A model generated the notes under the pieces. The model was not told the origin of the DNA. It worked only from the letters and a program-made list of their open reading frames with translations, and made no database searches. A program made the position numbers and the translations under genes. This document shows, piece by piece, positions 1 to 64,000 of a DNA stretch of 64,000 nucleotides (position 1 is the first letter of the stretch; each line of letters begins with the position of its first letter). Source of the stretch: Planktotalea sp. (GTDB taxonomy: Bacteria > Pseudomonadota > Alphaproteobacteria > Rhodobacterales > Rhodobacteraceae); NCBI RefSeq assembly GCF_018607965.1, contig NZ_JABBAM010000061.1, positions 1-64,000 on the forward strand, given 5' to 3'.

Positions 1-73
1 GTTATGAGTCCTGACCCTAGGTTTTCGAATGTCAGCAGATCGGCCACGGTTTATTCCCTCGAATTGGTCAATT

Positions 74-104
74 TTTCAGCATTCTATAGCGGAGAGTGCT
101 GAAA
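74..104. other. Short inverted repeat downstream of the rluB-like gene
   Basis: Two 8-base arms (TTTCAGCA and TGCTGAAA) flank a 15-base loop just past the 3' end of the rluB-like gene. No run of T follows on the minus strand, so it is at best a weak terminator. The first 130 bases hold nothing else I can support. Confidence 0.3.
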
Positions 105-129
105 GTAGAAAAGGGGGAATTCCAGACCC

Positions 130-1158
130 TTAACGACGGGGACCAGAGGGCTTGCCGTTTGGACGCCCTGTTGGCTTGCGGTCCATGGGCTTGCCAAAAC
201 CTTTGCCCGAAGGTTTTCCAGAGGGTTTACCCGTTGGTTTTGCACTAGTTTTTCCTCTTGGCTTACCCGCAGGGCGCGCGCGCGCCATTGGATCACTGGT
301 CGCAAACTCGTCTTTGCCGCGCATCGGACCTTTGTTCAGCGGTGGCCGCTTACCACGGGTTACGCTGGTCTTGCCACGCACGGGACGCGCAGGTTTTGCG
401 GGTGCGCCGGGGGCCTCAAGATCATCGTCGGTCATGCCAAGCTGGTCGCGCAGCACCTTACGGCGCAGTTCCTCAACACCGCTGACTTTAAGGTTGTTCA
501 ACTGGAATGGTCCATAGCTGACACGGATCAAACGGTTCACGTTCAGATCAATCGCTTCCATGGCGCGGCGAATTTCACGGTTCTTGCCTTCGCGAATACC
601 AATCGTCAGCCACGCATTTGCGCCCTGCTGGCGGTCAATACTAACCAGCATCGGTTGGAAAATCTCACCCTGCAGGTTCAAACCCTTGCGCAGTGGTTCA
701 AATGTTTCCTCGGTCGGGCGGCCATTAATGCGCACGCGGTATTTGCGCAGCCAACCTGTGGAGGGCAGTTCCAGCTTGCGCTTCATCCCGCCATCGTTGG
801 TCAAAAGGATCAGACCCTCAGAGTTAAGGTCAAGCCGTCCAACGCTCATTACGCGCGGCATGTCTTCGGGCAGATCGTCGTAGATCGTTTTGCGGCCTTT
901 TTCATCACTGTCCGTCGTAACGAGGCCCGCAGGTTTGTGATACATCCACAGGCGCGGAGGCTCTGGCGGGGTCATCGGTTTGCCGTCCACAGTGATGCGC
1001 GCACGTGTTTCCACATTCAGCGCAGGGCTATCGATAATCTTGCCATCAACCGCAATGCGGCCAGCTTCAATCATACGTTCGGCTTCGCGACGCGAGGCAA
1101 CGCCAGCGCGCGCCAAGACTTTTGCGATACGTTCGCCTTTGGGTGTTTCGGTATCCAT
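130..1158 (-). CDS. rluB: Pseudouridine synthase, RsuA/RluB family, with long basic C-terminal tail
   Basis: Isomerises uridine to pseudouridine in rRNA; by family most likely 23S rRNA (RluB/RluE/RluF group) or 16S (RsuA). An S4 RNA-binding domain occupies about residues 8-60 ([15 protein letters not shown]), followed by the catalytic domain with [10 protein letters not shown], whose Asp is the family nucleophile. After about residue 245 the protein becomes a Lys/Gly/Pro/Arg-rich tail with repeated GKPSGKP-like units, probably an unstructured RNA-binding extension. ATG start at 1158, 54 bases from divergent tadA. The choice between RluB and RsuA is by overall resemblance only. Confidence 0.85.
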
Positions 1159-1212
1159 GGGCTTGCTTTATGCTAAGATAGCGCGCAGCGAAAGGCAGAT
1201 AGGCCAGTATAG

Positions 1213-1662
1213 ATGCAATTCATTTCATTCATGGACGAAGCTTTAGCAGAGGCGCGCTTGGCTGCGGATGCTGGTGAAGTCCCTGTGGGCGCGGTTGTTG
1301 TGCAGGGCGGCGTTATCATCGGGCGCGGTCGCAACGCGACGCGGACAGGGTGTGATCCCTCTGCGCATGCCGAAATCGTAGCAATTCGGCAGGCTTGCGC
1401 GGTATTGGGACAAGAGCGTTTGGTGGGGTGCGATCTATATGTGACGCTGGAACCCTGTGCGATGTGTGCTGGTGCAATTGCCAATGCGCGTATCGCGCGG
1501 CTGTATTTCGGGGCAAGTGATCCGAAATCTGGTGGGGTCACTGTAGGTGCACGCGTGTTTGATCGGGCGCAAAGCCATCATGCGCCAGAAATTTACGATG
1601 GAATCAGTGCGGATGCGACGACGGCATTGCTGCGGGAATTTTTTGCGCCGAAACGCGGTTAG
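1213..1662 (+). CDS. tadA: tRNA-specific adenosine deaminase
   Basis: Deaminates A34 to inosine in the anticodon of tRNA-Arg(ACG). It is a 149-residue cytidine-deaminase fold protein with the zinc and proton-shuttle motif HAEIVAI near residue 53 and the second zinc motif PCAMC near residue 83. Length is normal for the family. It is divergent from the rluB-like gene, an arrangement I know from related alphaproteobacteria, and is followed after about 60 bases by the dipeptidase gene. Confidence 0.95.
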   Translation: MQFISFMDEALAEARLAADAGEVPVGAVVVQGGVIIGRGRNATRTGCDPSAHAEIVAIRQACAVLGQERLVGCDLYVTLEPCAMCAGAIANARIARLYFGASDPKSGGVTVGARVFDRAQSHHAPEIYDGISADATTALLREFFAPKRG

Positions 1663-1725
1663 AACGCGTTAAACTGTCGCTTTTGCATCTTGCTCGCTTT
1701 GCCATTTACAGGCAGCGTAGCACGC

Positions 1726-2709
1726 ATGAAAACACCTTTGATTGATAACCTGCAATACGCCAACTGGTCTGAAACTATCTTCCGCCAAATGCGGGCAGGC
1801 GGCGTGGACGCGGTTCACGTGACCATCGCCTATCACGAGAGCTTCCGTGAAATGGTGCTGAACCTTGAGGCGTTCAATCGCTGGTTCGAACGGTTTCCTG
1901 AGCTGATCTTCAAAGGCACATGCGCCGCCGATGTTCGTTTTGCCCAAGAAACGGGACGCACCGCGATCTTTTTCGGGTTTCAAAACCCAAGCCCGATTGA
2001 GGATGACATTGGCTTGGTCGAAATCTGCCACCAGCTTGGCATACGTTTCATGCAGTTGACCTATAACAACCAATCTCTGCTCGCGACGGGATGTTATGAG
2101 GACGACGACACGGGCCTGACCCGTATGGGCAAGCAAGTTGTTGCGGAAATGAACCGCGTCGGCATGGTGGTTGATATGTCCCATTCCGCGGATCGCTCGA
2201 CCTTAGAAGCGATTGAGCATTCCAGTCGCCCGATAGCGATAACCCACGCGAATCCCGATTGGTGGCATCCTGCGTTGCGCAATAAGTCGGACGAGGTGTT
2301 GAAGGCTTTGACGGGTAGGGGCGGCATGCTGGGTTTCTCGGTCTATCCGCATCACTTGAAAGATGGATCCGACTGCACCTTGCAAAGCTTTTGCGAAATG
2401 GTGGCAGAGGCGGCGTCGCGTTACGGGGCCGAGCACCTTGGGATCGGAACGGACCTGTGCCAAGATCAACCCGATAGCATCGTTGAGTGGATGCGCGTGG
2501 GGCGCTGGAGCAAAGTGATAGATTACGGGGAGGGCAGCGCAAGCGACGCGGGTTTCCCCCCCATGCCAAGCTGGTTCAACGACAACCGTGATTTCGGGAT
2601 TGTCTCGCAGGGTCTTTTGGACGTAGGCTTTAGCATAGACGAGATGGAGGGGATCATGGGCGGCAATTGGCTGAATTTCTATGATGCCTCCTTTGGTCCC
2701 GCAAAATGA
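1726..2709 (+). CDS. Membrane dipeptidase family (peptidase M19) protein
   Basis: Zinc-dependent amidohydrolase-fold dipeptidase, 327 residues from the ATG at 1726. The ORF track extends 12 residues upstream, but MKTPLIDNLQYANWSE matches the usual N-terminus better. Visible family motifs are DMSHSADRST (metal His), ITHANP (metal His) and GTDLCQD near residue 250. The classical N-terminal HxD zinc pair is not obvious; the equivalent stretch reads DAVHVTIAYHE, so the substrate and even the metal site may differ from renal dipeptidase. The stop overlaps the next ATG (ATGA), so it forms an operon with the 550-residue protein and the DUF3726 gene. Confidence 0.85.
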   Translation: MKTPLIDNLQYANWSETIFRQMRAGGVDAVHVTIAYHESFREMVLNLEAFNRWFERFPELIFKGTCAADVRFAQETGRTAIFFGFQNPSPIEDDIGLVEICHQLGIRFMQLTYNNQSLLATGCYEDDDTGLTRMGKQVVAEMNRVGMVVDMSHSADRSTLEAIEHSSRPIAITHANPDWWHPALRNKSDEVLKALTGRGGMLGFSVYPHHLKDGSDCTLQSFCEMVAEAASRYGAEHLGIGTDLCQDQPDSIVEWMRVGRWSKVIDYGEGSASDAGFPPMPSWFNDNRDFGIVSQGLLDVGFSIDEMEGIMGGNWLNFYDASFGPAK

Positions 2710-4358
2710 GCGCGCCAGAACTTGAAATGACCCCGCAAATTGCGTTGCGCCCACCCAGCACAGTCATGCGCTTGCGACGTTTGGGGGCAATGTTCCCGAC
2801 ACGCGTTTCGTTTTTGCGTACCTTGATGCGTGATCTGGCGGCTGAGAACGTGCAGGTCACGCGCCCTTTTTGGAATATGGACGCGGATGGTTTTGGCCAT
2901 GCGGTTTATACCGTCCGCCTTGGTGGGTACGATTATTCCTTGGTCGCGATCTCAACCGATCTGCCACCCGAAATGCGCACGGATCGTGTGATCGCGACGG
3001 CGTGGGACAGCGCGTATGTGCTCTACGATGGGATTCCCGGCACAAATGAGATCGCGCGCATTGTGGCGAGCGCACCTCACCAAGAAGCCTCGCGCTATAC
3101 ATTGCGTGATCTGGTTCTAAGTCGCGCCAACAAATCGGTGCGCTTGTTCCAGCATGTCACGGACGCGCTGAAACGCGGCGAACAACCAGACGAACACATG
3201 GTGCGCGACGTGGGGTATCTGATGCGCACGACGGCGGTCTATGGCAACGGTAAATTTGGCATCGCGGATCGTGCACATATTGCGGATCGCCCGTGTCTTG
3301 GCGGGCCATTCGCCATTGAAATGCTGACGGTATGGTTGATCCGTGGGTTCACCCATGATCTGGCCGAACATGTGGGCGGCGCGCCACTTGATCCCAAACT
3401 GAAGCGTCATTTGGGAATTGGAAATTCTACAGGGCTGGGCATGGCACCGTTCTTGGTCAGCCATCCGCGTTTGCTGGATAGTTGGATGCAGGTGCGCGAA
3501 ACGGCCTTAGCGCGGGTTGCGGCACTGACTGTTTTGAACGGCGATCAGCAGATGCAAATTCTGGCTCTGGCACAACGTGCGGCGCAGCATTTGAAGGAAT
3601 GGTCTGTGCCAGATGAGATTGCACAGGACCGTATCACCCAATTGCGCGCGGATTGGCCCGCGGTGCAGGCGTTGCTTGAGGAAACACTCGAACAACCGGA
3701 TCCGATTGCCAAGATCCTAAACGCCTCGGAAAGATGGTTTGAAGATACCCAAGAACTGCTGGTTGCGCTTTTGCTGGAACCTTTCGGGGAATTGATCGAC
3801 GGGCTAACCGATTGCATGGCCAACCCGTATGAAGCGCAGATTGCTCCTGCGATGACTGTTTCAGACCTAACTGCGTTGATCGCGCGTGATTGGGATTGGG
3901 CCTGCGACATTGATTTCGAGAGCAAGTGCGAGACTGCGCAATTTTGGTATGTGTCCGAGGCCAAGCAAGAGCCGCGCCTTGGGCTGCGCCATGAAGAAGA
4001 CGGCGCAGAGCTGGAAAGCCCACTGGATATCGCGCGCCAAGTTGCGCGGTTGTCAGATGCGTTAGAGGGCGAGACAGGCATCGTTGCTGAACTTTTGCTC
4101 AAACGTCCTGATCTGCGATTTGCGACGCGACGCGTGCAATCCCTTGCCATCGCGCCCTACGGCGAAATCTGCGACAACATGATTGGCGAAGACTGCCTGC
4201 CGATTGATATGCTGCGCTGTAAGCTTTCGTTCTTTGGGGCCGCCAAGTTTGATCCCAAGTCGGATCGCTGGACGCGGATTACCATGTGCCAAGGCGCGCC
4301 CTTGTTCGGGGAACTTGGGAACGCTGACGACTGGTGGTTGCCGTGTTTCGGGGAGTGA
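2706..4358 (+). CDS. Conserved hypothetical protein, 550 aa
   Basis: I do not recognise a named family. The protein is soluble in appearance, with no signal peptide or membrane segment. The N-terminal 200 residues include YTVRLGGYDYSLVAIS and look globular; the middle is helical and the C-terminus ends WWLPCFGE. It is translationally coupled to the M19 dipeptidase (ATGA overlap) and lies 3 bases before the DUF3726 gene, so the three probably act together. Codon use resembles its neighbours. The function is unknown. Confidence 0.8.
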   Translation: MSAPELEMTPQIALRPPSTVMRLRRLGAMFPTRVSFLRTLMRDLAAENVQVTRPFWNMDADGFGHAVYTVRLGGYDYSLVAISTDLPPEMRTDRVIATAWDSAYVLYDGIPGTNEIARIVASAPHQEASRYTLRDLVLSRANKSVRLFQHVTDALKRGEQPDEHMVRDVGYLMRTTAVYGNGKFGIADRAHIADRPCLGGPFAIEMLTVWLIRGFTHDLAEHVGGAPLDPKLKRHLGIGNSTGLGMAPFLVSHPRLLDSWMQVRETALARVAALTVLNGDQQMQILALAQRAAQHLKEWSVPDEIAQDRITQLRADWPAVQALLEETLEQPDPIAKILNASERWFEDTQELLVALLLEPFGELIDGLTDCMANPYEAQIAPAMTVSDLTALIARDWDWACDIDFESKCETAQFWYVSEAKQEPRLGLRHEEDGAELESPLDIARQVARLSDALEGETGIVAELLLKRPDLRFATRRVQSLAIAPYGEICDNMIGEDCLPIDMLRCKLSFFGAAKFDPKSDRWTRITMCQGAPLFGELGNADDWWLPCFGE

Positions 4359-4361
4359 CGC

Positions 4362-4802
4362 ATGCGCTCTGCCAATGAAATTGCAGGCATGGTTCTGAAA
4401 GCAGCACGCGGAGCAGGGATGCCACTTGGCTGCGCAGAGGAATTGTCACGTGCCGCACCCAATTTGGCTGCGCGGGATGCATTGGCGATTGTTCCAAAGT
4501 TGCTAGCACTTGATTTCGCGGCACCAGCCTACGTGGAAAACGCTATATCAGGGGGGCATCCCGTTCATGCAATTATCGCTTGGCGCGACTTTTGTGCTTC
4601 GGGTTTGGAGGTTCGCCTTGAGACAGCGGTGCCCCCAGATCTGCTGGGCGCAATGCAGACCGCAACACCGCAGGCTGGGCCTTTCGACATTGCTCCCGAT
4701 ATCTGGGATAAATTGCAAAGCTTTGCAGAGCGCACGTTCGTTCCTGAAACCGATGCCTCGCGTCTAGCAGGCGCAGGTGCTGGCCTAACGGATAACGACT
4801 AA
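4362..4802 (+). CDS. DUF3726-like protein
   Basis: A 146-residue protein whose N-terminus ([19 protein letters not shown]) resembles the start of DUF3726 proteins, in which a conserved KAARGAG-type motif is followed by an Ala-rich helix. The rest is weakly conserved. It starts 3 bases after the 550-residue gene and ends with a 4-base tail-to-tail overlap with truA. The role is unknown; gene position ties it to the dipeptidase operon. Confidence 0.7.
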
Positions 4803-5596
4803 ATCAGGGGTTTGTCCGCGACGTAGTCTGCGAACACATCCGTCGGGTAGGTCACATGTGCAAGGTACAATCCCTCTGGCGGGCTAACTGTGCCACACGC
4901 GGTTCTATCGCGTGCCTCAAGCGCTGTTTTCACATCATCTGGCGTCCACATGCCGGATCCAACGCATTCAAGCGTACCGACAAAGCTGCGCACTTGGTTA
5001 TGTAGGAACGACCGCGACCGCACGGTAAAGCGTATTTCTGGACCAGAGGGGCCATCGATTTGGCGCACTGTCAGTTCATCTAATGTCTTGATCGGACTTA
5101 CAGCTTGGCATTTGGTCGACCGGAACGTCGTGAAATCATGCATGCCCAGCAAATGCTGCGCGCCTTCTTGCATCGCCCCCAAATCAAGCTGACGGGGAAC
5201 TTGCCAGACCAAACCTGCATCATGGGTGGCAGGGGAACGGCGCATCAACATGCGAAATTCGTAGCGGCGTTCTTGGGCACTGAAGCGCGCGTGCCAATCA
5301 TCGTCGACCAATGCACAGCTCACGATCGAAATTGGATCAGGCTTCAGGTGGTAGTTGATCGCCCCCACAAGACGGAAAGGTTCCCATTCGCGCGACATCT
5401 CGCAATGCGCGACTTGTCCGCATGCGTGCACGCCTGCGTCCGTGCGCCCCGCCGCTGCAATCGTTTGTGGGCGACCTTGTTCCAGCATCGCGAGCGCGTC
5501 TTCGATCCGTCCCTGCACAGAGACATGTTCTTTTTGACGTTGCCAGCCCACGAAAGGGCCACCGTTGTATTCAACTTTGAGTGCGTATCTAGGCAT
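4799..5596 (-). CDS. truA: tRNA pseudouridine synthase A
   Basis: Forms pseudouridine at positions 38-40 of the tRNA anticodon arm. The 265-residue length is typical. The N-terminal [15 protein letters not shown] and the catalytic motif [10 protein letters not shown], with the conserved Asp near residue 52, are present, as is the C-terminal [14 protein letters not shown] core motif. It converges with the DUF3726 gene with a 4-base overlap of the 3' ends and diverges from ycjX. Confidence 0.97.
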
Positions 5597-5662
5597 GGCG
5601 CTGCTTTAGCGATCTAGGGGGCGGGGAACAATCCTTTTCCCCTCTGGTAACACGGGGCGGGC

Positions 5663-7120
5663 ATGCCTATCCTTTTAAGGAGCGAATGTATCGGGGCAGT
5701 ATCAGTGGTCATATCAACTATCGCAGATGGAATAGTGCGCACCATCGAGGGCGCGCGCGATACTGTGAACGAAACACTATTTGAACCTGTGATCCGCTTG
5801 GGGGTCACAGGATTGGCGCGCTCTGGCAAGACAGTGTTCATTACGTCTTTGGTGGCGAACCTGCTGGATCGGGGTCGTATGCCCCAGCTTTTTGCCGCTG
5901 CAGAGGGTCGTATTTCGGCGGCGTATCTAAAACCCCAACCTGATGATACAGTTCCGCGCTTTGAGTATGAGGCGCATTTGGGGACACTGACAGCGCGCGA
6001 ACCCCATTGGCCCGACAGCACACGTGCAATTTCGGAATTGCGTGTGTCGTTGAAGGTGCAACCGAACGGCTTGTTAGTTGGTTTGCAAGGTCCGCGCACG
6101 GTACATCTCGATATCGTCGATTATCCGGGGGAATGGCTACTTGATCTGGCGTTGCTCGACAAAAGCTATGACGAATGGACGGCCGACGTTCTGGAACGCA
6201 TAGAAACGCGTTCTGAAGCGGAGAGTTATCGCGCGTTATTGGACGCGACGGATGCAACAGCCAAGCTAGATGAGCCAGAAGCGCAAGGTCTAGCCGCCAG
6301 CTTTACCGAATATCTGCAAAGTGCACGCGACAACGGGTATTACGATTGCACACCGGGTCGCTTTCTTTTGCCGGGGGATCTAGCAGGCAGCCCTGCGATC
6401 ACCTTCGCGCCGATCCGTGATGCTGCAAACGCGCCGCGCCGCTCACTCGGGCATGAAATGGCGCGCCGCTACGAGGCGTATAAATCCCACGTCGTTAAAC
6501 CATTCTTTCGGGACCACTTTTCGCGCATAGACCGACAGGTTGTTTTGGTGGATGCGCTGGGCGCAATTCACAACGGGCCACGCGCTGTTGAAGACTTGCG
6601 CGGCGCAATGACAGATATTCTGAGTGCGTTTAGACCTGGAACCAATGCATTCCTATCGCGGCTTTTGCTTGGAAAACGTGTGGAGCGTATCCTGTTTGCG
6701 GCCAGCAAGGCGGATCATTTGCATCATTCACAGCACCCTGAATTGACGGCAATCATGGAGGCCCTGACACGGGACGCCCGCGACAAGGCCAGTTTTGCGG
6801 GGGCGCAAACGGCGTCTATGGCATTGGCTGCCCTACGGGCGACCACGGAAGAGACGCTTGATCATAACGGGGCCAAGCTAGACTGCGTGCGTGGCACGTT
6901 GCTCGATACTGGTAAACAAGCGGCGTTTTATCCTGGGCAATTGCCCAAAGACCCATCGCATTTGCTGGGGCCTGCAAGGGAGCGGGCGCAAGCTTGGCTG
7001 GATCAGGATTATCAAATCATGCGATTTTCGCCCGCGCCTTTGACGTTGAAGCCCGGATACGGCCCGCCGCACATCCGCCTCGACAAGGCTACGCAGTTCT
7101 TGGTTGGTGATAAGTTATGA
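5663..7120 (+). CDS. ycjX: YcjX-like P-loop NTPase (DUF463)
   Basis: Predicted GTP-binding protein of the YcjX family, linked in other bacteria to envelope stress. It has a P-loop GLARSGKT at about residue 50 and the family block HLDIVDYPGEWLLDL with the DxxG-like element. About 485 residues. The start is uncertain: ATG at 5663 follows GGGGCGGG, but an in-frame GTG at 5705 would give an N-terminus closer to what I expect of homologues. The stop overlaps the GNAT start (ATGA), and a YcjF-like gene follows, so the three form an operon. Confidence 0.9.
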   Translation: MPILLRSECIGAVSVVISTIADGIVRTIEGARDTVNETLFEPVIRLGVTGLARSGKTVFITSLVANLLDRGRMPQLFAAAEGRISAAYLKPQPDDTVPRFEYEAHLGTLTAREPHWPDSTRAISELRVSLKVQPNGLLVGLQGPRTVHLDIVDYPGEWLLDLALLDKSYDEWTADVLERIETRSEAESYRALLDATDATAKLDEPEAQGLAASFTEYLQSARDNGYYDCTPGRFLLPGDLAGSPAITFAPIRDAANAPRRSLGHEMARRYEAYKSHVVKPFFRDHFSRIDRQVVLVDALGAIHNGPRAVEDLRGAMTDILSAFRPGTNAFLSRLLLGKRVERILFAASKADHLHHSQHPELTAIMEALTRDARDKASFAGAQTASMALAALRATTEETLDHNGAKLDCVRGTLLDTGKQAAFYPGQLPKDPSHLLGPARERAQAWLDQDYQIMRFSPAPLTLKPGYGPPHIRLDKATQFLVGDKL

Positions 7121-7578
7121 ATATGATCCCGCGACCTGCGCGTTCGACCGATGCGGGGACACTAGGCGCGATGCTGTCAGAAGTGGTTGCGGCCAACGCG
7201 TGGAAACCGCAGCTGCATTCGAAGGCACAAGACATTGCGCATATGGGCGAATTGGTTGATCGCGGTTGGGTGACGGTTTGCGAAGTGGATCGTGACATCA
7301 GCGGTTTCTTGGCCTGTGACGGTGCGGTGGTTCAATCGCTATATGAGCAAGGCAGCGCGCAGAACGCAGGGATCGGCGCAGGGTTGCTTAGTCATGCCAA
7401 AGCCACCCATCAAGCAATAGAACTCTGGACATTCCAAGCCAATACAGGCGCGCAGCGGTTCTATGTAAAGCACGGTTTCAAAGAGGTTGAACGCACGGAT
7501 GGGGCGGGCAACGCTGAGGGTTTGCCCGACATCCGTTTTGTTTGGTCCGCTGATGATAAGGAGAGAGCGCATGGTTAA
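7117..7578 (+). CDS. GNAT family N-acetyltransferase
   Basis: A 153-residue acetyl-CoA-dependent acetyltransferase. It begins IPRPARSTDAGTLGAML and contains the acetyl-CoA-binding segment GIGAGLLSHAK (a Q/RxxGxG/A-like loop) and FYVKHGFKEVERTDG near the end, both typical of GNAT proteins. It is embedded between ycjX and ycjF with overlaps on both sides (4 bases upstream, 8 downstream). The acceptor substrate cannot be told from sequence. Confidence 0.9.
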   Translation: MNMIPRPARSTDAGTLGAMLSEVVAANAWKPQLHSKAQDIAHMGELVDRGWVTVCEVDRDISGFLACDGAVVQSLYEQGSAQNAGIGAGLLSHAKATHQAIELWTFQANTGAQRFYVKHGFKEVERTDGAGNAEGLPDIRFVWSADDKERAHG

Positions 7579-8566
7579 AGGCCCCGTTCTTATTGATCTA
7601 GAAGATGCGCCTATACTCGAAGAGGGTCCCGAGGCGGCACAGCCTGTTCCCGATCTCGACGCGCCTGCACCCACAGGGCAAGCTATGCAGACGGTGGCAA
7701 CTTTGGCTGCGCGTCGTCCGTCCAGATTGACCAAATGGTTCTGGGGGTTGCTGCTGTCGCTCATGGGGTTCGCCATTTCGCTGGCAGCTTGGGATTTCAC
7801 AATGGGATTAATCGCCCGTGTGCCTATACTGGGGTACGCGCTCACGGGATTGATGGTGGCCTTTATTTTGGTTCTGCTGGTTATGGCTTTGCGTGAACTT
7901 GCGGCATTCTCGCGGCTTAAGCGGATGGACGTGTTGCACCGCGCAGGCGAGGCCGCGCGCGCCAGTGGTGATCTTGCAGAGGCCAAGATCGTCGTCGATC
8001 AGATCACGCGGCTTTATAAAGGGCGCGAAGATACCCGCTGGGGGCGCGACGCTTTGGCCGACAAAAGTGCGGATATCTTGGACGGTGATGGGCTGCTCGA
8101 TCTGGCGGAGCGCGATGTTCTTGGTCCGCTCGACACCGCCGCAACCCGCGAGATTGAGGCCGCAGCGCGTCAGGTGGCGATGGTGACGGCGCTTGTTCCT
8201 TTGGCTTTGGCGGATGTCGCGACGGCGCTCACGTCTAATCTGCGTATGATCCGCCGGATTGCTGAAATTTACGGTGGGCGTTCTGGTGCGCTGGGCAATT
8301 GGCGTTTGACGCGGGCCGTCATGACGCATTTGGTCGCAACAGGTGCGGTGGCGATTGGCGATGATTTTCTGTCTTCTATCGCGGGGGGCGGGGTGCTTGG
8401 CAAAGTCTCGCGCCGCTTTGGCGAGGGCGTTGTAAACGGTGCCTTGACCGCGCGGGTTGGCGTGGCTGCGATGGAGGTTTGTCGCCCTTTGCCGTTTAAT
8501 GCGCTAAAGCGACCCTCAGTAACGGGCTTGGTCAGCCGTGCGTTGACGGGGCTGTTTGGTAAATAA
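7571..8566 (+). CDS. ycjF: YcjF-like membrane protein (TIGR01620/DUF697)
   Basis: Inner-membrane protein of the YcjF family, usually encoded with YcjX. The ATG at 7571 is chosen over the ORF-track start at 7487 because it gives an acidic N-terminus (GPVLIDLEDAP) as in homologues; the upstream extension overlaps the GNAT gene. 331 residues with two adjacent membrane segments at about residues 55-100, then a soluble DUF697-like domain ending in LVSRALTGLFGK. The DUF2339 pseudogene begins about 10 bases downstream. Confidence 0.88.
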   Translation: MVKGPVLIDLEDAPILEEGPEAAQPVPDLDAPAPTGQAMQTVATLAARRPSRLTKWFWGLLLSLMGFAISLAAWDFTMGLIARVPILGYALTGLMVAFILVLLVMALRELAAFSRLKRMDVLHRAGEAARASGDLAEAKIVVDQITRLYKGREDTRWGRDALADKSADILDGDGLLDLAERDVLGPLDTAATREIEAAARQVAMVTALVPLALADVATALTSNLRMIRRIAEIYGGRSGALGNWRLTRAVMTHLVATGAVAIGDDFLSSIAGGGVLGKVSRRFGEGVVNGALTARVGVAAMEVCRPLPFNALKRPSVTGLVSRALTGLFGK

Positions 8567-8577
8567 GGGTGGTCGGT

Positions 8578-11300
8578 ATGGAAGTTGCGCTGGGTTTGAT
8601 TGCAGTTTTTATAGCAATTGCGGTGCTGTCGACGCCGTTTGGAGTTGTGCATCTCATGCGCAAAACCAGCGCTTTGACGCAACGAATTGAGCTTCTTGAG
8701 AGCTCTTTAAACGACCCTGTGAAGGCTGAAACAGTCAGCGCTGAACCTCTTTGGGAACCGTCACAGTCGCAAATTGAACCAGACCCGATCGCTGCGAAAA
8801 CGGCCCAAGACGCCGTGCGCACCGCCGCCAAGGTTGCTTCAAATCCAGAGGCAATGCCAAAGTCTTTTTTATTCAGAGGTGATGTCTTTGTCAGTGCATT
8901 TGAGTGGCTCAAAGAAAACTGGTTCCTTGGCATAGCTGCAATTTCGCTCGCTCTTGCTGGGATTTTCACGGTTCAATACGGTGTCGAGCAAGGGCTGCTA
9001 ACGCTTTTCGCCCGTATCATGGGGGCGCTGGGCCTTGGCGCGGTGTTCATCTGCGTCGGTGAATTTGCGCGCCGCCGTTTCGGGGATGACGCAGGCACGA
9101 CGCGCGGGTTACCTTCGACCTTCTCGGGCGCGGGGATCGTTACGCTGTTTGCAGCCGTTCTATCAGCGCGCCATCTGTATGATATGCTGCCCTCTGATCT
9201 GACCCTGATTGCATTGATCGGCGTTGCGGCGTTGTCGATTGTTTTGGGTTGGTTCTATGGGCCGTTCTTGGCTGCTGTTGGTGTCGCGGGGGCGCTCAGC
9301 GCGCCATTTATTGTGGGCGGATCTAGCGACGCGCCCCATCTGTTCTTCTACTATTTCGCGCTGATTGTTGTGATGGCGCTTGCAATTTATACGGTGCGGC
9401 GCTGGGCGTGGGTGTCTGTTCTTGCAATAATTGGCGGCTTCCTTGCGACGTGGATGCTGTTGATCAGCGGCGCGGGTGAAGCCCATGCGTTGGTCTTTGG
9501 TGTCATCGTTACATTCGCCGCAACAGCAATTCCGCAACGTCGCATTTGACCTGATCAAAGTGGGGCAATGCTTTGTGATGCGGTGATGAAATCCGTGGGC
9601 AAGGGTGGTTTCGGATGGCCAGATTTCCCAGCGCGTCTTGCGGGTGGGACGTTTATTGCGGCGATGTTGCTGGGTGTGGTGGTTTCGTTGCAGACATCTG
9701 TAGCGCTTGAAAATTGGTTGGGTGTATTCAACATTGTTGCGCTTGGCCTGCTTGCCTTGATCTGGATACACCGTGCGCCTGCCTTGCAAGATCTGATCGC
9801 GTTGGCCCCCAATCGCAATTTTAGCACTTCTCGTCTTGCTGCCGCTAGATAACGCACCAATATTTGAGGACTTCACGGGCACCGCTTAGGCTGATCGTGT
9901 TGAGGACATGACCGTACCGCGCGCAGCCAGCGTGTTTACGTGTATCTTTTTTTCCTTTGCGGCGCTCGGGTTTTGGCGTGCATCTTTAGGTGTGCGTGGA
10001 TCGCTGATCTGGATAGGGGCAAGCGCGTTCGCTTTGCCTTTGGTGCTAGGTGCATTGGAAATTTTCTGGACGCCAACAAACTTCATCGGAGCCTACCTTT
10101 GGGCAGGTCATGCAATCGCTGCTGCTATCCTAATGACAGCCCTTGCAGAACGCGCGGCCAAACGCTGGGTGGGGGACATGCGTCCCGCCGCGCTTTATGC
10201 CATGTCTGCATTGTCGCTGATTGCCTTTGCGCTTATAATTAATCCTCAGCACAGCTGCCTTAAGCGTCGCAATCGCGGTCATGATTGTTATCGCGGCCCT
10301 TGTTGACCGCCGCTTTGATATGGCGTGGCTTGGTCTATTTATCCAACTTGCGGTGGCCGTTCTCGCATGGCGCTTCCTCTTTGATCCGGGCATCCCGTGG
10401 GCGTCATTGTGGAATACGCCGTTGTGGGACGTCTTGTTGGGTTACGCGGCCCCGATCGCACTGATGGGCTTGGCGTGGCTGATATTGCGGCGGCTCAAAC
10501 GGATCGGTGCGCAACTGTCGCTGGAAAGTGCGATCTGGTCTTTTGGTGCAGTGTTCATTTTGATCTTGCTTGAACGCGCCTTGCGCAATGATATCGACAG
10601 TTTCTGGGGGCTTTCGCTGTCGGGATCGGTCTTGCTAACCTCGATGGGCGCGCAGCTTTATCGCTGGCGCAAGGGGCGTCGCCTGGCGTGGGTGCGCTTT
10701 GGTTTGGGATCCTTGTTAGGGGGTTTTGCGACGATCACATTGTTCGTTGGATTGGTTGCAATGTCCCTCGTGACACGAGCGGGTGCGCGCGAAATCAAGG
10801 GGCCGCTCCTGTTGGATACCATCGCTGTTGGCTACCTTATCCCCGCCGCGATCTTGGCTGTACTTGCGTGGAAATTGGAGCATCTTAGCCGGTATGTGCG
10901 CACCGCTTTTGCTGGCATTGCGACGATTATGGCGGTGGCTTATGTTGCCTTCGAAATCCGACGCTTTTGGCAAGGCGCTGAAATTGCAGGCCGCTCTGTC
11001 AGCCAAGGCGAGCTTTACAGCTACACGATCGCGATGCTGCTGGCCTCTGTGGCGCTGTTGTTCATTGCCTTTGCACGCCGCTCTCATGTGTTATGTAAAC
11101 TGGCAATGGCGGGGATTGCGGTGACAATCGCGAAAGTCTTCCTCATTGATATGAGCGGACTTACGGGCTTGATCCGCGCCGCGTCCTTCCTCAGTCTTGG
11201 CCTCGTGCTCTCGGCGCTTGCATGGCTTAGTTGCGCAATGACGGCGCGCTGGGAAAGGGGCGGTGTCAAGGAAGATGAACCATCACTGGACGCCACCTAG
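8578..11300 (+). pseudogene. DUF2339 multi-spanning membrane protein, disrupted by two stops and two frameshifts
   Basis: Four consecutive ORFs (8569-9549, 9568-9852, 9908-10306, 10281-11300) read as one polytopic membrane protein of about 900 residues. The lesions I can place are an in-frame TGA at 9547-9549; a +1 shift at the C5 run 9806-9810 (removing one C restores ALAPIAILALLVLLPLDNAP); an in-frame TAG at 9887-9889 in the restored frame; and a +1 shift near 10238-10243 (removing one base of ATAATTAATCC restores FALIIILSTAALSVA). The N-terminal part has a helical, charged linker before the membrane domain. Start is ATG 8578, although GTG 8571/8569 is possible. The indels could be sequencing errors, but two independent stops argue for real decay. 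The normal function of the family is not known to me. Confidence 0.85.
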
Positions 11301-11451
11301 CACCGTGCCTATAAGCAGCCCTAACATGGCCCTGATATTCGCGACACTTATACGAATTACAGGCCCGGCGCTCTGAGACAGAGCCGCCGGGACCAAGCGT
11401 ATGGGTTTACCCTCGCTGCCCTTCTTTCCTTGATATATTCCGTTCCAAAGG

Positions 11452-14394
11452 ATGCCCGATATGTGTGCTGACACGACTGAAAATACTGCAGAAACTGTTG
11501 ATTACAAAGACACTTTGAACCTGCCCAAAACCGATTTCCCCATGCGCGCGGGATTGCCCAAGCGCGAGCCTGAATGGCTGGAGCGTTGGGAAAAGATGGG
11601 TGTGTATGATCGCCTTCGCGCCAAAGAGGGCCGAACACCGTTTACGCTGCACGACGGTCCTCCCTATGCGAACGGACATTTACACATCGGTCACGCGCTG
11701 AACAAAACCATCAAAGATATGATCGTGCGTTCGCATCAAATGATGGGCTTTGATGCGCGTTACGTGCCCGGTTGGGATTGCCACGGTCTGCCGATTGAGT
11801 GGAAGATCGAAGAGCAATACCGCAAAAAGGGCAAGAACAAGGACGACGTGAATATCGTTGATTTCCGCCAAGAGTGTCGCAAGTTTGCCGCGGGCTGGGT
11901 CGATATCCAGCGCGAGGAATTCAAGCGTTTGGGCATCACAGGTAACTGGCCTGATCCGTACCTGACGATGGATTTCCACGCTGAGGCGGTGATCGCGGCA
12001 GAGTTCCAGAAGTTCTTGATGAACGGTACGTTGTATCAAGGGTCTAAGCCTGTGATGTGGTCGCCTGTGGAGCAGACCGCGCTGGCAGAGGCTGAGGTCG
12101 AGTACCACGACAAGGACAGCTTTACGATCTGGGTGAAGTTCCAAGTGAGGGGCACTGGCGATGCCACGCTGGACGCTGCGAAAGTGGTGATCTGGACGAC
12201 GACGCCTTGGACGATCCCGTCCAACAAGGCCGTCGTTTACGGGGCTGAGATTTCCTATGGTTTATATGAGGTCACTTCGACGCCAGAAGAATGCTGGCTG
12301 CGCGCTGGTGATACGTATCTGCTGGCGGACAATCTTGCTGCAGATGTATTCAGCCGTGCGCGTTTGGAAGAGGGCATGTTCACGCGCAAAGCCGATGTGA
12401 CGAGCGCGCAGCTTGAGACAATCTCTTTGAAGCATCCACTTTTTGAGGCCGAAGGCGGCAATGGCGAATGGGACGACATTCGTGATTTTCGCGCGGCTGA
12501 CTTTGTGACCGACACTGAAGGCACAGGCTTTGTTCATTGCGCGCCAAGCCATGGTATGGAGGAATTCGAGCTCTACCGTGACCTTGGGATGCTGGAACAG
12601 GTCATCACCTACAACATCATGGACGACGGCCGTTTCCGCAACGATCTGCCGTTCTTTGGTGGCAAGGCAATTCTCAAGCCGAACGGCAAAGAGGGCGACG
12701 CGAACGCGGCCGTGATCGACAAACTGGTCGAAGTTGGCGGCCTTCTGGCGCGCGGCAAGATCAAGCACAGCTACCCGCACTCATGGCGCTCCAAAGCGCC
12801 GATCATCTATCGCAACACGCCGCAATGGTTCGCGGCTGTGGATCGCGCAGTTGGTGATGGTCAGGACACGCACGGCACAACGATCCGCGAACGTGCGCTG
12901 ACCTCGATTGATGAATTGGTAAAGTGGACGCCGCAAACGGGCCGTAATCGCCTGTATTCCATGATCGAAGCGCGCCCTGATTGGGTGCTCTCGCGCCAAC
13001 GCGCTTGGGGCGTTCCGCTGACTGTGTTCACGCGCAAGGGTAAGCTGCCGACGGATCCTGACTTCTTGCTGCGCAATGATGAGGTGAACACACGCGTTAC
13101 TGAAGCGTTCGAAGTTGAGGGCGCGGATGCATGGTACAAGGACGGCGCGAAGGCACGGTTCTTAGACGGTATCATGAACCCTGAGGACTACGATCAAGTG
13201 TTTGACGTTTTGGACGTTTGGTTCGATTCTGGATCCACGCACTCTTTCGTACTTCGGGATCGTCCTGACGGCACCGAAGACGGCATCGCGGACGTCTATA
13301 TGGAAGGCACGGACCAGCATCGAGGTTGGTTCCATTCCTCGCTTTTGCAGGCTTGCGGCACGCTTGGTCGCGCGCCGTATCGCAATGTTGTGACGCATGG
13401 TTTTACGCTGGACGAGAAGGGCATTAAGATGTCCAAATCGCTGGGCAACACCATCGTGCCTGAGACGGTTGTCAAACAATACGGCGCGGATATTCTGCGC
13501 CTTTGGGTGGCGCAGGTGGATTACACGTCCGATCAACGTATCGGCCCTGAAATCCTAAAAGGTGTGGCAGATAGCTATCGCCGCTTGCGCAACACAATGC
13601 GCTTTATGCTTGGTTCTTTGAATGATTTCAGCGAGAGCGACCGCATGGAACCCGCGGATATGCCAGAGCTGGAGCGCTGGGTGCTGCATCGACTGTCCGA
13701 GCTGGATGAGACTGTGCAAGAGGGCTATAAGTCCTTTGACTTCCAAGGAGTTTTCTCTGCAGTCTTCAATTTTGCGACGGTTGAATTGTCGGCCTTCTAT
13801 TTCGACGTGCGCAAGGACGCGCTGTATTGTGATGGCGATACGGAACGCCGCCGTGCAGCGCGCACGGTGCTGGATATCTTGTTCACACGCCTGACCACAT
13901 GGCTTGCTCCCGTGCTCGTGTTTACGATGGAGGAAGTCTGGCTAGAGCGTTTTGGCGGCGAAGATAGTTCTGTGCACCTGACCGACTTCGTTGAAACACC
14001 AACAGCATGGCGCGACGCTGCATTGGCAGCCAAATGGGCGTCCATTCGTTCTGCGCGTCGTGTCGTGACAGCGGCCTTGGAAATCCAGCGGACAGAGAAA
14101 GTCATTGGTGCCTCTTTGGAAGCGGCCCCAACGGTTTATATTGCGGACGCGGACTTGCGCGCAGCACTTGAAAGCGTGCCGTTTGATGACATTTCGATCA
14201 CCTCCAAAATCACTGTGTCGGGGGATGCGGCCCCTGAGGGCGCATTTTGCTTACCGGATATCGATGGCGTCGCGGTTTCGTTCGAAAAAGCCGATGGCGA
14301 GAAATGTCAGCGGTGCTGGAAGATCTTGCCCGATGTTGGCACGCATTCCCACGCGGGTGTTTGTGGACGTTGTGACAAAGCGTTGGATGCATAA
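11452..14394 (+). CDS. ileS: Isoleucine-tRNA ligase
   Basis: Class I aminoacyl-tRNA synthetase, 980 residues. The HIGH motif appears as PYANGHLHIGHALNK near residue 75, the editing domain in the middle contains WTTTPWTIPSN, and the KMSKS motif is KMSKSLGNT near residue 660. The C-terminal zinc finger CQRCWKILP...CGRC is present, as in bacterial-type IleRS. The start at 11452 is tentative, since an ATG at 11461 is also in frame. The gap from the DUF2339 pseudogene (about 150 bases) holds no gene I can see. Confidence 0.98.
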   Translation: MPDMCADTTENTAETVDYKDTLNLPKTDFPMRAGLPKREPEWLERWEKMGVYDRLRAKEGRTPFTLHDGPPYANGHLHIGHALNKTIKDMIVRSHQMMGFDARYVPGWDCHGLPIEWKIEEQYRKKGKNKDDVNIVDFRQECRKFAAGWVDIQREEFKRLGITGNWPDPYLTMDFHAEAVIAAEFQKFLMNGTLYQGSKPVMWSPVEQTALAEAEVEYHDKDSFTIWVKFQVRGTGDATLDAAKVVIWTTTPWTIPSNKAVVYGAEISYGLYEVTSTPEECWLRAGDTYLLADNLAADVFSRARLEEGMFTRKADVTSAQLETISLKHPLFEAEGGNGEWDDIRDFRAADFVTDTEGTGFVHCAPSHGMEEFELYRDLGMLEQVITYNIMDDGRFRNDLPFFGGKAILKPNGKEGDANAAVIDKLVEVGGLLARGKIKHSYPHSWRSKAPIIYRNTPQWFAAVDRAVGDGQDTHGTTIRERALTSIDELVKWTPQTGRNRLYSMIEARPDWVLSRQRAWGVPLTVFTRKGKLPTDPDFLLRNDEVNTRVTEAFEVEGADAWYKDGAKARFLDGIMNPEDYDQVFDVLDVWFDSGSTHSFVLRDRPDGTEDGIADVYMEGTDQHRGWFHSSLLQACGTLGRAPYRNVVTHGFTLDEKGIKMSKSLGNTIVPETVVKQYGADILRLWVAQVDYTSDQRIGPEILKGVADSYRRLRNTMRFMLGSLNDFSESDRMEPADMPELERWVLHRLSELDETVQEGYKSFDFQGVFSAVFNFATVELSAFYFDVRKDALYCDGDTERRRAARTVLDILFTRLTTWLAPVLVFTMEEVWLERFGGEDSSVHLTDFVETPTAWRDAALAAKWASIRSARRVVTAALEIQRTEKVIGASLEAAPTVYIADADLRAALESVPFDDISITSKITVSGDAAPEGAFCLPDIDGVAVSFEKADGEKCQRCWKILPDVGTHSHAGVCGRCDKALDA

Positions 14395-14411
14395 TCTGTA
14401 ATGAAAATTAG

Positions 14412-15248
14412 ATGAGCACATTCGTATTCTTAGCTGTTCTCGGGGCGGCGCTGCTGCATGCCAGTTGGAATGCGCTCATCAAAAGCGGTGGAAGCAAATT
14501 CACCTCCATGCTGATCATGACTGTGCTTCAGGGCGCATTTGGCGGCATCGTCGCGCTTTTCAGCGCATTTCCTGAGGCTGATGTTTGGCTCTGGTTGCTG
14601 TTTTCTGCGATGTTTCACTCTGGCTACAAGCTGTTCTTGGCCTACGCCTACGAGCAGGGTGACTTAAGCTGTGTTTACCCGATTGCGCGCGGCGCGGCAC
14701 CGATGATTGTTTTGGCGCTGAGCGGGTTCTTATTATCTGATGCCATGGCGACCTTGGAAGTGGTGGGGATCTTGGTCCTCGGGCTTGGTATATTGCTGAT
14801 GGCGCGCGGGGCGTTTGCGAATGGCGAGTCGCGTCGTTTAGTTCCCTTCGCGCTTGGCTCTGCTTTGATGACGGCGGGATACTCAATTGTTGACGGTTTG
14901 GGAGCGAGGGTTGCGGGGGACGCAGCACAATATGTAGCTTGGATGTTCTTCTTAGATGCATTGATATTTGCGCCAGTTTGCATGGCTTTGAGGGGACGCA
15001 GTGTGTTGGTTTCCAATCGCAAAGATTGGGCAATCGGGGCAGGTGTGGGCGCATTGTCTTACGCGGCCTATGCAATCGTGGTGTGGGCCATGACCGTCGC
15101 ACCCATCGCGTTGGTCACGGCGTTGCGCGAGACGTCGATCTTGTTTGCGGTTCTGATTGGATGGTTGATCATGGGCGACAAGATGGATCGCGGCAAAGCG
15201 ATTGCGACGGCGTTGATCGTGACTGGTGTCGCGCTTACGCGGATTTAG
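14412..15248 (+). CDS. EamA-family (DMT) transporter
   Basis: A 278-residue membrane protein with about ten hydrophobic segments in two EamA repeats, predicted to export or import a small metabolite. The N-terminus LGAALLHASWNALIKSG carries the HASWN motif typical of one DMT subgroup. It starts 17 bases after ileS and ends in a 14-base tail-to-tail overlap with the phosphatidylcholine synthase gene. The substrate is unknown. Confidence 0.88.
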   Translation: MSTFVFLAVLGAALLHASWNALIKSGGSKFTSMLIMTVLQGAFGGIVALFSAFPEADVWLWLLFSAMFHSGYKLFLAYAYEQGDLSCVYPIARGAAPMIVLALSGFLLSDAMATLEVVGILVLGLGILLMARGAFANGESRRLVPFALGSALMTAGYSIVDGLGARVAGDAAQYVAWMFFLDALIFAPVCMALRGRSVLVSNRKDWAIGAGVGALSYAAYAIVVWAMTVAPIALVTALRETSILFAVLIGWLIMGDKMDRGKAIATALIVTGVALTRI

Positions 15249-15930
15249 CGGGGATTATTTGCTGCGCGATGCCGGCAAAGGTCAGATAGACAGAGGTTAA
15301 AACCAAGCCCCAGTGTGCCCAGCTTTGCGGGTGGAAATCTACCCAAGCAGCCCATCCAGCGAAGAAGGTCCAGGCGAGTGCAATGGGGAGCGAGAGGTTG
15401 CGCCAGCGTTCTGTGCGTACGGGATGGATGAATTTCAGGGGCAAAAACATCGCGAGCGCAAGCGCTGTGACGAGGGTAAGTGTAATCCAGTATGCCGGTT
15501 GGACCGCGAAGATCACAATGATCAGCATGTTCCAGCAGCCTGGGAAGCCGGAAAAAGAATTGTCCTTCGTTTTCATGCGGTTGTCAGCGAAATACATTGC
15601 GGACGCGAAGGTGATCACGATGATCGCGACCCATCCCGGCCAACCGGGAAGCAGGCCAGACGTGAATAACGCAAAGGCTGGAATGAACACGTATGTGAGA
15701 TAGTCGATAATTAGATCGAGCAGCACACCATCAAATTGTGGGGCATATTGTTTGACATCATATCTGCGCGCCAGCGGGCCATCTATTCCATCAACAGCAA
15801 AGGCGACGACAAGCCACAAAAACATCATGTCCCAACGGGCATCGACGGCGGCGAGCATGGCAAGCATTGCGAAAACAGCACCAGTGGCGGTGAGGAGATG
15901 GACGGAGAGGGCGCGATTTTGTGGTGTCAT
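15235..15930 (-). CDS. pcs: Phosphatidylcholine synthase
   Basis: Integral membrane CDP-alcohol phosphotransferase that condenses CDP-diacylglycerol with choline to make phosphatidylcholine. The signature DGIDGPLAR...FDGVLLDLIID (a Pcs variant of the CDP-OH-P motif) lies at about residue 50, and about eight hydrophobic segments follow. ATG at 15930 is preferred to the TTG used by the ORF track at 15954, giving 231 residues. The intergenic hairpin/repeat element lies just upstream. Confidence 0.9.
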   Translation of the reverse strand: MTPQNRALSVHLLTATGAVFAMLAMLAAVDARWDMMFLWLVVAFAVDGIDGPLARRYDVKQYAPQFDGVLLDLIIDYLTYVFIPAFALFTSGLLPGWPGWVAIIVITFASAMYFADNRMKTKDNSFSGFPGCWNMLIIVIFAVQPAYWITLTLVTALALAMFLPLKFIHPVRTERWRNLSLPIALAWTFFAGWAAWVDFHPQSWAHWGLVLTSVYLTFAGIAQQIIPAKSA

Positions 15931-15961
15931 GCGGGCGTCATGGCCTATTTTCAAGTGGGGC

Positions 15962-16003
15962 GCAAATTTCTTTGTGCGAAATTTGCCTCCGGCGGGGATA
16001 TTT
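15962..16003. repeat. Intergenic hairpin plus CCTCCGGCGGGGATATTT element
   Basis: Between pcs and xerC there is a perfect 9-base inverted repeat (GCAAATTTC, 7-base loop, GAAATTTGC; 15962-15986) running directly into TGCCTCCGGCGGGGATATTT (15984-16003). The second part recurs identically at 27697-27716. From memory, such elements are abundant between genes in Rhodobacteraceae. The function is unknown; termination or mRNA processing is possible. Confidence 0.75.
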
Positions 16004-16026
16004 TTAGAGAGAGGATGCGTTGGCCT

Positions 16027-16947
16027 TTAGGCTTTTGGGTGCGTGCGGTCGTAGACCTCCATCAGGCGGGCGGTGTCCACGGCGGTGTAGGCTTGGGTTG
16101 TTGAAAGGGACGCGTGGCCTAGCAATTCTTGGATCGAACGCAGATCGCCGCCTGCGCTGAGCAGGTGGGTCGCAAAGCTGTGGCGCATGGCGTGGGGCGT
16201 GGCTGTTGCGGGCAGGCCGAGTTGCATGCGGGCCTTTGCCATGACGTCTTGGATTGCGCGTGCATTGAGTGCGCCGCCACGGATGCCTCTAAAAAGGGGT
16301 GCGGTTGGTTCTAGTGGGTGTGGGCATATTTTGAGGTAGCCCTGCACGGCTTCACGTGCAGCCGGCAGGACGGGAACGACGCGTTCTTTGCCGCCTTTTC
16401 CAACGATGCGCAGGGTTTCAGGCAGTGGAACGTCTGCGCCGATCAGCCCAAGGGCTTCGGAGATACGCAGGCCACATCCGTAGAGCAGGGTGATCACTGC
16501 GCTATCGCGCGCGGCGACCCATGCATGGGGTGTTTGGTATTCAACCGTTTCAATCATCGACTTAGCGGCATCCACGGCCAGAGGGCGTGGGAGTTTCTTT
16601 TGGAACTTGGGTGCGCGGATTGTTAGGACAGCTGTGGGCTCAAAACCCTCGCGTTCGGCGAGCCAGCGATAGAAACTTTTCACCGACGAGAGTTTACGCG
16701 CCAAGGAGCGCGCGCCTACATCGGTAGAGCGCGTTGCGGCCATCCACGCGCGCATGTCGCGGGTTGTGATGCGGCCGAGCGCGCCAAGCCCTTGGGATTC
16801 ACCTGAATACTGCGTCATGAACGCGATGAAGTCTGCCGTGTCGTTGCTGTAGGCTTTGATCGTGTTTTCGGACGCGCCGTTGAGCGATTTCTGCGTGTCC
16901 AGCCAATGCTCAAGCGCGTCGCGGGCTTGGGGGGGAATCAGGCTCAA
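16027..16947 (-). CDS. xerC: Tyrosine recombinase XerC
   Basis: Site-specific recombinase that with XerD resolves chromosome dimers at dif. An N-terminal SAM-like core-binding domain (SENTIKAYSNDTADFI) is followed by the catalytic domain with GCGLRISEALGL (Arg), KGGKERVVP (Lys), HAMRHSFATHLL (His-x-x-Arg), LGHASLSTTQAYT (His and nucleophilic Tyr). The ORF track starts at 16995, overlapping the DUF484 gene by 38 bases; a TTG at 16947 giving SLIPPQARDALEHW fits homologues better, so the start is uncertain. About 306 residues from the TTG. Confidence 0.92.
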   Translation of the reverse strand: MSLIPPQARDALEHWLDTQKSLNGASENTIKAYSNDTADFIAFMTQYSGESQGLGALGRITTRDMRAWMAATRSTDVGARSLARKLSSVKSFYRWLAEREGFEPTAVLTIRAPKFQKKLPRPLAVDAAKSMIETVEYQTPHAWVAARDSAVITLLYGCGLRISEALGLIGADVPLPETLRIVGKGGKERVVPVLPAAREAVQGYLKICPHPLEPTAPLFRGIRGGALNARAIQDVMAKARMQLGLPATATPHAMRHSFATHLLSAGGDLRSIQELLGHASLSTTQAYTAVDTARLMEVYDRTHPKA

Positions 16948-16957
16948 GAAAGTAGCT

Positions 16958-17665
16958 TCATGAAAGCCAAAGACGCATGGCGCGTTCAAATACACCGCCG
17001 AAGAAAGCGAGCAGGTCCGTGCCTTGCTGGGGCGTGAATTGATGCGGATCTTCCGCGCCCATCACCAACATGCCGGGCAAGCGACCTGGGCCGAAATCAA
17101 GGGTAAGGCAGGCCTCTGAGCGGACCCAACCCGCGGCTTCCGCATAGATTGCCTCATGTCCTTCAGACATTTGGCGCAGGGTTACATTGCGCGAGGGACG
17201 ATCTGGATGGCCGCCGAGGTATGTGGAAATGAAGCCCGGTTCTGCAACGCAAAGCACGTCGGAAAGTTTGCTGACAGCGGGTTCGTCATCGGCCTGAACG
17301 GATTCAAGCACGAGGCGGATGCAATCAACGCGTAGAATTTCTGCGACTTCGCCACCGAGGTCTTTTAGGAAGGCTTCGAAATCGACGGGGTCCAGCATAC
17401 GCAAAATGGCACGGTGGACTTGATTAGTACTTGCGAGGTTTTCGTAAGCGGCCGCAATCACAGAGCGATGCGTATCCTCTAAACGGTCAAGGCGCGCCTC
17501 TAGGCGCTCCATTGCGATGCCGCGTAGATCGACGATATTACCGCCCATTGCACGTTCATTTGCTTCTATCAAAGCCTTCATCAGGTCTTTGTCTTCGAGG
17601 ATCACGTCAGGGCGTGTGATGATCCGCTCCCGCAGATCATCTGTCATTTTTGCGGTGGTGTTCAT
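16958..17665 (-). CDS. DUF484 family protein
   Basis: A 235-residue GAF-like protein of the DUF484 family. The N-terminal helical part is DDLRERIITRPDVILEDKDLMKAL, and the C-terminus carries the GAF-like region ending GGVFERAMRLWLS. DUF484 genes are usually next to xerC, as here, although a direct role in recombination is not established. It lies 48 bases downstream of fsa and probably belongs to the same transcript. Confidence 0.88.
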   Translation of the reverse strand: MNTTAKMTDDLRERIITRPDVILEDKDLMKALIEANERAMGGNIVDLRGIAMERLEARLDRLEDTHRSVIAAAYENLASTNQVHRAILRMLDPVDFEAFLKDLGGEVAEILRVDCIRLVLESVQADDEPAVSKLSDVLCVAEPGFISTYLGGHPDRPSRNVTLRQMSEGHEAIYAEAAGWVRSEACLTLDFGPGRLPGMLVMGAEDPHQFTPQQGTDLLAFFGGVFERAMRLWLS

Positions 17666-17713
17666 GCTGCTCTCGTACTTTTTTCTTTTGCCTATAGCAC
17701 AAGAGCAGAGAAA

Positions 17714-18367
17714 TCAGAGGATTTTCTGACCCGTCTTTGCCCAATCGGCCATGAACTGTGCCAGACCTGCATCGGTCAGCGGGTGATCGGCCAGCTTTTT
17801 GATAACTGCGGGCGGCGCTGTGATCACGTCTGCACCGATCAATGCGGAGTCCAGAACGTGGTTCACGGTGCGGATAGACGCGACCAGAATTTCTGTGTCG
17901 TAGCAGTAGTTGTCATAGATTGTGCGGATATCTTGGATCAAATCCATGCCGTCGATGTTGATGTCATCCAAGCGACCCACGAAAGGCGAGATGAATGTAG
18001 CGCCGGCTTTTGCGGCGAGCAAGGCTTGGTTCGCAGAGAAGCAAAGCGTGACGTTAACCATCGTACCTTCAGCAGAGAGCGTCTTACAGGTTTGCAGGCC
18101 AGCCCATGTAAGCGGCACTTTTACAGTGATGTTTTCTGCGATATTTGCCAACTTGCGGCCTTCTGCGATCATCTCTGCGGCCTCTGTTGCGACAACTTCG
18201 GCGGAGACTGGACCGTCTACCAATGCGGCGATCTCTTTGGTGACCTCAAGTATGTCGCGGCCAGATTTCATGATCAACGAGGGGTTGGTTGTGACGCCGT
18301 CCACCATGCCAAGATCATTAAGTTCAGCGATTTGATCGATTTCAGCAGTGTCTACGAAGAATTTCAT
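17714..18367 (-). CDS. fsa: Fructose-6-phosphate aldolase / transaldolase-like (TalC family)
   Basis: Small TIM-barrel aldolase, 217 residues, of the short transaldolase group. The start [16 protein letters not shown], the Schiff-base Lys region [10 protein letters not shown] at about residue 85, and [24 protein letters not shown] are family hallmarks. Whether it acts as fructose-6-phosphate aldolase or transaldolase cannot be settled from sequence alone. It diverges from priA, an arrangement I associate with Rhodobacteraceae. Confidence 0.92.
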
Positions 18368-18424
18368 GGATGCAGTCCTTTGATGGGTTGGCGTCTGTTA
18401 CTGGAGGCTTTACCTCATATACGT

Positions 18425-20653
18425 ATGACCGAAAAGCCCCCTATTGATAGCGCTAACAGCGATACGCCGGATTTCTTCCATGAAGGGGATTTGGTTGGCG
18501 TTTGGACGACGCAGCCTTTGGGGCGGCGTCTGGATTACAAAGCGCCTGAGGGCGGATGTTGGCTGGGTGCGTTTGTCGAAGTGCCGCTGGGACCGCGCAA
18601 AGTGATGGGCGTGGTTTGGGGCGCGGGCAAGGGCGATTGGGATTATGCCAAGACGCGCAAAGTGATCCGCGCGCTGGATGTGCCGCCGATGTGTAGCGAA
18701 TTGCGTGAGTTTCTGGAAAAAGCAGGTGCGTATACGCTGACTGATATGGAGAGCATGTTGCGCCTTGGTGTGCGTGCGCCGGGCCTTGGTGATCCACCTT
18801 CGATGCGCAAAGTCTATCGCAAGGGTGATGTTGAACCGGACCGGATGACTGAACCGCGTGGTCGGGTTCTGGATGCGCTACAAGAATACGGTGATCTATC
18901 GTTTACGCTAAAAGAATTGAGTGAAGCAGCGGGTGTAACATCGTCGGTTGTGAAGGGCTTGGTCAAGCTGGGCTCTGTGCGCGAGGAAGACACGCCGCGC
19001 GATTTGCCCTATCCGCGTTTAGATCCGGAATTGCCCAGCAAGACCTTGGCGGCGGATCAGGCGGACGCGGCAGACGTGTTAAAGGCAGGGATCAAGTCGG
19101 GTGCCTATGGGACGACCTTGCTGCGTGGTGTGACGGGTTCGGGCAAGACCGAAGTTTATCTAGAGGCGGTGGCGGAGTGTTTACGCCAGGGGCGCCAAGC
19201 GCTGGTCCTTTTGCCTGAGATTGCTCTGACGGCAGAGTTTTTGACGCGGGTGCAGGCGCGCTTTGGTGCGAAACCTGCGGAGTGGCATTCAGGCGTGACC
19301 ATGACAGAACGCCGTCGCGCGTGGAAAATGGTGGGTCAAGGCGGTGCGCAATTGGTGGTTGGCGCGCGTTCTGCGCTGTTTCTGCCATTTCGCGATTTGG
19401 GATTGGTTGTGGTCGATGAAGAGCATGACACATCCTACAAACAAGAAGACGGCGTGCTATACAATGCGCGCGATATGACGGTGCTGCGCGCGTCGATTTG
19501 TTCGGCGCAGGTGATTTTGGCCAGCGCGACGCCGTCATTGGAGAGTTGGGCCAATGCGGAAGCGGGAAAATACACGCGGATCGATCTGACGTCGCGCTTT
19601 GGCGATGCTGTCATGCCTAACATGCGCGCGATTGATATGCGGGACGTGAAACTGGCAGGCAATCGTTGGATTTCACCGCAGATGAAGGCCGAGGTCGAGG
19701 CGCGTGTTGCTTTGGGTGAGCAGTCTTTGTTGTTTATTAACCGTCGTGGATACGCGCCTGTCACGATTTGTCGGGCCTGCGGACACCAGATTGGTTGTGA
19801 TCACTGTGACGCGCGGATGGTAGAGCACCGCTTTCAGAAGCGGTTAGTGTGTCACCAGTGCGGTGAAACAAAAGCAATGCCAGAGATTTGTCCATCCTGC
19901 GAGGCAGAGGATCGATTGGCGGCCGTTGGGCCGGGTGTTGAGCGTTTGGCCGAAGAAGCGGCCGAGTTATTTCCCGATGCGCGCATTTCGACCCTGAGTT
20001 CGGATATGTATGGATCAGCCCGTGCGTTGAAGGCCGAGATTGTTGGTATTGCCGAAGGAGCGGCAGATATTATCATCGGGACGCAATTGGTGGCCAAAGG
20101 GCATAACTTTCCTTTGCTAACGCTGGTCGGTGTGATCGATGCGGATTTGGGTCTGCAAGGGTCTGACCTTCGCGCCGCTGAGCGCACGTTCCAATTGATG
20201 CGCCAAGTGGCGGGACGAGCAGGGCGATCTGTGAAAAAAGGCACCGCGTTGATGCAGACGTATCAACCAGAGCACCCTGTCATTCGTGCAATTCTAGCGG
20301 GCGATGAGAATAGTTTTTGGACAGCCGAGGCCGCAGAGCGCCGCGCGGCAACCGTACCGCCCTATGGTCGGATGGCGGGCATCATCCTGTCATCGCCTGA
20401 CGTGCAAGAGGTTTTTGAGCTCGGTGCAGCGCTTGCCCGACTTGATGGGCCTTTGCGCCAAATTGGAGCGCAAGTTTTTGGACCCGCGCCTGCGCCCATT
20501 GCGCGTGTGCGGGGGCGTCACCGAGTACGTTTGTTGGTGAAGGCAGATAAGAACGTGCCTTTGCAACGTGCGTTGACGGCTTGGATCAAGCAAGTACGCG
20601 TGCCAGGGCAGGTGCGTTTAAGCGTCGATATCGACCCTCAAAGCTTTTATTAG
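18425..20653 (+). CDS. priA: Primosomal protein N' (replication restart helicase)
   Basis: DNA helicase that recognises stalled forks and loads the replisome. From the ATG at 18425 it has 742 residues; the ORF track extends far upstream only because the antisense of fsa is open. The Walker A motif is GVTGSGKTEVY, the DEAH box is DEEHDTSYK, and the zinc region has CRACG, CDHC, CHQCG and CPSCE between about residues 445 and 495. The helicase motif VAGRAGRSVKKG is also present. The N-terminal 3'-end-binding domain begins FHEGDLVGVWTTQPLG. Confidence 0.96.
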   Translation: MTEKPPIDSANSDTPDFFHEGDLVGVWTTQPLGRRLDYKAPEGGCWLGAFVEVPLGPRKVMGVVWGAGKGDWDYAKTRKVIRALDVPPMCSELREFLEKAGAYTLTDMESMLRLGVRAPGLGDPPSMRKVYRKGDVEPDRMTEPRGRVLDALQEYGDLSFTLKELSEAAGVTSSVVKGLVKLGSVREEDTPRDLPYPRLDPELPSKTLAADQADAADVLKAGIKSGAYGTTLLRGVTGSGKTEVYLEAVAECLRQGRQALVLLPEIALTAEFLTRVQARFGAKPAEWHSGVTMTERRRAWKMVGQGGAQLVVGARSALFLPFRDLGLVVVDEEHDTSYKQEDGVLYNARDMTVLRASICSAQVILASATPSLESWANAEAGKYTRIDLTSRFGDAVMPNMRAIDMRDVKLAGNRWISPQMKAEVEARVALGEQSLLFINRRGYAPVTICRACGHQIGCDHCDARMVEHRFQKRLVCHQCGETKAMPEICPSCEAEDRLAAVGPGVERLAEEAAELFPDARISTLSSDMYGSARALKAEIVGIAEGAADIIIGTQLVAKGHNFPLLTLVGVIDADLGLQGSDLRAAERTFQLMRQVAGRAGRSVKKGTALMQTYQPEHPVIRAILAGDENSFWTAEAAERRAATVPPYGRMAGIILSSPDVQEVFELGAALARLDGPLRQIGAQVFGPAPAPIARVRGRHRVRLLVKADKNVPLQRALTAWIKQVRVPGQVRLSVDIDPQSFY

Positions 20654-20762
20654 TAACAGAAAATTACTGCAAATTTAAAAATACAGCCCCGATTCTGCAA
20701 ATTTGCATCAAAAATGGACTTAGTGATGAGGCTCTCTTGATTGTACTTCATTACATTAGGTT

Positions 20763-21644
20763 ATGGTTTTCCGGGGGGGTGAGGCTATTAATAAGAATTG
20801 GGATGATTTGCGATATCTGCTCGCGTTGGAACGTACAGGGTCAGTGAAATCTGCGGCGGACATGCTTAAAACGAGCGCGACAACAGTCACGCGCAAAATC
20901 GCTATTATTTCGGATCGGTTTAAAGAACCTGTATTTGTTAAAAGCAACAATCAAAGGCTTTTAACCGAACTTGGACAACGGCTTTTTGACATAGGTGTGA
21001 AACTTGAGACGTCTATTGCGAATTTAGGTGTCGGGTACATTTCTGGAGAACATTAAGGCGATGTCATGGTCACGAGTTTGGACTTTATTAATCGAACGCT
21101 CGTTTTCCCCAGATTGCACGAGTTTCATGCAAAATATCCTGGCATCAAGTTAAACCTACATAGTTCTAACGCGAATTTGAGTTTGGCATACGATGAGGCA
21201 GATGTAGCGATTCGTCTTGCGCGGCCGACCTCTGGTCGACTTCACGCTAAGAAGTTATGTGATCTAAAATACTCGTTATTCTGCCCAAACGAGGGTAATC
21301 CGGACGAATGGATAGGGCGTGAAGAAAATCTTGACTGGATTCCTGAAATGAAAACGGCCCGCACCTATTTTGAGGCCAAGCCGATCCTGCGAGTGACCGA
21401 CCACAAAGCTGCATTAGATGCATGCAAAAAACTAATGGTTGCCGCCGTTTTACCTGATATTTTGGTGAACGACGAAACCAATGTTTTTCAGGTGCCCGGC
21501 ACCCCATCGATAGAACGCGAAGCATGGCTCGTGACCCATGAAAGTAGATTGAAAGATCCAAAGCTCATGATTGTGAAGCAGTGGATCGAAGAGTGTTTCG
21601 TGGATTTGCAGTTTGCTCAAAAACTGACGCGACAGATCGCATAG
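20763..21644 (+). pseudogene. LysR-family regulator interrupted by an in-frame TAA
   Basis: Two ORFs in the same frame (20763-21056 and 21066-21644) make one LysR-type regulator of about 290 residues. The winged-helix DNA-binding domain is NWDDLRYLLALERTGSVKSA, and the ligand-binding domain runs from TSLDFINRTLVFPRL to the end. A single TAA at 21054-21056 separates them (ISGEH, stop, GDVMVTSLD), in the linker after the DNA-binding part. The start is also irregular: the only upstream ATG lies before a G7 run and extra residues precede NWDDLR. Nothing else looks damaged, so decay is recent, or the first ORF makes a free DNA-binding domain. Confidence 0.8.
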
Positions 21645-21684
21645 GTCGACTTGCCTAACGGTATGCTCGAAAAGGGCGCTTCGT

Positions 21685-21978
21685 CTAGGCCCAGTAAAAC
21701 GTAAGGGGTTTGGTGTCTGAGCGGGTGATTTTCCCTTTTGCTTCCAAATCAAGCTGCACCGTTTTTGCCCACCACCCTGAGGTTTTTCCACGGGGGAAGA
21801 GGACGGGTGACAGATGTGCTTTTGCTGCATTTGTGATTTCATCGAATGTCATACCAGGAGCGCAATGTGGCAGGGTTTTTATGAAAGCCGCGTGCATGTC
21901 GTTGTATTTATCCGCGCGCACGTTTTCAGTTCGGCCGGGCGTGTTGATGTTCTGAACGGTGATCTTTTGCACACTCAT
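21685..21978 (-). CDS. Small conserved protein, DUF6958-like
   Basis: A 97-residue protein. The segments NINTPGRTENVRADKYN and SGWWAKTVQLDLEAKGKI resemble a small family I recall as DUF6958, which looks like a winged-helix-type fold; that name is from memory and should be checked. No membrane segment is seen. It is divergent from the MFS gene across 250 bases with no other gene, and it converges on the LysR pseudogene. Confidence 0.65.
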   Translation of the reverse strand: MSVQKITVQNINTPGRTENVRADKYNDMHAAFIKTLPHCAPGMTFDEITNAAKAHLSPVLFPRGKTSGWWAKTVQLDLEAKGKITRSDTKPLTFYWA

Positions 21979-22229
21979 AAGAGGCAGTTTAGCACATTTT
22001 CAAACATAAACCAAAGAGTGCCGTTCAAAGGTTTAAAAGCGAAGGAATGGGGCAACGGGAACCTAAATGTAACTTGGTCAGTCTTCGTTTCTGATAGTCA
22101 GAACCGTTCGAAAAAAAGCCGCATTAAACCGGTGTGCTGATCGGGGACTGGAAGGAAATGCAGTGTGTGTTGGCCGAGAGGTCTGAAATAAGTCTCGCCA
22201 ATCGCCATGCTTCGTCCTATTGCAAACCT

Positions 22230-23459
22230 ATGAATCCAATCACCCTAGATGACGCGCAAAAGCTTCCATTGTGGCGTAGACCGATTGCGCTGTTGTTCGT
22301 GATGGCAATTGCCATGCCGATTGCGTTTTCGACGTGGTCTGCTCTGCTCAATAATTTCGTGATCGAAGTTGCGGATTTTGATGGCTCCGACATTGGTTGG
22401 CTGCATACTGTCCGCGAAATTCCTGGTTTCTTTGCTGTTGGTGTCATCGCGATCATAATTTTCATGCGTGAACAGGTCCTTGGGCTGGTGTCATTGGTGA
22501 TGTTGGGCGTGGCTACGGCGATTACCGCCTGGTTTCCATCTATGGGTGGGATCTTGACGATCACAATGCTGAGTTCGATCGGATTTCACTACTACGAAAC
22601 TGTCAATCAATCGCTGCAATTGCAGTGGATCGACAAGGCGCGTGCACCGCAAATGTTGGGTTGGCTTTTGGCGGCGGGATCAGCGGCTACGTTTGTGGCA
22701 TATGGTGCGATTGTGCTAACGTGGCAGGCTTTAGATCTTAGCTACAACTTTGTTTACTTGGTGTCTGGCGGATTAACGGCCCTGATCGCGGTTGCCTGTT
22801 TGGTGATGTACCCTCAGTTTGATGCGCCCCATCCTCAGCTGAAAAAGATGATCCTGCGCAAGCGCTATTGGCTCTATTATGCGCTGCAATTCATGTCAGG
22901 CGCGCGACGTCAGATTTTCATGGTCTTCGCGGGCTTTATGATGGTTGAACGCTTTGGTTTTGAGGTCCATGAGATAACATCGCTTTATCTGATCAATCTT
23001 ATCGTCAACATTTTCGTCGCCCCTTTGATGGGCAAAGCGGTCGCCCATTTCGGCGAACGCAGAGCGCTGATGTTTGAATATGCGGGGCTTGTGATGGTGT
23101 TTCTGGCTTACGGCGGCATCTACTGGTTTGGTTGGGGCGTTTTCCTTGCGGCGGCGTTATATGTGATCGATCACATGTTCTTTGCGCTCGCGTTGGCGTT
23201 GAAGACTTATTTTCAAAAGATTGCAGATCCTGGTGATATCGCGCCAACGGCAGCCGTCGCCTTTACGATCAACCATATTGCGGCAGTCTTTTTGCCTGCT
23301 GGGCTTGGGTATTTGTGGCTGATCTCGCCGTCGGCAGTCTTTATTGTTGCGGCCGGCATGGCGTTGATTTCGTTGTTGCTGGCCCTCTTGATCCCGCGCC
23401 ACCCTGCGTCGGGCAATGAAACACGGTTTGGGCGATATTCGCGCCAGCCTGCTGAATAA
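22230..23459 (+). CDS. MFS transporter
   Basis: A 409-residue major facilitator protein with about twelve hydrophobic segments. The ATG at 22230 (MNPITLDDAQKLPLWRRP) is preferred; the ORF-track start at 22134 adds an unlikely hydrophilic extension. A charged loop (RKRYWLYYALQFMSGARRQ) separates the halves, and FAGFMMVERFGFEVHEI follows. The substrate is unknown. It lies 18 bases before prmA and may be cotranscribed with it. Confidence 0.88.
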   Translation: MNPITLDDAQKLPLWRRPIALLFVMAIAMPIAFSTWSALLNNFVIEVADFDGSDIGWLHTVREIPGFFAVGVIAIIIFMREQVLGLVSLVMLGVATAITAWFPSMGGILTITMLSSIGFHYYETVNQSLQLQWIDKARAPQMLGWLLAAGSAATFVAYGAIVLTWQALDLSYNFVYLVSGGLTALIAVACLVMYPQFDAPHPQLKKMILRKRYWLYYALQFMSGARRQIFMVFAGFMMVERFGFEVHEITSLYLINLIVNIFVAPLMGKAVAHFGERRALMFEYAGLVMVFLAYGGIYWFGWGVFLAAALYVIDHMFFALALALKTYFQKIADPGDIAPTAAVAFTINHIAAVFLPAGLGYLWLISPSAVFIVAAGMALISLLLALLIPRHPASGNETRFGRYSRQPAE

Positions 23460-23477
23460 ATCCAAAGGACCATCGAC

Positions 23478-24353
23478 ATGAGCATTACGTTTACCGCATT
23501 GACGACCGTTATGGGCAAAGAGGGCGCAGACCGCTTGGGCGACGCGATGGAGCGGTTGATCCCGGAGCCAACAGGTATCGGTGTATTCGAAGTTGAGGAC
23601 GGGTCTGGCCTTTGGGAAGTTGGTGGATATTTCATCGAGACGCCTGACGAGGGCGGGCTTGCTGTTCTGGCCGCGGCCTTTGGGGCGAAACCGTTTGTTG
23701 TGTCCGAAGTGCCTGAAACTGATTGGGTTGCGCATGTGAAACGTGAGCTGGCCCCTGTCGAAGCAGGCCGCTTTTTCGTCTATGGCAGCCACGACGCAGA
23801 CAAAGTGCCTGAGGGATGTGTCCCATTGCTGATCGAAGCGGCGATGGCCTTTGGGACAGGGCATCACGGCACGACGTTGGGATGTTTACGTGCATTGGAT
23901 CGCCTTGCGAGCGAAGGTTTCGTTGGCAAGGCGGTTGCAGATATCGGCTGTGGTACGGCGGTTCTTGCAATGGGTGCGGCCAGCATCTGGACTGGCGAAG
24001 TCTTAGCAAGCGACATTGACGAGGTCGCCGTGGACGTGGCCAAAGTGAACGTCGCAGCAAATAATCTGACAGGGCGCGTAAAATGCGTCGAGGCGGCAGG
24101 CTTTGATACACCTGAACTTACCACTGCTGGGCCGTACGATTTGATCTTTGCGAACATTCTTAAAGGTCCGCTTATCATGCTCGCGCCCGATATGGCGGCG
24201 AATCTGCAAACTGATGGGTACATGATTCTTTCGGGGATTTTGAACGAGCAAGCTGATGACATCATCGCCGTTTATGCACAAAATGGGATAAATCTTATGT
24301 TTCGAGAAGAGATTAGTGAATGGACGTCACTAACGCTTCGCAAGCAGGCCTGA
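23478..24353 (+). CDS. prmA: Ribosomal protein L11 methyltransferase
   Basis: SAM-dependent enzyme that methylates ribosomal protein L11 (291 residues). The AdoMet-binding motif DIGCGTAVLAMGAA, the preceding AMAFGTGHHGTTLGC segment and the catalytic-site motif FANILKGPL are all present in the expected order, with the small N-terminal L11-recognition domain before them. A Shine-Dalgarno-like AAAGGA precedes the ATG. No hairpin is seen directly after it. Confidence 0.94.
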   Translation: MSITFTALTTVMGKEGADRLGDAMERLIPEPTGIGVFEVEDGSGLWEVGGYFIETPDEGGLAVLAAAFGAKPFVVSEVPETDWVAHVKRELAPVEAGRFFVYGSHDADKVPEGCVPLLIEAAMAFGTGHHGTTLGCLRALDRLASEGFVGKAVADIGCGTAVLAMGAASIWTGEVLASDIDEVAVDVAKVNVAANNLTGRVKCVEAAGFDTPELTTAGPYDLIFANILKGPLIMLAPDMAANLQTDGYMILSGILNEQADDIIAVYAQNGINLMFREEISEWTSLTLRKQA

Positions 24354-24462
24354 TTTTAAGATCATTTAAGGCCGTTTCGACACATTTTCCCTGAAAATGC
24401 CTTAATTGCTTCGTACAAAGCTGGTGTTGTGTTTGGTGGGGGCCAAACTTTTGGAGGCTGCT

Positions 24463-24816
24463 ATGAGTAATGCTCATCTCCAGCGAAAGTCGGGATTTGT
24501 ACTATTGTCTGAACTTGATGGACGAGGTGCGACTGGCTACGTAACACTGGTTCACAAAAATGGACTGATTCAAGTTGTACCGCGCCCTAAGCGACGGTCG
24601 GTATCGACCGTGCCGCTTAAGCTTGTGGTGCTATTTGCGATTTTGATCACAGTGTTTAAGGCGCTTGCGCTGTTGAATGTTGGAGTAGTCGACTACGAAG
24701 CCGATCTTGCGACATTGTCTGAAGGCAATGTCTTTGAAAAGGCCGGTGCGTTTGCTTTGCAGATCGATCCTGTGACCCAAGTAATTTTTGAGACAATCGG
24801 ACCTTTGTTGAAGTAA
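24463..24816 (+). CDS. Hypothetical membrane protein, 117 aa
   Basis: Not recognised. The start at 24463 is set by a strong GGAGG six bases upstream; the ORF-track start at 24406 ignores it. The N-terminus is polar and basic (VVPRPKRRSVSTVPLK), followed by one membrane segment (LKLVVLFAILITVFKALALL) and a short acidic C-terminal part probably outside the cytoplasm. It ends before a strong bidirectional hairpin. The function is unknown. Confidence 0.7.
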   Translation: MSNAHLQRKSGFVLLSELDGRGATGYVTLVHKNGLIQVVPRPKRRSVSTVPLKLVVLFAILITVFKALALLNVGVVDYEADLATLSEGNVFEKAGAFALQIDPVTQVIFETIGPLLK

Positions 24817-24872
24817 GATTGAGATCTGTTGCTACGAAGCGCAACAGACTATTCTTAGAACGCGCAAACAGA

Positions 24873-24904
24873 AAAGGCCGCAGCATTTAGATGTTGCGGC
24901 CTTT
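24873..24904. terminator. Bidirectional rho-independent terminator
   Basis: A 14-base stem (AAAGGCCGCAGCAT / ATGTTGCGGCCTTT, one G-T wobble) with a 4-base loop has A-rich and T-rich outer ends. It sits between the convergent 117-residue membrane-protein gene (+) and the DUF1127 gene (-), so it can end both transcripts. Confidence 0.85.
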
Positions 24905-24934
24905 CTGGTTCTCATCGGGATATTTTAATTCGTT

Positions 24935-25141
24935 TTAGAACTGACGTACGCTTGTTGCGACATTTTCGATGTCCGCGCGGCAAAGGCCAATGTCTTCAAG
25001 CTCACGGTTGCTTAGCTTACCAAGCGCATTGCGTGTTTGACGCGCATCATTCCAAGTTGCGACAGTCGCAACAATAGAGGCGAGTGGGGCAAAGCCGCGG
25101 CGAGCGATGTATGCGGAGCGTGTGTTGTCGACAACAGTCAT
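24935..25141 (-). CDS. DUF1127 domain protein
   Basis: A 68-residue Arg-rich small protein. The C-terminal YjiS-like DUF1127 motif appears as ALGKLSNRELEDIGLCRADI. Proteins of this family in alphaproteobacteria have been linked to RNA turnover and to phosphate and carbon metabolism; here there is no neighbour that suggests a role. It is flanked by its terminator downstream and a 345-base intergenic region upstream. Confidence 0.9.
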   Translation of the reverse strand: MTVVDNTRSAYIARRGFAPLASIVATVATWNDARQTRNALGKLSNRELEDIGLCRADIENVATSVRQF

Positions 25142-25486
25142 AATCGTATTCCTAGATACCAGATCGGCCCAGTGGCGGGTCCCTTAAATTTCATTGTTCT
25201 ATGGGGCATTTAGGAGGGTCGCAGCGTCCTGACAAGCAGGAGATTTTGCATGTGTCCTATGCGTATGCTGCATAGCAGCATTAACGTGAAAATCCTTTGA
25301 AATATGAACTATTTTGACCTTGGGGAATGTCGTTTTCTGCGCGCGCGATGGCGAATTCTGACTGCACTTTGGGTGCCTGTGTCGTTTTCATGCGGCCTGT
25401 GGATAAAACCGACATCTTTGCATAGTGCTTTTCTTTTGTTCGCGTTTCGTGCTACTGAAACAAAAAAACAACAGGTGCAGAGCAGT
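25142..25486. other. Intergenic region between DUF1127 and ruvC
   Basis: About 345 bases with no supported gene. It holds the divergent promoters of the DUF1127 gene (-) and of the ruvCAB operon (+). The only structured element I see is the small inverted repeat ATGCTG-CATAG-CAGCAT at 25265-25281. The in-frame upstream extension of ruvC in the ORF track falls here and is not coding in my view. Confidence 0.5.
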
Positions 25487-25993
25487 ATGCGCGTTTTAGG
25501 TATTGATCCGGGTCTTCGAAACATGGGCTGGGGGATGATTGAAGTGGATGGCAGCCGTATGCGCCATCTTGGGAACGGTGTTTGCACATCTGAGGGCACT
25601 GACTTGAGCCTGCGTTTGCTGTCGCTTCACCGCCAACTGACCGAGGTGCTGCGTGAATATAAGCCAGACACGGCTGCGGTTGAAAATACATTTGTGAACA
25701 AAGACGGCGCGGGCACTTTGAAATTGGGCCAAGCGCGCGGCATCGCGTTGCTGGTTCCTGCGCAAGCGGGTCTTGATGTGGGCGAATATGCCCCGAACAA
25801 GGTTAAGAAGACGATTGTGGGTGTGGGCCACGCGGACAAAATTCAGGTACAGCATATGGTAATGTTGCAACTGCCCAGTGTGATCCTGAACGGGCCAGAC
25901 GCCACAGATGCGCTTGCGATTGCGATGTGTCACGCCCATTATACACGTTCCACACGGGTTGTGGCGCAGGCGAAAAGGGCGATGAACGGATGA
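25487..25993 (+). CDS. ruvC: Holliday junction resolvase RuvC
   Basis: Endonuclease that cuts Holliday junctions (168 residues from the ATG at 25487). Catalytic acidic residues are visible in [14 protein letters not shown] (Asp7), [10 protein letters not shown] (Glu) and near the end [15 protein letters not shown] (two Asp). The ORF track starts 60 codons too early. The stop overlaps the ruvA ATG by four bases (ATGA). Confidence 0.97.
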
Positions 25994-26658
25994 TTGGCAA
26001 GCTATCAGGACGGATCGACTATCGCGGTGTGGATCACGTGCTGATTGATGTGCGCGGCGTGGGGTATATGGTCTATTGCTCTGATCGCACGTTGGCGGGG
26101 CTGCCTGGCTCTGGTGAGGTTGTCGCGCTCTATACGGACCTTTTGGTGCGCGAAGATAACCTACAGCTGTTCGGTTTTACGTCCTTGATTGAAAAGGAAT
26201 GGCACCGCTTGTTGATGAGCGTGCAAGGCATTGGTGCGAAAGCGTCTTTGGCGATTCTAGGGGCCTTGGGCGCTGATGGTGTAAGCCGCGCGATTGCTTT
26301 AGGTGATGTGACCGCGATCAAGGCTGCAAAGGGCGTTGGCCCAAAGACTGCACAGCGTGTTGTGATCGAGCTGAAAGACAAAGCGCCCGGCGTGATGGCG
26401 ATGGGTGTCGGTACGCCTGCTGAAGCGATGGGCGAAGTGCCTGCTGCGGATGATTTCGACGTGATCGAAGCACCTAAGCGCAATATCAGTACGCTGAATG
26501 CGAGCGCGCAAGCAGAGGCGCTGTCCGCGTTGAGTAATCTCGGCTATTCGCCGTCTGATGCGGCAAGTGCAGTGGCCGAGGCCGCTGGTAGCACACCTGA
26601 TGCGGACACATCGTCGCTGATACGTGCCGCGCTCAAGCTACTTGCACCGAAAGGCTAG
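25990..26658 (+). CDS. ruvA: Holliday junction branch migration protein RuvA
   Basis: Tetrameric junction-binding subunit of the RuvAB motor (222 residues). The OB-fold start [13 protein letters not shown], the helix-hairpin-helix segments [17 protein letters not shown] and [21 protein letters not shown], and the C-terminal RuvB-contacting three-helix domain ([16 protein letters not shown]) are in the normal order. It is translationally coupled to ruvC and followed 3 bases later by ruvB. Confidence 0.97.
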
Positions 26659-26661
26659 GGG

Positions 26662-27687
26662 ATGACCGAACCTGATCCCACCATGCGGCCAGCCGAATTG
26701 CCCGAAGACAATGATCGCGCCCTGCGCCCGCAAGCGTTGGATGAGTTTATTGGGCAAGCCGAAGCACGCGCGAACCTGAAAGTATTTATCGAGAGCGCAA
26801 AGCGACGCGGGGAGGCGATGGACCACACGCTGTTTCATGGCCCACCTGGTTTGGGAAAGACGACGCTGGCGCAGATCATGTCGCGTGAACTGGGCGTGTC
26901 GTTTCGCATGACCTCTGGGCCAGTCCTTGCGAAAGCAGGGGACTTGGCGGCGATCCTGACAAATCTTGAAGCGCGCGACGTTTTGTTTATCGACGAAATT
27001 CACCGCCTGAACCCAGTTGTGGAGGAAATCCTTTATCCCGCTTTGGAAGATTTCGAGTTGGATTTGGTGATTGGCGAAGGCCCTGCTGCGCGGACCGTGC
27101 GCATTGAATTGCAGCCGTTTACGTTGGTCGGCGCGACCACGCGGCTTGGGTTGCTGACGACGCCTTTGCGGGATCGCTTTGGTATTCCGACGCGCTTAGA
27201 GTTTTATACGGTGGACGAGTTGCACACGATTGTGGATCGCAATGCGCGCAAGCTCGGCGCACCCGCTGACGAGGGCGGAGCGCGCGAGATTGCGAAACGC
27301 GCACGTGGGACGCCGCGCATTGCGGGGCGTTTGTTGCGCCGCGTTGTGGATTTCGCGATTGTCGAGGGCGATGGGCGCGTGACGCAAGAATTGGCAGATC
27401 GTGCGCTGACACGGCTTGGGGTTGATAAGCTGGGTCTTGATGGCGCGGATCGGCGTTATTTGCGTCTAATCGCAGAAAATTACCAAGGTGGGCCTGTTGG
27501 GATTGAGACTATGTCGGCGGCTCTGTCAGAAAGCCGTGATGCGCTGGAAGAGGTGATTGAGCCGTTCTTGTTACAGCAGGGTTTGATCCAACGTACCCCG
27601 CGCGGGCGCATGTTGGCGCAAAAGGCGTGGACCCATTTGGGGATGATGCCGCCCAAAAAAGCTGATCAGGCGGGATTGTTTGGTTGA
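26662..27687 (+). CDS. ruvB: Holliday junction helicase RuvB
   Basis: AAA+ motor ATPase of branch migration (341 residues). Walker A is [12 protein letters not shown], Walker B is [10 protein letters not shown], sensor 1 is [19 protein letters not shown], and the C-terminal winged helix ends with [16 protein letters not shown]. Length and motif order are standard. It is followed by a copy of the CCTCCGGCGGGGATATTT element. Confidence 0.98.
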
Positions 27688-27696
27688 GATGTTTGA

Positions 27697-27716
27697 TGCC
27701 TCCGGCGGGGATATTT
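27697..27716 (+). repeat. Second copy of the CCTCCGGCGGGGATATTT element
   Basis: TGCCTCCGGCGGGGATATTT is identical over 20 bases to 15984-16003. Here it lies between ruvB and the next gene, 17 bases before the ATG, and lacks the flanking 9-base hairpin seen at the first copy. Confidence 0.75.
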
Positions 27717-27733
27717 GGAAAAGGTGAAGTTTG

Positions 27734-28363
27734 ATGTTGGCAACATCTGAGATTGAGGCGCTGTTTACGCGGACCAGTGGCGATTATGCTTTTGCGCGCT
27801 GGGGGCGGGCGATTTCGCCAGTTGTGTTTGGCGTGCAGGACGAGACGTTGAAGGTTGTGAAGGGGGCGATTGAGGCGGTGTGTTTGGTGTCCAACCATCA
27901 TATGGCGGAAACGGATCCTGAGCTGGGTTCGAACGCGATGTTCTTTTTCTTTAGCGAGTGGGCTGAGTTATTAGAGGTGCCAAAGCTGGACGAGCTTGTG
28001 CCTGATTTAGCGGGCATGGTTGCGCGTGTGACGGCGGCGGATGCGAACCAGTACCGTGTGTTTCGATTTGACGAGGAGGGCGCGATCAAAGCGTGCTTTG
28101 TCTTTATTCGAATGGATCAACACATGGCGGACGTGCCCGCTGAAACGTTGGCATTAAGCCAAGCCGTTCAAATGATGGTGCTTTGGTCGGATCGTGCTTT
28201 CGTGAGTGTTTCGCCTTTGGCTGTGATGCCTGAGGGCGGCGTGATCGTGAAGCCAGAGATTTCTGGTTTATTGGCGGCGGCCTATGATGCAGTAATGCCT
28301 GTGGCGGCGAATGATCCAAGCCATGCGTTGCGCCTTGGCGCGCGCATGCCGCAGAAACAGTAG
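27734..28363 (+). CDS. Conserved hypothetical protein, 209 aa
   Basis: Not recognised. The ATG at 27734 is preferred to the TTG at 27731. The protein appears soluble and globular with no signal peptide; segments such as SNAMFFFFSEWAELLEVP and FDEEGAIKACFVFIRM suggest an alpha/beta fold. It lies between ruvB and ybgC in the same orientation, in a transcriptional context leading into the Tol-Pal genes. A function cannot be inferred. Confidence 0.75.
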   Translation: MLATSEIEALFTRTSGDYAFARWGRAISPVVFGVQDETLKVVKGAIEAVCLVSNHHMAETDPELGSNAMFFFFSEWAELLEVPKLDELVPDLAGMVARVTAADANQYRVFRFDEEGAIKACFVFIRMDQHMADVPAETLALSQAVQMMVLWSDRAFVSVSPLAVMPEGGVIVKPEISGLLAAAYDAVMPVAANDPSHALRLGARMPQKQ

Positions 28364-28372
28364 GAGACCGGT

Positions 28373-28759
28373 ATGCACGAATTTGCGTTGCGGGTTTATT
28401 ACGAAGATACGGATCTAGCGGGCATTGTGTATTACGCCAATTACCTGAAATTCATTGAACGCGGTCGTACCGAATGGGTGCGTGAGCAGGGGATTGATCA
28501 GGTGCGCCTTAAGGAAGACGAGGGTCTGGTGTTTGCTGTGCGTCGTGTTGAAGCGGACTATCTGTCACCTGCACGCTTTGATGATGATCTCATCGTGTGG
28601 ACCTCTGTATTGGCAATGACAGGTGTGCGGATCATCTTGAACCAGGATGTGATGCGCGGTTCGGATATCTTATTCTCGGCGATTGTGACGCTTGTGGCTC
28701 TTACGTTAGAGGGCCAGCCGACACGTTTGCCAGCGAATATCCGCCGAATCGTTCACTGA
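28373..28759 (+). CDS. ybgC: Acyl-CoA thioesterase YbgC
   Basis: Hot-dog-fold thioesterase (128 residues) routinely encoded at the head of tol-pal operons. The active-site block VYYEDTDLAGIVYYANYLKF, with the conserved Asp, is at the N-terminus, followed by FIERGRTEWVR. AGGAG lies just before the ATG. A 114-base gap separates it from tolQ, so tolQ may have its own promoter. Confidence 0.94.
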   Translation: MHEFALRVYYEDTDLAGIVYYANYLKFIERGRTEWVREQGIDQVRLKEDEGLVFAVRRVEADYLSPARFDDDLIVWTSVLAMTGVRIILNQDVMRGSDILFSAIVTLVALTLEGQPTRLPANIRRIVH

Positions 28760-28873
28760 AACACGCTGATAACATCTTGTGATGTGAGGATATGTTGGTT
28801 TCTTGAAGTTTATCGTCTAGGCTGCTCCCTATCAAAGAGCCACATGAGTGGCCGGGCAGAGTAGAGCAGGCTA

Positions 28874-29569
28874 ATGGAAGCAGAAACCCTTGCGATGGCG
28901 CAGGAGATTGATTTCTCCATGTGGGCGCTGTTTGCGCGCGCGACAATTACCGTAAAACTGGTGATGATCCTTTTGATCGTTGCGTCCATTTGGGCGTGGT
29001 CGATTGTGGTTCAGAAGTACATGCAATACCGCACGGCACGCAGTGAGGCGGCTATTTTTGATCAGGCATTCTGGTCAGGTGAACCGCTGGATCAGTTGTT
29101 TGAGCAGATCGGGCCGTCGCCGAATGGGGCGTCTGAGACGATCTTTGTTGCAGGCATGACGGAGTGGCGTCGTTCACATCGCGTCGATGGTGGACTGATT
29201 GCCGGTGCGCAGAGCCGGATTGATCGTTCCATGGATGTTGCGATCTCTAAAGAAGCGGAAAAGCTGGAAACTGGCCTGTCAGTTTTGGCGACTGTTGGAT
29301 CGACGGCCCCGTTTGTGGGTCTGTTTGGTACGGTTTGGGGCATTATGAATGCCTTTATCGAGATTGCTGAGGCGCAAAATACCAACCTTGCCGTGGTCGC
29401 GCCGGGTATTGCGGAGGCGCTTTTGGCCACAGGTTTGGGCCTGCTCGCGGCGATCCCTGCGGTTGTTTACTATAACAAATTCAGTGCGGACAGTGATCGT
29501 ATCGTTGGTGGTTATGAAGCCTTTGCTGATGAATTCGCGACCATTCTTAGCCGTCAGTTGGATAGCTAG
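28874..29569 (+). CDS. tolQ: Tol-Pal system protein TolQ
   Basis: Inner-membrane proton-channel subunit of the Tol-Pal envelope-constriction machine (231 residues). The first membrane segment is VKLVMILLIVASIWAWSIVV, and the two others form the MotA/ExbB-type channel domain with ATVGSTAPFVGLFGTVWGIM and GIAEALLATGLGLLAAIPAV. Three bases separate it from tolR. Confidence 0.96.
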   Translation: MEAETLAMAQEIDFSMWALFARATITVKLVMILLIVASIWAWSIVVQKYMQYRTARSEAAIFDQAFWSGEPLDQLFEQIGPSPNGASETIFVAGMTEWRRSHRVDGGLIAGAQSRIDRSMDVAISKEAEKLETGLSVLATVGSTAPFVGLFGTVWGIMNAFIEIAEAQNTNLAVVAPGIAEALLATGLGLLAAIPAVVYYNKFSADSDRIVGGYEAFADEFATILSRQLDS

Positions 29570-29572
29570 GCC

Positions 29573-30049
29573 ATGGGTGCTGGAGTTATGCAAAAGGATG
29601 GCGGGGGCAATCGGCGTAGACGTCGTGGTCGCGCACGTCCGATGGCCGAGATTAACGTCACCCCGTTTGTCGATGTTATGCTGGTGTTGTTGATCATTTT
29701 CATGGTTGCCGCCCCTCTGATGACGGTGGGTGTTCCTGTTGAATTGCCTAAGACGGCTGCTGGCTCCTTGCCCTCTGATGCGGAAGAGCCGCTGACGGTG
29801 ACGATTGCTGCGGACGGGCGCATCATGATCCAAACGACCCAAACCCAAACGAGTGAGCTGGTCACCAAGCTGCAAGCGATTGCCTCTGAGCGCACCAGTA
29901 CACGTGTTTACCTGCGTGCGGATGGGGCTGTTGCTTATGAGCAAGTCGTGCAAGTCATGGGCGCGCTCAACGCGGGCGGGTTTAGTGACATTGGTCTTGT
30001 AACCGATACCGGCGGTCCAAAGTTGAACGCCGATCTAGCGGATAACTAG
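29573..30049 (+). CDS. tolR: Tol-Pal system protein TolR
   Basis: ExbD/TolR-type subunit (158 residues) with a single N-terminal membrane anchor. The proton-path Asp lies in NVTPFVDVMLVLLIIFMV. The periplasmic part ends DIGLVTDTGGPKL, as usual for the family. An in-frame ATG at 29588 is an alternative start. Ten bases separate it from tolA. Confidence 0.95.
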   Translation: MGAGVMQKDGGGNRRRRRGRARPMAEINVTPFVDVMLVLLIIFMVAAPLMTVGVPVELPKTAAGSLPSDAEEPLTVTIAADGRIMIQTTQTQTSELVTKLQAIASERTSTRVYLRADGAVAYEQVVQVMGALNAGGFSDIGLVTDTGGPKLNADLADN

Positions 30050-30059
30050 GGCGCGCGCG

Positions 30060-31112
30060 GTGCAAAAAAGCACCTGCATATCAGGGGGCGGACACGCGCT
30101 GCTGTTGAGTTTTGCCATGTTTGGCGGAATATTCAATGGAGAGCCGTTGGAATTGCCGGCGGTCGATGTGTCGGTTGTGTCTGAGGAGGAGTTCGCAGCT
30201 TTGACGCGGGCCGTTCAGCCGCCTGATGTAGAACCGACTGCGCCAGAACCGATCCTAAGCGCACCTGAGTCTGAACCGGAGCCAGTTGTCCCGACGCCAG
30301 AGCCAGAACCACCTGTGATCGTAGAGCCAGAACCTCTACCTGAACCTCTACTAGAATTCGAGCCTGTCCCCGTGCCAGATCCAGAACCACTGCCTGAGCC
30401 CACACCAGAGCCTGAGGCCGTTGTCATTCCCGATCTTGCGCCAGATGCGTCTTTGCGTCCCAAACCTCGACCCGCGCCGCGTGTTGCGCCCGAAGCGGTT
30501 GCAGCGCCCGAACCTGAGGTCGAAATTGACAATACTGCGCAAGAGGCGACGCAACCTGATGAGACTGCTGAGCAAGTCGTCCAAGAGCAATCCGAGACCG
30601 CGCCCGAAGAGGCGACTACCGAGATTGTGACCGAAGCCGAGCAACCCGCGGGTAATGCGCCAAGTACATCACAACGCCCAAGACCGCGCCCTCGCGAAAC
30701 GGCTGCTGTGGCACCGGATACGTCCTCGGCTGTGAATGCAGCACTTGCCGAAGCGCTGGGTGAACCGGCTGCAAGCGATGATATTTCTGGAACGACGCTG
30801 AGCGCGCAAGAAACCAATGGTCTGCGTCTTGCTGTGCAGAAATGTTGGGTTGTGGATGTAGGCAGTCAGGCCGCGAATGTGACCGTGATTATTGGCATGT
30901 CGATGGATACGCTGGGCAAGGTGGTCCCGGGCAGTTTGCGACTGGTTTCTTCAACAGGCGGCGAGGGGGTTGCCATCGAAACGGCCTATCAATCTGCACG
31001 CCGCGCCGTGCTGCGGTGTCAGAAAGAGGGCTATGATTTGCCCGACGACAAATACGAGACGTGGAAAGAGATCGAAATGACCTTCAATACCAAAGATATG
31101 CGCATCAGATGA
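30060..31112 (+). CDS. tolA: TolA-like protein with Pro/Glu-rich periplasmic linker
   Basis: Links the inner-membrane TolQR to Pal. It begins with GTG at 30060 and has an N-terminal membrane segment (GGGHALLLSFAMFGGIF). Residues about 60-145 form a low-complexity Pro/Glu region of EPEP and PEPLPEP units in place of the Ala/Lys-rich helix of enterobacterial TolA. The C-terminal domain (TNGLRLAVQKCWVV...) matches the TolA/TonB-like domain III. 350 residues. The assignment rests on position and C-terminal resemblance. Confidence 0.85.
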   Translation: MQKSTCISGGGHALLLSFAMFGGIFNGEPLELPAVDVSVVSEEEFAALTRAVQPPDVEPTAPEPILSAPESEPEPVVPTPEPEPPVIVEPEPLPEPLLEFEPVPVPDPEPLPEPTPEPEAVVIPDLAPDASLRPKPRPAPRVAPEAVAAPEPEVEIDNTAQEATQPDETAEQVVQEQSETAPEEATTEIVTEAEQPAGNAPSTSQRPRPRPRETAAVAPDTSSAVNAALAEALGEPAASDDISGTTLSAQETNGLRLAVQKCWVVDVGSQAANVTVIIGMSMDTLGKVVPGSLRLVSSTGGEGVAIETAYQSARRAVLRCQKEGYDLPDDKYETWKEIEMTFNTKDMRIR

Positions 31113-31220
31113 GTCTCTTTCGACACAGACCCTAGGCAAGCACGTGCCGATAAGGGCAAACCTCTTTTTTATAAAAGGCCTACACCGTAGAGTAGGCGAA
31201 AAGCAGTAGCAGGATAGGCA

Positions 31221-32540
31221 ATGACCCTGAAAGTATTGATCGCAGTCTTGGCAATTTTCGTATTGCCGTTTGCAGCGCTGGCCCAGAACGGACCTTTGCG
31301 CATTGAAATTACTGAAGGCGTGGTTGAACCCATGCCCTTCGCGGCCCCCAATTTTGTGGCGGAAAGCACCGCCGCAAATGAGTTCGCAGAGCGGCTAGCA
31401 CGCGTTGTGGTCAGCGATTTGGCAGGCACTGGCCTGTTTCGCGAAGTGCCGCGCTCGGCCTATATTAGTCAGGTCACCAGCTTTGATGCGCCCGTTCAAT
31501 ACGCCGACTGGAAAGCAATCAACGCCCAAGCTTTGGTGACGGGTGCCGTGAATGTCAGTGGATCAAACCTAAGCGTGAAGTTCCGCGTTTATGATGTGTT
31601 TTCTGGTGCGGAAATGGGATCTGGTCTGCAGTTTGCAGGAACGACCCAAGGCTGGCGTCGCATGGCGCATAAAGTGGCCGATCAGGTCTATGCGCGTATC
31701 ACGGGCGAACAGCCCTATTTTGATAGCCGTGTTGTTTATGTGTCCGAACAGGGACCCAAGGACAAGCGTCGCAAGCGTCTTGCGATCATGGACTACGACG
31801 GCGCGAATGTGCAGTTTTTGACAGGGTCTGAGCACCTTGTGCTTGCGCCACGTTTCTCGCCCACAGGTGATCGTGTGCTTTACACGTCTTATGAAACAGG
31901 TTTCCCGCGCATTTATGTGTTGGATGTTGGTTCCGTGCAACGTCGTGTGCTGGAAAGCCAAGAAGGCTCCATGAGTTTTGCACCGCGCTTTTCACCAGAT
32001 GGAAATACTGTTGTCTATTCTATCGCGAGTGGCGGCAATACAGATATCTACCGTATGGATATTCGCAGTGGTTCCAGTTCGCGCCTGACCTCTGCGCCTT
32101 CGATAGAGACAGCACCCAGCTACAGTCCCGACGGCAGCCGTATTGTGTTTGAAAGCGATCGATCTGGTAGCCAGCAGATTTACATTATGGGCGCAAATGG
32201 TGGCGAACCCAAGCGCATCAGCTTTGGTAAGGGTCGCTATGGCACGCCTGTTTGGTCACCGCGCGGGGATCTGATCGCGTTTACCAAGCAATCCAAAGGA
32301 CGTTTCCATATTGGTGTGATGCGCACGGATGGCACTGAAGAACGTCTGTTGACGGCGTCGTTCCTGGACGAGGGCCCAACATGGGCCCCCAATGGCCGCG
32401 TCATCATGTTCACCCGCGAAACCCAAGGCGCAACTGGCAGGGCCGCGCTGTATTCGGTCGATATTTCTGGCCGTAACCTAAAACCAATCCCCGCGGAGGG
32501 CGGCGCGTCCGATCCATCGTGGTCCCCCATTCAGCGTTAA
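31221..32540 (+). CDS. tolB: Tol-Pal system beta-propeller protein TolB
   Basis: Periplasmic beta-propeller that binds Pal. The signal peptide is [18 protein letters not shown], followed by the N-terminal alpha/beta domain and WD-like repeats with SPDG and [14 protein letters not shown] motifs. 439 residues. The 108-base gap after tolA has a short inverted repeat (GCCTAC/GTAGGC) but no other feature. Confidence 0.96.
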
Positions 32541-32585
32541 GCTGGATAGTTGTCGAAACATAATAATAAATAGTGAGACAAGTAG

Positions 32586-33131
32586 ATGAAAATGATCACA
32601 AAAGCAGTGCTTTTAACAAGTGCCCTCGCTTTGGCCGCCTGTTCCAACAAAAGTGACTTTGAGGGCGATGATTTCGTCGACCTGAATGCAAACGGCGCAA
32701 ATTCTGGCCTGGACGCAGGCGCGGGTACCGGATTTGAAGGCACGGGTGGTGCAAATGATCCGACCTCTGTGGCGTTCTTCCAGCAAAGCGTTGGGGATCG
32801 TGTGGTATTCGAGGTTGATCAATCCACTTTAACAGAGCAGGGACGTTTGATCCTTGATGGACAAACCCGCTGGTTGACGACGAATTCCGACTACACTGCA
32901 ATCATCGAAGGCCACGCCGACGAGCAAGGCACGCGTGAATATAACGTCGCACTTGGCGAACGTCGTGCAAATGCTGTCCGCGATTACCTTGTTGGCAAAG
33001 GTGTTCCCACGTCACGCCTTCGTGTTGTGAGTTATGGAAAAGAACGCCCGATTGAGATTTGCAGCGACGAGGGTTGTTATGCTAAGAACCGACGCGCAGT
33101 AACAGTGCTCGCGGCTGGCCTTTCAGGCTAA
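32586..33131 (+). CDS. pal: Peptidoglycan-associated lipoprotein Pal
   Basis: Outer-membrane lipoprotein that anchors to peptidoglycan. The signal peptide ends in the lipobox LALAAC, with the lipidated Cys at about residue 19. The OmpA-like C-terminal domain has IIEGHADEQGTREYNVALGE, including the Asp and Arg region that contacts meso-diaminopimelate. A Gly/Asn-rich linker lies between. 181 residues, typical. Confidence 0.97.
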   Translation: MKMITKAVLLTSALALAACSNKSDFEGDDFVDLNANGANSGLDAGAGTGFEGTGGANDPTSVAFFQQSVGDRVVFEVDQSTLTEQGRLILDGQTRWLTTNSDYTAIIEGHADEQGTREYNVALGERRANAVRDYLVGKGVPTSRLRVVSYGKERPIEICSDEGCYAKNRRAVTVLAAGLSG

Positions 33132-33157
33132 GCGCAAGCACACTCGGGGAGAGGCAT

Positions 33158-34003
33158 ATGACGGCTCGGTTCACACAGTTTTTTGCGGCGGCCGCAGTGT
33201 CGCTATGCCTTTTGCCTAGCTCTGGTTTTGCCCAAGCAAACAACGATCAAACCCTTGCGGATATCCGTCAGGATTTGACTGTGCTTTTCGTCGAAATGCA
33301 GCGCTTGCGTCGTGAACTGTCAACGACAGGGGCGCCTTCGCCAGCGATTGGTGGCACATCGGTTATGGATCGCATCGATTCTGTAGAGGGCGAATTACAG
33401 CGCCTCACAGGTAAGATCGAGCAACTTGAATTTCGTATTGATAGCATTGTCAAAGATGGAACCAATCGTATCGGTGACCTTGAATTCCGCCTTGTTGAGC
33501 TGAAGGGCGGTGATCTTAGCAATATTGCTGAAACCTCCACCCTTGGAGGCGGTGCCACACCAGCAATTGCTGCAATGCCTGTGCCGTCGCAGGGTTCAGA
33601 TGCAGGTAGTACTCAACTTGCGATGGGCGAACAGGCTGATTTTAATTCTGCTGAGGCGTTGCTCACAGCGGGTGACGGGGCAGGGGCCGCTGAGCAATTT
33701 GCGCTGTTCACACAGAACTACCCGGGTAGCCCACTTGAAGGTCAAGCCCGCTTAAAGCAAGGCGAAGCCCATGAAGCATCTGGGGATACTCGGGAAGCAG
33801 CGCGCGCCTATCTCGACGCCTATTCCCGTGATCCTGCAAGCGATATCGCACCCGAAGCGCTATTTCGTTTGGGGCGCAGCTTGGGCCGCCTTGGCAAAGT
33901 TTCTGAGGCCTGTGTGACCCTAGCAGAAGTCAACGTGCGTCATGCAGGTAACCCCGCAGCGCGTAGTGCACAAACTGAAATGAGCACGCTGAGCTGTTCG
34001 TGA
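33158..34003 (+). CDS. cpoB: Cell division coordinator CpoB / YbgF
   Basis: Periplasmic tol-pal accessory protein (281 residues). The signal peptide is FFAAAAVSLCLLPSSGFAQA. A predicted coiled coil follows (about residues 30-125, EGELQRLTGKIEQLEFRIDS), then a linker and TPR repeats (AEQFALFTQNYPGSPLEGQA and following). It overlaps tilS by four bases (ATGA). Confidence 0.92.
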   Translation: MTARFTQFFAAAAVSLCLLPSSGFAQANNDQTLADIRQDLTVLFVEMQRLRRELSTTGAPSPAIGGTSVMDRIDSVEGELQRLTGKIEQLEFRIDSIVKDGTNRIGDLEFRLVELKGGDLSNIAETSTLGGGATPAIAAMPVPSQGSDAGSTQLAMGEQADFNSAEALLTAGDGAGAAEQFALFTQNYPGSPLEGQARLKQGEAHEASGDTREAARAYLDAYSRDPASDIAPEALFRLGRSLGRLGKVSEACVTLAEVNVRHAGNPAARSAQTEMSTLSCS

Positions 34004-35166
34004 TGCCTAATTTGACGCTGCTTCAGGGGCACGTGCCACTGGGTATTGCGTTGTCAGGGGGCAGCGATTCAACGGCATTGCTTGTGTTGGCGGTAGATGC
34101 GCTGGGGCCTGAAAATCTACGCGCTGTTACTATCGATCACGGCCTTCGAAATACAGCGGTTGAAGAAGCTAGCCGTGCAGGTGAGATGTGTAAAAGCTTG
34201 GGTGTTTCCCATGACATCGTCACACTTAACCTCCAAGATGGCGGCGATCTTCAAGCGCGTGCGCGTGCTGCTAGATACGAGGCGCTTTCCGATTGGGCAA
34301 AGCGCGTTGGTGCTCGTGCGTTAGCCTTAGGCCATACGAAAAATGATGTGGCCGAAACGTTCCTGATGCGTCTTGCGCGGGGCTCTGGCGTGGATGGTCT
34401 GGCGCAGATGACCGAGCGCTTCACGCGCAACGACACACTCTTTTTGCGCCCACTTTTGCAAGCCTCGCGCGGTGATCTACAATCCATGCTCACAGCGCGT
34501 CAAATAGGCTGGAGCGAAGATCCCTCCAACCAAGATCCACGCTTCAAACGTGTTCAAATGCGCCAAGCGCACCCTCAATTGGACGCGCTTGGCCTGACAT
34601 CTGAACGTTTGGCGCAAACCGCTCACTGGATGCGCGCAGCGTCCATCGTGCTAGAACATGCCGCGCAAGACTGGATTGCAAAGCATGCTTGGCCTGATCA
34701 CGGGGATGCTGTTTTTGATCTGGCCGCGCTTCATGCTGCGCCCGAAGAAACGGCATATCGTGTTTTAACCTGTGCGCTGTGCAACATTTCAGAAAACCCA
34801 TACAGACCGCGCCTAGAGGCGGTGAAAGGCTTGTTCAAAGAGGCCAGTGCAACGACGCTACATGGGTGTCTGATCTATCCCCACAAGGGCACTCTGCGGC
34901 TGACACGCGAATTAAATGCTGTCACTTCCACGGATCCACGTTGGGTCATTAAAGGTCCCTTTGGCCAAGACCACTCCATATCACCACTTGGCGCAAACGG
35001 TCTCACGCAAGTGAAAGACTGGCGCAAGACCGCGCTTTTACCTCGTCGCTCTTTGCTCGCGAGCCCTGCAGTTTGGAAACATGAAATCTTGATTGCGGCC
35101 CCGCTTGCGCAGCCGCATCAGGATTGGAGCGCATCCGCCCCAAATCCACTTCATCTTTCAAAATAA
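34000..35166 (+). CDS. tilS: tRNA(Ile)-lysidine synthase
   Basis: Adds lysine to C34 of tRNA-Ile(CAU) so that it reads AUA. The PP-loop ATP-binding motif is ALSGGSDSTALLVL near the N-terminus, and the second conserved element is LALGHTKNDVAETFLMRL. 388 residues. In relatives tilS is usually followed by ftsH; here the next gene is convergent hisE, so the neighbourhood has been rearranged. Confidence 0.94.
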   Translation: MMPNLTLLQGHVPLGIALSGGSDSTALLVLAVDALGPENLRAVTIDHGLRNTAVEEASRAGEMCKSLGVSHDIVTLNLQDGGDLQARARAARYEALSDWAKRVGARALALGHTKNDVAETFLMRLARGSGVDGLAQMTERFTRNDTLFLRPLLQASRGDLQSMLTARQIGWSEDPSNQDPRFKRVQMRQAHPQLDALGLTSERLAQTAHWMRAASIVLEHAAQDWIAKHAWPDHGDAVFDLAALHAAPEETAYRVLTCALCNISENPYRPRLEAVKGLFKEASATTLHGCLIYPHKGTLRLTRELNAVTSTDPRWVIKGPFGQDHSISPLGANGLTQVKDWRKTALLPRRSLLASPAVWKHEILIAAPLAQPHQDWSASAPNPLHLSK

Positions 35167-35188
35167 ACTTAATCCCAATTTCTGCCAA

Positions 35189-35497
35189 CTAGCGCGCCGC
35201 TTTTTCAACGATGCCTGATATGCCAGATCGTTTGGCAAGTTCTGCCTCGACATCTGTCAATGAGACATCGCGGGACGCGAGCATAACCATCAAATGGTAC
35301 AGAACATCTGCCGCCTCGCAGGTCAGCGCGGCCTTGTCGTCTTTCACGGCTTCTATGATTGCTTCTATCGCTTCTTCACCAAACTTCTCGGCGCATTTTT
35401 CAGGACCCTTCGCGAGTAACTTCGCGGTCCAACTGTCAGAACCACCCTCGGACTTGCGGGCTTCAATTGTTGCGAAGAGCTCGTGCAAAATACTCAT
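35189..35497 (-). CDS. hisE: Phosphoribosyl-ATP diphosphatase
   Basis: Hydrolyses PR-ATP to PR-AMP, step 2 of histidine synthesis (102 residues). The MazG-like motif [18 protein letters not shown] with metal-binding Glu residues is present. Its ATG overlaps the hisF stop by four bases, so the two are translationally coupled. Confidence 0.95.
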
Positions 35498-36255
35498 GTT
35501 AGCCTCACAGGAATGCCTGCTGCGGCCATGTGGGATTTGGCCTCTGCGACGGTGTACTCGCCAAAGTGAAAGATGGATGCGGCCAAAACTGCACTCGCGC
35601 CGCCTTTGGTGACGCCCTCGACCAAGTGGTCCAGATTGCCAACGCCGCCTGATGCAATCACGGGGATTTTCACGGCATCTGAGACTGCGCGCGTCAAAGG
35701 CAGATTGAAACCTGATTTTGTCCCGTCGCGATCCATGGACGTCAGTAAAATCTCACCCGCACCTTTTTCAGCGACCAACACTGCAAACTCGACAGCATCA
35801 ATTCCTGTAGCTTTGCGTCCACCGTGTGTGAAAATTTCCCAACGCCCGGGCTCAACCGTTTTTGCATCAATGGCACAAACAATGCACTGGCTGCCAAACT
35901 GATCAGCTGCTTCGGACAAAACATCAGGGCGCGCGACTGCGGCCGAGTTGAAACTAACTTTGTCTGCACCTGCCAAGAGCAAGGCGCGCACATCTTCGAC
36001 TTCGCGCACGCCGCCGCCAACAGTGAGGGGTATATAGCATTGCTCAGCGGTGCGTTGGACCACGTCAAACATGGTCCCGCGATTTTCGTGAGTTGCGTGG
36101 ATGTCCAGTAAACATAATTCATCCGCACCCGCTAGATCATAGGCACGTGCGCTTTCAACAGGGTCGCCCGCATCGCGCAAAGCGACAAAGTTCACGCCTT
36201 TGACAACACGTCCATTAGCAACGTCGAGGCAGGGGATGATGCGGGTTTTAAGCAT
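35494..36255 (-). CDS. hisF: Imidazole glycerol phosphate synthase, cyclase subunit HisF
   Basis: TIM-barrel cyclase subunit of the HisFH synthase (253 residues). The N-terminal catalytic Asp lies in [15 protein letters not shown], and the second in [14 protein letters not shown]. It also shows the ammonia-channel phosphate-binding loops ([25 protein letters not shown]). It overlaps hisA by 8 bases. Confidence 0.97.
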
Positions 36256-36973
36256 TTTTCAACACTTTCAACGCCTCGACCAAGTCCAGTGCGCCATCAT
36301 AAAGCGCGCGCCCAGAGATCGCACCATTAAGACCCGCACCGCAGTCGCGCAGCGCAATCAAATCGTCCAAAGAGGAAACACCGCCAGAGGCAATTACGGG
36401 AATGCTAACCGCGCGCGCCAAGGCGGCAGTTGCGTCGATATTGGGTCCTTGCATCGCACCGTCACGATTGATGTCGGTGTAAATGATTGCGGCAACGCCT
36501 GCATCCTCGAACGAACGCGCCAGGTCTGTGATGTCTACATTCGTCTCTTGCGCCCAGCCTTTGGTGGCGACCATGCCATTGCGAGCATCAATTCCGACAG
36601 CCACGTGACCGGGGAAGGCTTTTGCGGCTTTGCGCACCAAATCGGGGTTTTCTACAGCGACCGTCCCAAGAATTACACGCTGCAATCCTTTTTCGAGCCA
36701 GCGTTCGATCGTCGCCATATCGCGGATGCCTCCGCCCAATTGCGTAGGGACTTTGCAGGCCTTCAGGATCGCCTCAACGGGGGCCGCGTTCACAGGCTCG
36801 CCCGCAAAAGCCCCGTTCAGATCTACCAGATGCAGCCACTCACAACCCGCGTCCACAAAGTCCATCGCTTGTGCGGCGGGATCGTCGCTGAACACAGTCG
36901 CTTGGTCCATTTCGCCGCGCACCAAGCGCACGGCTTGGCCGTCTTTTAGGTCGATTGCAGGGTAGAGGATCAT
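36248..36973 (-). CDS. hisA: Phosphoribosylformimino-AICAR ribotide isomerase HisA
   Basis: TIM-barrel isomerase, step 4 of histidine synthesis (241 residues from ATG at 36973; the track start at 37012 adds 13 unlikely residues). The N-terminal catalytic Asp is in [18 protein letters not shown], and the second in [14 protein letters not shown]. It is homologous to the adjacent hisF. Its promoter must lie in the 130 bases shared with the divergent DUF2147 gene. Confidence 0.96.
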
Positions 36974-37104
36974 GGTAGGCAGCCTTTCATTTCTTAGAGA
37001 ATGCATTGCCATGGGGCGCGCGAATTTGCAACGGGGCGTAGGGTCAAGTCTTGCTTTGGCGCGTAACTGCTTGCAAGCTGTTCCCAGAATTTTGGGAGAA
37101 GATC

Positions 37105-37497
37105 ATGAAAACTATACTGACTGCAGCGGCATTCGCCGTTTTCGCCGCAACCAGCGCGTTTGCGGATCCAATTTTTGGGACATGGCAAACTGCGAAAGAT
37201 GACAATGGCAATTACGGGCGCATCAATGTGTCGGCTTGTGGCAGCAAAATTTGTGGCGTTTTAACAAGTTCTTATGACAGCGCTGGCAAGCCGTTTAAAT
37301 CTGAAAATCAAGGCCGAAAACTGGTTTGGAATATGGTGAACACGGGAGGCGGTTCCTATGGAAAAGGCAAAGCCTATTCGCCAGATCGCGACAAGACCTA
37401 TGGCGGCAAGATGCAACTGTCTGGCAACAATCTGACCGTTCAGGGATGTGTTCTAGGAATTTGTCGCGATGGTGGCACGTGGAAGCGCGTCAATTAA
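37105..37497 (+). CDS. DUF2147 family secreted protein
   Basis: A 130-residue periplasmic protein. The signal peptide is ILTAAAFAVFAATSAFAD, followed by the DUF2147 pattern IFGTWQTAKDDNGNYG, a Cys pair (CGSKICG) and GGGSYGKGKAYSPDRDKTYG. The start at 37105 follows GGGAGAA, itself the 3' arm of an inverted repeat (TCCCA-GAATTT-TGGGA, 37082-37097) that could mask the ribosome site. It sits between hisA and hisH on the opposite strand and abuts the hisH stop. Confidence 0.85.
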   Translation: MKTILTAAAFAVFAATSAFADPIFGTWQTAKDDNGNYGRINVSACGSKICGVLTSSYDSAGKPFKSENQGRKLVWNMVNTGGGSYGKGKAYSPDRDKTYGGKMQLSGNNLTVQGCVLGICRDGGTWKRVN

Positions 37498-38136
37498 TCA
37501 AGGCGACCACGTTAGAAAATTTGAGATAAGCCGCAGGCCAATCTGCTGGCTTTTCTCTGGATGGAACTGCATCCCCAGCATCGTATCACGGCCAATCACT
37601 GCAGTGATGTCGCCCGCGTAATCCACATGGGCAAGCCGCTCTTTGGGTTTGGCGACATCAAAGTGATAGGAGTGGACAAAGTATGTGTGGTCACCTGTTG
37701 TCACGCTCGCGAAAACAGGGTGGGGGGCGTCGATCACCAGATCGTTCCAGCCCATGTGTGGGACCTTCAGATTTGTTTCACGCGGCGTGATCTTAACGAC
37801 TTCGCCGTCGATCCAACCCAAGCCGTCCGTATCTTCATATTCGCGGCCCAAAGTGGCCATGAGTTGCATGCCAACGCAAATCCCCAAGAAGGGGCGTGCT
37901 TTGACGGTCACCGCTTCTTGCAAAGCGTCAAACAGGCCGCCCGTACCTTTGAGCGCCTTTACGCAGGCTGGAAACGCGCCATCACCGGGCAGCACAATGT
38001 GATCTGCGCGCGCGACAACGTCGGCGTCGCTGGTCACGACGACCTCGCCTGCGTTCACTTCGGACGCCATGCGCCCGAACGCTTTTTGTGCCGAATGTAG
38101 ATTGCCGCTTTCGTAGTCAATAATCGCTGTCAGCAC
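37498..38136 (-). CDS. hisH: Imidazole glycerol phosphate synthase, glutamine amidotransferase subunit HisH
   Basis: Supplies ammonia to HisF (212 residues). The catalytic triad is visible: Cys in PFLGICVGMQLM, His and Glu in GMQFHPEKSQQ. I take the GTG at 38136, one base after the hisB stop, giving VLTAIIDYESGN; the ORF-track start at 38478 reads through hisB antiframe and is rejected. It lies in an operon with hisB. Confidence 0.96.
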   Translation of the reverse strand: MLTAIIDYESGNLHSAQKAFGRMASEVNAGEVVVTSDADVVARADHIVLPGDGAFPACVKALKGTGGLFDALQEAVTVKARPFLGICVGMQLMATLGREYEDTDGLGWIDGEVVKITPRETNLKVPHMGWNDLVIDAPHPVFASVTTGDHTYFVHSYHFDVAKPKERLAHVDYAGDITAVIGRDTMLGMQFHPEKSQQIGLRLISNFLTWSP

Positions 38137-38137
38137 G

Positions 38138-38725
38138 TCAAAGGGTTCCCTTGGTCGATGGGACCGCATCGGATTTGCGCGGGTCGATTTCGACGGCGTT
38201 GCGCAAGGCGCGTGCGACGGCCTTGAACGCGGCCTCAACGATGTGGTGGCTGTTGAAGCCGTGTAGCTTGTCGATGTGCAACGTGATGCCGCCGTGTGTG
38301 GCAAACGCTTGGAAGAATTCGCGCACCAATTCGCAATCGAACGCACCGATTTTTTGGGTAGGGAGTTCGACGTTCCACACGAGGAAAGGACGCGCAGACA
38401 GGTCCAGCGCGCAGCGCACTTGTGCGTCATCCATAGGCAAGTGGCATTCGTCGTAACGGCGGATGCCGCGCTTGTCACCTAGCGCTTGAGTCAGCGCCTG
38501 ACCCAAAGCGATGCCTGTATCCTCAACTGTGTGGTGATCGTCGATGTGCAGATCACCTTTGGCGCGGATTGTGAAGTCGATCAGCGAATGGCGCGACAGT
38601 TGGTCGAGCATGTGGTCAAAGAAACCTATGCCTGTTTGGTTGTCATAAGCACCTGTTCCGTCAAGATTAATCTCAACCGATATATCCGTTTCCGCGGTCG
38701 CGCGGGTCACTGTGGCCGTTCGCAT
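38138..38725 (-). CDS. hisB: Imidazoleglycerol-phosphate dehydratase
   Basis: Mn-dependent dehydratase, step 6 of histidine synthesis (195 residues). The diagnostic metal motifs [25 protein letters not shown] and [16 protein letters not shown] are all present. No N-terminal phosphatase domain, so it is the monofunctional form. The 136 bases before it hold the divergent promoters with the Lrp-domain gene. Confidence 0.97.
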
Positions 38726-38861
38726 TACACTATCCTTAGGCTAGATGATTGGCGTCCTTATAGCAGGCGATGCGCGCAGGCCAAGCGGCCCAGTTTCGCG
38801 ATTGCGCTTGCGTGGCCTCTATGCCAGCCTTGGCGGTAAATTCACGTAAAGGACCGTTCCC

Positions 38862-39101
38862 ATGTCAACATGCGTTTTTGTTCAGATCAGATGCAAACCA
38901 GGTACCACATATAAGGTCGCAGAGAAGATTGCGTTTGAGGAAATCCATTCCGAGATTTATTCGACGTCCGGCGAATATGACCTGATGGTCAAGATGTATA
39001 TTCCCGACGCTCAGGACATTGGGAAATACATCAACGATCACTTGCTGCCGATTGAGGGTATTGAACGCTCGCTTACTACAATGACGTTCAAAGCGTTCTA
39101 A
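38862..39101 (+). CDS. Stand-alone Lrp/AsnC ligand-binding (RAM) domain protein
   Basis: A 79-residue protein consisting only of the amino-acid-binding RAM domain of Lrp-type regulators, without a DNA-binding helix-turn-helix. VKMYIPDAQDIGKYINDHLL and the ending IERSLTTMTFKAF are characteristic of the domain. It probably binds a small metabolite or a partner regulator. A 4-base gap separates it from the CoA transferase gene, implying cotranscription. Confidence 0.85.
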   Translation: MSTCVFVQIRCKPGTTYKVAEKIAFEEIHSEIYSTSGEYDLMVKMYIPDAQDIGKYINDHLLPIEGIERSLTTMTFKAF

Positions 39102-39105
39102 GCAC

Positions 39106-40188
39106 GTGTTGAGTGGCATTAAAATCGTTGAAATAGAAGGGCTTGGCCCTGCGCCTTTCGCGGGGATGATGCTTGCTGACCTCGGTGCTGAGGTCACTGT
39201 GATCCATCGCAAGGGCAAAGCAGGCGTGATCACAGCAGAGGCAAGTCTGTTGGATCGGGGTAAGCGGTCCATCGTCTTGGACCTTAAGGATACTGAAGAT
39301 TTGGCCATAGCGCGCGGGCTGATTTCACGTGCAGATGGGGTGATCGAAGGGTTCCGACCTGGTGTGATGGAACGCTTGGGTCTTGGGCCTGACGTTTGCC
39401 GCGCGACCAATCCTAAGCTGGTTTATGGACGTATGACCGGCTGGGGCCAAACGGGTCCACGCGCGCTGCAAGCGGGGCACGATCTGAACTACATCGCCAC
39501 ATCTGGCGCACTTCATTACGCAGGTATCGCGGGTGACGCACCTGTTACGCCCGCCACGTTGGTCGGTGATATCGGTGGTGGCGCTTTGTATTTGGTTGCG
39601 GGCATGTTGGCTGGCATCATCAAGGCAGGTCGCACAGGGCAAGGCACTGTTGTTGACGCGGCCATAGTCGATGGGACTGCACATATGATGAACCTTCTGA
39701 TGGCGCTCGGGCAGGGGGGGGGGCTGTCCCCTGATCGCGGTGCGAGTTTGTTGGACGGCCCGCATTGGTCGCGCAGTTATCAATGCGCCTGTGGGGGCTA
39801 TGTATCCGTCCAAGCGTTAGAGCCGCAGTTTTATCAGGCGCTGCTGAAGGCGTTGTCTTTGCAAGACGACGCAGGAATGGCAGCCCAGCATGACGCACGA
39901 CAATGGTCTACCCAAACTGCGCGTTTAGCATCGATCTTTGGTTCAAAACCTCGTGCACATTGGGCCGCCCATTTTGAAGGCTTCGAAGCCTGTGTCGCTG
40001 TTGTTCTCGATCCATGGGAAGCTGCCAGCGAACCACACATGCAAGCCCGTAGCGTTTGGGATGCCAAACAAGCCCACCTTCAAGCAGTACCTGCACCGCG
40101 TTTTGATGGGTTGGTGCCCACGATCAACCTAGCATCCACACGAGATGGGGACCGAGCGGAGATTTTGAAAGAACTGGCACAGAGTTGA
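39106..40188 (+). CDS. CaiB/BaiF-family CoA transferase, alpha-methylacyl-CoA racemase type
   Basis: A 360-residue class III CoA transferase family enzyme. The GTG start gives VLSGIKIVEIEGLGPAPFAG. The catalytic Asp lies in GHDLNYIATSGAL, and the CoA-binding pattern near DRGKRSIVLDLKD is typical. GHDLNY with the overall form resembles alpha-methylacyl-CoA racemases, so branched-chain acyl-CoA epimerisation is my first guess. The 3' end is 54 bases before tRNA-Arg. Confidence 0.88.
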   Translation: MLSGIKIVEIEGLGPAPFAGMMLADLGAEVTVIHRKGKAGVITAEASLLDRGKRSIVLDLKDTEDLAIARGLISRADGVIEGFRPGVMERLGLGPDVCRATNPKLVYGRMTGWGQTGPRALQAGHDLNYIATSGALHYAGIAGDAPVTPATLVGDIGGGALYLVAGMLAGIIKAGRTGQGTVVDAAIVDGTAHMMNLLMALGQGGGLSPDRGASLLDGPHWSRSYQCACGGYVSVQALEPQFYQALLKALSLQDDAGMAAQHDARQWSTQTARLASIFGSKPRAHWAAHFEGFEACVAVVLDPWEAASEPHMQARSVWDAKQAHLQAVPAPRFDGLVPTINLASTRDGDRAEILKELAQS

Positions 40189-40218
40189 TGCGTATTTTAG
40201 CTTGCACCACAGCCTCAC

Positions 40219-40224
40219 TATAAG
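40219..40224 (+). promoter_or_regulatory. Candidate -10 box of the tRNA-Arg promoter
   Basis: TATAAG lies 18 bases before the mature 5' end. The region between the CoA transferase stop and the tRNA is only 54 bases, so a promoter is expected here. No clean -35 box is evident; TTAGCT 16 bases upstream is a weak candidate. Confidence 0.35.
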
Positions 40225-40242
40225 CGATAGACATCCACACGC

Positions 40243-40319
<77 letters not shown>

Positions 40320-40715
40320 TTATTTACAATAGCTTGTTATGTTATTTGGCGACTTTTTCGTTTGATCGAGTTCTGTTGAGGGACCCATGGAGTTGCCCAG
40401 AGCCGACTCGTGTCTCTCGAAACCACTTTGTCCCGCTGGGCACGAGTAGTCGTTTAAATATCTTTCCCATCCAGCGCTTTAGATTTAAAAAAGGCCTATT
40501 TCCAATATGTCCGGCCTTAGCCTGTCAGATTTCTGGGTCTCGGTCTTGCGCAAACAAGAAAGGTCTATGATGAAGGGGAGGGCTGTCAAATCTACTTTCG
40601 CAACTCATCTTCAAGCGCGCTTCGCCTCACTAGCGATCTTGTCTGACCCTAAGCTAAGAAGACGCATTTCCTAAGAACTGGACCTATCGTGCTGACGTGC
40701 CGTTCCAAGTGCTTG
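40320..40715. other. Gene-free stretch downstream of tRNA-Arg
   Basis: About 400 bases with no ORF I can support. The ORF at 40334-40570 on the plus strand lacks a family resemblance and plausible ribosome site. The segment GACCTATCGTGCTGACG near 40681 directly follows the transposase remnant and may be the old insertion-sequence end. Otherwise I see nothing in it. Confidence 0.5.
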
Positions 40716-40999
40716 TTAAGCCAGCTTTCGTTCGAAAGCGACTGGGCTTTTCCAACCTCGTGCGGAGTGCCGACGGTGCGGATTTTAGAACCCGTCGATG
40801 GCCTTCATTGCCCAGCAGCACACGCAAAGCATGTGTGAGAGGGGGACAATGGTTGTCGCCTTGTGTTTGCGCGTTCTAACAACAGATATACCGTTCTGAC
40901 ACATCAGTCGGTCCACGCGGCGAAGGCCGACATTCAGGCCGATGTCTTTCAAATCTTCCGTCATCCGTGGGCGACCACACTCGGGACATTGCTACGCAA
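40716..40999 (-). mobile_element. IS3-family transposase (OrfB) remnant with internal deletion
   Basis: On the minus strand a continuous frame reads GRPRMTEDLKDIGLNVG, then RRVDRLMCQNGISVVRTRKH, then an abrupt join to IDGF, an in-frame TAA, and NPHRRHSARGWKSPVAFERK. These are the N-terminal HTH-adjacent part and the C-terminus of IS3-type OrfB. The whole central DDE catalytic core is missing, and the usual Tyr of GFYNP has become a stop. It cannot be active. No OrfA or complete inverted repeats were found. Confidence 0.85.
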
Positions 41000-41186
41000 T
41001 ACCCTGCCGTGCAGTGCAGTGCACAGTCAGTCTCCTTTGTTGCAGTAAATGCTATCAAAGGAGCGGCATCACATCGCGACAGGTACAAACCGAGTTCGCC
41101 TATAGATTTAAAGATTGATACGCGTGCTGGAGGCGCTGTCCATTCCGTGGTATCTTGAGCGCTGTCCAAACTGCCAAGGTGCGCGC

Positions 41187-42338
41187 ATGTCCGAGTTGAA
41201 GATCCAGTGTCCAAAATGTTCTAATGAAATTGAGCTGACCGAGCAATTGGCAGGACCTATGTTGGCCGATATGCAGGCGTCATTTAACAATGAGTTGCTC
41301 AAGCGAGAGACACAGGCAGCCCAAGCCCTCAGGGCTGCACAAACACAGGCAAAAGAGGCGGCCAAAGCGGAAGCGGCGATTGAACAAACGGCCTTACTGG
41401 AACGGGTCAAAGTACAGGACGAAAAGCTACGAGATGCGCAAGCTGCTCAATCTGCCGCGCTGAAACGTGAACAGCTCCTTAACGATAAGGAAGCGGAAAT
41501 AGACCTGAACTTGCAAAAAATGCTAGCGCAGGAACGCCCTGCATTAGCGGAAAAGCTAGCGCGTGAAGCGGATGAAAAGGCCGGTTTGAAACTGGCTGAA
41601 CAAGCGCAGGTGATGGACGGCATGAAGCGCCAGATTGAAGCGCTAAAGCAAAAATCTGAGCAAGGATCGATGCAAACCCAAGGCGAGGCGGCTGAGATCG
41701 TTCTTGAGGAAACATTGGCGGCAGCGTTTCCAATTGATGGGTTTGTTCCCGTAGCCAAAGGGGTGAGCGGGGCAGATGTACGCCAAGATGTAACTGGACC
41801 AAACGGTACAGTGGGAAGCATTCTTTGGGAAAGCAAACGCACGAAGAACTGGACCGCGGGTTGGCTTGCCAAGCTGCGCGATGATCAAAGAGCGTCCGGC
41901 TGCGAGGTTGCAGTGATTACGTCCCATGCGTTGCCTGACGGTGTCGATAGTTTTGGTATGGTCGACGGTATCTGGGTCTGCGCGCCGCGATTTGCAGTGC
42001 CTTTGGCATCGTCATTGCGACAGGCGTTGATAGACGTGGCAAGTGCCAAGGGACGCGCCATGGGGCAAGAAACCAAGATGGAAATGATTTATGACTATCT
42101 GACGGGAACGCAATTCAAGCAGCGCGTCGATGCAATTGTTGAGCGTTTCGAGGACATGCAAGACAACCTGCGCAAAGAACGCGTCTTTATGGAAAAACAA
42201 TGGGCGGTGCGGGCCAAACAGATTGATCTTGTGATCGCGTCCACGGTTGGGATGCACGGCGATTTACAAGGTATTGCAGGACGATCGATGCCCGAAATCG
42301 AGAGCGTCGAGGCGTTGTTGATCGACAGGGACGGCTGA
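41187..42338 (+). CDS. DUF2130 domain protein
   Basis: A 383-residue protein with a short zinc-ribbon-like start (LKIQCPKCSNEIELTE), a long Ala/Glu/Lys-rich coiled coil at about residues 30-170, and a C-terminal DUF2130 nuclease-like domain (GSILWESKRTKNWTAGWL, with GVDSFGMVDGIWVC). DUF2130 resembles restriction-endonuclease-like folds, but the function is unproven. The ATG at 41187 is chosen for its CxxC start; the track's 24-residue extension lies in the IS scar. Confidence 0.85.
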   Translation: MSELKIQCPKCSNEIELTEQLAGPMLADMQASFNNELLKRETQAAQALRAAQTQAKEAAKAEAAIEQTALLERVKVQDEKLRDAQAAQSAALKREQLLNDKEAEIDLNLQKMLAQERPALAEKLAREADEKAGLKLAEQAQVMDGMKRQIEALKQKSEQGSMQTQGEAAEIVLEETLAAAFPIDGFVPVAKGVSGADVRQDVTGPNGTVGSILWESKRTKNWTAGWLAKLRDDQRASGCEVAVITSHALPDGVDSFGMVDGIWVCAPRFAVPLASSLRQALIDVASAKGRAMGQETKMEMIYDYLTGTQFKQRVDAIVERFEDMQDNLRKERVFMEKQWAVRAKQIDLVIASTVGMHGDLQGIAGRSMPEIESVEALLIDRDG

Positions 42339-42590
42339 GATTATTGAAAATCTGCACGCGCTGCGGTTTCAAAAATCCCTTTTGGGGACCTACCATTTCT
42401 GTGCAATGACAACAGGCCAGTGCCAATGCGGCACATCCTGAATGCTGGTTTTTAAGCCGATGCAAGTTCGAGTCATGTCTACAAAGCGTATTGTTATGGA
42501 CCTGTTAAGCACTGTTCATGATCTTGAATTACGCCAAATTTACACTTTGAAAGCATATTGGACAAAAGGTCTATTTGCGGGTGCTAAAAC

Positions 42591-43040
42591 GTGTTGAAAT
42601 TTTGTTCAGTCCGGTTGTTCGTAAGTGCATTGACGCTGACGTGTTATGGCATTGGCGCGCAAGCAAGTTGCGATGAAAAACAAGGGTTTGAACAAGCAAA
42701 CTTGTATATCCAACCGGCTTTATCGGCAGGGCGTTCTCTCACACAATCCCAAATGCGCGGGCTGGATGAGGCGCTAAATGGAATAAGTTTTGAAAGTGTT
42801 TCCCAATCGCTTTCACAAAATAAAATGTCGATTTATTCTGGATATTTGCAAGATATCTTCACTGATATCGCAATCCTTCAAAGGATAGGTTCACTCCAAA
42901 ATACGGGCCTTTCCTTACAGAGTCTTAATTGGGCCAAACAGCTCTTCGAACAACTTTGCGCCGCAGAACAAGACAACCCTTTACTTCGACCTGAACCCCA
43001 ATTGCAGCATAGATTGGGCGCTATAACATTTTCGTTTTAA
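42591..43040 (+). CDS. Hypothetical secreted protein, 149 aa
   Basis: Not recognised. It starts with GTG 42591 (or TTG 42594). The signal peptide is probable (LFVSALTLTCYGIGAQASC), so it is likely periplasmic. The rest is polar and helical, Gln/Ser-rich (SLSQNKMSIYSGYLQDIF). Base composition is more A+T-rich than its neighbours, suggesting acquisition. The 250 bases upstream after the DUF2130 gene show no other gene. Confidence 0.55.
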   Translation: MLKFCSVRLFVSALTLTCYGIGAQASCDEKQGFEQANLYIQPALSAGRSLTQSQMRGLDEALNGISFESVSQSLSQNKMSIYSGYLQDIFTDIAILQRIGSLQNTGLSLQSLNWAKQLFEQLCAAEQDNPLLRPEPQLQHRLGAITFSF

Positions 43041-43046
43041 AAGCTT

Positions 43047-43235
43047 ATGAATATCGGAGACGCAGCAGATGTGCGTTCGTATTTCAACTTGAGTTTGGTG
43101 TTCTTTTTATTGCTCGGCCTTATCAGTTTGATAGCATTTGTGTGGAAACTTCATGCAATCGCAAAAAGATTCTTGGCAAGCGAACTGGCTTTGGAAATTG
43201 GTAGAATGCTCAGGTTGGATAAGCTTCGGGTTTAA
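43047..43235 (+). CDS. Small hypothetical membrane protein, 62 aa
   Basis: Six bases after the preceding ORF, with one hydrophobic segment (LSLVFFLLLGLISLIAFVW) and a basic C-terminus. No strong ribosome site. It could be real and cotranscribed with the 149-residue gene, or part of a decayed region; the 108 bases following hold nothing recognisable. Confidence 0.4.
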   Translation: MNIGDAADVRSYFNLSLVFFLLLGLISLIAFVWKLHAIAKRFLASELALEIGRMLRLDKLRV

Positions 43236-43343
43236 GGGGGCCACGTCAACATATGCGCAAGAATGTCCACTTCTCATTTTCTGCTCATTCCTTTGCTTTG
43301 CACGGGTCGTAACGAAAATGCTGGCAGCAATAAACGCGAAGGT

Positions 43344-44216
43344 TCAAGTAAAATAGAAGTCTTCTGCTACGTTAGAAAATACGCCCTGACGCATCGCTTT
43401 TGGAATGATATCGAAATAGCTGCGTACAAGCGTTTCATAGCTTGAGTAGAGCATGTCGACAGGAAAATTTGATCCAAACATACAGCGTTTCGCCCCGAAC
43501 TGCTCGAGGCATAGTTCAATGATTGGGCGAATTGTATCGCTGGTCCATGAGTGATCGAACATACCTAGACCTGACAGCTTGCAAGTTACATTTGGCAAAT
43601 CCGACAAGGCACGTAAAGCGTGTGCATAAGCGCTTAGGCCGGATGGGCTACGATCATGGGGCGAGCCAGCATGGCACAGAGCAATTTTTGTTCCATTGGC
43701 TTTGGCTGCGATCTTGCTCATTTCGGGCATAAGGTCTGGGATCAGTTGCAAATCGAATGAAAGACCGCGCTGACCAACCAATTTTAATCCTTCCAGAAAT
43801 GCAGAAGACTGTAAGAGGTCGTTTGTGCCTGATTGTGCGTCCTCGCCGGGGGCGCGCCCGATGATTTGGCGCACGCCGCGAACGGTTGATAGTGTTTGAA
43901 AGCGATCCAATTGCGCGTCAAGATCGGGCGCGGTTAGATCGCAAAAAACAACTTGCGCGAGGGGCCAATCGGGGTTGTGATCAGCAACGCTTTGCACCCA
44001 CTTGGCTTCTTCCCACGCGTCTGCTGCGCCAACCTGAATGTGAACGGACCGCGTGAACCCGTGGGCACCTGCATCCGTGCTGAATTCGTTCAAAAGATAG
44101 TCGCGCTGGATTGGCGCAGGGTTGCCGAAAAACCGCGAGACATCCTTCGCGTTTAGCCAAGGGTAATCGACTGCCTTCAAGTCCCATAGGTGGTGATGTG
44201 CGTCAATGAAATTCAT
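43344..44216 (-). CDS. Amidohydrolase, L-fuconolactonase/LigI-like (COG3618)
   Basis: A 290-residue TIM-barrel hydrolase of the amidohydrolase superfamily. The metal motif is FIDAHHHLWD at the N-terminus, with CHAGSPHDR and FGSNFPVDMLYSSYE toward the C-terminus. Characterised relatives hydrolyse sugar lactones or 2-pyrone-4,6-dicarboxylate, so a lactone from ring cleavage is a reasonable substrate here. Start overlaps the stop of the NTF2-like gene by four bases, indicating an operon. Confidence 0.88.
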   Translation of the reverse strand: MNFIDAHHHLWDLKAVDYPWLNAKDVSRFFGNPAPIQRDYLLNEFSTDAGAHGFTRSVHIQVGAADAWEEAKWVQSVADHNPDWPLAQVVFCDLTAPDLDAQLDRFQTLSTVRGVRQIIGRAPGEDAQSGTNDLLQSSAFLEGLKLVGQRGLSFDLQLIPDLMPEMSKIAAKANGTKIALCHAGSPHDRSPSGLSAYAHALRALSDLPNVTCKLSGLGMFDHSWTSDTIRPIIELCLEQFGAKRCMFGSNFPVDMLYSSYETLVRSYFDIIPKAMRQGVFSNVAEDFYFT

Positions 44217-45214
44217 GGTTTTGTGTTTTCCAAATCGCCCAAAATGTCGATGCCCTGATGCATAAAGAAGTGAAGCATGTCAATGAAAACCCAGTTCTCT
44301 TTCAACTTTTCGCCTTCGCGGCGATAGACGTCAATCACACGAAATTCACTCAGCGTGTCGTTAGGTGGCAAGCCAAGATAGCCGCCCGTCGCCTTCGCTT
44401 TAAAATTGGGCCAGCCGAAAAAGGCCCCTAAATGACCTTCGGCAATGCGTGCGATGTGGCCTGTTCCAGATCGATCACTGAGACCTGCGCGAAAGGGACC
44501 TGAATGTTGTTTGGCGTAGCGCGCAATCGTATATGTCGCACCAATTCCCGCAGGGCCCCACCAGATCATATCGTCGTGCCAGCTTCGCGCGAGCTCTTCC
44601 TCCAAGGGCAGGCCGCTTTTCCATTGCCCTAGATCGCTGATCATCGCGTGTATGGTGTCCAAGGTTTTTTGCCCCTCAGATGGATCTGCGTCTGCATAGA
44701 GCAGGCCGTCATGGGTCGCAGGGCCCGGTTGCACCATATGCGCGGCGGCTTGTTCGGCGAAAGGCTGATAGCCGGCTTGCATCATAAAATGCGGGATGTC
44801 GAAATAGAACGCAGTTTCGGAAATTTTGCCATTTTCGACTTTGTGAAATTCTGCATACCGCAACATTATCATTTTGCCTGTGGGCTGAATGCCAAGCCAT
44901 GCTTCATCAAATAGCCCCATCAGATGGCCCATCGTACATACCCAAACCGAGGTGCCGTCATCAACAAAACTGGTGCCTGCGAAGAACACATCCATCCGGC
45001 GCTGCATGTGGGTTACAGATTTGCGAAAGGGTTGCCAGAAAAGGTGCGCGACCTCGCGTACATCGGTTTGTACGTGAAAGGGATGAAAGGCACGCCAAGT
45101 ATAGTGATCGGCTGTATGCTGTTTCAAGACGTCTTCGATTTGCGCCACATTCGCGTTGTCTAGTGCCGCGTAGTAGTCCAAAACCACGCTCTTTTCATTT
45201 TGAAAACCTGACAT
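44213..45214 (-). CDS. Tandem NTF2-fold/SnoaL-like protein
   Basis: A 333-residue protein with two SnoaL-like NTF2-fold halves. The first (about residues 10-165) has EKSVVLDYYAALDNANVAQI and MIMLRYAEFHKVENGKISE; the second (about 185-330) has ARSWHDDMIWWGPAGIGATY and EFRVIDVYRREGEKLKENWV. Such folds act as polyketide cyclases, isomerases or dehydratases. The start at 45214 is chosen (MSGFQNEKS), since the 23 upstream residues run through the promoter. It is in an operon with the lactonase-like gene. Confidence 0.8.
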   Translation of the reverse strand: MSGFQNEKSVVLDYYAALDNANVAQIEDVLKQHTADHYTWRAFHPFHVQTDVREVAHLFWQPFRKSVTHMQRRMDVFFAGTSFVDDGTSVWVCTMGHLMGLFDEAWLGIQPTGKMIMLRYAEFHKVENGKISETAFYFDIPHFMMQAGYQPFAEQAAAHMVQPGPATHDGLLYADADPSEGQKTLDTIHAMISDLGQWKSGLPLEEELARSWHDDMIWWGPAGIGATYTIARYAKQHSGPFRAGLSDRSGTGHIARIAEGHLGAFFGWPNFKAKATGGYLGLPPNDTLSEFRVIDVYRREGEKLKENWVFIDMLHFFMHQGIDILGDLENTKP

Positions 45215-45267
45215 CACAGTCCCTTTTCTTTGATCAATTGGCCGTGTTTGGTAAATGTCTATCGGTT

Positions 45268-45283
45268 TTGCAATCGTATGCAA
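45268..45283. promoter_or_regulatory. Candidate operator TTGCAATCGTATGCAA
   Basis: Imperfect palindrome (TTGCA-ATCGTA-TGCAA) in the 169-base divergent region between the NTF2-like gene and the sulfatase-like gene. On the minus strand it begins TTGCATA, like the elements at 49225 and 52296. Confidence 0.4.
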
Positions 45284-45383
45284 GCGGTTCGATTGCTTGA
45301 CTTTCGGTTCTAGATTGGACGTAACTTATCAGTGAAAAATCTGCAGCAGATTCCCTGAATTTACGAGAGATGTTTGACCGATT

Positions 45384-46988
45384 ATGCCGAAGAAAATTCT
45401 CTATATTATGTGTGATCAACTGCGGTTCGATTATCTGGGATGTACAGGTCACCCGACGATAAAGACGCCTCATATTGATGCCTTGGCCGCGCGCGGCATT
45501 CGCTTTGAGCGCACCTATGTGCAATCGCCAATTTGTGGTCCGAGCCGGATGAGTGCGTATACTGGCCGCTATGTTCGCAGCCATGGGGCAACATGGAATG
45601 GCACGCCGCTGCGCGTGGGCGAAATGACTTTGGGCGACCATTTGCGCCCCTTAGGCGTGCGCACGGTGCTCTGTGGCAAGACCCATATGGTGGCAGATTT
45701 TGACGGAATGGCACGCCTTGGAATTGACCCGCAGACAAGCGTTGGTGCTTTAATGGCCGAGGGCGGGTTTGAGGTGTGGGATCGCAACGACGGCGTTGTG
45801 CCCGACGGTGCTAAAAAGCAACCATCACACTACCAAGATCATCTGCGTGAGTTGGGTTATGATGGCCCAAATTCTTGGCATCACTGGGCTAATTCAGGCG
45901 AGGATGAAAAAGGCGAGGTGCTTTCTGGCTGGATGCTAAAGCACGCATCACAGCCCGCGCGCGTACCAGAGGAAGAGTCTGAAACCCCCTACACGACGAC
46001 CCGCGCGATTGAGTTTATGGAGCAGGCGAAAGACGACAGTTGGTGTTTGCATCTTAGTTACATCAAACCGCATTGGCCCTATATCGTGCCCGCGCCATAT
46101 CACAATATGTACTCCAAAGATGACGTATTGCCTGCGGTGCGAAGCGAGGCCGAGCGCGAAGATCCACATCCGCTGATCGCGGGCTACTACGCGCATCGCT
46201 ATTCCAAAGCCTTTAGCAACGATACCGTGCGCGATACCGTTATTCCGACCTACATGGGGTTGATCACGCAGATCGACGACCAGATCGGGCGGATCGTTCA
46301 ATATCTGGAAGACAGCGGGCAGGCGCAGGAAACCTTGATCGTCTTCACGTCTGATCATGGGGATTATCTGGGGGATCATTGGCTGGGCGAAAAAGAAATG
46401 TTTCATGACCCGTCGGTGCGCGTTCCACTGATTGTTATGGACCCGTCTGCACGTGCTGATAGGACGCGTGGAACTGTGAATGACGTCCTGACTGAGGCAA
46501 TTGATATCGTTCCCACATGCATTGATTTTATGGGCGGTGCGGTTGCGGACCATATCTTAGAGGGACGTTCATTGATGCCGTTTGTGAATGGCGAGGATGC
46601 CCCAAAGCGCAATGTTGTGATCTCGGAATATGACTATTCCCATCGAAAGCACCTACGCCATCTTAGCCCTGATGTGAAAAACTGCATGACCACAATGGTC
46701 TTTGATGGCCGTTGGAAAATGGTGCTGGTCGAGGGCCATCGTCCAATGCTGTACGATCAAATAACCGACCCCGAAGAGTTCCATGATCTGGGGGCTGATC
46801 CTGCGTACGCTGATGAAATTACACGGCTGTCCATGGAGATTTTTAAGTGGTCACGTGGTCAGCACAATCGTGTCACGTTAAGCGATGCGCAAGTCGAAGC
46901 AGACCGTCTTGATGAAGCTGAAGTTGGCGTTTTACTTGGATTCTGGGACGAAGCGGAACTTGCTGAATGGCAAGCCTCTATGGCTTAA
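45384..46988 (+). CDS. FGly-type sulfatase / phosphonate monoester hydrolase
   Basis: Alkaline-phosphatase-superfamily hydrolase, 534 residues. The N-terminal metal motif is IMCDQLRFDYLGC, and the cysteine-type sulfatase motif is ICGPSRMSAYTGRY at about residue 51, where Cys would be converted to formylglycine. FTSDHGDYLGDHWLGEKEMF supplies the C-terminal metal ligands. Overall spacing (SYIKPHWPYIVPAPYHNMY, MGLITQIDDQIGRIV, SEYDYSHR) resembles phosphonate monoester hydrolases as much as arylsulfatases. The substrate may be a sulfate, phosphodiester or phosphonate ester. No signal peptide is seen, so it is probably cytoplasmic. The 3' end overlaps the FGE gene by four bases. Confidence 0.9.
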   Translation: MPKKILYIMCDQLRFDYLGCTGHPTIKTPHIDALAARGIRFERTYVQSPICGPSRMSAYTGRYVRSHGATWNGTPLRVGEMTLGDHLRPLGVRTVLCGKTHMVADFDGMARLGIDPQTSVGALMAEGGFEVWDRNDGVVPDGAKKQPSHYQDHLRELGYDGPNSWHHWANSGEDEKGEVLSGWMLKHASQPARVPEEESETPYTTTRAIEFMEQAKDDSWCLHLSYIKPHWPYIVPAPYHNMYSKDDVLPAVRSEAEREDPHPLIAGYYAHRYSKAFSNDTVRDTVIPTYMGLITQIDDQIGRIVQYLEDSGQAQETLIVFTSDHGDYLGDHWLGEKEMFHDPSVRVPLIVMDPSARADRTRGTVNDVLTEAIDIVPTCIDFMGGAVADHILEGRSLMPFVNGEDAPKRNVVISEYDYSHRKHLRHLSPDVKNCMTTMVFDGRWKMVLVEGHRPMLYDQITDPEEFHDLGADPAYADEITRLSMEIFKWSRGQHNRVTLSDAQVEADRLDEAEVGVLLGFWDEAELAEWQASMA

Positions 46989-47923
46989 CGGCCGGGCCAA
47001 ACAACGCGAAATCCATGATGCGTGGTCGCGCTGTCTGGAGACGTTCCAGAACGCGCTGCGATGCGATAGCGATAGCAATACGACCGGTGACATAGAAATG
47101 ATCCGCCCTTTGACAGCTTATATCCCTTCATCTGAGAAACGCGTGCGCGCACGTTCTTTTTCAAGGATTTGACGCGGTAGGGATCAGCTGTCCATTCCCA
47201 GACATTGCCAACCACATTGAAAAGCCCATACCCATTTGGTTCAAAGGACTTTGCAGGTGCTGTCGTTTTATACCCATCTTTACCAGTGTTGGTTTCGGGG
47301 AAATGTCCTTGCCAAATATTGCAGGGCGTAAACGTCGTATCGTTTGGCGTTTCTTCCCCCCAAGGGAACGCGACATCGCCCAAACCGCCGCGTGCTGCGT
47401 GTTCCCACTCGGCCTCTGTCGCAAGCCGCCCTCCAACCCACGCGGCATATGCGCGTGCATCATTCCAAGAGATTTGCACAACAGGGTGATCAGCAAACCA
47501 TGCCTCGGCCTGCGTTTTTGGGCCGTTGATATCTTGCCAGTTTGCGCCTTCAACTTGGCGCCACCATTCGACGTCAACGACGCCTGCGGTCGGACCAACA
47601 TGGTCTGGGACTTCGGACCAAAACACGAAAGACCATCCAAAACGTTCAGCCTCGCTTACATACCCTGTCGCTTTCACAAAGGCTTCGAATTGCGCGTTGG
47701 TGACGGTGGTTTCGCCCATCAAGAAGGGTTTAAGTTTGACGTTGCGAAGAGGTGTTTCCCCATCATCTGGAACGCCTGCAGTGCGCGTTCCGACCAATGC
47801 ATTTCCGCCGGTAATGTGTAGGGCACCCTTTGAATTGAGGTCGCCGCTGATCACCGATCCGCTGGTGAGAGGAACGCGCTTTGCAGAGGGGCCACAACAG
47901 GGTTTCGCAACTTTAGTCGTCAT
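46985..47923 (-). CDS. Formylglycine-generating enzyme
   Basis: Converts the active-site Cys of sulfatases to formylglycine with O2 (312 residues). The diagnostic GGSFLCHRSYCYRYR, with both catalytic copper-binding Cys, is intact, and NVVGNVWEWTADPYR, GGRLATEAEWEHAARGG and HPVVQISWNDARAYAAW are family hallmarks. An N-terminal Cys-rich lead (AKPCCGPSAKR) is odd. It is transcribed 3 bases after the dioxygenase beta gene, in an operon with it, and converges with its likely client, the sulfatase. Confidence 0.95.
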   Translation of the reverse strand: MTTKVAKPCCGPSAKRVPLTSGSVISGDLNSKGALHITGGNALVGTRTAGVPDDGETPLRNVKLKPFLMGETTVTNAQFEAFVKATGYVSEAERFGWSFVFWSEVPDHVGPTAGVVDVEWWRQVEGANWQDINGPKTQAEAWFADHPVVQISWNDARAYAAWVGGRLATEAEWEHAARGGLGDVAFPWGEETPNDTTFTPCNIWQGHFPETNTGKDGYKTTAPAKSFEPNGYGLFNVVGNVWEWTADPYRVKSLKKNVRARVSQMKGYKLSKGGSFLCHRSYCYRYRIAARSGTSPDSATTHHGFRVVWPGR

Positions 47924-47926
47924 AGT

Positions 47927-48595
47927 CTACTCAAAGTACGTGGCATTGCGCCCGCCAACCACAATGTCAAAACGATAGGCTTCATCTAGATCATTGTTCG
48001 CGGGCTCAAACGGCTTGCCAATGTTACGTTCAAACGCATCCCCCATCAGGATCGCCATTGGGTCGGACTGGTTGTTCGGCTCATCTGGGAAATACATCTG
48101 TGTGATAAGACGAGATGCGCCACCGCTGACAGAAATGTGGATGTGTTTGGGGCGCCAACGGCCAATATCTGGACGCGCAAGATAGGCACCGGGACTAATC
48201 GCAAGAAAACGATAGTTGCCGTCTTCGTCTGTCAAAACACGGCCAAGACCAAGGTGGTTTTTATCCAACTGCAGGCCAGACATATCCTCAACATGGCGAT
48301 AACGCCCGTAGTGATTTGCGCTCCAAACCTCTAGCAAAGCGTGGCGCACGGGCGCGCCGCTTTGGGTTTTGACGCTGCCAGTAACCTCGATTGGGACGCC
48401 ATCTGCGCGGGGTCGGTCAGGGGCGACGCGGGTCATGTCCCATTCATGCGGATTGCTCGCATAGCGTGCTGGCACGACGGGAATAAAACTGGCGCGCGCC
48501 TCTTCTGGGATCAATCGAAGAAGCTGGCGCGGGGTGCGCTGATCGGATGTGTTGTCGGTCGGGCCAATCTCTAAAAGGCGTCCTTGGCGTGTCAT
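47927..48595 (-). CDS. Intradiol dioxygenase, PcaH-like catalytic subunit
   Basis: Fe(III) ring-cleavage dioxygenase of the protocatechuate 3,4-dioxygenase beta type (222 residues). All four iron ligands can be seen by pattern: Tyr in HYGRYRHV, Tyr in ISPGAYLAR, and two His in WRPKHIHISVSGG. RLITQMYFPDEP follows. The absence of pcaB, pcaC and pcaD around it argues that the substrate is not ordinary protocatechuate. Gaps of three bases to the alpha-type gene and to FGE indicate one operon. Confidence 0.92.
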   Translation of the reverse strand: MTRQGRLLEIGPTDNTSDQRTPRQLLRLIPEEARASFIPVVPARYASNPHEWDMTRVAPDRPRADGVPIEVTGSVKTQSGAPVRHALLEVWSANHYGRYRHVEDMSGLQLDKNHLGLGRVLTDEDGNYRFLAISPGAYLARPDIGRWRPKHIHISVSGGASRLITQMYFPDEPNNQSDPMAILMGDAFERNIGKPFEPANNDLDEAYRFDIVVGGRNATYFE

Positions 48596-48598
48596 TTT

Positions 48599-49198
48599 TC
48601 AGCTCTCCAGATCATCAAAGAAAGGTGTTTCGCCGTCGCCAGCCATGACGATGTTAAACAGGTATACCTCTTCGCCCTTCGCTGTGCGACCATCATGGCG
48701 TGCGATTAGCTTTGGGGCATCTTCACCGACCGTTTGTAGAATTGGATCATCTGCATTCGCATCATTCCCCTCAAAGAACATCTGCGTCACAACGCGGCTG
48801 ATCCCATCGGAAAACAAAGTGATCGTGATGTTTGGCGCGCGCTCTGCGACAGCGCCTGGAAGGATCGTGCGAAATTCATAGTAGCCCGTGTGCGAACGCA
48901 AACGCCCATACCCGTGAAACCAGTTTTCCACATCTGGATTGTCCTTGGTGGCGGGTGTGCGATACACACCTTTCGCATTGGCCTGCCAGAACTCCATGAT
49001 AGCACCATGCGCCAGATCACCGTGGCGATCCAGAATTTTGCCGCGCAGTATGATCGGCGTGCCAGTGGCTTGGCCGACCATGCCCACCTCAAAGCGCGTC
49101 AAGTCTTCCAAAGCGGGGTCACCGAATGCAATCGGGAAATAAGGGCCGCTGGTGTCTTCGTTTGTAGCAGGCAGTTGGTTTTGTCGGTTAGGGCTCAT
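48599..49198 (-). CDS. Intradiol dioxygenase, PcaG-like non-catalytic subunit
   Basis: Alpha-type partner (199 residues from ATG 49198; the longer track ORF runs into the promoter). It has the same fold as the beta subunit (ILRGKILDRHGDLAHGAIME, VVTQMFFEGNDANADDP) but lacks the His-x-His pair, where the sequence reads APNITITLFSDG. That is how alpha subunits normally look. It is first in the operon alpha-beta-FGE, divergent from the IclR regulator. Confidence 0.9.
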   Translation of the reverse strand: MSPNRQNQLPATNEDTSGPYFPIAFGDPALEDLTRFEVGMVGQATGTPIILRGKILDRHGDLAHGAIMEFWQANAKGVYRTPATKDNPDVENWFHGYGRLRSHTGYYEFRTILPGAVAERAPNITITLFSDGISRVVTQMFFEGNDANADDPILQTVGEDAPKLIARHDGRTAKGEEVYLFNIVMAGDGETPFFDDLES

Positions 49199-49224
49199 CG
49201 TATTCCCGCCATTGCGCGTGAATT

Positions 49225-49240
49225 GTTTTGCATGTAAAAC
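49225..49240. promoter_or_regulatory. Candidate IclR operator GTTTTGCATGTAAAAC
   Basis: A near-perfect 16-base palindrome (14 of 16 positions symmetrical) in the 74-base divergent region between the dioxygenase operon and the IclR gene. It shares TTGCATRTAAA with 52299-52309. Confidence 0.5.
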
Positions 49241-49272
49241 GCACATGAGTAGCAAAGCGAAATGAGCAAAGA

Positions 49273-50061
49273 ATGACCAAGGCGTCCAACCATGATGTGT
49301 ATTTTGTTCCCGGCTTGTCGCGTGGGCTGCGGGTTCTCGAAATTCTTGGAAGCGCTGAAACCCCAATGACGCTGAGCCAGATCGCCCGTGCGATGGAACT
49401 TAGCCGGTCTTCGGCGTTTCGTTTGGTCTATACTTTGCGCCAGATGGAGTTTCTGAAAGAGGGCGAGCAGGCTAATACCTATACTTTGGGCTCGCGCGTT
49501 TTGAACCTTGGGTTTGCCTACTTGAACCAACAACAGATCACGACAATTGCACGTCCTCACTTGGCGGGGTTGCGCGATGCGACGGGTGTTTCGACCCACC
49601 TGAGCGTGCTGGAAGGGCAGGATGTTTTGTACCTTGGTAGCCACCAAGCACGCAGCGGGTTTGTATCCAACATGTCCACGGGAACACGTACGCAGGCGTA
49701 CGCGTCTGCGATTGGTTGGTGTCTTCTGGGGGCGTTGAGCCATGATGAATTGGAAGCGTTTTGTGATGATGTTACCTTTGACAGTTTCACCCAGCACACG
49801 CCAAGTTCTTTTGATCAGCTGTTGGACCGTGTTGATCAGGTCCGTGAACAGGGTTTTATCGTCTCGAAAGGGTTTCGTGATGTTGGCGGATCCAGCGTTG
49901 CGGTTCCTGTGCGCGATCAGCGTGGTGTAATCGTGGCTTGCGTCAATCTTTCGGGGCCTGATAGCGGGTTTGACTTTGACCGTCTTGATAGCTTTTACAT
50001 ACCTGAAACCCAAAGCGCCGCTTTGCGCATTTCGCGCGAACTTGGGTATGCGGGTCGCTAA
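49273..50061 (+). CDS. IclR-family transcriptional regulator
   Basis: 262 residues. The N-terminal winged helix contains MTLSQIARAMELSRSSAFRL, and the C-terminal effector-binding domain has LSVLEGQDVLYLGSHQAR and NLSGPDSGFDFDRLDS. Regulators of this family often control aromatic catabolic genes, pca genes among them, by binding a pathway compound. It is the only regulator in the 43-62 kb cluster and is divergent from the dioxygenase operon, so it probably governs that operon and itself. Confidence 0.93.
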   Translation: MTKASNHDVYFVPGLSRGLRVLEILGSAETPMTLSQIARAMELSRSSAFRLVYTLRQMEFLKEGEQANTYTLGSRVLNLGFAYLNQQQITTIARPHLAGLRDATGVSTHLSVLEGQDVLYLGSHQARSGFVSNMSTGTRTQAYASAIGWCLLGALSHDELEAFCDDVTFDSFTQHTPSSFDQLLDRVDQVREQGFIVSKGFRDVGGSSVAVPVRDQRGVIVACVNLSGPDSGFDFDRLDSFYIPETQSAALRISRELGYAGR

Positions 50062-50073
50062 CTGCACGCTCAT

Positions 50074-50952
50074 TCACTCTTTCAGTTTCAAAATCTCGCG
50101 GGCCTCATCGGGGCTGGCAAGGTGTCCACCAAGATCGTCAATCATGCGCGCTGCTTTTGCAACCAGTTCTGCGTTGGACACGCAGTGCTGTCCTTTGCGA
50201 ATGTAGGCCGTGTCCTCCATCCCGACGCGCACATGTCCGCCAAGTAACCACGCTTGCGACAGCATTGGAAACGATGCGCGGCCAATGCCAAACGCAGCCC
50301 ATTCTGTTCCCTTGGGCAATTGGTTAACAAGGTAGGCCATCGTCGCAGGGGTTGCGACTGCGCCAAAGCGCACGCCAAGTACCATTTGCACCATAAGCGG
50401 CGTTTTGATGATGCTGCGCGCGATGAAATCTTTGACCATGTGCAAATCGCCACTGTCGAAAATTTCGATCTCTGGTTGAACGCCCGCCGCATAGATTTTT
50501 TGCGCCATAATTTCGAGGTTACGCGGACTGTTGATCACACTCGCTTGGCCCGACCACATCGTGTTGAAGTCAAGCGTGCAAATGTCTGGGCGCAGGGCTT
50601 GGACATGGGCGACGCGCTTTTCTGGTGCGCAAAGGGTTGAACCTGTTGCGGCTATCTTTGGATCGTCATCAGATGGAACGAAGCGTCCACCTTCGCCAGT
50701 TGTAAGATTGATCAGAACATCCGTGTTCTTGGCACGGATCAACCCTACAAGTTCTTCGTACAGATCAAGACGCATTGATCCCTTAGATGTTATTGGATCA
50801 CGCACATGCAGATGCACAATCGCGGCACCTGCCGCGGCTGCATCCAGCGCGTGTTGTGCGATTTGGACGGGGGTTACAGGTAGGTTCGGACTGATTTCAG
50901 GCGTCATGAGATTTCCAGTAATCGCGGCGGTTAAGATCGTTTTGCGCGCCAT
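50074..50952 (-). CDS. Beta-keto acid cleavage enzyme (BKACE, 3-keto-5-aminohexanoate cleavage type)
   Basis: Zinc-dependent enzyme that splits a beta-keto acid with acetyl-CoA to give acetoacetate and a new acyl-CoA (292 residues). The zinc ligands are in IVHLHVRDP, and the family segments EIEIFDSGDLHM and VRVGMEDTAYIRKGQ are clear. Members differ in side-chain specificity, which cannot be read here. One base separates it from the aminotransferase, so the two form an operon. Confidence 0.92.
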   Translation of the reverse strand: MARKTILTAAITGNLMTPEISPNLPVTPVQIAQHALDAAAAGAAIVHLHVRDPITSKGSMRLDLYEELVGLIRAKNTDVLINLTTGEGGRFVPSDDDPKIAATGSTLCAPEKRVAHVQALRPDICTLDFNTMWSGQASVINSPRNLEIMAQKIYAAGVQPEIEIFDSGDLHMVKDFIARSIIKTPLMVQMVLGVRFGAVATPATMAYLVNQLPKGTEWAAFGIGRASFPMLSQAWLLGGHVRVGMEDTAYIRKGQHCVSNAELVAKAARMIDDLGGHLASPDEAREILKLKE

Positions 50953-50953
50953 C

Positions 50954-52285
50954 TTAAACCTCTAATGCTGCTGTGACAGCTTCTGCTAATTTGTCCACGA
51001 TCACATCAATTTCTTTTGGCGTAGACATATAGGTCGGTGCCAAAAGTACGTGGTCACCAAGGGTTCCGTCTGCACATCCTTGGGATGGATAAACCATGAT
51101 ACTGCGTGCGAATGCCTCTTGTTGGATGCGAGGGGCTAGAGATCTTTCAATAGGGAAGGGTGCTTTTGTGTCGCGATCTGCGACCAACTCAATCGTCCAG
51201 AACAAGCCGCGCCCGCGGATGTCGCCTACGTTTTTATGGTGTCCAAACGTTTGATGTAATCGCTCCAACAATTGCGCGCCGCGCTCGCGAACATTGCTCA
51301 GCAAGTTTTCGTCTTCGATCACGTTTTGAACCGCCAACGCCCCAGCCGTTGCAATCGCATGGGACATATAGGTGTGCCCGTTCCAAAGTTTGCCGCTGCC
51401 AGCCTCGATCGCTTTGATCACCTTTTCAGCCGCGATGATGGCTGCAATGGGTTGATACCCTGCGCCTAACCCTTTGGCCGTTGTTGTCAGATCCGCTGCG
51501 ATGCCTTCTTGCGCCATTGCGAACAAGCTGCCCGTGCGCCCCATCCCGCACATGACTTCATCTGCGATCAACAAAACGCCGTATTGATCACAAATTTCAC
51601 GGATGCGTTTAAAATATCCTTTGGGCGCAGGTTGTGTGCCCAGCGATGCGCCGACGACAGGTTCTGCAACGAAGGCCATGACGGTTTCTGCACCAAGGTC
51701 TAGGATGCATTGTTCCAACAGATTGGCCATGCGCAGCGCAAAGGCTCCTTCTGTTTCGCCGCTCTTTTGCAGCCGATACGCATAGGCGGCGTCAATGTGC
51801 GAAACGTCCATCAGCAGCGGTGCAAAGGGTGTGCGTCGATCCGCATGCCCGCCAGTCGCCAGCGCGCCAAGCGTATTGCCATGATAGCTGGGCTTTCGCG
51901 CGATAATCTTAGAACGACCACTGTCACCCCGCTCCAGATGATACTGCCGCGCGAGTTTTAGTGCGGCTTCCATCGCCTCGGATCCGCTGCCCAGATACAT
52001 CACACGACCTTCGCCGGTACCAGTAGGCGCGCGTTTTATCAGGAATTCCGAAAGGGCCTCAGAGGGTTCATTTGTAAACAAGCCCGTATGTGCAAACGCC
52101 AGCTTGTCGACCTGCGATTTTATCGCGTCACGCACGCCTTGATGGCTGTGGCCAAGGCATGACACGGCCGCGCCACCGCATGCATCAAGGTAGCGTTTGC
52201 CAGTGCTATCAATCAGATAGCTGCCGTCGCCGCCAACGATCGTGGGTAGGTCGCAGGTCAGTGTGCGGTGGAGTGTATAGCTCAT
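50954..52285 (-). CDS. Class III (PLP-dependent) aminotransferase
   Basis: A 443-residue fold-type I transaminase of the omega-amino acid/beta-alanine-pyruvate type. The PLP Lys is in TTTAKGLGAGYQPIAA at about residue 270, the cofactor-ring Asp in LLIADEVMCGMGRTG, and YLGSGSEAMEAALKLAR is the phosphate-binding region. The pairing with BKACE suggests it makes a keto acid that BKACE then cleaves. It diverges from the seven-gene operon. Confidence 0.93.
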   Translation of the reverse strand: MSYTLHRTLTCDLPTIVGGDGSYLIDSTGKRYLDACGGAAVSCLGHSHQGVRDAIKSQVDKLAFAHTGLFTNEPSEALSEFLIKRAPTGTGEGRVMYLGSGSEAMEAALKLARQYHLERGDSGRSKIIARKPSYHGNTLGALATGGHADRRTPFAPLLMDVSHIDAAYAYRLQKSGETEGAFALRMANLLEQCILDLGAETVMAFVAEPVVGASLGTQPAPKGYFKRIREICDQYGVLLIADEVMCGMGRTGSLFAMAQEGIAADLTTTAKGLGAGYQPIAAIIAAEKVIKAIEAGSGKLWNGHTYMSHAIATAGALAVQNVIEDENLLSNVRERGAQLLERLHQTFGHHKNVGDIRGRGLFWTIELVADRDTKAPFPIERSLAPRIQQEAFARSIMVYPSQGCADGTLGDHVLLAPTYMSTPKEIDVIVDKLAEAVTAALEV

Positions 52286-52295
52286 GAGTTTTTCC

Positions 52296-52311
52296 GTATT
52301 GCATATAAACT
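52296..52311. promoter_or_regulatory. Candidate operator GTATTGCATATAAACT
   Basis: Lies in the 74-base divergent region between the aminotransferase and CoA transferase genes. It matches the motif at 49225 in 12 of 16 positions, including TTGCATRTAAA. Confidence 0.45.
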
Positions 52312-52359
52312 TATGTTTTGTATACTAGACACATTTAGGAAATACAAGGCTTGATCTAA

Positions 52360-53526
52360 ATGGTTGGCGCATTGAATAATACGGTGGTTCTAGATCTCAC
52401 GCATGTGCTTGCGGGGCCTTTTTGCACCTATCAATTGGCACTTCTTGGTGCGGATGTGATCAAGATCGAACCAGTCGCGGATCCCGACTGTGCGCGTGGG
52501 CGTGGGCCAGACGACGCGGCAAATGCACAGGGCTTGGGGCTTAACTACCAAGTGCAAGGAGGAAATAAGCGCGCTCTCGCCATTGATCTACGCACCGATG
52601 CGGGTCGTGAAATCCTGCTGAAACAAGTCGCGCAAGCGGACGTTTTGGTCGAGAATTACGCGACAGGTGCCTTGGCTGCTTTGGGGCTTGGGTATGAGGC
52701 GTTGCATTTGATCAATCCTCGTCTCATTCATTGCTCGATCACCGGTTTTGGTGACACAGGACCCAAGGCCGAGGTTGGCGCTTACGACAATGTCATTCAG
52801 GCAACGAGCGGCATCATGGCGCAATGCGCAGGTGCGAAAGTGGGCGTGTCGTTCATCGATTATTCCACCGGTTATGCGGCTGCCTTTGCGATTTCATCAG
52901 CGTTGGTACACCGCGCAGCGGCCAATCAAGGCACGCATATCAGTGTTTCGATGTTGGAAGTCGCGATGCAGATGATGTCGCCTGAGGCGGCAGCTGCATT
53001 GCACCCCGCCAATCAAACGCGCGCAAAAGAGCCGGGGATTGCGTGTTATGATACCCAAGAGCAGCGTTTGATGTTGGGGGCGTTCAAGCCAGTACAATAT
53101 CACAAATTGAATCGAATTTTGACTGAGTTGGGCTGCGCAATCCCAGAGTTAGACTCGATTGACAATTGGCCTGATGTTTGGGAAGTTTCTGAGACGACCA
53201 AATCGGCTTTGGCCGCGGTTTTCTTGACGCGAACAGCTCTAGATTGGGTCGAATTGCTGAAAGCTGGGGATCTTCCAGCAGACGTCGTGCGCCCGCTTGC
53301 CGATGCGGTAAAAGATCAGCAACTTGCAGCTCGTGGCTTTTTCCAACCCAATCCAAGTGCGCCTGACGTGATGCTTCCAACAGCAGCCTTTTCGATGGGC
53401 GTTGGAGGCGCTAAGCTGGATCGAGCGCCACCAAAACACGGTGAACATACGTCAGAGGTTCTGACGTCGCTCGGATTAAGTGCCGCAGAAATTCAAGAGT
53501 TACGCACAAAAGGGATCGTTGCATGA
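52360..53526 (+). CDS. CaiB/BaiF-family CoA transferase
   Basis: A 388-residue class III CoA transferase and the first gene of a seven-gene coupled operon. The catalytic Asp lies in GAYDNVIQATSGIM, and LDLTHVLAGPFCTYQLALLG and GNKRALAIDLRTDAGR are family signatures. It could activate a carboxylic acid from the pathway as a CoA ester. The stop overlaps the SMP-30 start (ATGA). Confidence 0.92.
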   Translation: MVGALNNTVVLDLTHVLAGPFCTYQLALLGADVIKIEPVADPDCARGRGPDDAANAQGLGLNYQVQGGNKRALAIDLRTDAGREILLKQVAQADVLVENYATGALAALGLGYEALHLINPRLIHCSITGFGDTGPKAEVGAYDNVIQATSGIMAQCAGAKVGVSFIDYSTGYAAAFAISSALVHRAAANQGTHISVSMLEVAMQMMSPEAAAALHPANQTRAKEPGIACYDTQEQRLMLGAFKPVQYHKLNRILTELGCAIPELDSIDNWPDVWEVSETTKSALAAVFLTRTALDWVELLKAGDLPADVVRPLADAVKDQQLAARGFFQPNPSAPDVMLPTAAFSMGVGGAKLDRAPPKHGEHTSEVLTSLGLSAAEIQELRTKGIVA

Positions 53527-54398
53527 GCATTCTGAACGCGACCCCTTGGAGCGAGTTGTCGAGCGAACTGCATCACACTGGTGCGCCTTCGCCATGGGCC
53601 AAGATGACGCGACCGGGTCAGCAGATGCATTCGTTCTTAGAGGCGGCTTTCTTTGATGAGGACAAAAATCTGTGGTTGTCAGATGTGCCGTATGGTCGGG
53701 TATTTAAGGTCTCGCCCAAAGGAAACTGGTCACTGGAACATCAAATCGCAGGCGAACCCCATGCGATGCGCATCGCGCCTGATGGGCGTCGGATTGCGGT
53801 GGATTACCGCCATGGTTTGATTGAATTTACAGGCCACGACAGCTTTGAGGTTCTAAGCACTGGTAATGATACGCCATTCTTGGGCCTGTCGGATATGGCG
53901 TATGGCTCAGACGGCGTGCTTTGGTTTACGGACAGTGGGCGCACTAGCCTAAGCGATCCCACAGGGGCCGTGTATCGCTGGGACGGTACGATGCGTAAAG
54001 TGCTGGATTGCGTTCCATATTCAAACGGAATTTGTGTTTCGCCCGATGGTGCGTGGATCTATGTGGCCGCGACGCGCGCCAATCAGGTGTGGAAATTCTC
54101 CACCAACCTGCCTGAAACGGGAATGCCAATGGTTGGTACTTTTTTGCAGTTGTCTGGTGGTCTTGGCCCGGATGGTTTGGCGTGTAACTCCATAGGGTGG
54201 CTTGCGGTAGCCCAAGCCCAAGCAGGGCGCGCGTATGTTTACGATCCATTGGGCGACTTGATCGCAGACGTGCGTTTGCCGCGCGGTTTGTGGACGACAT
54301 CTGTCACATTTCATCCCGACGACCCCACACATCTTTTCATTGTAGACGCCCAATTCGGCGGTGTCTTTTCATGCCACATCCCTAGTTCAGGACATTGA
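53523..54398 (+). CDS. SMP-30/gluconolactonase family protein
   Basis: A 291-residue six-bladed beta-propeller lactonase. Likely metal ligands are in FLEAAFFDED (Glu), YSNGICVSPDG (Asn) and GPDGLACNS (Asp). It may open a lactone formed in the pathway. It is coupled at both ends to its operon neighbours. Confidence 0.88.
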   Translation: MSILNATPWSELSSELHHTGAPSPWAKMTRPGQQMHSFLEAAFFDEDKNLWLSDVPYGRVFKVSPKGNWSLEHQIAGEPHAMRIAPDGRRIAVDYRHGLIEFTGHDSFEVLSTGNDTPFLGLSDMAYGSDGVLWFTDSGRTSLSDPTGAVYRWDGTMRKVLDCVPYSNGICVSPDGAWIYVAATRANQVWKFSTNLPETGMPMVGTFLQLSGGLGPDGLACNSIGWLAVAQAQAGRAYVYDPLGDLIADVRLPRGLWTTSVTFHPDDPTHLFIVDAQFGGVFSCHIPSSGH

Positions 54399-55303
54399 AA
54401 CCCATGCAAATGCAAGATCTTCACGGCTACGTCCCCGCAATCGCGACACCCTTTAATGACAAGGGTGAAATCATGGAGGATGCGTTCGTTGAACTGTTCG
54501 AATTCCTACTTGCACGCGGCGCGACATGCGTGTGCATCGCGGGGGACAATGGTGAAAGCTGGGCACTGTCCGCGCCTGAGCGTGGGCGTTTGGTGAGATT
54601 GGCGAAAGACACCTCGAAAGGCCGCGTTCCAATCATGATGGGGATTTCAGCGCCCACGATTGATGCTTCTGTTGCCTACATTCGTGCTGCAGAAGAAAAC
54701 GGAGCGGATGCACTTTTGTCGATGCCGCAGACCTATGTCTTGAAGGCTTCTGAGGCCGAATTGATGGGGCGGTTCGATAAGATTTCAGTAGCCACGAATA
54801 AGCCGTTGGTGCTGTACAATTCCCCCCGTCGTATGGGTTTTTCGCTGACAATTGACCAGACTGAAAAACTTCTGGATCATCACAACATCATTGGCATCAA
54901 AGAAAGCCAGCGTGACTTTTTCTATCACACGCATTTGCTGCATCGCCTGTCCCATCGCTTGGCCGTGATGACGGGGCCGTGTCATTATATTATGCCCGCA
55001 TTCGGCCTTGGCGCGAAGGGCTTCATTGCGACTGGACCTGAATTCACCGACCTCTGGCCGTCAGAAATGGCAAAGGTTGGGGCGGGCATTCCTGATGAAA
55101 CGTACCGTCACGCGCACTACCAGTTGACGGTGCTCTATGAGCTTTTGATGAGCCTTGGAACATGGCCTGCCGCGTTCAAAGCCGCGCTCAATCTGATTGG
55201 CTTGCCTGCGGGCGTTCCACGCGATCCTGTTTATGCGTTGGCCTCGGATAATATCGACAAGATCAAAAAGACGTTTGATCAATTGGGCATCTCATATTCA
55301 TGA
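54395..55303 (+). CDS. Dihydrodipicolinate synthase family lyase
   Basis: A TIM-barrel class I lyase of 299-302 residues. The Schiff-base Lys is in IIGIKESQRD at about residue 168, and the Tyr in LVLYNSPRR at about residue 140. The usual GTTGE loop reads AGDNGES. The TTG at 54395 would overlap the SMP-30 stop as the other genes here do, while ATG at 54404 is the conventional choice. Family members include aldolases and the 1-pyrroline-4-hydroxy-2-carboxylate deaminase of hydroxyproline catabolism, which also sits beside a three-subunit FAD dehydrogenase. Confidence 0.88.
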   Translation: MKPMQMQDLHGYVPAIATPFNDKGEIMEDAFVELFEFLLARGATCVCIAGDNGESWALSAPERGRLVRLAKDTSKGRVPIMMGISAPTIDASVAYIRAAEENGADALLSMPQTYVLKASEAELMGRFDKISVATNKPLVLYNSPRRMGFSLTIDQTEKLLDHHNIIGIKESQRDFFYHTHLLHRLSHRLAVMTGPCHYIMPAFGLGAKGFIATGPEFTDLWPSEMAKVGAGIPDETYRHAHYQLTVLYELLMSLGTWPAAFKAALNLIGLPAGVPRDPVYALASDNIDKIKKTFDQLGISYS

Positions 55304-55587
55304 TCCGCTTGGTCCCAAACCACGCGCTAAAAATCGTGCGCAGTGCTCCGGTGGTGTTTACGTTTGATGGTCAAAGCGTCGAAGGGCACGCGGGCGAAAA
55401 CCTTGCAGGTGCACTACTGCGCGCGGGTCGTTTGCATTTGCGCAATGCACCTGCAAACGGGGGGCCGCGCGGTGCATTTTGCTGCATGGGCCTGTGTCAG
55501 GAATGCACGGTTCGCATAGATGGACAGGTTGTTGAGGCGTGCCGAACTGAGGTCACGCAAGGCCTAGCTGTTGAACGTGCGGGATGA
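55300..55587 (+). CDS. Small (2Fe-2S) subunit of a flavoprotein dehydrogenase
   Basis: A 95-residue plant-type ferredoxin-like protein. The Cys cluster is in GAFCCMGLCQECTV, with a further Cys in VEACRTEV. Such subunits (HcnA/OoxA type) partner with the two flavoproteins that follow in hydrogen-cyanide synthase, opine oxidase and D-hydroxyproline dehydrogenase complexes. It overlaps its neighbours by four bases on both sides. Confidence 0.9.
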   Translation: MIRLVPNHALKIVRSAPVVFTFDGQSVEGHAGENLAGALLRAGRLHLRNAPANGGPRGAFCCMGLCQECTVRIDGQVVEACRTEVTQGLAVERAG

Positions 55588-56996
55588 GCGATAGGTTCGA
55601 CATCATTGTCGTGGGTGGCGGTCCTTCTGGCGCACGCGCGGCTTTAGCCGCGTCCGCGCAAGGTTTGAATGTCGCGTTGATTGATGAGCAATCCGCAATT
55701 GGTGGGCAGGTGTGGCGCGCAAAGAATGCGTCGATCCTATCTGCGCCCAAGACGCATGAAACGCGCGCTGGTGATGCCCTTCGCCGCGACGTACTTGCAA
55801 GCGACATTACACATATTGAAGGCGCGCGGGTTTGGCAGATTGAGACCGGCTGGACTTTGCATGTTTTGCGCAAAGATGTGTCGTCCGAATTGACTTGTAA
55901 ATCCTTGGTCCTAGCGACGGGTGCGCGTGAATATGTGCAGCCCGTACCGGGTTGGACGACATCGGGCGTGCTGGGGTTGGCGGGGGCGACGGCGCTGTTC
56001 AAGCAATCCCTTACACCGCCTGGAAAACGCACGATCGTCTCAGGCACAGGACCGCTTGTGTTTTTCGTTGCCAGTGAGATTCGCCGTCTTGGAGGTGAGG
56101 TTGCTGCAGTCGTGACGCCCAACTCTCGCCGCGATTGGATGCGCGCTCTCCCAAGCATGTTGGGTCGACCTGCATTGCTCATGCGAGGTGCAATTTGGGT
56201 CGCGGACCTGATGCTTGCGGGCGTGCCAATCTATTGGCAACGCGTGGTTACGGATGTGTCTGGCGATGACCAAGTGCGTGGAGTTTCCATTGCCAAGCTT
56301 GATCAAAACTGGGCGCGCACGAGTGAAGACATAATGCTCGCTGCGGATAGCCTGTGTCTTGGGAACGGGCTTATCCCAAACATTGAAGCGGCGCACATGT
56401 TGGGTGTTCCTATCCGCCACGACCACGCACTTGGGGGCTGGATTCCTGAGACGACTGAGGACGGAGGTACATCCATTGATCGCTTGTATCTTTGTGGAGA
56501 TGGGACCGGCATTCGCGGTGCTGAGGCGGCGGCACATCAAGGCACCCTGACGGGGTTATGCGCTGCGGCTGATTTGGGACATGGGACGGTTAATCTACAA
56601 AAACAGGCCAAAGCAAAGTGGCTGAAGTCAGCGCGCTTTGGCATGACAATGACGGCCCTTAGCATCCCAAGGGTTGGACAGGCGCAGCTTACAACGCCTG
56701 AAACGATTGTGTGTCGTTGCGAAAACGTAACGCGCGCCACCATTGAAGCCGAACTTAACGCAGGCGCGCAAAGCAGCAATGCGATCAAGTCAGGCTCGCG
56801 CGCGGGCATGGGGCCATGTGGCGGCAAATTCTGCGCGACAGCGATTGCACAGTTGATAGCGCAGCAATCGGGCGCTCCTGTAGCAAACATTCCACCCGCG
56901 ACACCACGTCCGCCACTACGTCCTGTTCCCTTATCGATCGCGGCGGGGTCGTTTGACTACGACGCACTCCCGATCCCAAAGCCAGCCCCGTTATGA
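55584..56996 (+). CDS. FAD-dependent oxidoreductase with C-terminal [2Fe-2S] BFD-like domain
   Basis: A 470-residue protein of the HcnB/OoxA-type group. The N-terminal FAD motif is IIVVGGGPSGARAALAAS, a second nucleotide-binding region is around VSGTGPLVFFVAS, and CRCENVTRATIEAEL...GPCGGKFC carries four Cys for a [2Fe-2S] cluster near the C-terminus. With the preceding ferredoxin and the following DAO-type protein it forms the likely electron-transfer chain of a heterotrimeric amine or amino acid dehydrogenase. Confidence 0.92.
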   Translation: MSDRFDIIVVGGGPSGARAALAASAQGLNVALIDEQSAIGGQVWRAKNASILSAPKTHETRAGDALRRDVLASDITHIEGARVWQIETGWTLHVLRKDVSSELTCKSLVLATGAREYVQPVPGWTTSGVLGLAGATALFKQSLTPPGKRTIVSGTGPLVFFVASEIRRLGGEVAAVVTPNSRRDWMRALPSMLGRPALLMRGAIWVADLMLAGVPIYWQRVVTDVSGDDQVRGVSIAKLDQNWARTSEDIMLAADSLCLGNGLIPNIEAAHMLGVPIRHDHALGGWIPETTEDGGTSIDRLYLCGDGTGIRGAEAAAHQGTLTGLCAAADLGHGTVNLQKQAKAKWLKSARFGMTMTALSIPRVGQAQLTTPETIVCRCENVTRATIEAELNAGAQSSNAIKSGSRAGMGPCGGKFCATAIAQLIAQQSGAPVANIPPATPRPPLRPVPLSIAAGSFDYDALPIPKPAPL

Positions 56997-58084
56997 TTTA
57001 CGACACGGCAATAATCGGTGGTGGTATCATGGGGTGCGGATCGGCCCTTCGATTGGCACAAGGCGGTCAGCGCGTGATCGTTCTGGATCAAGGGGATTTG
57101 GGGCAGGGTGCCTCTGGGGTGAACGCTGGTACACTTAGCTTGCAGATCAAACGTGTGAAATTGATGCCTTACGCGTTGAAGGGCCACGCGTGTTGGGAGG
57201 CGATGGGGAAGGCGGTTGGATTTGCAAAAACAGGCGGCTACACGCTGGCCTTCAATGCGCGCGAAGCCGCGTTGTTACAAGAGCGCCAAACGTTAAAAGC
57301 CCAAGCGGGCGCGCCGATTGAATTTGTGTCCAATAATCAGCTGCGCAATGGCGAACCGAACCTCACGCAGCAGGTTGTTTCTGCCAGCTATTGTGCCGAG
57401 GATGGCTATGCAAATGCGTCGCTGACCGGGCAGTACTATCTTGGAAAATTACGCGACGCTGGGATCGAATACCGCGAGCGTTGTGAGGTCACTGCGATTG
57501 AGCGCGACAAGAATTTTAAGCTGACGACCCCGCAAGGCACGATCAACGCGACACGCATTTTGCTGGCTGCAGGGGCGTGGTTGAAACCTCTGGCCGCGCT
57601 GATGGACGTGCATCTTCCTGTGCAAGCGCGCGTGAATACCGTGACTGTGACAGAGCGCATGCCACCTTTGATGTCGACTGTGATCGGCCATGCCACAGGG
57701 CTTTTGACGATGAAGCAAAAGGCCAATGGCACGTTGCTGATTGGCGGTGGTTGGCAGGGGCTTGGCACGCCGCAAGAGGGGCGTGGACGGGTCAGCGTAG
57801 ACACAGTTCGCCCGAACCTTGCGCTTGCGCAATACGCGGTGCCTGCTTTGGGGACTGCACGGATTTTGCGCAGTTGGACGGGGTTTGAAGCGAATGTGCC
57901 AGATTTCTATCCCCTTGCGGGCGTGTTGCCTGGCGTTGAGGGCGCATACGTCCTTGGATGTGTGCGCGGCGGCTACACGATTGGACCCTATATCAGCCAG
58001 CTGATGGGTGACTACATTTTGGGGCGAGAGCCTGAATTGCCTTTGTTTGATCCGGGGCGTGATTTTAAAGAGGGAACGATATGA
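56993..58084 (+). CDS. FAD-dependent oxidoreductase, DAO family (substrate-oxidising subunit)
   Basis: A 363-residue D-amino acid oxidase-fold protein. The FAD-binding start is TAIIGGGIMGCGSALRL, and LLAAGAWLKPLAALM and VRGGYTIGPYISQLMGD complete the flavin-binding pattern. In HcnC and hydroxyproline dehydrogenase complexes the homologous subunit oxidises the CH-NH bond. It overlaps both neighbours by four bases. Confidence 0.92.
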   Translation: MIYDTAIIGGGIMGCGSALRLAQGGQRVIVLDQGDLGQGASGVNAGTLSLQIKRVKLMPYALKGHACWEAMGKAVGFAKTGGYTLAFNAREAALLQERQTLKAQAGAPIEFVSNNQLRNGEPNLTQQVVSASYCAEDGYANASLTGQYYLGKLRDAGIEYRERCEVTAIERDKNFKLTTPQGTINATRILLAAGAWLKPLAALMDVHLPVQARVNTVTVTERMPPLMSTVIGHATGLLTMKQKANGTLLIGGGWQGLGTPQEGRGRVSVDTVRPNLALAQYAVPALGTARILRSWTGFEANVPDFYPLAGVLPGVEGAYVLGCVRGGYTIGPYISQLMGDYILGREPELPLFDPGRDFKEGTI

Positions 58085-58857
58085 CACTTGATCCAGCCCG
58101 CCTAGACGGCAAACTCGCAATCATCACAGGTGGCGGAAGCGGCATTGGCGAAGCAACCGCGCATGTATTCGCACAAGCTGGTGCGACGGTTGTTGTCACC
58201 GGTCGCCGTTTGGAGCCTTTACAGGCCGTTGCGAAAGCTGTCGGTGGACACGCAATTGCGTGCGATGTGTCAGATCAATCTGATGTGCGCGCAATGTTTG
58301 CGCAAGCCTTGACAATTTTAGGCCGCGTTGATGTGTTGCTCAACAACGCTGGCGGACCCGGGCCAATCGCCCCTGTGGCCGAGGTCGACATGGACGAGTG
58401 GATCACGTGCATGAACATCAACCTTGTTGGGGCGATGTATTGCTTGCAAGAAGCGGCCAAAATCATGACGGAACAAGGCGCGGGATCTATCATCAACATG
58501 TCGTCGTTGATGGGTATCCAAGGTTATCCAATGCGGTCGGCCTATGTGGCGTCAAAATTCGCGTTGAACGGGATCACACAAACCATGGCACGTGAACTTG
58601 GGCCAGTGGGCGTGCGCGTGAATGCGTTGATGCCGGGGGCTGTGTCTGGCGCGAATATGGACCGCATCCTTGCGCGCCGTGCTGAAGCCGAGGGGCGTCC
58701 GGCGCAAGACATAGAGCGTGAAAACTACACAGACGTGGCCGCTTTGAAACGATGGGTGCACCCCGACGAAGTCGGTCGCGCGGCGCTATATTATGCGTCT
58801 GATCTGAGTTCAGCGATCACAGGCGATAAGATGAAAGTGGATTGCGGTCGGTTCTAG
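58081..58857 (+). CDS. SDR family oxidoreductase
   Basis: A 258-residue Rossmann-fold dehydrogenase. Cofactor motif TGGGSGIGEA, structural motif NNAGG, catalytic Ser in NMSSLMG and YVASK for Tyr/Lys are all present. C-terminal GDKMKVDCGRF. It is the last gene of the seven-gene operon and converges with the flavin monooxygenase gene, 7 bases away. The substrate is unknown. Confidence 0.93.
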   Translation: MTLDPARLDGKLAIITGGGSGIGEATAHVFAQAGATVVVTGRRLEPLQAVAKAVGGHAIACDVSDQSDVRAMFAQALTILGRVDVLLNNAGGPGPIAPVAEVDMDEWITCMNINLVGAMYCLQEAAKIMTEQGAGSIINMSSLMGIQGYPMRSAYVASKFALNGITQTMARELGPVGVRVNALMPGAVSGANMDRILARRAEAEGRPAQDIERENYTDVAALKRWVHPDEVGRAALYYASDLSSAITGDKMKVDCGRF

Positions 58858-58864
58858 GACGCGT

Positions 58865-60145
58865 TCAAAAATTGATGCGCGCGCCCTTGGCAATCGTTGG
58901 GTCTGCGCCATTAAGCGCGTCCATCGCAAAACCTGCGGCAGCTTTGTATTTGCCCATAAAGTCGGCGCGCTCGCTAGGGCTAATGATTTGATTGATGTCT
59001 TCGAACGCACCAGCGCAGCGGTCATTAACCATTGTTAGCAACCCAAATGGACCGTCACCGCGATTTCGAAGGACCACTTCGGAAATCGGGCCGCAGAACT
59101 TGGCGTCGAACGTACAGAGGGCTTTGGGCGTTACGCCATGCTCTAGGAAGGCTGCGCCAATCTGGCGGGCGTCGACAATCGCTTGGCTCGCGCCATTTGA
59201 ACCAGTCGGATACATTGGATGGGCCGCGTCACCGATCAAAACCACAGGCCCATCTACCCATGTGTCGATCGGATCGCGGTCGATCATCGGGTTTTCATAC
59301 GCGACATCCGCGCCGCTGATAAGTGCTGGCACATCAAGCCAATCATATGTCCAATCCGCAAAGTGATGCGCGAAACTACTGATGGGGACCTGCCCAAACC
59401 AGCCAACCTTTTCACACGCATCGGGGTCATCAACAGTGATTTCAGCGATCCAGTTGATTTCAGCCAAACCATCGCTGTCCACGTGTGAGATCGGGTAAAT
59501 CACCATGCGTTGACGATGGGTGTCAAGACCGATGAAGGAGGAGTTCGTGCGCGCGGGTTTCGCGCGCGTGGTGCCGCGCCACATGATCGAGCCACCCCAG
59601 TGAATTGGGGGTTGATCGGGATGCATCTGCGCACGCACTTTGGAGTGAATCCCGTCTGCTCCGATCAAAAGCGTGCCCTTAATTTCGCTTGTGGTGCCGT
59701 CAGCATGGGACAGCTTTGCCGTGACGCCGACCTCATTTGTCTCGTAGCCAATTACGCGCGTACCAAGTCGGATCGCTTCGGTCCCTGCGCGGTTTTGGAG
59801 TTCGCGCGCCAAAAGCATTTGGAACTCACCGCGATGCATTGCATATTGCGGCCACTTGTAACCCGCAAATGTCCCACGCGGCTCAGCGTAAATCTCTTGG
59901 CCCCGTTGGCCAACAAGCGCCCATTCCTGCGCAGGAACGCCGACTTTGCCAAGTTGATCTTCCGTGATGCCAAGATCAAGCAATTCGCGCACGGCGTTGG
60001 GTTGGACGTTGATGCCAACCCCAAGGGGTTTCAGTTCAGACACGGCTTCTAGGACTGTAAAGGGCACACCAATTTGATGTAGCGTCAGACCCAAAGCCAG
60101 ACCGCCAATGCCGCCGCCTGCGATCAGTACATGTGGCGCGTTCAT
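58865..60145 (-). CDS. FAD-dependent aromatic-ring hydroxylase-type monooxygenase
   Basis: A 426-residue flavoprotein of the group A monooxygenases (salicylate/PHBH-like). ADP-binding motif LIAGGGIGGLALGLT at the N-terminus, DG motif LLIGADGIHSKVR at about residue 155, and GD motif VVLIGDAAHPMYPTGSNG near residue 300. The start at 60145 is chosen; the longer track ORF overlaps the P450 gene in an odd way. Overlap of 4 bases with the P450 gene indicates one operon. Its product could feed the intradiol dioxygenase. Confidence 0.92.
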   Translation of the reverse strand: MNAPHVLIAGGGIGGLALGLTLHQIGVPFTVLEAVSELKPLGVGINVQPNAVRELLDLGITEDQLGKVGVPAQEWALVGQRGQEIYAEPRGTFAGYKWPQYAMHRGEFQMLLARELQNRAGTEAIRLGTRVIGYETNEVGVTAKLSHADGTTSEIKGTLLIGADGIHSKVRAQMHPDQPPIHWGGSIMWRGTTRAKPARTNSSFIGLDTHRQRMVIYPISHVDSDGLAEINWIAEITVDDPDACEKVGWFGQVPISSFAHHFADWTYDWLDVPALISGADVAYENPMIDRDPIDTWVDGPVVLIGDAAHPMYPTGSNGASQAIVDARQIGAAFLEHGVTPKALCTFDAKFCGPISEVVLRNRGDGPFGLLTMVNDRCAGAFEDINQIISPSERADFMGKYKAAAGFAMDALNGADPTIAKGARINF

Positions 60146-61320
60146 TTCAACAGGACCGGCATTTGAACGGGGCCACGAAAACCAAAGCCGTTCCATTTTA
60201 CGTCGTTTAATTTGGGAATGGTCATGTTGGGGAACCGATCGAAGAGCATGGGTAACATCACCTGTCCTACAGTGCGACGCGCGACATGTATGCCTTGGCA
60301 AAAATGCGGACCATTGCCAAAGGATTGATGGGACTTCACTTCGCGGTACACGTCGAAGTTTTCACCATTCTCATAGAGATCTTCGTCGCGATTGGTGCCG
60401 GCTTGTATGGTCATCACCGACTCGCCCTTCGGGATAAGACAGCCCCGAATTTCAGTGTCTTCAACGACGCGACGTCCCGAGACGGAAATAGGAGCTACCC
60501 AGCGGATACCTTCCTCGAACGCTTTGTCCCAATCGGCGTTTTTCTTCACTTGGCTCAATTGGTCTGGGTTGGTCAAAAGCCCGCATAAGATCGTTAGCAA
60601 TGCATCGCGCGGTTCATTGATGCCGCCCCCAATCGCAATTTTGATATTGGCGTAGATTTGGCTCATCTCGATTGGCTCATCAGCGTTCAGCATGATTGCG
60701 AAGACCGAGTTGTTTGGCGTCGCGCGATGGTGATCTTGCAGCCCGTCAAAGAGAGCATTCATTTCCGCATTGGCTTTGTCGGATGCTGCAAACAGATCAT
60801 CGCGCCAGCCAAAATTACCAGCATCATTGATGAGGGTCTGGCTCCAGCGCTGCATCTGTTTGTCTGACGCGGTTTCTAGGCCCAAAAGACTGGCCAAACC
60901 ACGCGCTGCATAGGGACCTGCAAGCATCGGAAACAGGTCAACTACTTCACCGCGCGGAAGACGCGCGAAGTAGTCTTGGGCGATCTTTGTATAGGCGGGA
61001 ACCCATTCGTTTTTGATTACTTTTGGCGCAAAAGCAGGGGCCATTGCCATGCGTTCGCGCATGTGTGCCGCACCGTCTTTGCGCATCAAGGTGTGGGCTT
61101 GGAACGCGCGTTCCATCGGCGTGTTCGTATCATCTGAGCTGAAAATCTCGGGATGATCTTTCACGTATTTGGTGTCAGCGGCCTTGGTGAGAAAGGTGCG
61201 CCCCGTTGCCTTGATCCGCATCACTGGTGTCTGGGCGCGCAAGCAACGATAGATCGGAAAGGGATCCCTGTGCAGATCCTCAAGCGTGATCGTGTCATTC
61301 AACGGAGCCAAAGCTGCCAT
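60142..61320 (-). CDS. Cytochrome P450
   Basis: A 392-residue soluble bacterial-type P450. Haem-binding motif FGNGPHFCQGIHVAR, with the Cys ligand near residue 350, I-helix AIGGGINEPRDALLTI (Asn-Glu in place of the usual acid-Thr pair), and EEGIRWVAPISVSGRR for the K-helix ExxR, where the Arg is found. The I-helix lacks the normal catalytic Thr at its expected place, which could alter oxygen activation. No ferredoxin or reductase is next to it. Confidence 0.9.
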   Translation of the reverse strand: MAALAPLNDTITLEDLHRDPFPIYRCLRAQTPVMRIKATGRTFLTKAADTKYVKDHPEIFSSDDTNTPMERAFQAHTLMRKDGAAHMRERMAMAPAFAPKVIKNEWVPAYTKIAQDYFARLPRGEVVDLFPMLAGPYAARGLASLLGLETASDKQMQRWSQTLINDAGNFGWRDDLFAASDKANAEMNALFDGLQDHHRATPNNSVFAIMLNADEPIEMSQIYANIKIAIGGGINEPRDALLTILCGLLTNPDQLSQVKKNADWDKAFEEGIRWVAPISVSGRRVVEDTEIRGCLIPKGESVMTIQAGTNRDEDLYENGENFDVYREVKSHQSFGNGPHFCQGIHVARRTVGQVMLPMLFDRFPNMTIPKLNDVKWNGFGFRGPVQMPVLLK

Positions 61321-61338
61321 GTGTCGCTCCCAATCAGT

Positions 61339-62112
61339 TTAACGCGGTGCCATGCGGATCGCGCCATCAAGGCGGATCACTTCGCCATTTAGCATGGGAT
61401 TATCCACAATATGGCAGACCAGATTGGCGAATTCAGGCGGCACACCAAGGCGAGACGGGAAAGGAACCTGCGCGCCAAGAGAGTGCTGCACGTCCTCTGG
61501 CAAGCTTTCCAAAAGCGGCGTCAGAAAAAGGCCGGGTGCAATGGAACACACGCGAATGCCTTTGTCTGCAAGATCGCGCGCCATAGGCAGCGTCATCCCA
61601 ACAATCCCACCCTTTGAGGCTGAATAAGCCACCTGACCTATTTGCCCGTCATAGGCTGCAACGGACGCGGTATTGATGATGATGCCACGCGCACCGTCTG
61701 GCGCTAGTGGGTCCTGAGCAACCATCAAAGCAGCCGCCTGACTGGCGCAATTGAACGAGCCGATCAGGTTGATGCGGATGGTCTTATCGAACAGATCAAA
61801 CTCATGCGCTTGTCCGCGGCTGACGGTTTTACCCGCAAGGCCAATGCCTGCGCAATTCACCATGACGCGCGGTGCGCCGAGTTTTGCGACAACCCTGTCC
61901 ATGCCCGCTTTTACGCTACCGGGAGCGGACACGTCGACTTTGCAGAAGATGCCCCCAAGCGTGGTTGCGTGCGCGGTGCCTTTCTCTTCGTTCAAATCAA
62001 ACAAAGCAACTTTCAGGCCCTGTTTTGCCAATGCAGTTGCGGTTGCCGCGCCAAGCCCCGAAGCACCACCGGTCACGATGGCGGTCTGGCCCGCCCAAAT
62101 TTGTATACTCAT
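61339..62112 (-). CDS. SDR family oxidoreductase, HSD10-like
   Basis: A 257-residue short-chain dehydrogenase. Cofactor motif VTGGASGLGAAT, Asp in ALFDLNEEKG favouring NAD, Ser in IINTASVAAYDG, YSASKGG for Tyr/Lys. The GLAGKTVSR and LRIDGAIRM style segments resemble 3-hydroxyacyl-CoA dehydrogenase type 2. It is the first gene of the SDR-P450-monooxygenase operon. ATG at 62112 is preferred to the TTG at 62115. Confidence 0.92.
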   Translation of the reverse strand: MSIQIWAGQTAIVTGGASGLGAATATALAKQGLKVALFDLNEEKGTAHATTLGGIFCKVDVSAPGSVKAGMDRVVAKLGAPRVMVNCAGIGLAGKTVSRGQAHEFDLFDKTIRINLIGSFNCASQAAALMVAQDPLAPDGARGIIINTASVAAYDGQIGQVAYSASKGGIVGMTLPMARDLADKGIRVCSIAPGLFLTPLLESLPEDVQHSLGAQVPFPSRLGVPPEFANLVCHIVDNPMLNGEVIRLDGAIRMAPR

Positions 62113-62198
62113 CAAGTGTTCCTTGGAGTTGTTTGAAAAGCGTAGCGACGTATCTACTTTTCCTTACGATAAGAGAGAAACACCAAGAATGGAATGAG

Positions 62199-62213
62199 GA
62201 ACAATTATTGTTC
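62199..62213. promoter_or_regulatory. Perfect palindrome GAACAATTATTGTTC upstream of the SDR-P450 operon
   Basis: A perfect 7-base inverted repeat with one central base, 86 bases upstream of the SDR start. It is a good operator candidate for an unidentified regulator; it does not match the TTGCAT motif found elsewhere in the cluster. Confidence 0.45.
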
Positions 62214-62265
62214 GTTATCACATCGACAAACATATTTGGTTTTGCAGATGGCCTTTTTTTTCAAT

Positions 62266-62298
62266 ACCACGATGCGTTAGTCAAAGACGCATCGTGGT
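62266..62298. terminator. 12-base perfect hairpin after cydB
   Basis: ACCACGATGCGT and ACGCATCGTGGT pair perfectly around a 9-base loop, 20 bases past the cydB stop. On the minus strand no T run follows (it reads ATTGAAAA), so it may be a terminator without a clear tail or an mRNA-stabilising end. Confidence 0.5.
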
Positions 62299-62318
62299 TT
62301 GAAAGTGCATGCCTGACG

Positions 62319-63329
62319 TTAGTCGTAGCGAAGTTCCGTCGCTTTGCCGCAAAAGATGTAATAGGATAGAACAGTGTACCCAAGGATGGTCGGCAGGACG
62401 AACAGCGTTCCTATAAGGATAATGAACAGGCTTTCCGGCGCAGACGCGGCGTCATAAATCGTAATCTGTTCGGGGACCACGTAGGGGTAGAATGAGTAGG
62501 CCATGCCGGCGAAGGCCAGCGTGAACAATGCCGTTTCGGCGGCGAACGGATCCCAGATCAGTCTGTTTTGATCTTTTTGCAAGCGGCCAATTTTCCAAAA
62601 TAGATAGACCATCAAAATGCCAGACAGCACAGGGAACGGTGCAAGGTAGAGGATTTCGGGAAAACTGAACCATTTATCGAAGATGCGTGTGCTGACGAAA
62701 GGCGTTGCCAAGGAGATCGCACCTATTCCAAGGATAAGTCCCCATATTCCACCTTTCGCCCATCCAATTGCGCGTTTTTGCAACGCGCCGTCGGTTTTCG
62801 CGATCAACCATGCAGCGCCGATAAAGCTGTATCCAACGGTCAAAAACACGGCCGTTAGCAAGGCGAAGACGACGTGATTGAAGGTCCATGTCAGACCCAT
62901 CACATACATGCCCGACATAAACCCTTGGCTCATTGAGGCGAGTAATGAGCCAGAGAAGAATGCAAAGTTCCACCCTGCTTTTTGCGACCGCGGTGCTTTG
63001 GCGCGAAACTCAAACGAGACGCCGCGCAGGATGAGGCCGATCAGCATCAGAAAAACGGGCAGATACAGCGAGGTCAGAATGATCCCGTGCGCGGGGGGAA
63101 AGGCCACAAGAAGCAGGCCAATCGCGAGGACAAGCCATGTTTCATTTGCATCCCAAAACGGACCAATCGAGGCGACCAGCCGGTCTTTTTCTGCATCATT
63201 GGCAAGGGGCATCAACAGCCCGACGCCTAAATCAAACCCATCCAGCACAACGTAGATGAGGATGGACAAACCCATGAGGGCTGCAAAGGTCCAAGGAAGC
63301 CAAATGGCCGGATCACCAAACGTTTCCAT
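62319..63329 (-). CDS. cydB: Cytochrome bd-type quinol oxidase subunit II
   Basis: Membrane subunit of the bd-type (or cyanide-insensitive CIO-type) terminal oxidase, 336 residues with about eight to nine membrane segments. It has the CydB opening LSILIYVVLDGFDLGVGLLM and the block ANETWLVLAIGLLLVAFPPA. Two bases separate it from cydA. The gene lies in an independent respiratory operon and is not part of the catabolic cluster. Confidence 0.96.
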   Translation of the reverse strand: METFGDPAIWLPWTFAALMGLSILIYVVLDGFDLGVGLLMPLANDAEKDRLVASIGPFWDANETWLVLAIGLLLVAFPPAHGIILTSLYLPVFLMLIGLILRGVSFEFRAKAPRSQKAGWNFAFFSGSLLASMSQGFMSGMYVMGLTWTFNHVVFALLTAVFLTVGYSFIGAAWLIAKTDGALQKRAIGWAKGGIWGLILGIGAISLATPFVSTRIFDKWFSFPEILYLAPFPVLSGILMVYLFWKIGRLQKDQNRLIWDPFAAETALFTLAFAGMAYSFYPYVVPEQITIYDAASAPESLFIILIGTLFVLPTILGYTVLSYYIFCGKATELRYD

Positions 63330-63331
63330 CT

Positions 63332-64000
63332 TTATTCTCCTGGCTGCATGAGAGTGACTTCTGCTTCGCCACTACGTGGATAGCCACGTGGGCTAAGTTC
63401 TTCACCGTGCGTCGCTTTGCGCGCGAGGTAGGGTATCACGGCCATGTAGGCAAAGATCAGTGCCGCGTAGACAACCAAATAGCCGATGAGGGTGCCCAAA
63501 ACCATGCCCGCGGGCACATCACTGACAGCGTCTTTGGTCGACAGGACACCGTGCACCAGCCAAGGTTGGCGGCCTATCTCGGTTGTGTACCAGCCAGCGA
63601 GTGTGGCGATCCATCCACTAAAGCTCATCGCGGCGAAGGCATACAGGGGGAGGCGCGGCATCTGGCCTGCACCATAACGGCGCAGCAGGAAAAGACCGAA
63701 CCATGAAAGTGCCAGCATGGCCATTCCTGTGCCAACCATAATGCGGAAACTAAAGAAAACAGGGGCAACACGAGGGTGCATTTTTGTACCGTCTTCTGCA
63801 ATAAAATCGTTCAAACTAGGAATAACACCGCTTGGCTTGTGCTTGAGGATCAAAGACGCACCGTTCGGGATTGCGATTTCAAACTTGTTTTCACGTGCCT
63901 CCTCATCTGGAATAGCGAACAAAACCAAAGGAATGTTCGGACCCGTTTCCCAGTTCCCCTCCATCGCCGCAATCTTGGCGGGTTGGTGTTCAAGCGTGTT
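63332..64000 (-). CDS. cydA: Cytochrome bd-type quinol oxidase subunit I, C-terminal part (partial)
   Basis: The gene continues beyond the window; about 222 C-terminal residues are visible. LEHQPAKIAAMEGNWETGP is the quinol-loop region, and GWYTTEIGRQPWLVHGVL is the conserved haem-region block. The short loop after the Q-site and the modest C-terminus resemble CIO-type CydA more than the long-loop form. The 5' end and promoter lie outside the window. Confidence 0.95.
   Translation of the reverse strand, partial: NTLEHQPAKIAAMEGNWETGPNIPLVLFAIPDEEARENKFEIAIPNGASLILKHKPSGVIPSLNDFIAEDGTKMHPRVAPVFFSFRIMVGTGMAMLALSWFGLFLLRRYGAGQMPRLPLYAFAAMSFSGWIATLAGWYTTEIGRQPWLVHGVLSTKDAVSDVPAGMVLGTLIGYLVVYAALIFAYMAVIPYLARKATHGEELSPRGYPRSGEAEVTLMQPGE

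Follow-up and report, generated by a model that had tools for sequence, protein, structure and literature searches.

Does the gene-rich stretch between positions 43344 and 62112 of this Planktotalea DNA encode one catabolic pathway, and if so, for which kind of compound? The window, i.e. the whole stretch of 64,000 nucleotides that was analysed, had been read from its letters alone as carrying a single transporter-free cluster of 18 enzyme-type genes and one IclR regulator, directed at an aromatic, nitrogen-containing, sulfate- or phosphonate-esterified compound, possibly a marine metabolite. The inventory is correct: all of the genes (19/19) lie where they had been placed, and the Pfam and NCBIfam calls match the enzyme types. 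The assignment of all 18 enzymes to a single pathway is not supported, the conserved unit being positions 47927-58857 only.

The conserved core and its operator

The search for this gene set as a conserved neighbourhood in other genomes, which had been proposed together with the sequence-only reading, recovered a 12-gene core, whereas the amidohydrolase/NTF2 pair and a flavin monooxygenase have other partners elsewhere. The core and its two operators are as follows.

47927-48595, minus strand: DOb, intradiol dioxygenase, PcaH-like catalytic subunit (PF00775; TIGR02422 163.5 bits versus a cut-off of 296.4)
48599-49198, minus strand: DOa, PcaG-like intradiol dioxygenase subunit, aligning to PcaG (TIGR02423 113.2 bits versus a cut-off of 126.25)
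49225-49240, between IclR and DOa: Operator 1, GTTTTACATGCAAAAC (25/25 loci; PWM score 23.5)
49273-50061, plus strand: IclR-type regulator, nearest to the PcaR/PcaU/PobR subfamily (TIGR02431 at 168.6 bits)
50074-50952, minus strand: DUF849/BKACE-like enzyme of BsfD type (PF05853, 303.9 bits), Phe for the catalytic Tyr
50954-52285, minus strand: class III aminotransferase, AmT (PRK07483 at 645 bits, above the cut-off of 485), conserved
52315-52330, between AmT and CoAT: Operator 2, GTCTAGTATACAAAAC (26/26 loci; PWM score 23.4)
52360-53526, plus strand: family III CoA transferase, CoAT (PF02515), conserved
53523-54398, plus strand: SMP-30/gluconolactonase-like hydrolase (PF08450), conserved
54395-55303, plus strand: DapA-superfamily lyase/aldolase (PF00701)
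55300-55587, plus strand: 2Fe-2S subunit of a heterotrimeric amine/imino-acid dehydrogenase (PF13510)
55584-56996, plus strand: HcnB-like FAD/NAD-type subunit with a BFD-like [2Fe-2S] domain (PF07992, PF04324, PF17806)
56993-58084, plus strand: DAO subunit, glycine-oxidase-like (PF01266)
58081-58857, plus strand: SDR1 dehydrogenase (PF13561; 65-90% identical in 24 genomes or records)

The order and orientation of these genes are kept in about 27 loci from Rhodobacterales, Rhizobium, Microvirga, Kordiimonadales and Gammaproteobacteria, i.e. from two proteobacterial classes (alpha and gamma), with proteins roughly 45-90% identical, which is far beyond chance. The pairwise distances of the core genes co-vary (r 0.69-0.96), and DOa and DOb in particular are inherited together (r=0.94). 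It must be mentioned that the loci were collected by a dioxygenase search. A marine origin of the substrate is too narrow a description, because Rhizobium and Microvirga also carry the core. Cultured hosts include Sulfitobacter SK012, Rhizobium leguminosarum GLR17, Epibacterium ulvae and Pacificibacter maritimus.

The IclR gene is divergent from DOa in nearly all loci; the start of DOa is most likely at 49198 and not at the ORF start 49366. Both divergent promoters carry the palindrome GTTTWATATRCAAAAC at all loci that could be tested. Across the 64 kb window a PWM scan gave only two strong sites, and none at a score of at least 15 in 566 kb of control loci. Because the palindrome sits in both divergent promoters, twice in the window and nowhere in the controls, the prediction of a single regulon is supported. 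The IclR protein would probably sense a compound of the pathway as its inducer. The same scan gave no operator before the sulfatase, NTF2, P450/SDR2 or the AmH/NTF2 module of the window. In two relatives, the extra operators all precede Usp/TTT operons, and one of these sites faces a sulfatase as well. Judged from these comparisons, 12 of the 19 genes make up a genuine bacterial pathway, which is rare, has been transferred widely and is controlled by a single DNA switch; the outer genes are add-ons or neighbours of this core.

Catalytic sites of the core enzymes

Both dioxygenase subunits score below the curated cut-offs for protocatechuate 3,4-dioxygenase (TIGR02422 and TIGR02423), and DOb has the fold and the two-Tyr/two-His iron site of an intradiol dioxygenase (PF00775). 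In the alignment of DOb to PcaH (2pcd) both Tyr and both His iron ligands are kept, and they are invariant in 23 sequences. The substrate-side YPW of PcaH is changed to YLA in all 23 orthologs (23/23), therefore protocatechuate is unlikely as the substrate. Moreover, neither the gene list nor the profile assignments contain pcaB, pcaC or pcaD in 43344-62112, and these genes are absent too among the recurrent core neighbours that were typed. The distinctness from the protocatechuate pathway, already claimed from these missing genes, is supported, and protocatechuate or the beta-ketoadipate pathway is rejected on the scores, the pocket residue and the missing pca partners.

The enzyme formerly labelled BKACE keeps this name only at the family level. 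It has the fold (PF05853) and lacks the catalytic Tyr (Tyr173 in PdKce), which is reported in all canonical BKACEs in the flavophos paper (PMC12871164). Its nearest solved structure is BsfD (9zsc; 321 bits, ungapped), and both the window enzyme and all orthologs in which the region is present have a Phe within the EIEIFDSGDLH-like motif. The gene is absent or broken in seven loci. The DapA-type lyase belongs to the DapA/NAL Schiff-base lyases, since the catalytic Lys and Tyr are present and the GDNGE, YNSPRR and GIKES motifs together with the Schiff-base Lys are invariant in 23/23 sequences, but it falls short of 4-hydroxy-tetrahydrodipicolinate synthase (TIGR00674, 149.4 versus 206.15 bits). 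The closest solved structures of the DAO subunit are glycine and sarcosine oxidases. The core contains neither a ring hydroxylase nor a cycloisomerase.

Flanking genes as indicators of the substrate

The remaining genes of the cluster differ in their relation to the core: FGE and the sulfatase are frequent partners, the P450 is an occasional one, and AmH/NTF2 and the FMO are not partners.

43344-45217, minus strand: amidohydrolase and tandem NTF2 protein (AmH/NTF2), separate conserved module, operator absent
45384-46988, plus strand: sulfatase (PF00884; C-x-P-x-R site CGPSR at residue 51)
46985-47923, minus strand: FGE (PF03781; canonical GGSFLCHRSYCYRYR motif), in one operon with DOa/DOb
58865-60151, minus strand: flavin monooxygenase (FMO, PRK07538), window-specific neighbour, elsewhere among unrelated genes
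60142-61320, minus strand: VirH2-like P450, predicted aromatic O-demethylase (64% identity to the second P450 beside VirK, pRiA4b)
61339-62115, minus strand: SDR2, weakly linked (52% homolog after DOb in Poseidonocella pacifica only)

AmH/NTF2, FMO and SDR2 were considered as core genes and are rejected or weak candidates, their contexts elsewhere being different; the AmH/NTF2 pair, for example, has counterparts of 64% and 59% identity in Ruegeria conchae (L102), where they adjoin a HisD/ester-cyclase/sugar-ABC cluster.

FGE begins 3 bases past the end of DOb, and it also follows DOb in L024, L079 and gammaproteobacteria. Sulfatase homologs lie close to the core in L009-L012, L024, L026 and L079, and sulfatases with a CxPxR site occur at core loci of three lineages. 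The window enzyme is a type I sulfatase with its FGE, as seen from CGPSR, the GGSFLCHRSYCYRYR motif and the FGE active-site cysteines. Because this esterase carries the CxPxR site of sulfatases and has a true FGE as its partner, a phosphonate ester as substrate is unlikely. The nearest structures of the P450 are 6g71 (252 bits), which we take to be CYP1232A24, and GcoA (about 144 bits); the resulting similarity to the VirH2/GcoA group makes it a predicted O-demethylase. Related P450s stand beside the core in L009, L024, L092, L097 and L098.

The cluster is indeed transporter-free within 43344-62112, and the same is true for the operator-marked genes of this genome: no uptake gene under this operator was found elsewhere in it, the sole extra near-match (C175) lying inside a coding sequence. 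In relatives, however, genes for TTT carriers, amino-acid ABC transporters or permeases adjoin the core. Gammaproteobacteria carry a Trp/Tyr-type permease between P450 and sulfatase; these loci are closely related and therefore count as one lineage. An amino-acid permease and a sulfatase are found at the core in Kordiimonadales, and an amino-acid ABC transporter in R. leguminosarum. In Sulfitobacter SK012, a PRK09257 aromatic aminotransferase directly follows SDR1, with a homolog at the same place in E. ulvae. The TTT carriers of Roseobacters are not amino-acid-specific. Taken together, the sulfatases, P450s, permeases, aromatic aminotransferase and tripartite transporters flanking the core in relatives indicate what it is fed. 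For the core, the conserved neighbourhood, the shared operator and the partners, i.e. sulfatases, amino-acid carriers and the aromatic aminotransferase, support a single catabolic pathway whose substrate is aromatic, contains nitrogen and is often sulfated; the phosphonate part of that proposal is given up.

A proposed pathway, its alternatives and known systems

Animals, algae and legumes commonly contain catechol amino acids, both free and as sulfate or methyl conjugates. Our tentative reading, put at somewhat less than an even chance, is that the core is an IclR-controlled regulon by which a catecholic amino acid, most likely DOPA or a compound closely related to it, is degraded oxidatively. 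We infer the order and identity of the steps from ring cleavage through the CoA thioesters. In some hosts, the FGE-activated sulfatase would strip an O-sulfate and the VirH2-like P450 an O-methyl group, so that conjugates converge on the free catechol. DOa/DOb would then cleave between both hydroxyls to a muconate bearing the amino-acid side chain, and this product may close to form a lactone or a proline-like ring. The 2Fe-2S/HcnB/DAO dehydrogenase could turn the amino acid, or a cyclic imino acid, into a 2-oxo acid by oxidation, the lactone would be opened by SMP-30, and the DapA-type lyase may release pyruvate or another 2-oxo acid. What is left would be converted to CoA thioesters and C4 acids by the aminotransferase, SDR1, the CoA transferase and the BsfD/BKACE-like enzyme.

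The DOPA-type reading draws on the conserved order, the shared operator, the iron ligands, the aromatic-amino-acid carriers and aminotransferase, the CxPxR sulfatases, the VirH2-like P450s, the glycine-oxidase-like DAO subunit and the Schiff-base DapA enzyme. Against it stand a genome without the dioxygenase (G374), the lack of a ring hydroxylase or cycloisomerase in the core, the unspecific TTT carriers and the BKACE-like step that is missing or broken in seven loci. The search of the available papers found no report on intradiol DOPA breakdown and no bacterial intradiol ring-opening route described for catechol amino acids, yielded nothing useful on the breakdown of DOPA sulfate and tyrosine sulfate, and returned no paper on a gene set of intradiol dioxygenase plus BKACE. 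For the homarine pathway the literature search likewise yielded no matching gene set, and this pathway was rejected. The farther-reaching version is speculative and rather doubtful: an undescribed intradiol pathway for DOPA-type amino acids and their O-sulfate and O-methyl conjugates, horizontally spread among marine and plant-associated bacteria, in which the ring-cleaved amino acid recyclises in proline-like form and is handled by a trimer of the opine-oxidase type and a C-acylating enzyme resembling BsfD.

Genome G374 has IclR, BKACE, AmT, CoAT-SDR1 and Operator 2 together with TRAP-type transport genes, and an ortholog of the dioxygenase pair is absent. Therefore, the nine-gene part (AmT-BKACE, CoAT-SDR1) can work on a substrate for which this ring cleavage is unnecessary. 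These nine genes might break down a hydroxyproline-like compound that is imported, i.e. a cyclic but non-aromatic amino or imino acid, and the dioxygenase pair would provide an optional way in by converting a catechol to the same intermediate. Other clusters, e.g. L107 and L108, also combine HcnABC with DapA, although at lower identity, and point in this direction as well. Nevertheless, we regard this possibility as unlikely, since all other core loci with the region present have the dioxygenase pair and the operator, though they were found by dioxygenase search, and the flanks indicate aromatics (P450, aromatic aminotransferase, aromatic permease).

Similarly improbable is another nitrogen-bearing catechol, either a catecholamine of the dopamine type or a hydroxycinnamate amide, taken up as sulfate or methyl ether. 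The deprotection enzymes would suit it equally well, amines are often substrates of class III aminotransferases, and VirH2 O-demethylates ferulate according to the title of Kalogeraki 1999, as listed in PMC12373482. However, the carriers and the aminotransferase of relatives are of the amino-acid type, and the core lacks an amidase, a CoA ligase and any amine oxidase of a different kind. A mycosporine-like amino acid, from which the oxidase would remove glycine before the ring is aromatised, the P450 takes the methoxy group and the dioxygenase cleaves, is hardly probable. This chemistry is general knowledge, and the glycine-oxidase-like DAO, the O-demethylase-type P450 and the algal-associated hosts would fit, but the core also occurs in Rhizobium and Microvirga, the P450 is absent beside most cores, no clear dehydratase for the aromatisation is found in the core, and the literature search found nothing. 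That unrelated operons simply lie side by side holds for AmH/NTF2 and FMO, and the sulfatase, NTF2 and P450/SDR2 are not preceded by an operator, but for the core it is very improbable in view of the kept order, the co-inheritance and the common operator.

Returning to the DOPA-type reading, it would, if true, connect rhizobia with sulfatase-rich marine heterotrophs through a common class of nutrients, and the defined operator, intact catalytic sites and cultured hosts make the substrate question directly testable.

Among the known systems, PcaGH and the beta-ketoadipate pathway share the heterodimeric intradiol fold, the iron ligands, an IclR of the PcaR/PcaU/PobR group and a nearby DUF849/BKACE-type gene, as at some roseobacter pcaHG loci (L071, L074-L077); they differ in the points named above and in that the window pair has nine unrelated partner genes. 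The D-hydroxyproline/opine oxidases (HcnABC, OoxAB) likewise combine 2Fe-2S, FAD/NAD and DAO subunits beside a DapA-family lyase, but the window trimer is about 36-55% identical to other such trimers found, and its partners are a dioxygenase, SMP-30, a CoA transferase and a class III aminotransferase. The Nocardioides lumichrome (riboflavin) route also includes a catechol dioxygenase, and proceeds, in the available portion of PMC12746152, by P450 oxidation, catechol dioxygenase, hydrolysis and retro-aldol cleavage to pyruvate and acetoacetate; its substrate and gene set are different, and that portion describes neither a trimeric oxidase nor an IclR operator. The P450 is similar in sequence to VirH2 of Ti/Ri plasmids and to GcoA, but it adjoins a ring-cleavage regulon and not a vir region. 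Finally, BsfD of the flavophos cluster aligns without gaps over 290 residues and shares the Phe at the canonical Tyr position, but BsfD is biosynthetic and acts on a phosphonate (PMC12871164), whereas the window enzyme stands in a catabolic context.

Conservation and spread of the core genes

All 19 genes that the sequence-only reading had listed at 43344-62112 were found with their family assignments confirmed, and the interval is indeed devoid of transporter, pcaB, pcaC and pcaD genes. The genome itself comprises 3.0 Mb in 178 contigs (91% complete), the window being contig C138. For the proposed search for a conserved neighbourhood, the beta subunit of the dioxygenase (DOb) served as query against 84,980 species genomes, which resulted in approximately 30 close relatives (60-83% identity), separated by a clear gap from the remaining matches (47% at most). 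Their loci keep the order DOb-DOa-(IclR)-BKACE-AmT / CoAT-SMP30-DapA-Fer2-HcnB-DAO-SDR1 with divergent AmT (aminotransferase) and CoAT (CoA transferase), and SDR1 is present in 24 of 26 genomes or records. Moreover, the core proteins co-vary in their pairwise distances (r 0.69-0.96). Hosts are Litoreibacter, Poseidonocella, Pacificibacter, Sulfitobacter, Epibacterium, Pelagimonas, Ruegeria, Roseovarius, Roseinatronobacter, Yoonia, Rhizobium, Microvirga, Kordiimonadales and marine gammaproteobacteria. Generally, the core is rare (dioxygenase ortholog in 3 genomes of a family sample of 397), and its patchy distribution together with two annotated plasmid-borne copies (Sulfitobacter SK012; Rhizobium leguminosarum p3) suggests horizontal transfer.

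A common operator

One 16-base palindrome, GTTTWATATRCAAAAC, is common to the divergent intergenic regions IclR/DOa and AmT/CoAT and was found in 25/25 and 26/26 readable loci, respectively, including those of gammaproteobacteria. Only two sites score high in the window, the next-best scores being 12.5 and 10.3:

49225-49240, palindromic operator site, score 23.5
52315-52330, palindromic operator site, score 23.4

On both strands of the window, six palindrome matches with up to three mismatches were counted versus 1.15 expected. Because the weight matrix was derived from the same sites that were later scored, the weight rests on controls and specificity rather than on the scores: 55 of the 57 sites scoring at least 15 in core loci plus flanks (881 kb) are situated at the IclR/DOa or AmT/CoAT promoters, and none occurs in 566 kb of other loci used as control. 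The core is real, rare and coherent and almost certainly forms one regulon, with IclR, judged by its gene position, as the predicted operator-binding protein. The two off-core sites are located upstream of operons with Usp and the tripartite transporter (TTT) in Pelagimonas and Ruegeria EL01, the former also facing a Usp-sulfatase operon, which links the regulon to TTT uptake and to a sulfatase. Further searching of the window's own genome yielded one near-match only, within coding sequence.

Surrounding genes and the substrate

The single cluster assumed earlier holds for the core, given its kept gene order and common operator, but not for AmH/NTF2 and FMO. The former (43344-45217) recur as a pair (64%/59%) beside a HisD/ester-cyclase/sugar-ABC cluster in Ruegeria conchae, and NTF2 relatives adjoin this cluster in two further records; FMO relatives have unrelated neighbours. 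Given these contexts, neither is counted as part of the regulon. In L101, L102 and L105, several tandem SnoaL/NTF2 proteins, homologous to the product of the window's NTF2 gene, stand with HisD, an SDR, a cupin and a sugar-type ABC transporter in a cluster conserved on roseobacter plasmids. The window scan found no operator upstream of Sulf, NTF2 or SDR2/P450/FMO. FGE lies close behind DOb and is therefore probably co-transcribed with it. Of the alternatives sulfatase or phosphonate hydrolase, the active site CGPSR and the genuine formylglycine-generating enzyme next door leave the sulfatase. A second family III CoA transferase is encoded outside the cluster (39106-40188).

We assigned the recurrent flanking genes of core loci to families. 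In all three gammaproteobacterial loci, SDR1 is adjoined by a P450 (52-53% identity to the window P450), an aromatic amino-acid permease and a sulfatase, and in all three Kordiimonadales loci it is followed by a sulfatase, an amino-acid permease and PhyH. Sulfitobacter SK012 carries an aromatic amino-acid aminotransferase directly behind SDR1 (PRK09257, 523 bits, cut-off 377), a homolog of which occupies the same position in E. ulvae, as well as FGE and sulfatases behind DOb, and also TTT. The R. leguminosarum locus includes an amino-acid ABC transporter. Furthermore, in single-cell Rhodobacteraceae genomes (L010, L011; 13.7-20 kb of L010), an ABC transporter, a LacI regulator and an MGH1-like glycoside hydrolase adjoin the core-linked sulfatase, and a gamma-carbonic-anhydrase-family gene is situated directly behind DOb in Rhizobium, with a homolog there in Microvirga (L080, L013, L021).

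The common denominator of these genes would be a catechol arriving free, sulfated or methylated and behaving like an aromatic amino acid. An amino-acid-like substrate is somewhat favoured. From flanking genes and P450 likeness we infer DOPA as the best fit; DOPA itself is nevertheless less likely than not, and the proposal as a whole stays tentative, mainly due to counter-evidence from the relative G374. There, the nine genes BKACE, AmT and CoAT-SDR1 occur together with a 48% identical IclR, the operator and TRAP-type transport genes, but an ortholog of the dioxygenase pair is missing, the best PcaH-like gene being only 47% identical. In its loci L106 and L113 (G374:C15), IclR, a TRAP-type permease (DctM domain) and an NMT1_3 binding protein stand beside BKACE-AmT, and the operator is retained upstream of AmT/CoAT. 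With this gene content, the nine-gene part may work without ring cleavage.

Likeness to known enzymes

Aligned to PcaH, the DOb sequences (n = 23) keep both Tyr and both His ligands, and the YPW segment beside the iron site is changed to YLA in all of them, hence the pocket differs from PcaH; residue numbering and the role of YPW are taken here as general knowledge. Quite probably, the substrate is a catechol distinct from protocatechuate, and its ring undergoes intradiol cleavage. In the DapA-type enzyme, Lys and Tyr of the Schiff-base site are preserved, but the carboxylate loop reads GDNGE and the score does not reach the DapA cut-off. Glycine and sarcosine oxidases are the nearest matches of the DAO subunit.

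The window P450 shares 64% identity with the second of a pair of P450s adjoining a VirK gene on pRiA4b, i.e. the virH2 position, and 6g71 and the guaiacol O-demethylase GcoA are among the solved structures closest to it. For VirH2, ferulate O-demethylation is reported, as worded in a reference title (PMC12373482; see also PMC4086400). On an Alloyangia pacifica plasmid (L118), a 65.6% identical P450 is encoded in one operon together with a 2Fe-2S protein and an FAD oxidoreductase of its own, likely its redox chain, which the window lacks.

The BKACE-like gene is missing or broken in seven loci. The genome of L017 retains a remnant with broken frames between AmT and IclR (G163:C35:24011-24426), and several other loci lack the gene. 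Where present, the enzyme aligns without gaps to BsfD, which is reported not to cleave but to make 2,4-dioxopentylphosphonate with acetyl-CoA, and to have Phe where canonical BKACEs have Tyr (PMC12871164). All orthologs carry Phe at this position, so the name BKACE should not be taken as function; the protein encoded at 50074-50952 and its orthologs form a BsfD-like DUF849 subfamily in a catabolic setting and may perform C-acetylation instead of cleavage.
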